Below, in pieces: positions 1 to 22,210 of a stretch of DNA of 22,210 nt (its first letter is position 1; every line of letters starts with the position of its first letter). Location of the stretch: positions 1 to 22,210 of the IMG/VR virus record IMGVR_UViG_3300009093_001223. One strand, 5' to 3'. The notes below the pieces were generated by a model. It saw only the letters and a program-made list of their open reading frames with translations, made no database searches and was not told the origin of the DNA. Source of the DNA: a virus. Position numbers and translations under genes: made by a program.

Positions 1-1179
1 ACCTCGACCGCCACCGTAGTTGTTAACCAGGGTGGTACCAGCTCGGGTAAAACTGTTGCCATAGAGCAGGTACTATTTTGCCTTGCTGCCGAAAAAGACA
101 ATCAGGTAATAACCGTTGTTGGCCAGGATATTCCTAACCTAAAAGCAGGGGCTTTGCGTGACGCACTTAGAATATATGGTGATACTAAATTGATAAAGGA
201 CAGTGTAAAAAAGTATAACAAATCGGAGCGTATTTTCAAATTCAGGAATGGTAGCGTAGTCGAATTCAAAAGTTATACCGACGCACAAGACGCAAAATCC
301 GGGAAAAGAGACTATCTATTTTTGAACGAGGCAAACGGCATTAATTGGGATATCTACAGCGAGTTGGCTTTACGCACGCGAAAACGTGTTTATATTGACT
401 ATAATCCTAACACAGCGTTCTGGGTTCACGATAATTTGCTAGGGCGCGATGATGTTCAACTCATCATATCTGATCATCGTCATAACCCATTTCTTGATGG
501 TGGCACACATGATAGGATCGAGTCACTGCAGCGGATAGATAAGGAAAGATGGAAAGTGTACGCCCGGGGCCTCACAGGAAAGGTCAGCGGACTCGTCCTA
601 AGTAATTGGGAACTATGTGATACTATTCCAAAAGACGCCAGGCTGATCGCCCTTGGGCTCGACTTCGGTTTTACCAACGACCAAACCGGCTGCGTTGAAG
701 TATACCGATACAACGGCGAGCTATGGATAAACGAATTGATCTATGAAACAGGCTTGACCAATCCGGATATATCTAAAAAGCTAGCCAGCCTTGGTATCCG
801 CAAAAGCACAGAGATCATTGCCGATAGCGCTGAGCCAAAATCCATCGAAGAGTTGCGGCGTTTAGGATGGTACATTAACGGAGTGAAAAAAGGAGCTGAT
901 AGCATAAACAACTCTATAGATATTTTAAAACGATACAAACTCAACATTACCCGGAACAGCATTAATCTTCGGGAAGAGTTAAGCCGGTACAAATGGGTGA
1001 CAGAACGTTCAGGTAAAACTATAAATAAGCCTGTCGATAGTAACAATCACCTGATCGATCCGCTACGATATGTTGCATTAAATAAATTAAAAATCAGTAA
1101 ATTAGCTATGCCAAAAAGCAGACTTCCTTATAAGGAAACAAACTCGCAGGTGCCGCTCTCAAATTTGATTAACCTATGA
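1..1179 (+). CDS. terL: Phage terminase large subunit (PBSX-like), 5' end outside window
   Basis: ATPase and nuclease that packages phage DNA into the prohead. The frame is open from base 1, so only the extreme N-terminus is missing; 392 residues are visible. Residues 11-18 form a Walker A motif (GGTSSGKT), and residues near 104-111 form a Walker B strand ending in the catalytic Glu (YLFLNEAN). The C-terminal RNase H-like nuclease domain shows three spaced acidic residues: Asp221 in GLDFGFTND, Asp275 in ADSAEPKSIEEL and Asp353 in NHLIDPLRY. These motifs are typical of the PBSX-type TerL family. The stop overlaps the next start as ATGA, implying translational coupling. Unusually, the next gene is a tail-chaperone-like gene and not a portal gene. 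Confidence 0.95.
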   Translation, partial: TSTATVVVNQGGTSSGKTVAIEQVLFCLAAEKDNQVITVVGQDIPNLKAGALRDALRIYGDTKLIKDSVKKYNKSERIFKFRNGSVVEFKSYTDAQDAKSGKRDYLFLNEANGINWDIYSELALRTRKRVYIDYNPNTAFWVHDNLLGRDDVQLIISDHRHNPFLDGGTHDRIESLQRIDKERWKVYARGLTGKVSGLVLSNWELCDTIPKDARLIALGLDFGFTNDQTGCVEVYRYNGELWINELIYETGLTNPDISKKLASLGIRKSTEIIADSAEPKSIEELRRLGWYINGVKKGADSINNSIDILKRYKLNITRNSINLREELSRYKWVTERSGKTINKPVDSNNHLIDPLRYVALNKLKISKLAMPKSRLPYKETNSQVPLSNLINL

Positions 1180-1868
1180 TCGAAAAAACGCTCAAAACAA
1201 TCGATGGTAGCTTAAGGGTGAGCATACCTACTATCCTCAACGAGATCACGCTCGGTCAAATGATCGGGATGCAGGAGAAGCATTATCTGAACGACCTGGA
1301 CGCCATCAGCATTCTCTCCGGCATTCCGAAACAGGATCTGAACAACGTAATTAACTTTGATGACTTCAGCATTTTCGGCGAATACGTGCAATCCCTCGCC
1401 CACCAGATCAAATACCTATACAACAACGACATTGTTCCGCATAACGTAACGTTCACGCTGGGTAAACGTAAAGTGGTGGTTAAGGTGATCCATAATTTAT
1501 CGGTTGAGCCTGCCGGAGCTTTTTTAGCAGCCCGTGATATTATTGCTGATGAGATAAACGCCCACATCGGACTATATGGTGAAGAAAACTGGAAAGAGTA
1601 TTTTCAGCCATCGCTCAAAACTTGCTGTAATGTGCTGGCTCAATACTTCTTCTGCCGGGCAACAGGCAAAAAATATGATGAATACGAGGCTGAAGAATTT
1701 AGTGAAGAGGTTAAAAAATTAAGGGTGACGGAGGCACTACCCATAGCCAAACATTTTTTTACCTGTTATCCCGACTTATTGAAACAGAAGATCGGGTTCT
1801 TTCAGCGCCTGCATCTGTACTGGAGAAGAAAGCAGGTATTAAGGCGTTTGAAAAATTTAAATACATAA
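1176..1868 (+). CDS. Tail assembly chaperone-like protein (G-type frame)
   Basis: Protein of 230 residues, mostly helical, with no signal peptide or membrane segment. The N-terminal half is acidic and mixed, the C-terminus strongly basic (YWRRKQVLRRLKNLN). Size, basic tail and the coding-like -1 frame that continues past its stop resemble the G/GT tail assembly chaperones of long-tailed phages, which bind the tape measure protein during tail assembly. The start is fixed by the 4-nt overlap with terL. I do not recognise a specific sequence family, so the role rests on gene architecture and context. The -1 frame is open from 1715, so about 150 nt are open in two frames. Confidence 0.6.
   Translation: MIEKTLKTIDGSLRVSIPTILNEITLGQMIGMQEKHYLNDLDAISILSGIPKQDLNNVINFDDFSIFGEYVQSLAHQIKYLYNNDIVPHNVTFTLGKRKVVVKVIHNLSVEPAGAFLAARDIIADEINAHIGLYGEENWKEYFQPSLKTCCNVLAQYFFCRATGKKYDEYEAEEFSEEVKKLRVTEALPIAKHFFTCYPDLLKQKIGFFQRLHLYWRRKQVLRRLKNLNT
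1853..1859 (+). promoter_or_regulatory. Candidate -1 slippery heptamer A AAT TTA
   Basis: The heptamer AAATTTA lies in the X XXY YYZ phase required for -1 slippage (frame-0 codons AAT TTA), two codons before the frame-0 stop at 1866. A second candidate in the same phase is T TTT TTT at 1754-1760. The second would keep more of the protein-like -1 frame (KAGIKAFEKF) in the product. No strong downstream stem was found by eye. Confidence 0.5.
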
Positions 1869-2026
1869 ATACTGTCAATTCCCTTGCCTGCGGTGATGTT
1901 ACCAAATGGGCCGATATCCTCGCCCTCCCCTACGACCGCATGCTGACCAAACTTTTGCTGAATAAAACTGAAGCAGAATATCAGAGAAGGTACCAGGAGT
2001 TGTTGAATGGGCAGAGGTTGGCATAG
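1859..2026 (+). CDS. -1 frame extension of the tail chaperone (T-type domain)
   Basis: The -1 frame relative to the 1176 gene has no stop from 1715 to the TAG at 2024-2026. It reads as a convincing protein, with TKWADILALPYDRML and then KTEAEYQRRYQELL. It has no ATG until 1940, which would leave only 28 residues, so it is best explained as the C-terminal part of a frameshift product. If the slip is at 1853-1859 the fusion has about 283 residues: 228 from frame 0 plus 55 from this frame. The coordinates give the segment read after that slip; the true shift could lie further upstream. A plain frameshift mutation is the alternative. Confidence 0.6.
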   Translation, partial: KYINTVNSLACGDVTKWADILALPYDRMLTKLLLNKTEAEYQRRYQELLNGQRLA

Positions 2027-2057
2027 CCTACAAAGCTGTTCAAAAAGTTAAACAGGG

Positions 2058-2426
2058 TTATTTAACGGGATGTTTCCTTTTCCTTATGTTTTTCAATAGC
2101 GTTTCCTGGTCATGTTCAGTAAGCCAGATCAATGAATCGCTATCTATCTTGTTTTTGCAATACTCACATTTATAAATGGTTTCTTTAGTCATTAAGGCAC
2201 TAATAAAATAATACACTCCTAAAACTAAGGCTAGTAAACACAAAATAACACTGCCCAGTACTCCGATTATTATAATGGGATCTATATCGTTGTCTCCTGC
2301 CAAGCTTTTAAATTCAAGGTAACAAAGTAAAATGGGGATAGAACATATAGCCGATTTTATGAAGTATTTTCTCCTGCTATGGATAGTAACTGCGTCACTT
2401 TTGCATTTTGGGCATTGTAATCTCAT
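2058..2426 (-). CDS. Small zinc-ribbon membrane protein of unknown function
   Basis: Protein of 122 residues. Cys5 and Cys8 (CPKC) near the N-terminus and Cys87 and Cys90 (CEYC) after the membrane region could form a split zinc ribbon. Two hydrophobic helices lie at about 22-38 and 51-77. The frame stays open up to 2597, but that extension reads through a palindromic repeat, and the start at 2426 has a leader AAACCTTATTGCAAA nearly identical to that of the exported protein at 8600, so I chose it. It is antisense to the surrounding phage genes and looks like a cargo gene. Function unknown. Confidence 0.7.
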   Translation of the reverse strand: MRLQCPKCKSDAVTIHSRRKYFIKSAICSIPILLCYLEFKSLAGDNDIDPIIIIGVLGSVILCLLALVLGVYYFISALMTKETIYKCEYCKNKIDSDSLIWLTEHDQETLLKNIRKRKHPVK

Positions 2427-2483
2427 TTTGCAATAAGGTTTACCCGAAGATAAGCTTTTTGCTTGAATAAGAATAAAAAAACC

Positions 2484-2620
2484 TGTCATTGCGAGGCGCA
2501 AGGCGGATCGTGTGGGCCGCGCAACGAAGCAATCGCATGCTATACAGAGCAGCCATGCATCTTCGCCCTGTAAAGTTTGCGATTGCTTCTTCACCACTCA
2601 GGCCGTTCATCGCAATGACA
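2484..2620. repeat. Nested inverted repeat (MITE/REP-like), 137 bp
   Basis: Outer arms TGTCATTGCGA (2484-2494) and TCGCAATGACA (2610-2620) are perfect inverted copies. Inner arms GAAGCAATCGCA (2526-2537) and TGCGATTGCTTC (2578-2589) are perfect as well. It is GC-rich compared with its flanks. From memory, elements of this kind are dispersed in Bacteroidota intergenic DNA. It lies in the upstream region of the minus-strand gene at 2426 and has no coding potential of its own. Confidence 0.75.
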
Positions 2621-2648
2621 AATTTTTAAAACCTTCATTCAAAAAACC

Positions 2649-2686
2649 CCAATGAACCAATCACTTATAACCAATAAACCAACCCC
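2649..2686 (+). promoter_or_regulatory. G-poor repetitive leader of the 2687 gene
   Basis: Imperfect CCAATNAA-like units begin at 2649, 2657, 2671 and 2679, the last one (CCAACCCC) ending at the ATG. No G occurs from 2655 to 2686. This is the weakest of six such leaders in the window. There is no Shine-Dalgarno sequence. Confidence 0.5.
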
Positions 2687-3133
2687 ATGCCAATAAGAAA
2701 TCAAATAGAAGCAGTCACGCAATTACTTACCGAGCAACCCAACTTTATTTACGGAACTGTAAACGAAATCAATCAGTTAGCCGACGACGCATCATTCCCC
2801 GTCGTGTTTATGTACCCGCTGCAACCTATTGACGTCTCGCCCCAGGTAAATGGATCGGTGGACAACACATTCTCAGTCTACCTGGAATTCCTGTACAAAA
2901 CCGAATTCGACCAATACACATCAGGCAATGAAGACTATGTAAACCAGGCACTCCGCATGGCTAATGAATTCATCGTCAAAGCATCCAAATACCGCGAAGG
3001 CGATAGCCGCTACTTCCGTATCAAAGCCGGCGATAAAGCCAAATGCCTGCCGGTTTACAACAAATTTGACAGCAATTCGACTGGCGTTAGTTTGACGATA
3101 ACTTTAGCGACAATGTATTTCGAATCATATTAA
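2687..3133 (+). CDS. Putative tail terminator / head-tail joining protein
   Basis: Protein of 148 residues, soluble, alternating helix and strand, with neither signal peptide nor membrane segment. The N-terminal helix (RNQIEAVTQLLTEQP) followed by beta-rich sequence and a central helix (DYVNQALRMANEFIVKA) is compatible with the tail-terminator/neck fold (lambda gpU-like), but I recognise no decisive motif. It directly precedes a gp10-like neck protein and a large structural protein, the usual place for head-tail connection proteins. It is separated from the chaperone by a cargo gene and a palindromic repeat. The role is inferred mainly from order and size. Confidence 0.45.
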   Translation: MPIRNQIEAVTQLLTEQPNFIYGTVNEINQLADDASFPVVFMYPLQPIDVSPQVNGSVDNTFSVYLEFLYKTEFDQYTSGNEDYVNQALRMANEFIVKASKYREGDSRYFRIKAGDKAKCLPVYNKFDSNSTGVSLTITLATMYFESY

Positions 3134-3169
3134 GATCATAGACGATTGTCGTGAGTCACAGCATTAAAC

Positions 3170-3208
3170 GACTTACGACTTTAGACTTAAGACTATTGAC
3201 TTTTCACT
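3170..3208 (+). promoter_or_regulatory. Leader of five 7-nt tandem units (GACTTNN)
   Basis: Units start at 3170, 3177, 3184, 3191 and 3198, each exactly 7 nt after the last: GACTTAC, GACTTTA, GACTTAA, GACTATT, GACTTTT. They are followed by CACT and then the ATG of the 3209 gene, so the start codon falls inside the sixth period. Confidence 0.8.
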
Positions 3209-3643
3209 ATGCCCAACAATCACCTAACAACCTTTCTCGAATCCCTCAAAACCGACATTATCCACTCACTGCAATCAAACGGAAAATATGCTACCGGGCA
3301 AACTGCACAACAAATCAACATCGACACCGATAACCTGCAATTGCAACTACCCGCCTACATACAGATATTGGAATCAGGCCGCGGACCAACCGGTAAAAAT
3401 GCAATACCCGGCAGTCTCCCAATGATTGACCGCATCAAAGAATGGTGCCAGGCCAAAGGGATACCCGAAAAAGCAGCGTGGGCCATCAAAAAGTCGATCG
3501 ACAAAAACGGATTTAAAGGCACACCAAGCATAATCTCCGGGCCGCTATGTGACGCCAACATTGATCTAAGACTCGGCCAGGCAATAGACCCAATGTCCGA
3601 TGAAATAGCACAGCAAATAATTGATTCCATCGGATTGAGTTAA
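3209..3643 (+). CDS. HK97 gp10-like neck / minor tail completion protein
   Basis: Protein of 144 residues. The layout fits the gp10-like proteins that join the head to the tail tube: an N-terminal helix (LTTFLESLKTDIIHSL), a strand pair, the segment YIQILESGRGPTGK, then a Pro- and Gly-containing region leading to two helices (IDRIKEWCQAKGIP and AAWAIKKSIDKNGF). The phrase E-x-GRGPT followed by a helix and 'KG' is what I associate with Bacteroidota prophage versions. The start follows a repetitive leader, with no competing upstream Met in frame. Moderately sure of the family, less sure of the exact place in the virion. Confidence 0.6.
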   Translation: MPNNHLTTFLESLKTDIIHSLQSNGKYATGQTAQQINIDTDNLQLQLPAYIQILESGRGPTGKNAIPGSLPMIDRIKEWCQAKGIPEKAAWAIKKSIDKNGFKGTPSIISGPLCDANIDLRLGQAIDPMSDEIAQQIIDSIGLS

Positions 3644-3648
3644 AAAAT

Positions 3649-3687
3649 CATTCACTCAATCACTAATCCACTCATTCACTCATTAAA
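3649..3687 (+). promoter_or_regulatory. G-free leader of 8-nt units (NNNNCACT)
   Basis: CACT recurs at 3653, 3661, 3669 and 3677 with an exact 8-nt period, alternating with CATT, CAAT, AATC and CATT, then CATTAAA and the ATG at 3688. There is no G between 3640 and the start codon. This should be an unstructured leader, as suits initiation without a Shine-Dalgarno sequence. Confidence 0.8.
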
Positions 3688-5757
3688 ATGTCCCTCTTCC
3701 CCCAAATCCAGATCACCAACCAGGTAAGTGCTACTGACCAGGGCATCACCTACACTAATGGCGAAGTTTATATCATTATAACTGATGAAAATAACAACCC
3801 GGCAAACGGTAATAACCTGGCTGTTACTGTCGCCTTTTACGACACTGGAAATACCAATAATCACGACTTTATAGTCCCCGGGCAAAGTTTATTGATCTAC
3901 ACTGGCGTCCTGAACCGGAAGCGTGTATCAGATGGCGCCATAATCGATATTCGCAATTTCACAGTAGTCGATTTTACTGAAGGTACACCCAGTCCGCCAC
4001 TGGTATGCGATGCGGCCATCAACGCCATCGTAACCGACAAAAAAGAATCTGCTCCCGGCGCGGCAGACGGGCAAATTACCATCAATGCATCATCCAGCTA
4101 CGGCCCTATCCAGTATAGCGTGGATTCTGTTAATTACCAATCCTCCCCTACTTTCACTGGTCTGGCCGGGGGCTTTTATGTCGCTTACATCCGAGACGCG
4201 AATAATTGTACTGCCATTAAACAATTCACTTTGCTCACGGTGCGTAATCTATTAGTTGGTGATCCATCGGTCGACCTCGGCAATGGCAATATCTCACGAT
4301 GGAATGCAGCATTTAATCCCGTAGTATTCACTTATCAGCGTAAGGATTTCGAGGTAACCAGCATTACAAAAGATAGCCAAACGCAAAAGGCACAACTCAA
4401 TATCAATGCAATGGTGATCGACACCAGGCAAAACGAAATGATCTACGTAAATGCCGGCGCTTATAATGGCATTTATAAGGTTTACCAGGCACAATACAAT
4501 GCTCTGATTATCGATACTCCTTATATTTCCTCGTCAACTATCGGAGGTTACGTCAATGTCAATAGTCTGCGGCCTTATTACAAAATGCTCACGCAGATCA
4601 CTTACCTGGATAAACTCACTGGTCAGCAACAAACTATCCAGGCCACCAACCGCCCCAACAGCAAAGGCATCATCCGCGCCGATTTTTCTAATTTTCTGCA
4701 AAGCTTGTTGCGTGCCAAAGACAACAGCACTTTTACCCAATCAAACTTCCGCGACGATAACCTGAGCGCGAGCTATCAAATTCAATATGCTGAAAGCTGG
4801 GACGATGGTACACCCGAAGGCCATACTTCATCCTATATTCCAATTGATGATCCCTATTATGTAGTTTATGCCGCCAAACAACTGGGCAGTAAATATGGCG
4901 GCAACCTGGCTGCCTATGTGCCGTTTGCATCTGTAATTGATAATTCTTCACTGGCAAAATGGGTTACCGATTTTGCTGAACCGGCCTACTCTAACGGTTA
5001 TCCTTTTGATATCGGTTTTATTTACAGCGAACATTTGCTTGGGCTCAATATTTATTGTGAGCTCACTTTGCTTGATATCAACCGCAATCCACTACCCGGC
5101 GATGCACAAGCTAATTTCCTGTTGAACGAAGATGGTTCGTGGCTTTTGAACCAGGACAGTAGTAAATTGATTATTTCAGGACAAACTATTTCAACCACCC
5201 CCCTTCCGGCGCAATTAGGTTTAAACCGGTTATTGATCAACAGCACTTTTCCGGATGATGCGTATTACATAACGCTTACATTAAAGTATGACGATGAAAA
5301 CGGCACGGCCCACGCAATAACTCAAACCCAAACCATCCGCATTGATGATGCAATCGACGAGCGCTCTGTCTACTTGCGTTGGATTGGATTAAGCGGCAGC
5401 TGGGAATACTACCGCTTTGTTTATAACCAGGAGGTTTCTCTCGATGTGCAAAACGCCACTATCATCAAAAACTTCGTATCCGATTGGGAAAACCAGGCCG
5501 GCATTGAAGAAGTAATCTCCAAAGATGCCGGACAAAAAATGAAGGTGATGGCAGAGGATCTGTCCGTTAACGACATTAAAGGGTTGCAATCCATCAAGTA
5601 CTCGCCAAAAGTGCAGATGCTGGTGAACAAAAATCCGGTTAAATGGCAAACCATCGTCATCAACACCGCCACTTATAGCGAATATGAAACCATGAACGGC
5701 CAGGCGCCTTTCAGTATCACATTCAATATGCCTTCCATCAATATACAAACGCAATAA
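3688..5757 (+). CDS. Large phage structural protein with SprB-like repeat
   Basis: Protein of 689 residues, beta-rich, no signal peptide. Residues about 1-105 form a beta domain. Residues about 107-182 resemble one SprB-type repeat known from Bacteroidota surface adhesins: AAINAIVTDKKESAPGAADG, then YSVDSVNYQSSPTFTGL, then YIRDANNC. The rest is rich in Tyr, Asn and Asp and looks like tail or baseplate material. Its place after the neck protein and its size suggest a tail-tip, fibre or decoration protein carried on the virion. I do not recognise a named family. The leader is a tandem-repeat type shared with other phage genes here. Confidence 0.55.
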   Translation: MSLFPQIQITNQVSATDQGITYTNGEVYIIITDENNNPANGNNLAVTVAFYDTGNTNNHDFIVPGQSLLIYTGVLNRKRVSDGAIIDIRNFTVVDFTEGTPSPPLVCDAAINAIVTDKKESAPGAADGQITINASSSYGPIQYSVDSVNYQSSPTFTGLAGGFYVAYIRDANNCTAIKQFTLLTVRNLLVGDPSVDLGNGNISRWNAAFNPVVFTYQRKDFEVTSITKDSQTQKAQLNINAMVIDTRQNEMIYVNAGAYNGIYKVYQAQYNALIIDTPYISSSTIGGYVNVNSLRPYYKMLTQITYLDKLTGQQQTIQATNRPNSKGIIRADFSNFLQSLLRAKDNSTFTQSNFRDDNLSASYQIQYAESWDDGTPEGHTSSYIPIDDPYYVVYAAKQLGSKYGGNLAAYVPFASVIDNSSLAKWVTDFAEPAYSNGYPFDIGFIYSEHLLGLNIYCELTLLDINRNPLPGDAQANFLLNEDGSWLLNQDSSKLIISGQTISTTPLPAQLGLNRLLINSTFPDDAYYITLTLKYDDENGTAHAITQTQTIRIDDAIDERSVYLRWIGLSGSWEYYRFVYNQEVSLDVQNATIIKNFVSDWENQAGIEEVISKDAGQKMKVMAEDLSVNDIKGLQSIKYSPKVQMLVNKNPVKWQTIVINTATYSEYETMNGQAPFSITFNMPSINIQTQ

Positions 5758-5762
5758 AATAA

Positions 5763-5788
5763 AAATCCTCTCTGATTTGAAAGGATTT
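5763..5788. terminator. Weak hairpin between convergent genes
   Basis: AAATCCT (5763-5769) pairs with AGGATTT (5782-5788) across a 12-nt loop, 6 nt after the structural gene and 44 nt before the 3' end of the minus-strand lipoprotein gene. There is no clear U-tract, so this is only a candidate bidirectional terminator. Confidence 0.3.
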
Positions 5789-5831
5789 GGTAAACACTAA
5801 GGTTATCTATAACAAACAGCGATGCGACGAA

Positions 5832-6353
5832 CTATTGCTTAACGTAAGATATATCCGAAATGTAATTGTAAGGCGTATTTGGCGGCATGTTCCAACGGAA
5901 GTCTGCCTCCTGGGTGGTATAAGTATCTTCTGTTTCCATACTTGAAGCAGTTAATGACAGAATTGTTTCGGTATTGGAGTATTCTCCCTCCTGGTAGATT
6001 TTCATTTGATCCCCGGAAATTGAATAGGTTAAAAAAGAAGTGGTATCAGATTTAGTACCGGGTACTCCCTGCACTTGATAAGGGAGCGTTGTTACGAATG
6101 CGCTACCATCCTTATTATATATTTCATACCAGGCTAGAGTAAGACTGTTGCTCCCATAGGTATCAGTGGTATCCTTAGCTAACGTCCCGCCCATAGTATA
6201 TATTTTAATATGCTCCTTGGTGGACCTCCACTTGCCGATAATTAACGAAGAAAAATTTGTCTTGTCAGGGTTTTCTTTTCCTCCATTATCTTTCTTACAA
6301 GAATAGAAACAGAGTAATAATGCGATTGCAAATAGTGATAAAGATTTACACAT
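5832..6353 (-). CDS. Lipocalin-like lipoprotein
   Basis: Protein of 173 residues with a lipoprotein signal peptide: hydrophobic residues 5-17, then a Cys lipobox (CFYSCKKD). The acidic/Gly-rich linker after the Cys is common in Bacteroidota outer-membrane lipoproteins. After it, LIIGKWRSTKEH resembles the opening of lipocalin-like domains, followed by beta strands with ISGDQMKIY. Probably anchored in the outer membrane or facing the periplasm; ligand unknown. It is antisense to and between two phage structural genes, with a leader ending AAACCTT just before the ATG, like other cargo genes here. It may be a lysogenic-conversion gene, but nothing in the sequence proves that. Confidence 0.7.
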   Translation of the reverse strand: MCKSLSLFAIALLLCFYSCKKDNGGKENPDKTNFSSLIIGKWRSTKEHIKIYTMGGTLAKDTTDTYGSNSLTLAWYEIYNKDGSAFVTTLPYQVQGVPGTKSDTTSFLTYSISGDQMKIYQEGEYSNTETILSLTASSMETEDTYTTQEADFRWNMPPNTPYNYISDISYVKQ

Positions 6354-6420
6354 AAGGTTTAGATTTTATATCGGCTGTAAAGCTAAAAAATTAAGCAATT
6401 ATTTAAAGACTAAAATTTAA

Positions 6421-8529
6421 ATGAATCAACTCCAATTATATATTAATGACGAGCTGGTCGATCTGAATGACGACAGTCCCATCGCACTCACTTTCCAGAT
6501 CAACAACCTCGCCGAGGTACAAAACCAGCAGGGCAACACCAGCAACCAATTCAAGCTTCCGCTTACACAGCGTAACCGGCAAATTTTGGGCTTCCCGGAC
6601 GATATTGCCTTCACTACCAACGCACCTTACACGCAATACCCGGCGCGGTTGCTACAGGACGGTCTCGAAATAATTCCGTACGGGATAGCCGAACTCACTA
6701 ACATTGAGCAGGATAATGCCAACATCACCGTATTATCAGGTAATGTCGACTTTTTTGATGCGATTGATGGCAAGTTATATGACATGGGCGACAGTACCAG
6801 TCAGTGGACTAAGTACGGACAAAACCCGGTTTGGAAGCCCTATGATCACACCTGGAACCTGCAGAATGCAGCTACCTCGCAAACCAAAACTGAAGGTTGG
6901 ATATATCCGGTTATTGACTATGGATATATTAACGGGCAGGATTTTACACCGCCGATTGACGTCCATAATCTCCGGCCCGGTTTTTTCATCAAGTCAGCAA
7001 TTGACCTGCTGTTACAATCTGCCGGCTATAAAGGCAAAGGCTCATTACTAGCCGATCCGCTATACCCTTTATTGATCTGTCAGTTCAGCAACGGCTCATG
7101 GGAACACGGTACCGATTATCAGAACCAGCCAGATGTTAGGGGGTTAACTGCAAGCAGTCAAACTACTGTCTCTCTGTTACATCCCGATTCACATAAAGGT
7201 ACTGATGGTGTTTTTGCGTGGAATAGTATTCTGTCCGATCCATCCAAACAATTTTCCGGCACGCTGTTCACCTCGCATAATACCAACACAGTTAAAGTTA
7301 CCGTGACCTTCCCGCATGTTCAATTATATGGACGGATCACCCCTGCCGACAACCCAAGCAGTTTAGAAGCGTTCATTTATTATCGCGATCCGGGCTTTCC
7401 GGCAGTAAGCGATACGCCGCTTACAAGTGTCAGCTTCGCTTTTAACGGCGGCGAACAAAGTCCCGGTAATCCCAACGGTTGGGTGCGCGATCACGGTACC
7501 AGTGGCGGTAGTATCACCGGTTATCAGCATTTATATAATACTATTATTTCCTGTGAAACTACCTTACCTGCCAATGGCGGAATATTTATTGCATACTCGT
7601 TTAAGGGCCTTCCAGTTTCAGGCGCCATTATTTATCCCGGGGCAGAGTTGGTAATTGAAAGTCAGAATACCACTGTTCAATTTAGTCAAACTGTTCAGTG
7701 CGAGCGTATCTTCCCGGATATCAGCCAGAAAGATCTGTTGAAAGATACTTTACAACGATTTGGCATTATTTGCCAAACAGATAATGCCACGCGGACAGTA
7801 AGCTTCAATTCCTTGCGTGACATTGTAAACAATATACCTGCTGCAAAAGATTGGACCGGCAAATGCATAAACCAGGGCAAACAAATCTCATTCAAATTGG
7901 GCAGCTATGCGCAGGTAAACTACATGAAATACAAAGAGGACGACAATGTGTTACCTAAAGGATTTGCCAACGCACAAATCAATATCAATGACACGACGCT
8001 GCCGGCAACGGCCGACCTTTTCGAGAGCCAGTTTGCCCCTACGCTAAATCGCCCGTTTTTGACAGGGCAAATTGCTCAAATAAAAATGATCGATAATACT
8101 TCAGACAGCATGGATTTCACAATCGATGTAACACCGCGCATCCTGGTTGATCAAAAGACTACCCTTCCGCCTGGAAAAACCGTTACGTTCACCGATGGCA
8201 GTACGAGTATTGAGGTAAATGACAAAATATCGACCCCCTATTTCTACAAACCTGAAGGCGATTACAATCTTTGCTTCTGCGATATGCCCGGAACTGCCAA
8301 TAACACTTTACCAGGGCTAAAAACTAAATACTATGCCGAACTCCAAAAAGTACTAACTCAAACAAAAAAGGTAGTCCACTATTTCCTGCTGACGCCACGC
8401 GATATTTTGGAACTGGATCTGTTGATACCAGTCTACCTGCAACAGGACAACGCCTATTATTACATTAATAAAATAGACAGTTGGCGAAAAGGACAACCAT
8501 GCAAAGTAGAGTTGGTTAAATTGGGCTAG
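6421..8529 (+). CDS. Large phage tail / baseplate structural protein
   Basis: Protein of 702 residues without signal peptide or membrane segments, mostly beta. The N-terminus (LQLYINDELVDLND, then LPLTQRNRQILGF) resembles a group of large structural proteins I associate with Bacteroidota prophages, close to the tail-tip region. The C-terminus keeps a compact domain ending in WRKGQPCKVELVKLG. It probably belongs to the distal tail or baseplate. It lies between a cargo lipoprotein and a cargo exported protein, and unlike several phage genes here it has an ordinary AT-rich leader with no tandem repeat. Specific function not recognised. Confidence 0.55.
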   Translation: MNQLQLYINDELVDLNDDSPIALTFQINNLAEVQNQQGNTSNQFKLPLTQRNRQILGFPDDIAFTTNAPYTQYPARLLQDGLEIIPYGIAELTNIEQDNANITVLSGNVDFFDAIDGKLYDMGDSTSQWTKYGQNPVWKPYDHTWNLQNAATSQTKTEGWIYPVIDYGYINGQDFTPPIDVHNLRPGFFIKSAIDLLLQSAGYKGKGSLLADPLYPLLICQFSNGSWEHGTDYQNQPDVRGLTASSQTTVSLLHPDSHKGTDGVFAWNSILSDPSKQFSGTLFTSHNTNTVKVTVTFPHVQLYGRITPADNPSSLEAFIYYRDPGFPAVSDTPLTSVSFAFNGGEQSPGNPNGWVRDHGTSGGSITGYQHLYNTIISCETTLPANGGIFIAYSFKGLPVSGAIIYPGAELVIESQNTTVQFSQTVQCERIFPDISQKDLLKDTLQRFGIICQTDNATRTVSFNSLRDIVNNIPAAKDWTGKCINQGKQISFKLGSYAQVNYMKYKEDDNVLPKGFANAQININDTTLPATADLFESQFAPTLNRPFLTGQIAQIKMIDNTSDSMDFTIDVTPRILVDQKTTLPPGKTVTFTDGSTSIEVNDKISTPYFYKPEGDYNLCFCDMPGTANNTLPGLKTKYYAELQKVLTQTKKVVHYFLLTPRDILELDLLIPVYLQQDNAYYYINKIDSWRKGQPCKVELVKLG

Positions 8530-8539
8530 TAATTAATGC

Positions 8540-8570
8540 TTGTAAAATCCATTAGTGTTATTTATATTTG
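8540..8570 (+). promoter_or_regulatory. Bacteroidota-type promoter of the 8600 gene
   Basis: TTG at 8540-8542 and TATATTTG at 8563-8570 match the TTG / TAnnTTTG consensus with a 20-nt gap, about 30 nt before the ATG. This supports independent transcription of the cargo gene. Confidence 0.65.
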
Positions 8571-8599
8571 CTAACATACTTAGCAAACCTTATTGTAAA

Positions 8600-9163
8600 A
8601 TGAAAAAGATCTTCTTCCTTCTTATATTTCTTGTACCATGCCTGGCATTTGCTCAAAAGAAATCAATTGATGGTTTTATGGATATTCCATTTGGAAGTGA
8701 TACGGCGACTGTTAAAGCTATGGTGCTTGCTAAGGGTGGTAAACAAGTAGATTCACTCTGTACAAAAAACGAACTGACGTTTTCAAATTTTTCTTTAAAT
8801 CAAAGACCAGTTTTTCGCCTTATTGTAGACTTCGTAGGAAATAAAGTATATCAAGCAATATACTCATTTGAGTATAGCGACAACGACATACTAGATGAAT
8901 ACGATGGCCTGGCTCATGACATCACAGCAGTTTACGGTAAGCCTTTTAAAACAGAAAACTATCCAGAATTCAGAAGTCTTGCTGCCAAGATCAGGAAAAT
9001 AAGATCAAATGATATCATAGTCAGGACTACATGGGTGGCAAAAAATAAAAACGCTATGGGAGTACTGGTCGAACCGGTAGGCCAATCATTAATGTTAATA
9101 CTTTTCTATTCAGATACTGCTCTTAACAAAACGGTAGACGACAAAAGGCAATCCGATCTCTAA
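8600..9163 (+). CDS. Small exported protein of unknown function
   Basis: Protein of 187 residues from the ATG at 8600. It begins with a textbook signal peptide (MKKIFFLLIFLVPCLAFAQ, cleavage after AFA). The frame is open 45 nt further upstream, but an earlier start would put the signal peptide inside the protein and would begin upstream of the promoter box. The mature part starts with DGFMDIPFGSDTATVKAMV, a 'FG-s' plus helix pattern common in small periplasmic Bacteroidota proteins. Function unknown. It has its own promoter and a leader AAACCTTATTGTAAA almost the same as that of the minus-strand gene at 2426, so it is probably a cargo gene inside the tail module. Confidence 0.75.
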   Translation: MKKIFFLLIFLVPCLAFAQKKSIDGFMDIPFGSDTATVKAMVLAKGGKQVDSLCTKNELTFSNFSLNQRPVFRLIVDFVGNKVYQAIYSFEYSDNDILDEYDGLAHDITAVYGKPFKTENYPEFRSLAAKIRKIRSNDIIVRTTWVAKNKNAMGVLVEPVGQSLMLILFYSDTALNKTVDDKRQSDL

Positions 9164-9251
9164 ATAAATCTTTTTTGGTGGATTAAAATGAGTTCGCCTA
9201 ACAATTAAATATGCCAATTGGCACTAAAAACATAATTAAAATATATTTATA

Positions 9252-10361
9252 ATGACAGACGATATTAAGAAAACGATTACGATTGACGTTAAGGTAAACA
9301 GCAATATAGAAGAGCAATTGCAAGGCGCCAGGATCATGAACGAGCAAATTGCAAAAGGTACGAAGATTACGCTCAACGATATATCCGGTACTACTCAAAA
9401 AACAGGTAATGGAATATTTGATTTCTTTAGCACCGGATTTAAAAAGGCGTTCAGCAATGTGATCGGATTTTATAAAAAAGCTGCAACTGATGGAAGCAAA
9501 GCGGCAATGGCAGCTACCAGTGACGCTAATAAGAAAATTGAAAATGATACAAAGGCCTCACAAGACAAGATCAGGTCGAGCATAATTGACAGTACGCAAA
9601 AAACTGCCGACACTGTTTTTTCAATCATGACCAAAAGCAATGATTCTAAGCGTGATTATGAAGTAGCAAAAGATGAAAAAGCAAGGAAAGCAGAATTAGC
9701 AGCTGATGGCGACAACAAAGCTGCTATCGCGGCAACAAACAAAAAATACGACAAGCTGGAAAACGATGCAAAAAACAAAGCCTTTAAAGCTGATCAAAAC
9801 GCTGCTCGGGCTCAGGCAATAATTAACGGTGCAATAGCCATTACCAAAGCTGAAGCCACATTAGGGCCGATAGCCGGAACAATAGCTATAGGCGCCATTG
9901 TTGCACAAACAGCTGCGCAATTGGCAATTATAAGTAAGCAACAACCACCGGCACTTGCAAAAGGAGGCTATTTCCAATCAGACGGTAAAGGTGCTGTACT
10001 ATCGGGTTATAGCCGGGCAGATGATACCAATGCTTTTCTCCGTTCTGGCGAAGCGGTGGTCGTGTCCGAGGCCATGCGCGATCCATGGGCACGCAATCTT
10101 GTAAGCGCTATCAATGTGGCTTATGGCGGTCGTGATTTTTCGGTGCCTAATCTGTCAAGAGGATATGCAGTAGGCGGCATATTTACCGACGGAGGAAACG
10201 CCAACCGTTATTACAACCAGCCTGTAAACGATCAGCAAAATCTGGCCAATACAGTGGCTTACCAGATGATCAATAACTTCCCTCCTGTTTATGTCGATGT
10301 AAAAGATGTTAATAATCAGCAAAATATCCTGGCGCAAACTATTAATCGGGTGAATCTTTAA
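9252..10361 (+). CDS. Short tape-measure-like tail protein
   Basis: Protein of 369 residues. Residues about 80-185 are Ala/Lys/Asp-rich and coiled-coil-like. Residues about 187-228 are a hydrophobic Ala/Ile/Gly stretch (GTIAIGAIVAQTAAQLAIIS). This is followed by PPALAKGGYF, then AVLSGYSRADDTNAFLRSGE and AVVVSEAMRD. The Gly-rich C-terminal pattern of 'AKGGY...D...LRSGEAVV' is typical of the C-terminal part of tape measure proteins, which set tail length. Such proteins usually have many hundreds to over a thousand residues, so this one is either a naturally short-tail version or has lost its middle. It lies about 7 kb from the chaperone gene, unlike the usual adjacency. Confidence 0.6.
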   Translation: MTDDIKKTITIDVKVNSNIEEQLQGARIMNEQIAKGTKITLNDISGTTQKTGNGIFDFFSTGFKKAFSNVIGFYKKAATDGSKAAMAATSDANKKIENDTKASQDKIRSSIIDSTQKTADTVFSIMTKSNDSKRDYEVAKDEKARKAELAADGDNKAAIAATNKKYDKLENDAKNKAFKADQNAARAQAIINGAIAITKAEATLGPIAGTIAIGAIVAQTAAQLAIISKQQPPALAKGGYFQSDGKGAVLSGYSRADDTNAFLRSGEAVVVSEAMRDPWARNLVSAINVAYGGRDFSVPNLSRGYAVGGIFTDGGNANRYYNQPVNDQQNLANTVAYQMINNFPPVYVDVKDVNNQQNILAQTINRVNL

Positions 10362-10365
10362 GATG

Positions 10366-10400
10366 AAAGGTGAAAGCTAAAAGGCGAAAGCTGAAAGCAG
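10366..10400. repeat. Five 7-nt tandem units AAAGNNR
   Basis: Exact 7-nt period: AAAGGTG, AAAGCTA, AAAGGCG, AAAGCTG, AAAGCAG, starting 4 nt after the tape-measure stop codon. The alternation of the first four also gives a 14-nt higher-order period. Confidence 0.9.
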
Positions 10401-10423
10401 ACTACCTGCTATATCACCATAAA

Positions 10424-10469
10424 CCCTTACAACCTTTACAACTTCTACAACCATTACAACTAACAACAA
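10424..10469 (+). promoter_or_regulatory. G-free leader of four 9-nt units (NNNYTACAA) before the 10470 gene
   Basis: CCCTTACAA, CCTTTACAA, CTTCTACAA, CCATTACAA run from 10424 to 10459 with an exact 9-nt period. A degenerate 10-nt unit CTAACAACAA then ends at the ATG. No G occurs from 10409 to the start codon. Confidence 0.85.
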
Positions 10470-10703
10470 ATGAACATCAAACTAGCCAACACCTTATTCG
10501 ACGACGGCATATTTTCAGAACTCTACAAAGCTGGATTTATCACCGCCAAAGTTTTCACCTATCGCGAAATTTACCTGTGGGTATTAGCGCAAATGCATAC
10601 ACGCGGCATCACCAAAAATCAGGCAGTACTTGAAGCCGGTGGAAAATTCAACAGGGATGAGCGCACTATCTGGCGGGCGATGAATAGTTTTGAAGAAAAT
10701 TAA
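10470..10703 (+). CDS. Small phage HTH-like protein
   Basis: Protein of 77 residues, helical, with no membrane segment. Residues about 46-72 (GITKNQAVLEAGGKF, then RDERTIWRAM) look like a helix-turn-helix: a helix, a turn at Gly-Gly, and a recognition-like helix with Arg and Trp. It lies at the end of the tail module and carries the tandem-repeat leader type seen on other phage genes, which ties it to the phage. It may be a small DNA-binding regulator, but no family was recognised and the motif is short. Confidence 0.6.
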   Translation: MNIKLANTLFDDGIFSELYKAGFITAKVFTYREIYLWVLAQMHTRGITKNQAVLEAGGKFNRDERTIWRAMNSFEEN

Positions 10704-10707
10704 TTCC

Positions 10708-10722
10708 GAATTGTAACAATTC
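10708..10722. promoter_or_regulatory. Inverted repeat GAATTG-TAA-CAATTC upstream of lepB
   Basis: Perfect 6-bp arms around TAA, just after the stop of the phage HTH-like gene and about 40 nt before the lepB start. Possible operator or part of the promoter region; no confident TAnnTTTG box was seen here. Confidence 0.35.
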
Positions 10723-10740
10723 CCTCCCTTGCCCATCTAA

Positions 10741-10763
10741 CATGATAAATCATATTTATCATG
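10741..10763. promoter_or_regulatory. 23-nt perfect palindrome containing the lepB start codon
   Basis: CATGATAAAT (10741-10750), CAT, then ATTTATCATG (10754-10763). The last three bases of the right arm are the lepB ATG. As DNA it could bind a dimeric regulator; as RNA it would form a 10-bp AU-rich hairpin hiding the start codon. Confidence 0.6.
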
Positions 10764-11855
10764 ACTTGGAAATGGCCGTTCCGGAAAAAAACTGATACGC
10801 AAAAACCTAAAAAAAGTAAGCTGCGCGAGTGGATGGATGCTTTGTTATTCGCGTTTGTTGCAGCAACTATTATTCGCGGGTTATTGTTCTCGGCATACGC
10901 CATTCCCTCTGGCTCTATGGAAGGAACAGAACTGGTTGGCGATTATCTTTTTGTAAGCAAGATCAGTTACGGTCCACGTATAGCTAATACCCCCCTTTCC
11001 ATTCCGTTTACCGAGCCGAAGGTTTATGGTATAAAAACTTATCTTGATTGGATTAAACTACCCTATTGGCGTCTGCCGGGATTATCAGAAGTAAAAAAAG
11101 GTGATATCGTGGTATTTAACAAGCCCGAAGAAGCTGACCCAAAATATAATTTACCGGTGGATGAACGCACAGCCCTGATTAAACGCTGCCAGGCAACACC
11201 AGGTGATGTGCTGACCATAGTTGACGGACAAGTGTACATTAATCGCAAAGCCGCTCCGAATGCACCTGATTCTCAAACAGATTACAGAATAGTTACCGAT
11301 GGCTCCAATATCAATCCGCAGTTTTATACCGACCTGGGGATAAAACCGTCTGAAACTGACGGTACCGCAGTGACAGTTCCTTATAAAAATCTTTCAGCTT
11401 TGAAGAGCCAGTCATACATTAAAAGTGTTACGCCTGTAGTCCAACCAGCGGGGACATATGCGGATGATGTATTTCCACATAACCCGAATTTCAAATGGAA
11501 CCAGGATAATTTCGGGCCATTAGTGCTACCTAAACGAGGCTACACCATTCCGCTAAACGATTCAACTATGGCATTATACCGCCGCGCCATAGAATTATAT
11601 GAGCATAACAAGGTAGAAACGCAAGGCAAAGATATCCTGCTTAATGGACAAAAAGCTACCAGCTATACTTTTAAAATGGATTATTACTGGATGATGGGCG
11701 ACAACCGTCACAACTCGCTTGACTGTCGTTTTTGGGGTTATGTGCCCGAAGATCATATTGTCGGCAAGGCGATGATCACCTTTTTCAGTACCGATTCTAC
11801 GCAAAGTTTCTTCAGTAAGATCCGCTGGAACAGGGTATTTAAGCCGATAAATTAA
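10761..11855 (+). CDS. lepB: Signal peptidase I
   Basis: Inner-membrane serine protease that removes signal peptides from exported proteins on the periplasmic side. Protein of 364 residues with a basic cytoplasmic N-terminus and one membrane helix at about 27-45. The nucleophile is Ser52 in IPSGSMEGT and the general base is Lys141 in ALIKRCQATPGD. Residues 313-326 form the conserved GDNRHNSLDCRFWG box, followed by VPEDHIVGKA. The middle insertion (about 165-300) is typical of larger Bacteroidota versions. No usual housekeeping neighbours are visible and it follows phage genes, so it may be host flanking DNA or a second copy. It converges with the next gene, 7 nt apart. Confidence 0.95.
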   Translation: MTWKWPFRKKTDTQKPKKSKLREWMDALLFAFVAATIIRGLLFSAYAIPSGSMEGTELVGDYLFVSKISYGPRIANTPLSIPFTEPKVYGIKTYLDWIKLPYWRLPGLSEVKKGDIVVFNKPEEADPKYNLPVDERTALIKRCQATPGDVLTIVDGQVYINRKAAPNAPDSQTDYRIVTDGSNINPQFYTDLGIKPSETDGTAVTVPYKNLSALKSQSYIKSVTPVVQPAGTYADDVFPHNPNFKWNQDNFGPLVLPKRGYTIPLNDSTMALYRRAIELYEHNKVETQGKDILLNGQKATSYTFKMDYYWMMGDNRHNSLDCRFWGYVPEDHIVGKAMITFFSTDSTQSFFSKIRWNRVFKPIN

Positions 11856-11862
11856 GCTATTA

Positions 11863-12696
11863 CTACCGGATACCCAGTTTATTAAAACTATCAACAACCA
11901 AACGGGCTATAACTGAATCTCCTTTATCGGATGGATGCAGACCATCGTAGGTCATATTTATCGCTGCCGGAGGGTAAGGGTATTCATCGGTCTTTGGATC
12001 ATAAGGAATCGTGGTCGATTGCGGGTAAGGAAAATCTTTATACTCTCCCGATTGCGGGTCTTTCAGGCGTTTAAAATTGACCATATTCTTAATATCAAAC
12101 CGTCGATCATGATAAAGGTCTATCACTGGCAGATGCTCATATTTGCCAATGGCAATAACCGCATTAGCGACATCTTCCAGCGATTGGCCGTTTTTCTGTT
12201 TGTAAGACCCATAAGCATTATTGTTGTGATCAAGCACATAAACAAAATCGGCGCGTTGCATAGGCGTTATCAATATGATCTTAGCCTGATCATTTAACTG
12301 GCGGACCTTATCTATAATTACCCGGAATGAGCCAAAGACAGTTCCTGTACCGCTTGCATTTTTATAGTCGTTAATATCACCTGCCGGAATACTGCCCCAC
12401 CAGTCGTTCGTTCCCAGGAAAATGGTGTAAACGTCCGCCTTTATAAGTCCTAGCTTATCAATGTTTGCCGCAATGTCAGTTGATTTCCATCCGTTGTGGC
12501 CCTGGTTAATGTATTGCACCTCCGGTAATGTCGCTGTAACCCGGCTTAGATAACCTCTTTTCAACCTGTACGATGTTTCGTCCTGGTGGTCGTTTAAGTA
12601 GGTAATGGAGTCACCAATCGCTACCCAGATTATTTTTCGTTGGGAGAAAGAACTAAGCAAAATGATGGTCACCAATAAGGTCAGGCACTTTTTCAT
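11863..12696 (-). CDS. Exported SGNH/GDSL hydrolase
   Basis: Secreted esterase or acylhydrolase of 277 residues. A signal peptide covers about residues 1-18. Block I is IGDSIT with nucleophile Ser30; the block II Gly is in QGHNGW (66-70); block III is LGTND with Asn97; block V is YDGLHPSDKGD with Asp251 and His254. All catalytic residues are therefore present. The mid-C-terminal insert rich in Tyr and Pro (about 220-245) may shape the substrate pocket. The substrate could be a carbohydrate ester or lipid; nothing narrows it. It converges on lepB and is probably transcribed alone. Confidence 0.88.
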   Translation of the reverse strand: MKKCLTLLVTIILLSSFSQRKIIWVAIGDSITYLNDHQDETSYRLKRGYLSRVTATLPEVQYINQGHNGWKSTDIAANIDKLGLIKADVYTIFLGTNDWWGSIPAGDINDYKNASGTGTVFGSFRVIIDKVRQLNDQAKIILITPMQRADFVYVLDHNNNAYGSYKQKNGQSLEDVANAVIAIGKYEHLPVIDLYHDRRFDIKNMVNFKRLKDPQSGEYKDFPYPQSTTIPYDPKTDEYPYPPAAINMTYDGLHPSDKGDSVIARLVVDSFNKLGIR

Positions 12697-12765
12697 AATT
12701 AAGAATTCTATTTGGAATATTTAGTTAAAGCCTATCTGGATATTTGAAATATGGCAATCGCAAAG

Positions 12766-13212
12766 CTATTGTTTGCTATCACCCTTGGGATTAATTGAAT
12801 GAAGATGTGCCAGGATAGATTTATATATTTCATCATCGTTACCTTTAATCGCACCAATATTGATACTTAACTTTTTACCGTTGCGCAATATTATCTTCAC
12901 GCTATTACCAAACGATGACAGTCTAATTTCCTTTATCTCATTCCAGTTTATTACCTTATTTTTTATTCCGTAATATAATTTTTCGCTATCAAATTTAAGG
13001 GCGGTTTTTCTTTTTAATAAAGGAATCAAATAATAATAAATAACAGTGCAGAATCGATAGCCCCATAAAATAACCGCTGTTATCCTCAGATAGGTCCAAA
13101 ATGGCGACTGTTGATGTACAAATGGCTTTGTTACCAGGTACAGCCATAAACAGCAATTGAATAACCACGCAAAGCAATAGTATCGGTTATATTGATAAAA
13201 TTTAGGCTCCAT
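12766..13212 (-). CDS. Small membrane protein with PH-like C-terminal domain
   Basis: Protein of 148 residues. Two membrane helices lie at about 11-27 and 39-66. The C-terminal cytosolic part (about 72-140) has the strand pattern LKFDSEKLYYGI, INWNEIKEIRLS, VKIILRNGKKLSI and a final helix. This is like the bacterial PH-like/YdjN-type domains found in many small membrane proteins. Function unknown. The start ATG at 13212 has no competing Met upstream. It is divergent from the gene at 13367, with a copy of the TGACA-N6-TGTCA repeat in the 154-nt gap. Confidence 0.7.
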   Translation of the reverse strand: MEPKFYQYNRYYCFAWLFNCCLWLYLVTKPFVHQQSPFWTYLRITAVILWGYRFCTVIYYYLIPLLKRKTALKFDSEKLYYGIKNKVINWNEIKEIRLSSFGNSVKIILRNGKKLSINIGAIKGNDDEIYKSILAHLHSINPKGDSKQ

Positions 13213-13250
13213 AGTTTTCTCGGTACAACTAAGTTAAAACAATCTATTTA

Positions 13251-13283
13251 CAAAACAATTTGACCACTGACAAAATCCTGTCA
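13251..13283. repeat. Intergenic repeat, copy 1 (palindrome half only)
   Basis: CAAAACAATTTGACCAC leads into TGACAAAATCCTGTCA (13268-13283), with 5-bp arms TGACA/TGTCA. It matches copy 2 (15408-15440) along nearly its whole length, but the 3' GAnnTTTG part seen in other copies is absent. It lies in the divergent gap between genes starting at 13212 and 13367. Confidence 0.75.
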
Positions 13284-13366
13284 TCACCCTTTGTACTATA
13301 AAGATTGTATTAGCGTTTTACTATATTTATATAAGAAAAAGAATACACACTTTAAACCCAAGCCTT

Positions 13367-15406
13367 ATGCCGTCCTCCAAAAGATTGAGATTTCTCTTTA
13401 TCATATTTGCACCACTATTAATAGCTTTTAAAACCCATGCACAAAGTATCGACGAACGAACCTATCAGCATAAAATGCTATTAATAGACAGTCTTTCAAT
13501 GTATAATATGAAAGACTATGACACGCTCTATAAAATATCGCTATCTTATGATTTATGGGGAAATGAATTTAAAAACGTTTGTTATGGATGGATTCAAAAA
13601 CAAAACGAAGGATGCCTGCAATTCCTACTTAATAATGGTAAAGTAATTCAGATCAAAAAGGAACAAATAACGGCCATAAACCAGCTTCCCATAAACGATA
13701 CCACTATTGATATTTTCGTAAAAAGGAGGCAAGAGATTTTCTTTAACTTATATAGACGGGGCGATAATTACTTGCTTGGATTATGGTTATACAAAAAAGG
13801 AAAATTTGACTATTCTAAACGGGTATTGCCAGAAAATGATCAATATTTTAGTGATGATAATGTGCGTGATGATTTTGGAATTATCTATTACGATGACATG
13901 CTTTCAGCGTTTTCAAAAGACCGGGATTATCGGCAAGCCATCATTTTTGGCAGTCATCTTTCAGGCGATATCTTTAACGGATATAAATATCAAACGGACG
14001 CTGTAGCGTTAACTCGCCAGCTAAAAGTCGATACTGGGGATTACAAATCATTTCGCATTCCCGATTCGTTGGAATGGGTTGCGTTGAAACAAAAACTAAA
14101 CCGAAAAGAGCAAATATTTTACCTGGCCGACAGGCTTCGTTTATTGAATTGCATCCAGCTAAGTCAACCTGGCGGAATAAGTTACAGTGCGCCACAGTTC
14201 TCCATTTCTTACGCAGGCGCTACAAAATTAAAAATTCGGTATAAAGACCAAAATACCAAGTATGTTGTAATCAACCCGTTTATTGAGTTGCTCCGGATGA
14301 AATTAGATCTGCAAGAAATGAAATTGTTGCTCCCTTATCTGCTTATTGATGACTACATAACATCATATAGTTACTTCAGGGATTTCAGACCAGAAAGGAC
14401 CTTACACAAACATAGCTGGGTTGTTCATGAACTAATATTCGAGATTACTAATAATCTATTCTTTTATCAACGTTCTTTTGATTCTTTGTCTTTTGACAAG
14501 AAAAAACTAGAGGTTGAAAAAATCAGAAAGTGGTGTGACGATAATGCCTCCATGTCAAAAGAAGACCTGGTTCTAAATACTTTGAAAACCACAAACGATT
14601 GGAACGATTTTAAAAAAGCATTGGCAACCGCAAGGGAGGAAAAATATATCTCCCTATTACCTGCAATCATAGGGAGATATAATGATTTCAAGAATTTTTA
14701 TTGGCCCGTACACAAAGAATTAATAACCGAAACCATGTATGAATTGGGAGACAGGAAGTATCTCGAAACTGTAAAAAAATGGAGCAGGGACACTACCGGC
14801 ATACGGGATACTTCGTTTCTGGATGTAAAACTTTATACATCATTATTCTTATTGAAATATGACCCGGCCAGTTACGAATACGCCATGAAAAGGATTGAAT
14901 TCGTATTAGGAAAGGATGATGGAACATATTATTACCCTCATGCAATGGATCTGCTTTTAAATATGAGTAACGACAAACGTGCGTTTAGGCTGGCGGAAAA
15001 TATTATTAACAAAGATGGATTTCGAACAGAGGCTAACTGGGACTATTATCTTAATTTTGTTAAAAAACTACTGCTCCTAAAAAGTGACTACACATTTAAT
15101 TTTATCAATGAAAAAATAAAGTCTTTTACATCTGATGAGACGGCGTCTTTCAATAAAAACAACGGGAATGTGAACATGATGACACAAAACGACGCTTTTG
15201 TTCTGGCTGTGGACCAGCTAAAAAGTAATAAACCTGGGTATGATTTCAAAAGCGGTTTAGAATCAAGGTTGGAATATAAAAAAGCACTAAGTAAATGGTT
15301 CGTCGCCCAGTATAATCTTTTAAAAGAAGGGAAGCCTAATGAGTTACATCTCGACCTGTCCAAGGTAAATGCTCCGGTAACTTTTGTTGATGCACCGGGC
15401 AATTAA
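13367..15406 (+). CDS. Large exported protein of unknown function
   Basis: Protein of 679 residues. An N-terminal signal peptide covers residues about 1-26 (FLFIIFAPLLIAFKTHAQ, cleavage after HAQ). The remainder is helix-rich, soluble and full of Lys, Tyr and Asp, with repeated motifs such as YDDMLSAFSKDRDY and EYAMKRIEFVLGKDDG that hint at TPR-like or HEAT-like helical repeats, but no register could be fixed. It is probably periplasmic or surface-associated. There is no lipobox and no clear catalytic motif. It is flanked on both sides by copies of the TGACA repeat. The leader ends AAGCCTT before the ATG, like the cargo genes further left. Function unknown. Confidence 0.75.
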   Translation: MPSSKRLRFLFIIFAPLLIAFKTHAQSIDERTYQHKMLLIDSLSMYNMKDYDTLYKISLSYDLWGNEFKNVCYGWIQKQNEGCLQFLLNNGKVIQIKKEQITAINQLPINDTTIDIFVKRRQEIFFNLYRRGDNYLLGLWLYKKGKFDYSKRVLPENDQYFSDDNVRDDFGIIYYDDMLSAFSKDRDYRQAIIFGSHLSGDIFNGYKYQTDAVALTRQLKVDTGDYKSFRIPDSLEWVALKQKLNRKEQIFYLADRLRLLNCIQLSQPGGISYSAPQFSISYAGATKLKIRYKDQNTKYVVINPFIELLRMKLDLQEMKLLLPYLLIDDYITSYSYFRDFRPERTLHKHSWVVHELIFEITNNLFFYQRSFDSLSFDKKKLEVEKIRKWCDDNASMSKEDLVLNTLKTTNDWNDFKKALATAREEKYISLLPAIIGRYNDFKNFYWPVHKELITETMYELGDRKYLETVKKWSRDTTGIRDTSFLDVKLYTSLFLLKYDPASYEYAMKRIEFVLGKDDGTYYYPHAMDLLLNMSNDKRAFRLAENIINKDGFRTEANWDYYLNFVKKLLLLKSDYTFNFINEKIKSFTSDETASFNKNNGNVNMMTQNDAFVLAVDQLKSNKPGYDFKSGLESRLEYKKALSKWFVAQYNLLKEGKPNELHLDLSKVNAPVTFVDAPGN

Positions 15407-15407
15407 T

Positions 15408-15479
15408 CAAAACAATTTGACCACTGACAAAACCCTGTCACCATCTTCTTTAATAACTATCCCGATATTTGAATATATC
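15408..15479. repeat. Intergenic repeat, copy 2
   Basis: Contains TGACAAAACCCTGTCA (15425-15440) and GATATTTG ending at 15471; TTTG starts exactly 28 nt after the palindrome. It lies between the 3' ends of two convergent genes, where it cannot be the promoter of either neighbour. Confidence 0.8.
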
Positions 15480-15489
15480 CGCTGCCTGT

Positions 15490-16011
15490 TTATCCATGCA
15501 TCGTAGCAAAGTAGGTGAGCCCGCCAAATGAAGCGAAGTAGATCACAAATAATGCGTAATCCGTCGGTGATGGCTCTATGTTATCAAAAAGATCTTTGCC
15601 CCCTCCGTGCGAGGGCACGACAAATTCACGTTTTTGTATTTTAAGACTGAAGTATCTGAGAATCTGGAAAAGAACTAAAAGAGCAAAAGAATTTAATAAT
15701 GCCGAAGAAATGTTTCCTTTAACAACTTCCAAATTTGGGTTTCCTTTGAAAAGAAAATAAAGCAGGATATGCAGCACGGCAAAGCCAAAACAAATCAAAT
15801 AGGTGGTAAAATCTCTTAATGCTTTGTACATAAAAAAATACCCAGCCAGTTGAGTCGCCACTACATAGCCGATTAAAGCAATTTGAGCTGCATCGGTACT
15901 TCCTGAAATACAAATAAAAATGATAATAGTGGTAAAAATGAAGTAAGCAACAACAAGTGTTATATGATCTTTGCTTAGCTTATTGAAGTAAATGAAAGGC
16001 TTTTTCCCCAT
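15490..16011 (-). CDS. Five-helix membrane protein, paralog A
   Basis: Protein of 173 residues with about five membrane helices, at about 17-37, 42-65, 69-88, 100-120 and a C-terminal one. It is clearly paralogous to the protein at 16323. Shared segments are KPFIYFNKL, FGFAVLHILLYFL and LRYFSLKIQKREFVVP. The conserved basic loop after the fourth helix (LKIQKREF) is probably cytosolic. No known family recognised; no catalytic residues seen. The leader contains an exact TAGATTTG box on the minus strand, and a copy of the TGACA repeat lies just upstream of it. Confidence 0.75.
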   Translation of the reverse strand: MGKKPFIYFNKLSKDHITLVVAYFIFTTIIIFICISGSTDAAQIALIGYVVATQLAGYFFMYKALRDFTTYLICFGFAVLHILLYFLFKGNPNLEVVKGNISSALLNSFALLVLFQILRYFSLKIQKREFVVPSHGGGKDLFDNIEPSPTDYALFVIYFASFGGLTYFATMHG

Positions 16012-16036
16012 GTTTATTAATGCGATACGGTTTTCT

Positions 16037-16044
16037 CAAATCTA
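16037..16044 (-). promoter_or_regulatory. -7 box TAGATTTG for the 16011 gene
   Basis: On the minus strand the box matches TAnnTTTG exactly, 25 nt before the ATG. The paralogous gene has TACATTTG in the same place (16865-16872). No TTG was found at the normal -33 spacing; the TGACA palindrome occupies that area. Confidence 0.5.
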
Positions 16045-16050
16045 CAAATA

Positions 16051-16110
16051 TCCACTGACAAAATCCTGTCACCACCTTCTTCAATAACTATCCCGATATT
16101 TGAATATATC
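16051..16110. repeat. Intergenic repeat, copy 3
   Basis: TGACAAAATCCTGTCA at 16056-16071 and GATATTTG ending at 16102, with 28 nt between the palindrome start-of-TTTG positions as in copies 2, 4 and 5. Over this length it differs from copy 2 at only a few bases. Confidence 0.85.
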
Positions 16111-16114
16111 AATC

Positions 16115-16184
16115 TGGACACGATTAAGGGATTAAAAGATTCACTATGATCTTGTAAATCCAATAAATCTAAAAATCGTGTCCA
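16115..16184. repeat. 70-bp palindromic element (MITE-like)
   Basis: Perfect 11-bp terminal arms TGGACACGATT (16115-16125) and AATCGTGTCCA (16174-16184). The inside continues as an imperfect stem (GGGATTAAAAGAT against ATCTTGTAAATCC). It lies exactly between repeat copies 3 and 4 and appears to have replaced the 5' arm of copy 4. It is too short to code for a transposase, so it would be non-autonomous. Confidence 0.75.
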
Positions 16185-16230
16185 AAACTCTGTCACCACA
16201 TACCTAAACTATTAATCCGACCTTTGAAAT
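16184..16230. repeat. Intergenic repeat, copy 4 (5' truncated)
   Basis: Retains TGTCACCAC from 16191 and GACCTTTG ending at 16226; TTTG again starts 28 nt after TGTCA. The left TGACA arm is missing, replaced by the end of the palindromic element. An ATG starts 5 nt after TTTG. Confidence 0.65.
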
Positions 16231-16308
16231 ATGCCAATCAGCATAATAATCATTGTTTACCTCACAGCAATACTGATCTATTACTGGAGGGAATCCGAAC
16301 TTGAATAA
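16231..16308 (+). CDS. Possible 25-residue membrane micropeptide
   Basis: Short ORF: Met-Pro-Ile-Ser, then an almost unbroken run of Ile, Val, Leu, Tyr and Ala about 16 residues long, then a charged tail YYWRESELE. This is the pattern of a one-helix membrane peptide. The ATG is only 5 nt after the TTTG box, so the message would be practically leaderless. A similar TTTGAAATATG context at 12743-12753 opens a 15-codon hydrophobic ORF. Chance ORFs of this size are common, so confidence is low. Confidence 0.3.
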   Translation: MPISIIIIVYLTAILIYYWRESELE

Positions 16309-16322
16309 TTGCAACCTGCCTG

Positions 16323-16841
16323 TTAAAAAAGATCGTCAAAATTTAAAAGCAGAAAGGCCGAAATAAGATATGTTAAAACCAGGATCGCGTCTGTATCTGA
16401 AGTTTTCAGGTCATTTGGCAGATCGTGCTCAAATCGTGAAACAGGGACTCTAAATTCGCGTTTTTGAGTTTTAAGACTAAAATATCTGAAGGCCTGGAAG
16501 ACGAGAAGAAGTACAATCGTATTTAATAATATAGAATAATGCTTCGCACTTTCCATTTCAAATTGGCGATGCCCAACAATAAGAAAATACATGAGAGCAT
16601 GTAAAATTGCGAAGCCGAACCAAATTAAATAGAATGTAAAATTTCTTAATAACTTATATAAGAACATAAAAGATCCGATCTGGGAAATAACAACATGCGT
16701 GGACACTACAATGGTTACTGCCTCATCGCTGCCGCGTTGGTAAATAAAAAAAGCATAAATGGAAAAAATGAGATAGATCGTAATAATAATTACATCCCAC
16801 AACTTGAGCTTATCAAAATAAATGAATGGTTTGTCCTCCAC
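16323..16841 (-). CDS. Five-helix membrane protein, paralog B
   Basis: Protein of 172 residues, paralogous to the product of 15490-16011 along its whole length: KPFIYFDKL, FGFAILHALMYFL, FRYFSLKTQKREFRVP. The start is GTG at 16841; it aligns exactly with the ATG of the paralog and both leaders share CCGTATC, so the GTG is well supported. About five membrane helices; function unknown. The duplication includes the upstream minus-strand -7 box and the TGACA repeat. The two C-termini diverge, suggesting the duplication is not recent. Confidence 0.75.
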   Translation of the reverse strand: MEDKPFIYFDKLKLWDVIIITIYLIFSIYAFFIYQRGSDEAVTIVVSTHVVISQIGSFMFLYKLLRNFTFYLIWFGFAILHALMYFLIVGHRQFEMESAKHYSILLNTIVLLLVFQAFRYFSLKTQKREFRVPVSRFEHDLPNDLKTSDTDAILVLTYLISAFLLLNFDDLF

Positions 16842-16864
16842 GTTGAAATGTGATACGGCTTATC

Positions 16865-16872
16865 CAAATGTA
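16865..16872 (-). promoter_or_regulatory. -7 box TACATTTG for the 16841 gene
   Basis: Exact TAnnTTTG on the minus strand, about 23 nt before the GTG start and beside repeat copy 5. Confidence 0.5.
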
Positions 16873-16876
16873 TTAA

Positions 16877-16936
16877 ATCACTGACAAAATACCGTCACCG
16901 TCCCACTAAATCTTTCTCCCGATCTTTGGATATATC
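16877..16936. repeat. Intergenic repeat, copy 5
   Basis: TGACAAAATACCGTCA (16882-16897, right arm with one mismatch) and GATCTTTG ending at 16928; the TTTG starts 28 nt after the palindrome. It lies in the divergent gap between the paralog B gene (minus) and the protease gene (plus) and could serve the protease as promoter. Confidence 0.8.
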
Positions 16937-16966
16937 ACCAGGCAGTAATCAACAGGCCTTCTTCCG

Positions 16967-17002
16967 GACCTCCGACTTCCAGACTCAACTCTCACATCTA
17001 AA
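16967..17002 (+). promoter_or_regulatory. Leader of 7-nt-type units before the protease gene
   Basis: GACCTCC, GACTTCCA, GACTCAA, CTCTCAC, ATCTAAA start at 16967, 16974, 16982, 16989 and 16996, and the ATG at 17003 starts the next period. One unit has 8 nt. C-rich and poor in G. Confidence 0.65.
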
Positions 17003-17530
17003 ATGTACAAAATCTACCTATACGACACCGAAACCGACAACATCGGTTCAGGCACTTTATCATCAGGCTACATTCAGGCCGAGCTGCAAAATGCAGCCGG
17101 ACAGGATGTAGAAATACACATCAGCTCGGTTGGCGGCAGTGCTTTTGATGCCATCGCGATCTACGATCTGCTAAAGAAATACCCCGGCAAAATAACTACC
17201 TATATAGATGCACTGGCCGCCTCTGCTGCTTCCATAGTGGCTATGGGCGGCCAGACGGTGGCGATGAGCAAATATGCCCTGCTCATGATACATAAACCGA
17301 TGGTTGGCTCGGGCGGCAATGCTGACGAACTGTTGAAAGATGTGCAGATGCTGAATGTAGTTCAATCACGCCTGGCGCAGATATACATGGATAAAACCGG
17401 CTTGGATGGGATCACGATAAACAGTTTGATCAACAGGTGGCAACATTATTTCAAGTATAGGGAATGGTATATTTTTGATAGGTTCAGGAGTAACACTAAC
17501 CATCGGCTCTCCAGGCGGCGCAGGTTCTAA
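17003..17530 (+). pseudogene. ClpP-like prohead protease, C-terminally truncated
   Basis: Family S14/S49-like head maturation protease that cleaves capsid and scaffold proteins during phage head assembly. Residues 1-143 are ClpP-like: ISSVGGSAFDAIAIYDLL, the serine nucleophile Ser74 in ALAASAASIVAMGG, and His97 in LLMIHKPMVG. Similarity ends after KTGLDGITINSLIN. The remaining 32 residues (NRWQHYFKY...RRRRF) are the out-of-frame reading of the next gene. The catalytic Asp and the rest of the fold, expected beyond this point, are missing, so it should be inactive. It has the tandem-repeat leader seen on other phage genes. The expected capsid gene does not follow. Confidence 0.85.
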
Positions 17531-18464
17531 CGTTGGAGGATGGTTGAACATGGGTACAGTGAATGGAGTAGACGGGACAAGCACCCTGAATATAGATGGA
17601 TCTTATGGATATGGCAATACAAATCTCGTGATGGCTGCGGGATTATTGAACCTCAACCACAGTGGCAATTCTAAAATAGTCATTAATACAGGAGTAAATA
17701 TGAATTTGCCTCAAACGTCATTTTACGACTTAGAGGTAAATGGAAGCGCTACGACTATAGGTAATACTACTGTTATTCATACTTTGGTTGTATCAGGTGC
17801 ATTAGAGTTATCGACTTATGACTTCACAGTATCAAATACCACTACCTACGGAGGAAATATTAGTAAATCAGGTAATGGCACCGTTAATTTTGCTACACTA
17901 GCTGTGTCCAACTCATCGGGTAAGATCAATTTTACAGGGTCTCCAACAGTAAATCTTTCAGGTAATTGGTCAGGTGATATTCGTACAGGCGTAAACTTTG
18001 GTTCTAATCCTGTTAACATAACTCAATCAATAAGTTTTGCATTGAATGGAACTGCTAACATCTCTCCACTAATCCCTGTAAGCTTTATAATAGCATCGGG
18101 CAAAACTTTAACCAATACCGGAATTAGCTCTACGTTCGGTGGATTATCAATTAGTGGAACTATTACTGGGGCTGATGCTACAGCTATATTCGATAATCGT
18201 AGTGTATTCACTTATCAAAACGCTATTGCGCCGATGGCCACGGGTAAGCTCTATTGTAATCAGGCAACTAATACAGTCATTTATGGCCTTGCAAATAACC
18301 AAGATATAACAGTGCCTTCGGACACTACGCCGGGTTACCAAAACTTAACATTGCAGGGTTCAGGAGCAAAACGATTATTAGGCAGTGTGTCAGTTAAAGG
18401 GACGTACACCCTCACTTCTCCTGCAACATTAAATGCTAACGGGTTTGCATTGACGAACCCTTAA
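17430..18464 (+). pseudogene. Beta-solenoid fibre/adhesin fragment lacking its N-terminus
   Basis: Open from a stop at 17427-17429 to TAA at 18462-18464, about 344 residues of Gly/Ser/Thr/Asn-rich beta-repeat sequence. Protein-like reading begins right at the junction (STGGNIISSIGNGIF), before any start codon. The first candidates are TTG 17475 and ATG 17550. Repeating phrases such as GNISKSGNGTVNFATLAVSN and LTLQGSGAKRLLGSVSVKG indicate a parallel beta-solenoid as in phage fibres or surface adhesins. It ends with NANGFALTNP, possibly the natural C-terminus. Without an N-terminus it has neither a virion-binding domain nor a signal peptide. Its 3' end overlaps the next, convergent gene by 29 nt. 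Confidence 0.65.
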
Positions 18465-19475
18465 CCGATAGCCGAGACCGTCTTTGATATATAAAATTTT
18501 TGGACATCCGGATGGAGGGCTTTTCAATGAGCAGGTAAAACAGCCACGCGAATAAGATGGCTACCAATAACTCTATACCAAAGCATACAAGTTGATACTG
18601 AACGATCGCTAAGCGTTTGAATATCCCATTACATAATTCCCAAACGAAACTATGTGTGAGGTATAACGAATAAGATATGTTACCCAAAAAATAAAACGGT
18701 TTTACTTGGTTACTTATAAGCATTACTGCCAAACAACTCAATAGTAATACTATCGCTGTTGTAACACCAAGACAATAGGCGGAAAGGCAAATAAACAAAA
18801 CTGGTAAAATTGCATTAAGTCGGGTTCTATTATTACAAAACATCATGAATGAGATGCCTAAAGCAAACACGGATGAGTAGTTAAATATCAGATTGTCGTT
18901 GCTGAAATGGATTAAGTTAAGCGCTCCAAATGCTAAAAGGAATACCGTCTTGTAAATTTTATTGTTTGATAAAAAGTATAACAAACCAATAAGTATATAG
19001 AACTGAAACTCTACGCAAAGTGTCCAAAAAATGTGATTATAAAACTGGTACCGAGTAAACGGGACAGCATAAAACAGATGAGCGATTAACTGGCCGAGAT
19101 CGAACTTAAAAAACACTCCACGGTAAGATGGCAGATGATTTAAAAAAAATACCCGAGCACTATGTAAAGTGAAATCACAGCCCAGTAAGGCGGGTCGATA
19201 CGAATAGACCTTTTAACGAGGAACGTAAGGAATTGATTGGTCCTATATCCACTTTGTTCAAGGGAATACACAATAATAAACCCACTTATGAAAAAGAAAA
19301 CAGGTACGCCGATTTGGCCTAAGTTAAAAGCAGATGACAACGTAGGATAGTCAGTCAATGCAAAACCAAAGTGGCAAAAAACGACACCCAGTGCTGCTAA
19401 GCCACGTAGGTATTGAATACTTAATATTTTATTGGCTTTGTCCAAACTAGGGCTGAATATAACAAGAAAAAGCAA
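18436..19475 (-). pseudogene. Membrane acyltransferase (type 3 family) split by a frameshift
   Basis: Integral membrane O-acyltransferase that would acetylate surface sugars. The first part (19475-19140) has ILSIQYLRGLAALGVVFCHFG with the conserved His. The second part (to 18436) has IFWTLCVEFQFYILIG, the usual FWTL-x-VE-x-FY box, and many membrane helices. The frame breaks in a run of eight T on the coding strand. One more T would read YFFLNHLPSYRGVFFKF and give about 346 residues, normal for the family. No Met starts the first part; TTG at 19475 follows a stop directly. It may be a pseudogene, a phase-variable gene or a sequencing error. Next to a fibre-like gene it could be a serotype-conversion gene. 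Confidence 0.75.
19142..19149. repeat. Homopolymer A8 (T8 on the coding strand) at the acyltransferase frameshift
   Basis: TAAAAAAAAT on the plus strand, at the exact point where the reading frame changes. A length of nine would restore the open frame. Confidence 0.8.
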
Positions 19476-19506
19476 TTATCATTAAAAACTTAAATTTCCA
19501 TCCCCC

Positions 19507-19788
19507 ATGCAAAAACTCTCCCTATGGCAGCGCATCCTCAGCGATACGCCTGCATTTTTCAAAAAAGTACAAATATTTGGCGTTGGCCTGGCCGGTCTTG
19601 GCGGTACATTGGCCGCTATTCACGGCATTCCTTCAAGCCTTACTGCTTCTTTAATTTCCGCAGGATCGGCAGTAGCCGCTATTGCACAATTCGCCGTAAA
19701 AATGGATGAAACCAATACAGCCGATCCTTGTTCTAAGGCAAGCGATAAACCATCGCCGTCAGAAGCTGTCCAATCATCAGCAAATTGA
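19507..19788 (+). CDS. Small two-helix phage membrane protein, holin candidate
   Basis: Protein of 93 residues. A short amphipathic N-terminus is followed by two hydrophobic stretches at about 22-40 (VQIFGVGLAGLGGTLAAIHG) and 43-63 (SLTASLISAGSAVAAIAQFA), with a hydrophilic, Ser/Pro/Asp-rich tail. Size, helix pair and position in front of the lysozyme gene fit a holin, which would open the inner membrane to release the endolysin. Similar small Gly/Ala helical proteins occur in Bacteroidota prophages, but no specific family is recognised. It may simply be a structural membrane protein. Confidence 0.55.
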   Translation: MQKLSLWQRILSDTPAFFKKVQIFGVGLAGLGGTLAAIHGIPSSLTASLISAGSAVAAIAQFAVKMDETNTADPCSKASDKPSPSEAVQSSAN

Positions 19789-19824
19789 TAATTTTTAATT
19801 AATTTACCCCTTTAATCTAACAAA

Positions 19825-20793
19825 ATGAAGAAGCTGTTAATCATCGTATTACTCCTCCTTACTACAAGTGCATTTGCGCAAAGAAAATTTAAGCCAAGCA
19901 CACCCATCGTTATATCCGGGCGGAACAATGTCACCATAAGCGGTTATTTAATAACCGGTGGCCTGTCCAACTGTATCTACCTGCGCGATTGCTCAAACGT
20001 GCATATCACCAAATGCAAACTCAAAGATTCAAAAAAAGTAGGTATACTGCTCGAAAACTGTAAGAATGTATTGATCGACAGTTGCTATATCGCTAATGTA
20101 CAAACCGGTGTAAATGCCAAAAGCTCGGTAACCGTTAAAGTTAACCACAACTACTTCCGCAATATGAATGGCCCCTTCCCTGCAGGGTGTGCTGTTCAAT
20201 TTAATAATGTGAGCGCCCCCGCCAGCCAGATCAATTATAACCGGGTCGAAAACATCGCCGGCGAAGCTGAACACCCGCAAGACTTGCTGAGTGTATATAA
20301 ATCCAACGGTTTGCCCGGCGATTCGATACAAGTTATCGGTAACTGGATCCGCGGCGGACAGATAATCAAAGATTCCGGCGGCGCTGCAGGCATTGTCCTT
20401 GGCGACGTTGGCGGCACCTACCAGGTGGCCCGTTATAACGTGGTTATTAATGGGGGCTTTGTAGGCATGCAGGTCCAGGGCGGAAGTCACATCAAAATGG
20501 ACCACAACACCATATACAGTTCATCAACGCCATACTCAAACGATGGCCTGTCCTACGGAAACTACTCCGGTCAGCCTAGTGATAATGTGGAGATCAGCTA
20601 TAACAAAATAAAGTTCTTCAATAAGAATGGTAAAGAGGCAGATAGCTGGTGGGACCCTCAAACTGTGTCGAAACCCAAAGGCTGGGAAACCAATATCCAG
20701 GGGGCAGATATAGATGATAAAATCCTGCCCGACAAACTGCACGACGACGATGACGACGATCATGACCGCGGCCGCAACGACAAAAAGCATTAA
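19825..20793 (+). CDS. Exported right-handed beta-helix protein with acidic tail
   Basis: Protein of 322 residues. The signal peptide is MKKLLIIVLLLLTTSAFAQ. The body consists of parallel beta-helix coils: NVTISGYLITGG, NVHITKCKLKDSKKVGILLE, NVLIDSCYIANVQTGVNA, VARYNVVINGGFVGMQVQ and others, of the NosD/pectate-lyase type. Such proteins often bind or cleave polysaccharides. The C-terminus ends in a poly-Asp run and basic residues (LHDDDDDDHDRGRNDKKH). It is exported, unlike virion proteins, so it may be a surface or periplasmic factor carried by the prophage, for example acting on capsule sugars. No catalytic residues could be assigned. Confidence 0.7.
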   Translation: MKKLLIIVLLLLTTSAFAQRKFKPSTPIVISGRNNVTISGYLITGGLSNCIYLRDCSNVHITKCKLKDSKKVGILLENCKNVLIDSCYIANVQTGVNAKSSVTVKVNHNYFRNMNGPFPAGCAVQFNNVSAPASQINYNRVENIAGEAEHPQDLLSVYKSNGLPGDSIQVIGNWIRGGQIIKDSGGAAGIVLGDVGGTYQVARYNVVINGGFVGMQVQGGSHIKMDHNTIYSSSTPYSNDGLSYGNYSGQPSDNVEISYNKIKFFNKNGKEADSWWDPQTVSKPKGWETNIQGADIDDKILPDKLHDDDDDDHDRGRNDKKH

Positions 20794-20847
20794 ACAACCC
20801 TTCTGACGCTATCACTCAAAATTCTTTCATCCTGACGGTGAAGGCCA

Positions 20848-20890
20848 TATGCTCTATTTTTCCTTAGAGCATAACCAGGCTTCCTTTTTT
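20848..20890 (+). terminator. Hairpin followed by T6
   Basis: TATGCTCTA (20848-20856) pairs with TAGAGCATA (20865-20873), 9 bp perfect. A run of six T lies at 20885-20890, some 11 nt after the stem, further than in a standard terminator. It lies between the beta-helix and lysozyme genes. Confidence 0.45.
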
Positions 20891-20899
20891 AAAACCAAA

Positions 20900-20921
20900 G
20901 CCCGGCTTTTGACAGCCGGGC
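20900..20921. terminator. GC-rich hairpin GCCCGGC / GCCGGGC
   Basis: Perfect 7-bp stem with an 8-nt loop, 18 nt before the lysozyme ATG. Read on the minus strand it is followed by CTTTGGTTTT and could terminate there. On the plus strand it lies in the lysozyme leader and may affect its translation. Confidence 0.45.
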
Positions 20922-20939
20922 ATTAAATCCTATTCTCTT

Positions 20940-21416
20940 ATGAAACTAAGCTCACAAGGCGAAAAGCTTATCAAAAGCTTTGAAGGCCTGCGCCTTACAG
21001 CCTATCGCGATGTAGCTGGGGTTTGGACCATCGGCTATGGCTCGACCCGCTACCATGACGGCAGATCTGTTAAACCGGGCGATAAACTAACAAGTGCGGT
21101 TCAAGCCTCCGCAATTTTTGTAAATACCCTTGGTCAGTATGAAGACGCCGTCAACAGCTATGTAAATGTCCCGGTTACTCAGAATCAATTTGATGCGCTG
21201 GTGTCTTTCACTTATAACGAAGGCACCTATGCACTGAAAGAATCAACCCTGCTAAAAAAACTCAACGCAAAAGATTACGCAGGCGCTGCCGATCAGTTCT
21301 TAATATGGAACAAGATCACCGATCCGAAAACAGGCCAAAAAGTAGAATGCGATACGCTAACCGGCCGCCGCAAAGCCGAATGCCGTTTATTCCTTTCAAC
21401 CCAACAAACATCATGA
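20940..21416 (+). CDS. Phage endolysin, GH24 lysozyme
   Basis: Muramidase that cuts peptidoglycan during host lysis. Protein of 158 residues, full length for the T4/P21-type GH24 family. The catalytic triad has the classic spacing E-x8-D-x5-T: Glu15 in IKSFEGLRL, Asp24 in AYRDVAG, Thr30 in VWTIGYGS. Further conserved parts are VPVTQNQFDALVSFTYNEG and the C-terminal GRRKAECRLF. There is no signal peptide or membrane anchor, so release needs a holin. Its stop overlaps the next start (ATGA). Confidence 0.95.
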   Translation: MKLSSQGEKLIKSFEGLRLTAYRDVAGVWTIGYGSTRYHDGRSVKPGDKLTSAVQASAIFVNTLGQYEDAVNSYVNVPVTQNQFDALVSFTYNEGTYALKESTLLKKLNAKDYAGAADQFLIWNKITDPKTGQKVECDTLTGRRKAECRLFLSTQQTS

Positions 21417-21658
21417 CAACCATCGAACACAGAGAGCTCAAGGGCATCACCATCAAAAATCTGTTGGTCACCATCTTCAGCACAGCCAGCATTGTTGCTT
21501 CTGTTATGACCTCATACCTGCAATTAAAGAGCGACATCCACGACATTAAACTCAGCCAGGAAACACAAAACCGGGTATATGATATCAGACTGAAGATGCT
21601 CGAGACCCAGGTTACCGTGCTACAGCACGAGGTAGACGAGATCAAATCCAAAGATTAG
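21413..21658 (+). CDS. Phage TM/coiled-coil protein, lysis accessory candidate
   Basis: Protein of 81 residues starting at the ATG that overlaps the lysozyme stop. One membrane helix lies at about 16-37 (LLVTIFSTASIVASVMTSYL), then a hydrophilic coiled coil to the end (heptad-like, MLETQVTVLQHEVDEIKSKD). A longer reading from 21305 would overlap the lysozyme deeply and is not credible. Translational coupling to the endolysin suggests a holin, antiholin or inner-membrane spanin; the single helix plus periplasmic coiled coil is closest to a spanin-like layout. No matching outer-membrane partner was found here. Confidence 0.65.
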   Translation: MTTIEHRELKGITIKNLLVTIFSTASIVASVMTSYLQLKSDIHDIKLSQETQNRVYDIRLKMLETQVTVLQHEVDEIKSKD

Positions 21659-21698
21659 GTTATTTATTGATTGGTTGTGCTTAATTAACCACCTAACC

Positions 21699-21757
21699 AA
21701 TTCACTATTCACCACTCACCAATTCACTCAATCACTAATTCACTAATTAATAAAAAA
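21699..21757 (+). promoter_or_regulatory. G-free leader of 8-nt units (NNNNCACT)
   Basis: AATTCACT (21721), CAATCACT (21729) and AATTCACT (21737) follow with an exact 8-nt period, then AATTAATA and A-rich sequence to the ATG at 21758. Earlier related units begin at 21699. No G occurs from 21680 to the start codon, 78 nt. It is very like the leader of the 3688 gene 18 kb away. Confidence 0.8.
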
Positions 21758-22210
21758 ATGAGTTTATCATCTTTCCTAACCCGGATCTGGAACCAGATCA
21801 AAGCATTATTTGATGGCATCCCTGCCGAATTGAAAACCGCAATTCACATCGGCGTTGAAGTAACAGAGCGCGTCAAAACCTTTGTTGACTCGCCCGCCGC
21901 AGACATTTTAACAGCCATTATCCCCGGCGACATTGACGACGAAGTAAAAAATTGGCTGCGCGCCAAACTTCCCGTTATCCTAACAGAATTAAAATTGGCT
22001 GATAGCTGCGGTCAATTAACAGACCCTGCCGAAATTACAAAATGCGCCGTGCAAGTATTACAGGGATTAGATGGAGATATTAAGAGCGCCTTTCTTCACA
22101 ATTTATCTATTTTGATAGCGCAAGTAGCTGCTGATGGTAAGTTAACCTGGAGTGACGGTGTTTATATTCTTCAATGGTATTACGAGCACGAATTTAAAGC
22201 AGCAGTATAA
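21758..22210 (+). CDS. Conserved-type phage late protein of unknown function
   Basis: Protein of 150 residues, helical and acidic, no signal peptide. The N-terminus (FLTRIWNQIKALFDGIPAEL) is amphipathic, and the middle (VDSPAADILTAIIPGDIDDE) and end (LSILIAQVAADGKLTWSDGV) look like a Bacteroidota phage protein group found beside lysis genes. Cys residues at about 84 and 95 could pair. It may assist lysis or virion assembly. The stop codon is the last three bases of the window, so the gene is complete. Confidence 0.65.
   Translation: MSLSSFLTRIWNQIKALFDGIPAELKTAIHIGVEVTERVKTFVDSPAADILTAIIPGDIDDEVKNWLRAKLPVILTELKLADSCGQLTDPAEITKCAVQVLQGLDGDIKSAFLHNLSILIAQVAADGKLTWSDGVYILQWYYEHEFKAAV

Follow-up and report, generated by a model that had tools for sequence, protein, structure and literature searches.

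Direct repeats of the heptamer TAACTGA have been described in Beggiatoaceae, in Cyanobacteria, and in five Bacteroidetes (MacGregor 2015, PMC4679880). These are short tandem heptamers that mostly lie within several nucleotides upstream of start codons, have little Shine-Dalgarno (SD) character, and differ between close strains by 7-nt length steps, all traits shared by the arrays described below, and a posttranscriptional role was proposed for them (PMC4679880). Degenerate heptamers can also pair with one another. In the P6b stem of the Nostoc tRNA-Leu intron they form a hairpin, and their copy number is strain variable, again as here (PMC3488679). In Geobacter metallireducens, dispersed multicopy sites consist of four or five tandem heptamers, for which strand-switching loops have been drawn in at least one class (PMC2700814). 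Furthermore, Bacteroidota, as studied in Flavobacterium johnsoniae, initiate translation without SD sequences, on mRNA that is little structured around the start codon (PMC6847099). Our literature search found no paper on such repeats in Mucilaginibacter, and nothing fitting was among the top matches for Pedobacter and Sphingobacteriaceae.

In this work, we analyzed a 22,210-bp IMG/VR record (the window, by which we mean the whole stretch of DNA). A sequence-only reading of it had claimed that six phage genes have G-poor leaders built of degenerate tandem repeats that run up to the start codon. It had further proposed that these repeats form a phage-specific initiation or regulatory device able to change length by slippage. 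We compared the window and 102 related loci, together called the cluster sample, with co-directional host leaders in a 1.2-Mb sample of three Mucilaginibacter genomes.

Results

Each 60-nt window leader tested was compared separately with 1,000 dinucleotide-preserving shuffles. Tandem arrays were confirmed in four of the six leaders, each also found by TRF and all on the plus strand. Upstream of the gene at 3209, the leader contains an array of period 7/14 with units GACTTAA and GACTTTA (3170 to 3202; P = 0.001), and that of the gene at 3688 contains an array of period 8 with units TCATTCAC and TCACTAAT (3648 to 3684; P = 0.001). The array before the gene at 10470 has period 9 and units AACCTTTAC and TACAACYWT (10422 to 10460; P = 0.001), and the one before the gene at 21758 has period 8 and the unit AATTCACT (21699 to 21748; P = 0.002). 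The weak period-8 repeat claimed before the gene at 2687 (leader at 2649 to 2686, plus strand) and the period-7 repeat claimed before the gene at 17003 (leader at 16963 to 17002, plus strand) were at chance level (P = 0.54 and P = 0.58). Among the homologous leaders in relatives, 23 of 73 and 20 of 55, respectively, were tandem. The claimed G poverty held for the leaders of 2687, 3688, 10470, and 21758 (0 to 7% G) and failed for those of 3209 (15%) and 17003 (12%). None of the remaining window leaders tested, those of cargo genes among them, was significant in the shuffle test. The claim that the repeats occur at phage genes only was borne out within the window but did not extend to the host, where the same unit families lie in 8.3% of co-directional gaps.

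Among the cargo genes, the one at 8600 has TATATTTG and a TTAGCAAACCTTATTGT leader (window 8564 to 8600), conserved in L002 to L004. This arrangement fits the known Bacteroidota promoter form, TAnnTTTG, and promoters of their own seem likely for some cargo genes.

A further array of period 7 (AAGCTGA/AAAGGCG; 10360 to 10398, plus strand; TRF) lies directly past the stop codon of the gene at 9252 to 10361. It has the opposite orientation to the start-side arrays and was absent from the sequence-only list. Matched by eye, it runs in reverse to the TTTTGCC-like arrays found before the 10470 homologue in L015, L017, L045, and L046. The gap before 10470 seems to combine two families, one on the stop side and the other on the start side, and neither folding nor the inverted-repeat test gave a convincing stem there.

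The stems predicted within the window were weak, and that before 3688 alone clearly passed the sequence-level test. Its 5' arm, GATTGAGT (3633 to 3640, plus strand), extends into the codon that terminates the 3209 gene and is predicted to pair over 8 bp with ACTCAATC (3654 to 3661) inside the array (fold z = -3.0; inverted-repeat P = 0.008). In the gap from 3133 to 3209, the arm GTCGTGAGTC (3148 to 3157, plus strand) may pair with GACTTACGAC (3170 to 3179), which is the start of the array. This would give a modest stem of 10 bp with a fold z of -2.4, and the sequence-level inverted-repeat test was not significant (P = 0.44). The candidate stem before 21758, with a possible 5' arm GATTGGTTGTG (21669 to 21679, plus strand) and the partner CACCTAACCAATT (21690 to 21702), was marginal (inverted-repeat P = 0.04; fold z = -0.6, not significant). 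Most window arrays lack a partner array.

The cluster to which these genes belong encodes a head maturation protease and both the small and the large subunit of a terminase, and it has tape-measure-like genes. The 3688 protein has homologues on 40 viral contigs and at 62 public-genome loci, the majority labeled Mucilaginibacter, and tblastn with this protein found no match in annotated phage records. When 150 Mucilaginibacter genomes were searched, 94 had the cluster, usually as a single copy. Upstream DNA was sufficient for comparison at 49 loci, and at 42 of these, two or more members of one common set of chromosomal gene families stand before the terminase gene; the neighbors in one examined locus include an S24 peptidase, an RRM protein, a histidine kinase, and an Omp85-domain protein. 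We infer that the cluster is a phage-derived locus resident at one chromosomal place and not a recent prophage. Its one-copy, fixed-place pattern (L041 to L102 and the window) is one that a domesticated element, for instance a gene transfer agent, would be expected to show.

The gene content of the cluster varies. In the window region 17003 to 20800, the ClpP-like head protease gene encodes 175 amino acids, compared with about 400 in relatives (L079, 19291 to 20496). The gene of about 402 amino acids that adjoins it in relatives is missing there in the window, which has unrelated genes up to the lysozyme gene. The right end of the window (genes of the 19507 to 22210 type) is held in common with L101. 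A signal peptidase I gene (Peptidase_S26) lies inside the cluster at window positions 10761 to 11855; its family is found in 19 compared loci, and genomes with this cluster family also have further copies elsewhere. An RRM RNA-binding protein gene (L076, 4297 to 4575) represents a family that occurs in 33 loci, in most of them immediately before the cluster, and its product is a purely hypothetical candidate for array binding.

With gene starts from a simple caller, some of them misplaced, leaders were tandem at P < 0.01 in 106 of 476 cluster genes (22%) and in 16 of 318 co-directional host genes (5%). The periods of the tandem cluster leaders fell nearly all within 7 to 9 nt (7 in 50, 8 in 41, and 9 in 10). 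A whole-gap test gave 75 of 270 tandem gaps in the cluster and 26 of 313 (8.3%) in co-directional host gaps (Fisher P = 7e-10), although P values across loci are too small because related loci with homologous gaps are not independent. Tandem gaps also made up 8 of 103 divergent (7.8%) and 4 of 70 convergent (5.7%) host gaps, 12 of 316 gaps in other Sphingobacteriaceae, and 4 of 136 in other Bacteroidota. Because unit families are common to cluster and host gaps, the arrays are enriched in the cluster without being exclusive to it.

These results bear directly on the proposal of a phage-specific initiation or length-switching device. Such a device would be in keeping with the three- to five-fold enrichment of arrays in the cluster, with their leader bias, and with their varying unit number (both below). 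However, the same unit families are present in host gaps, divergent and convergent ones included, and the cluster is a resident chromosomal locus and not a free phage. The shared families rule out a device found in phage only, and we give the phage-specific proposal very little credence.

Unit number does differ between strains, as the proposal had supposed. L013 and L036, with flanking proteins 99 to 100% identical, are exactly one 7-nt unit apart in the gap before the 3209 homologue, and the host gaps of L076 and L083 are 28 nt apart, or four units of 7. The median length difference between close relatives was 13 nt for array gaps versus 0.5 nt for other gaps. Slippage would be the simplest source of whole-unit steps.

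Entire families are also replaced. In the gap past the head protease, L012, L015, and L046 have three different families between flanking proteins that are 95 to 99% identical, and the final approximately 18 nt before the ATG remain similar despite the swap. A like difference separates L014 and L051 from L045 in another gap. Among close relatives of the window, the period-8 array before the 3688 homologue has altered units in L002 and L003, and a 9-nt family stands in its place in L004, L005, and L041. The gap that separates the 3688 and 6421 homologues contains a stem of 12 bp or longer in 30 of 38 relatives, built from many unrelated unit families. At least eight unrelated families occur in this one orthologous gap, which has no fixed-consensus short palindrome. 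We sought compensatory changes within one family, and the alignable gap sets were too small and too quickly replaced.

In co-directional gaps of cluster and host alike, C-rich arrays are mostly on the start side and G-rich arrays mostly by the preceding stop. In the gaps inspected, the stop-side array was often the reverse complement of the start-side array. A significant inverted partner was present in 33 of 75 tandem cluster gaps (about 45%) versus 7 of 116 nontandem ones and in 17 of 38 tandem host gaps versus 16 of 319 nontandem ones; a second inverted-partner test, on leaders only, agreed. A gap that holds an array and its reverse complement, typically past the preceding stop, can therefore fold as a long hairpin. 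For stems in co-directional gaps that reached 14 bp, the 3' arm was tandem in 33 of 87 with a G-rich 5' arm and a C-rich 3' arm and in 0 of 37 with the opposite polarity. An inverted repeat is identical on both strands, so that stem polarity alone is uninformative on gene direction. In folding predictions against shuffled controls, long repeat-armed stems were among the strongest structures; the other strongest folds were ordinary terminators and a dispersed GTCATTGCGAGG palindrome. More than half of all arrays have no partner array. The sequence-only reading had related the leaders to a preference of Bacteroidota for unstructured, A/U-rich leaders. A plain reading of that kind does not predict that many arrays are one arm of a gap-spanning inverted repeat.

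A role as intrinsic terminators was ruled out: in the three tabulated co-directional groups, 78 stems had a G-rich 5' arm and a C-rich 3' arm, and a T-rich tail followed just 2 of them. Some paired arrays of relatives are very long, with gaps of at least 200 nt (L041, L075, and L101). A remnant of the dispersed palindrome GTCATTGCGAGG...CAATGAC lies at window positions 2484 to 2625, and in the host sample, members of this palindrome family lie in 14 co-directional gaps and 5 convergent ones.

REP/BIME and MITE-type palindromes are dispersed intergenic inverted repeats, and in this they resemble the arrays here. Copies of one arm family, GATTTCGGATGTTCGATTTCGGA, are scattered through 14 of the 20 Mucilaginibacter genomes compared; the number per genome ranges from 0 to 41 (reversed control, 0), and the copies often form inverted pairs 60 to 200 bp apart. 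A diverged pair of its copies lies in the L167 gap before a gene that by eye resembles dnaJ, which indicates that ordinary host operons also have such repeats. This dispersal, up to 41 copies and often in inverted pairs, would suit REP/BIME- or MITE-type mobile palindromes carried by a Y1 (RAYT-like) transposase, with the leader array as one arm. So would the swapping of families at one site and the Y1 transposase-domain proteins present in 8 of 8 genomes tested. Yet the arrays have no one consensus and instead comprise many families with the same 7- to 9-nt layout. Furthermore, Y1 gene numbers do not track arm copies (G011 has six Y1 matches and 0 copies), 14-nt inverted repeats lay near few of the 16 inspected Y1 genes, and a search for a clean empty site with target duplication found none. 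We consider mobile palindromes an unlikely source of the arrays. The copy numbers likewise gave no support to the Y1 transposase as array carrier.

Next to the start codon, the arrays are distributed unevenly. The unpaired cluster arrays included 28 G-poor arrays in the start half versus 2 G-rich arrays in the stop half. G-poor cluster arrays ended within 15 nt of the ATG in 46 of 55 cases (paired, 19 of 22; unpaired, 27 of 33), which upholds the claim that G-poor repeats run up to the start codon. In the last 30 nt before the ATG, C exceeded G in 224 cluster cases and G exceeded C in 35, compared with 203 and 79 in the host. Because cluster leaders are all G-poor, with or without an array, the G poverty of the arrays may merely follow that of the leader. 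The start-side bias of unpaired arrays would not be expected from leftover arms alone, which keeps a leader role in consideration. Leftover inverted-repeat arms, given the 28-to-2 distribution, are insufficient as a full account of the cluster.

In some relatives, L005 and L041 before the 3688 homologue among them, leaders have almost no G over about 100 nt. Several unit families, as in the leaders of L015, L017, and L089, contain ATGA or TAATG (ATGAACTA and CAATGAC), and other families contain neither. These motifs are overlapping start and stop codons and would create tiny leader reading frames.

The strongest of the rival explanations is neutral. Slippage and copying would let functionless tandem duplications build up in weakly constrained, G-poor spacers; inverted partners would arise via template switching or the spread of dispersed repeats, and the cluster would tolerate what host operons purge. 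Whole-unit length changes, fast family turnover, and the similar rates in co-directional, divergent, and convergent host gaps all agree with this account, as does the decayed appearance of some clusters, with a shortened head protease gene in the window. It accounts less well for a stem that persists before the 6421 homologue in 30 of 38 relatives despite replaced sequence and for the strong leader bias of unpaired cluster arrays. We regard neutral accumulation as a real possibility, although not the one to which we incline.

Discussion

We think it close to an even chance that the leader repeats are part of an exchangeable pool of 7- to 9-nt intergenic arrays of Mucilaginibacter chromosomes, commonest in the cluster, and this is the reading that we prefer. 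The arrays are polar: in most cases it is the G-poor strand that leads into the neighboring gene. Their units would grow and shrink by slippage, and families would move between gaps via recombination or copying. The cluster may retain arrays on the leader side because long, G-poor, SD-free leaders are acceptable to Bacteroidota ribosomes. Where a partner array is present, the predicted hairpin would close the stop-start spacer and would have to be opened, for example, by an upstream ribosome. This opening would couple or insulate the two flanking genes.

The exchangeable-array and hairpin reading is favored by the enrichment in the cluster, the 7- to 9-nt periods, the partner arrays, the stem polarity, the stem kept across families, the family swaps, the whole-unit length changes, the dispersed arm family, the leader bias, and the SD-free initiation of Bacteroidota. 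It is weakened in that more than half of the arrays are unpaired, the window stems are weak, and the folding is predicted. It is further weakened by the arrays in convergent host gaps (4 of 70), where there is no start codon. A more specific claim is that the cluster uses exchangeable repeat-armed hairpins, their shape conserved and their sequence replaced, to tune gene coupling without SD use. We find that claim doubtful. The same joint claim, and with it the same doubt, covers the notion that repeat number and arm family would set the coupling strength.

Should the paired arrays function in mRNA, they would reveal how operons without SD use control re-initiation between genes, and a single gap with its numerous natural replacements of sequence would supply ready-made test cases. 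If they do not, the arrays would be a clear example of fast family turnover in intergenic repeats. Should they have no function, they would also be a caution that repeat leaders in Bacteroidota prophages are not to be taken as phage-specific signals.

Compared with known systems, the arrays combine familiar traits in a different setting. TAACTGA repeats have one exact unit, whereas the arrays here form many degenerate 7-, 8-, and 9-nt families (PMC4679880). The accessible part of that account describes no reverse-complement partner array, and the TAACTGA repeats are not tied to a phage-derived cluster (PMC4679880). The unit TAACTGA itself is absent from the window arrays (GACTTAA, TCATTCAC, AACCTTTAC, and AATTCACT), and the main families of the relatives differ from it too. 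The G. metallireducens heptamers, unlike those here, form few fixed-consensus families that were proposed as regulator binding sites (PMC2700814). In F. johnsoniae, non-SD initiation is favored by an A-rich, little-structured upstream sequence, as here (PMC6847099); that work concerns single base positions and low structure, whereas repeats are the feature here (PMC6847099). Unlike REP/BIME and MITE palindromes, the arrays have no single consensus or conserved end, and their arms are themselves tandem arrays. The Nostoc P6b repeats lie inside one group I intron, and the arrays here lie between protein-coding genes (PMC3488679). The P6b-type trait of two complementary degenerate heptamer sets in one hairpin was nevertheless found, weakly in the window itself. 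As in contingency repeats, copy number differs between close strains (L013 and L036; L076 and L083). Taken together, these analogies indicate that there are precedents for heptamer arrays before starts, for base-paired degenerate heptamers, and for heptamer stem-loops.
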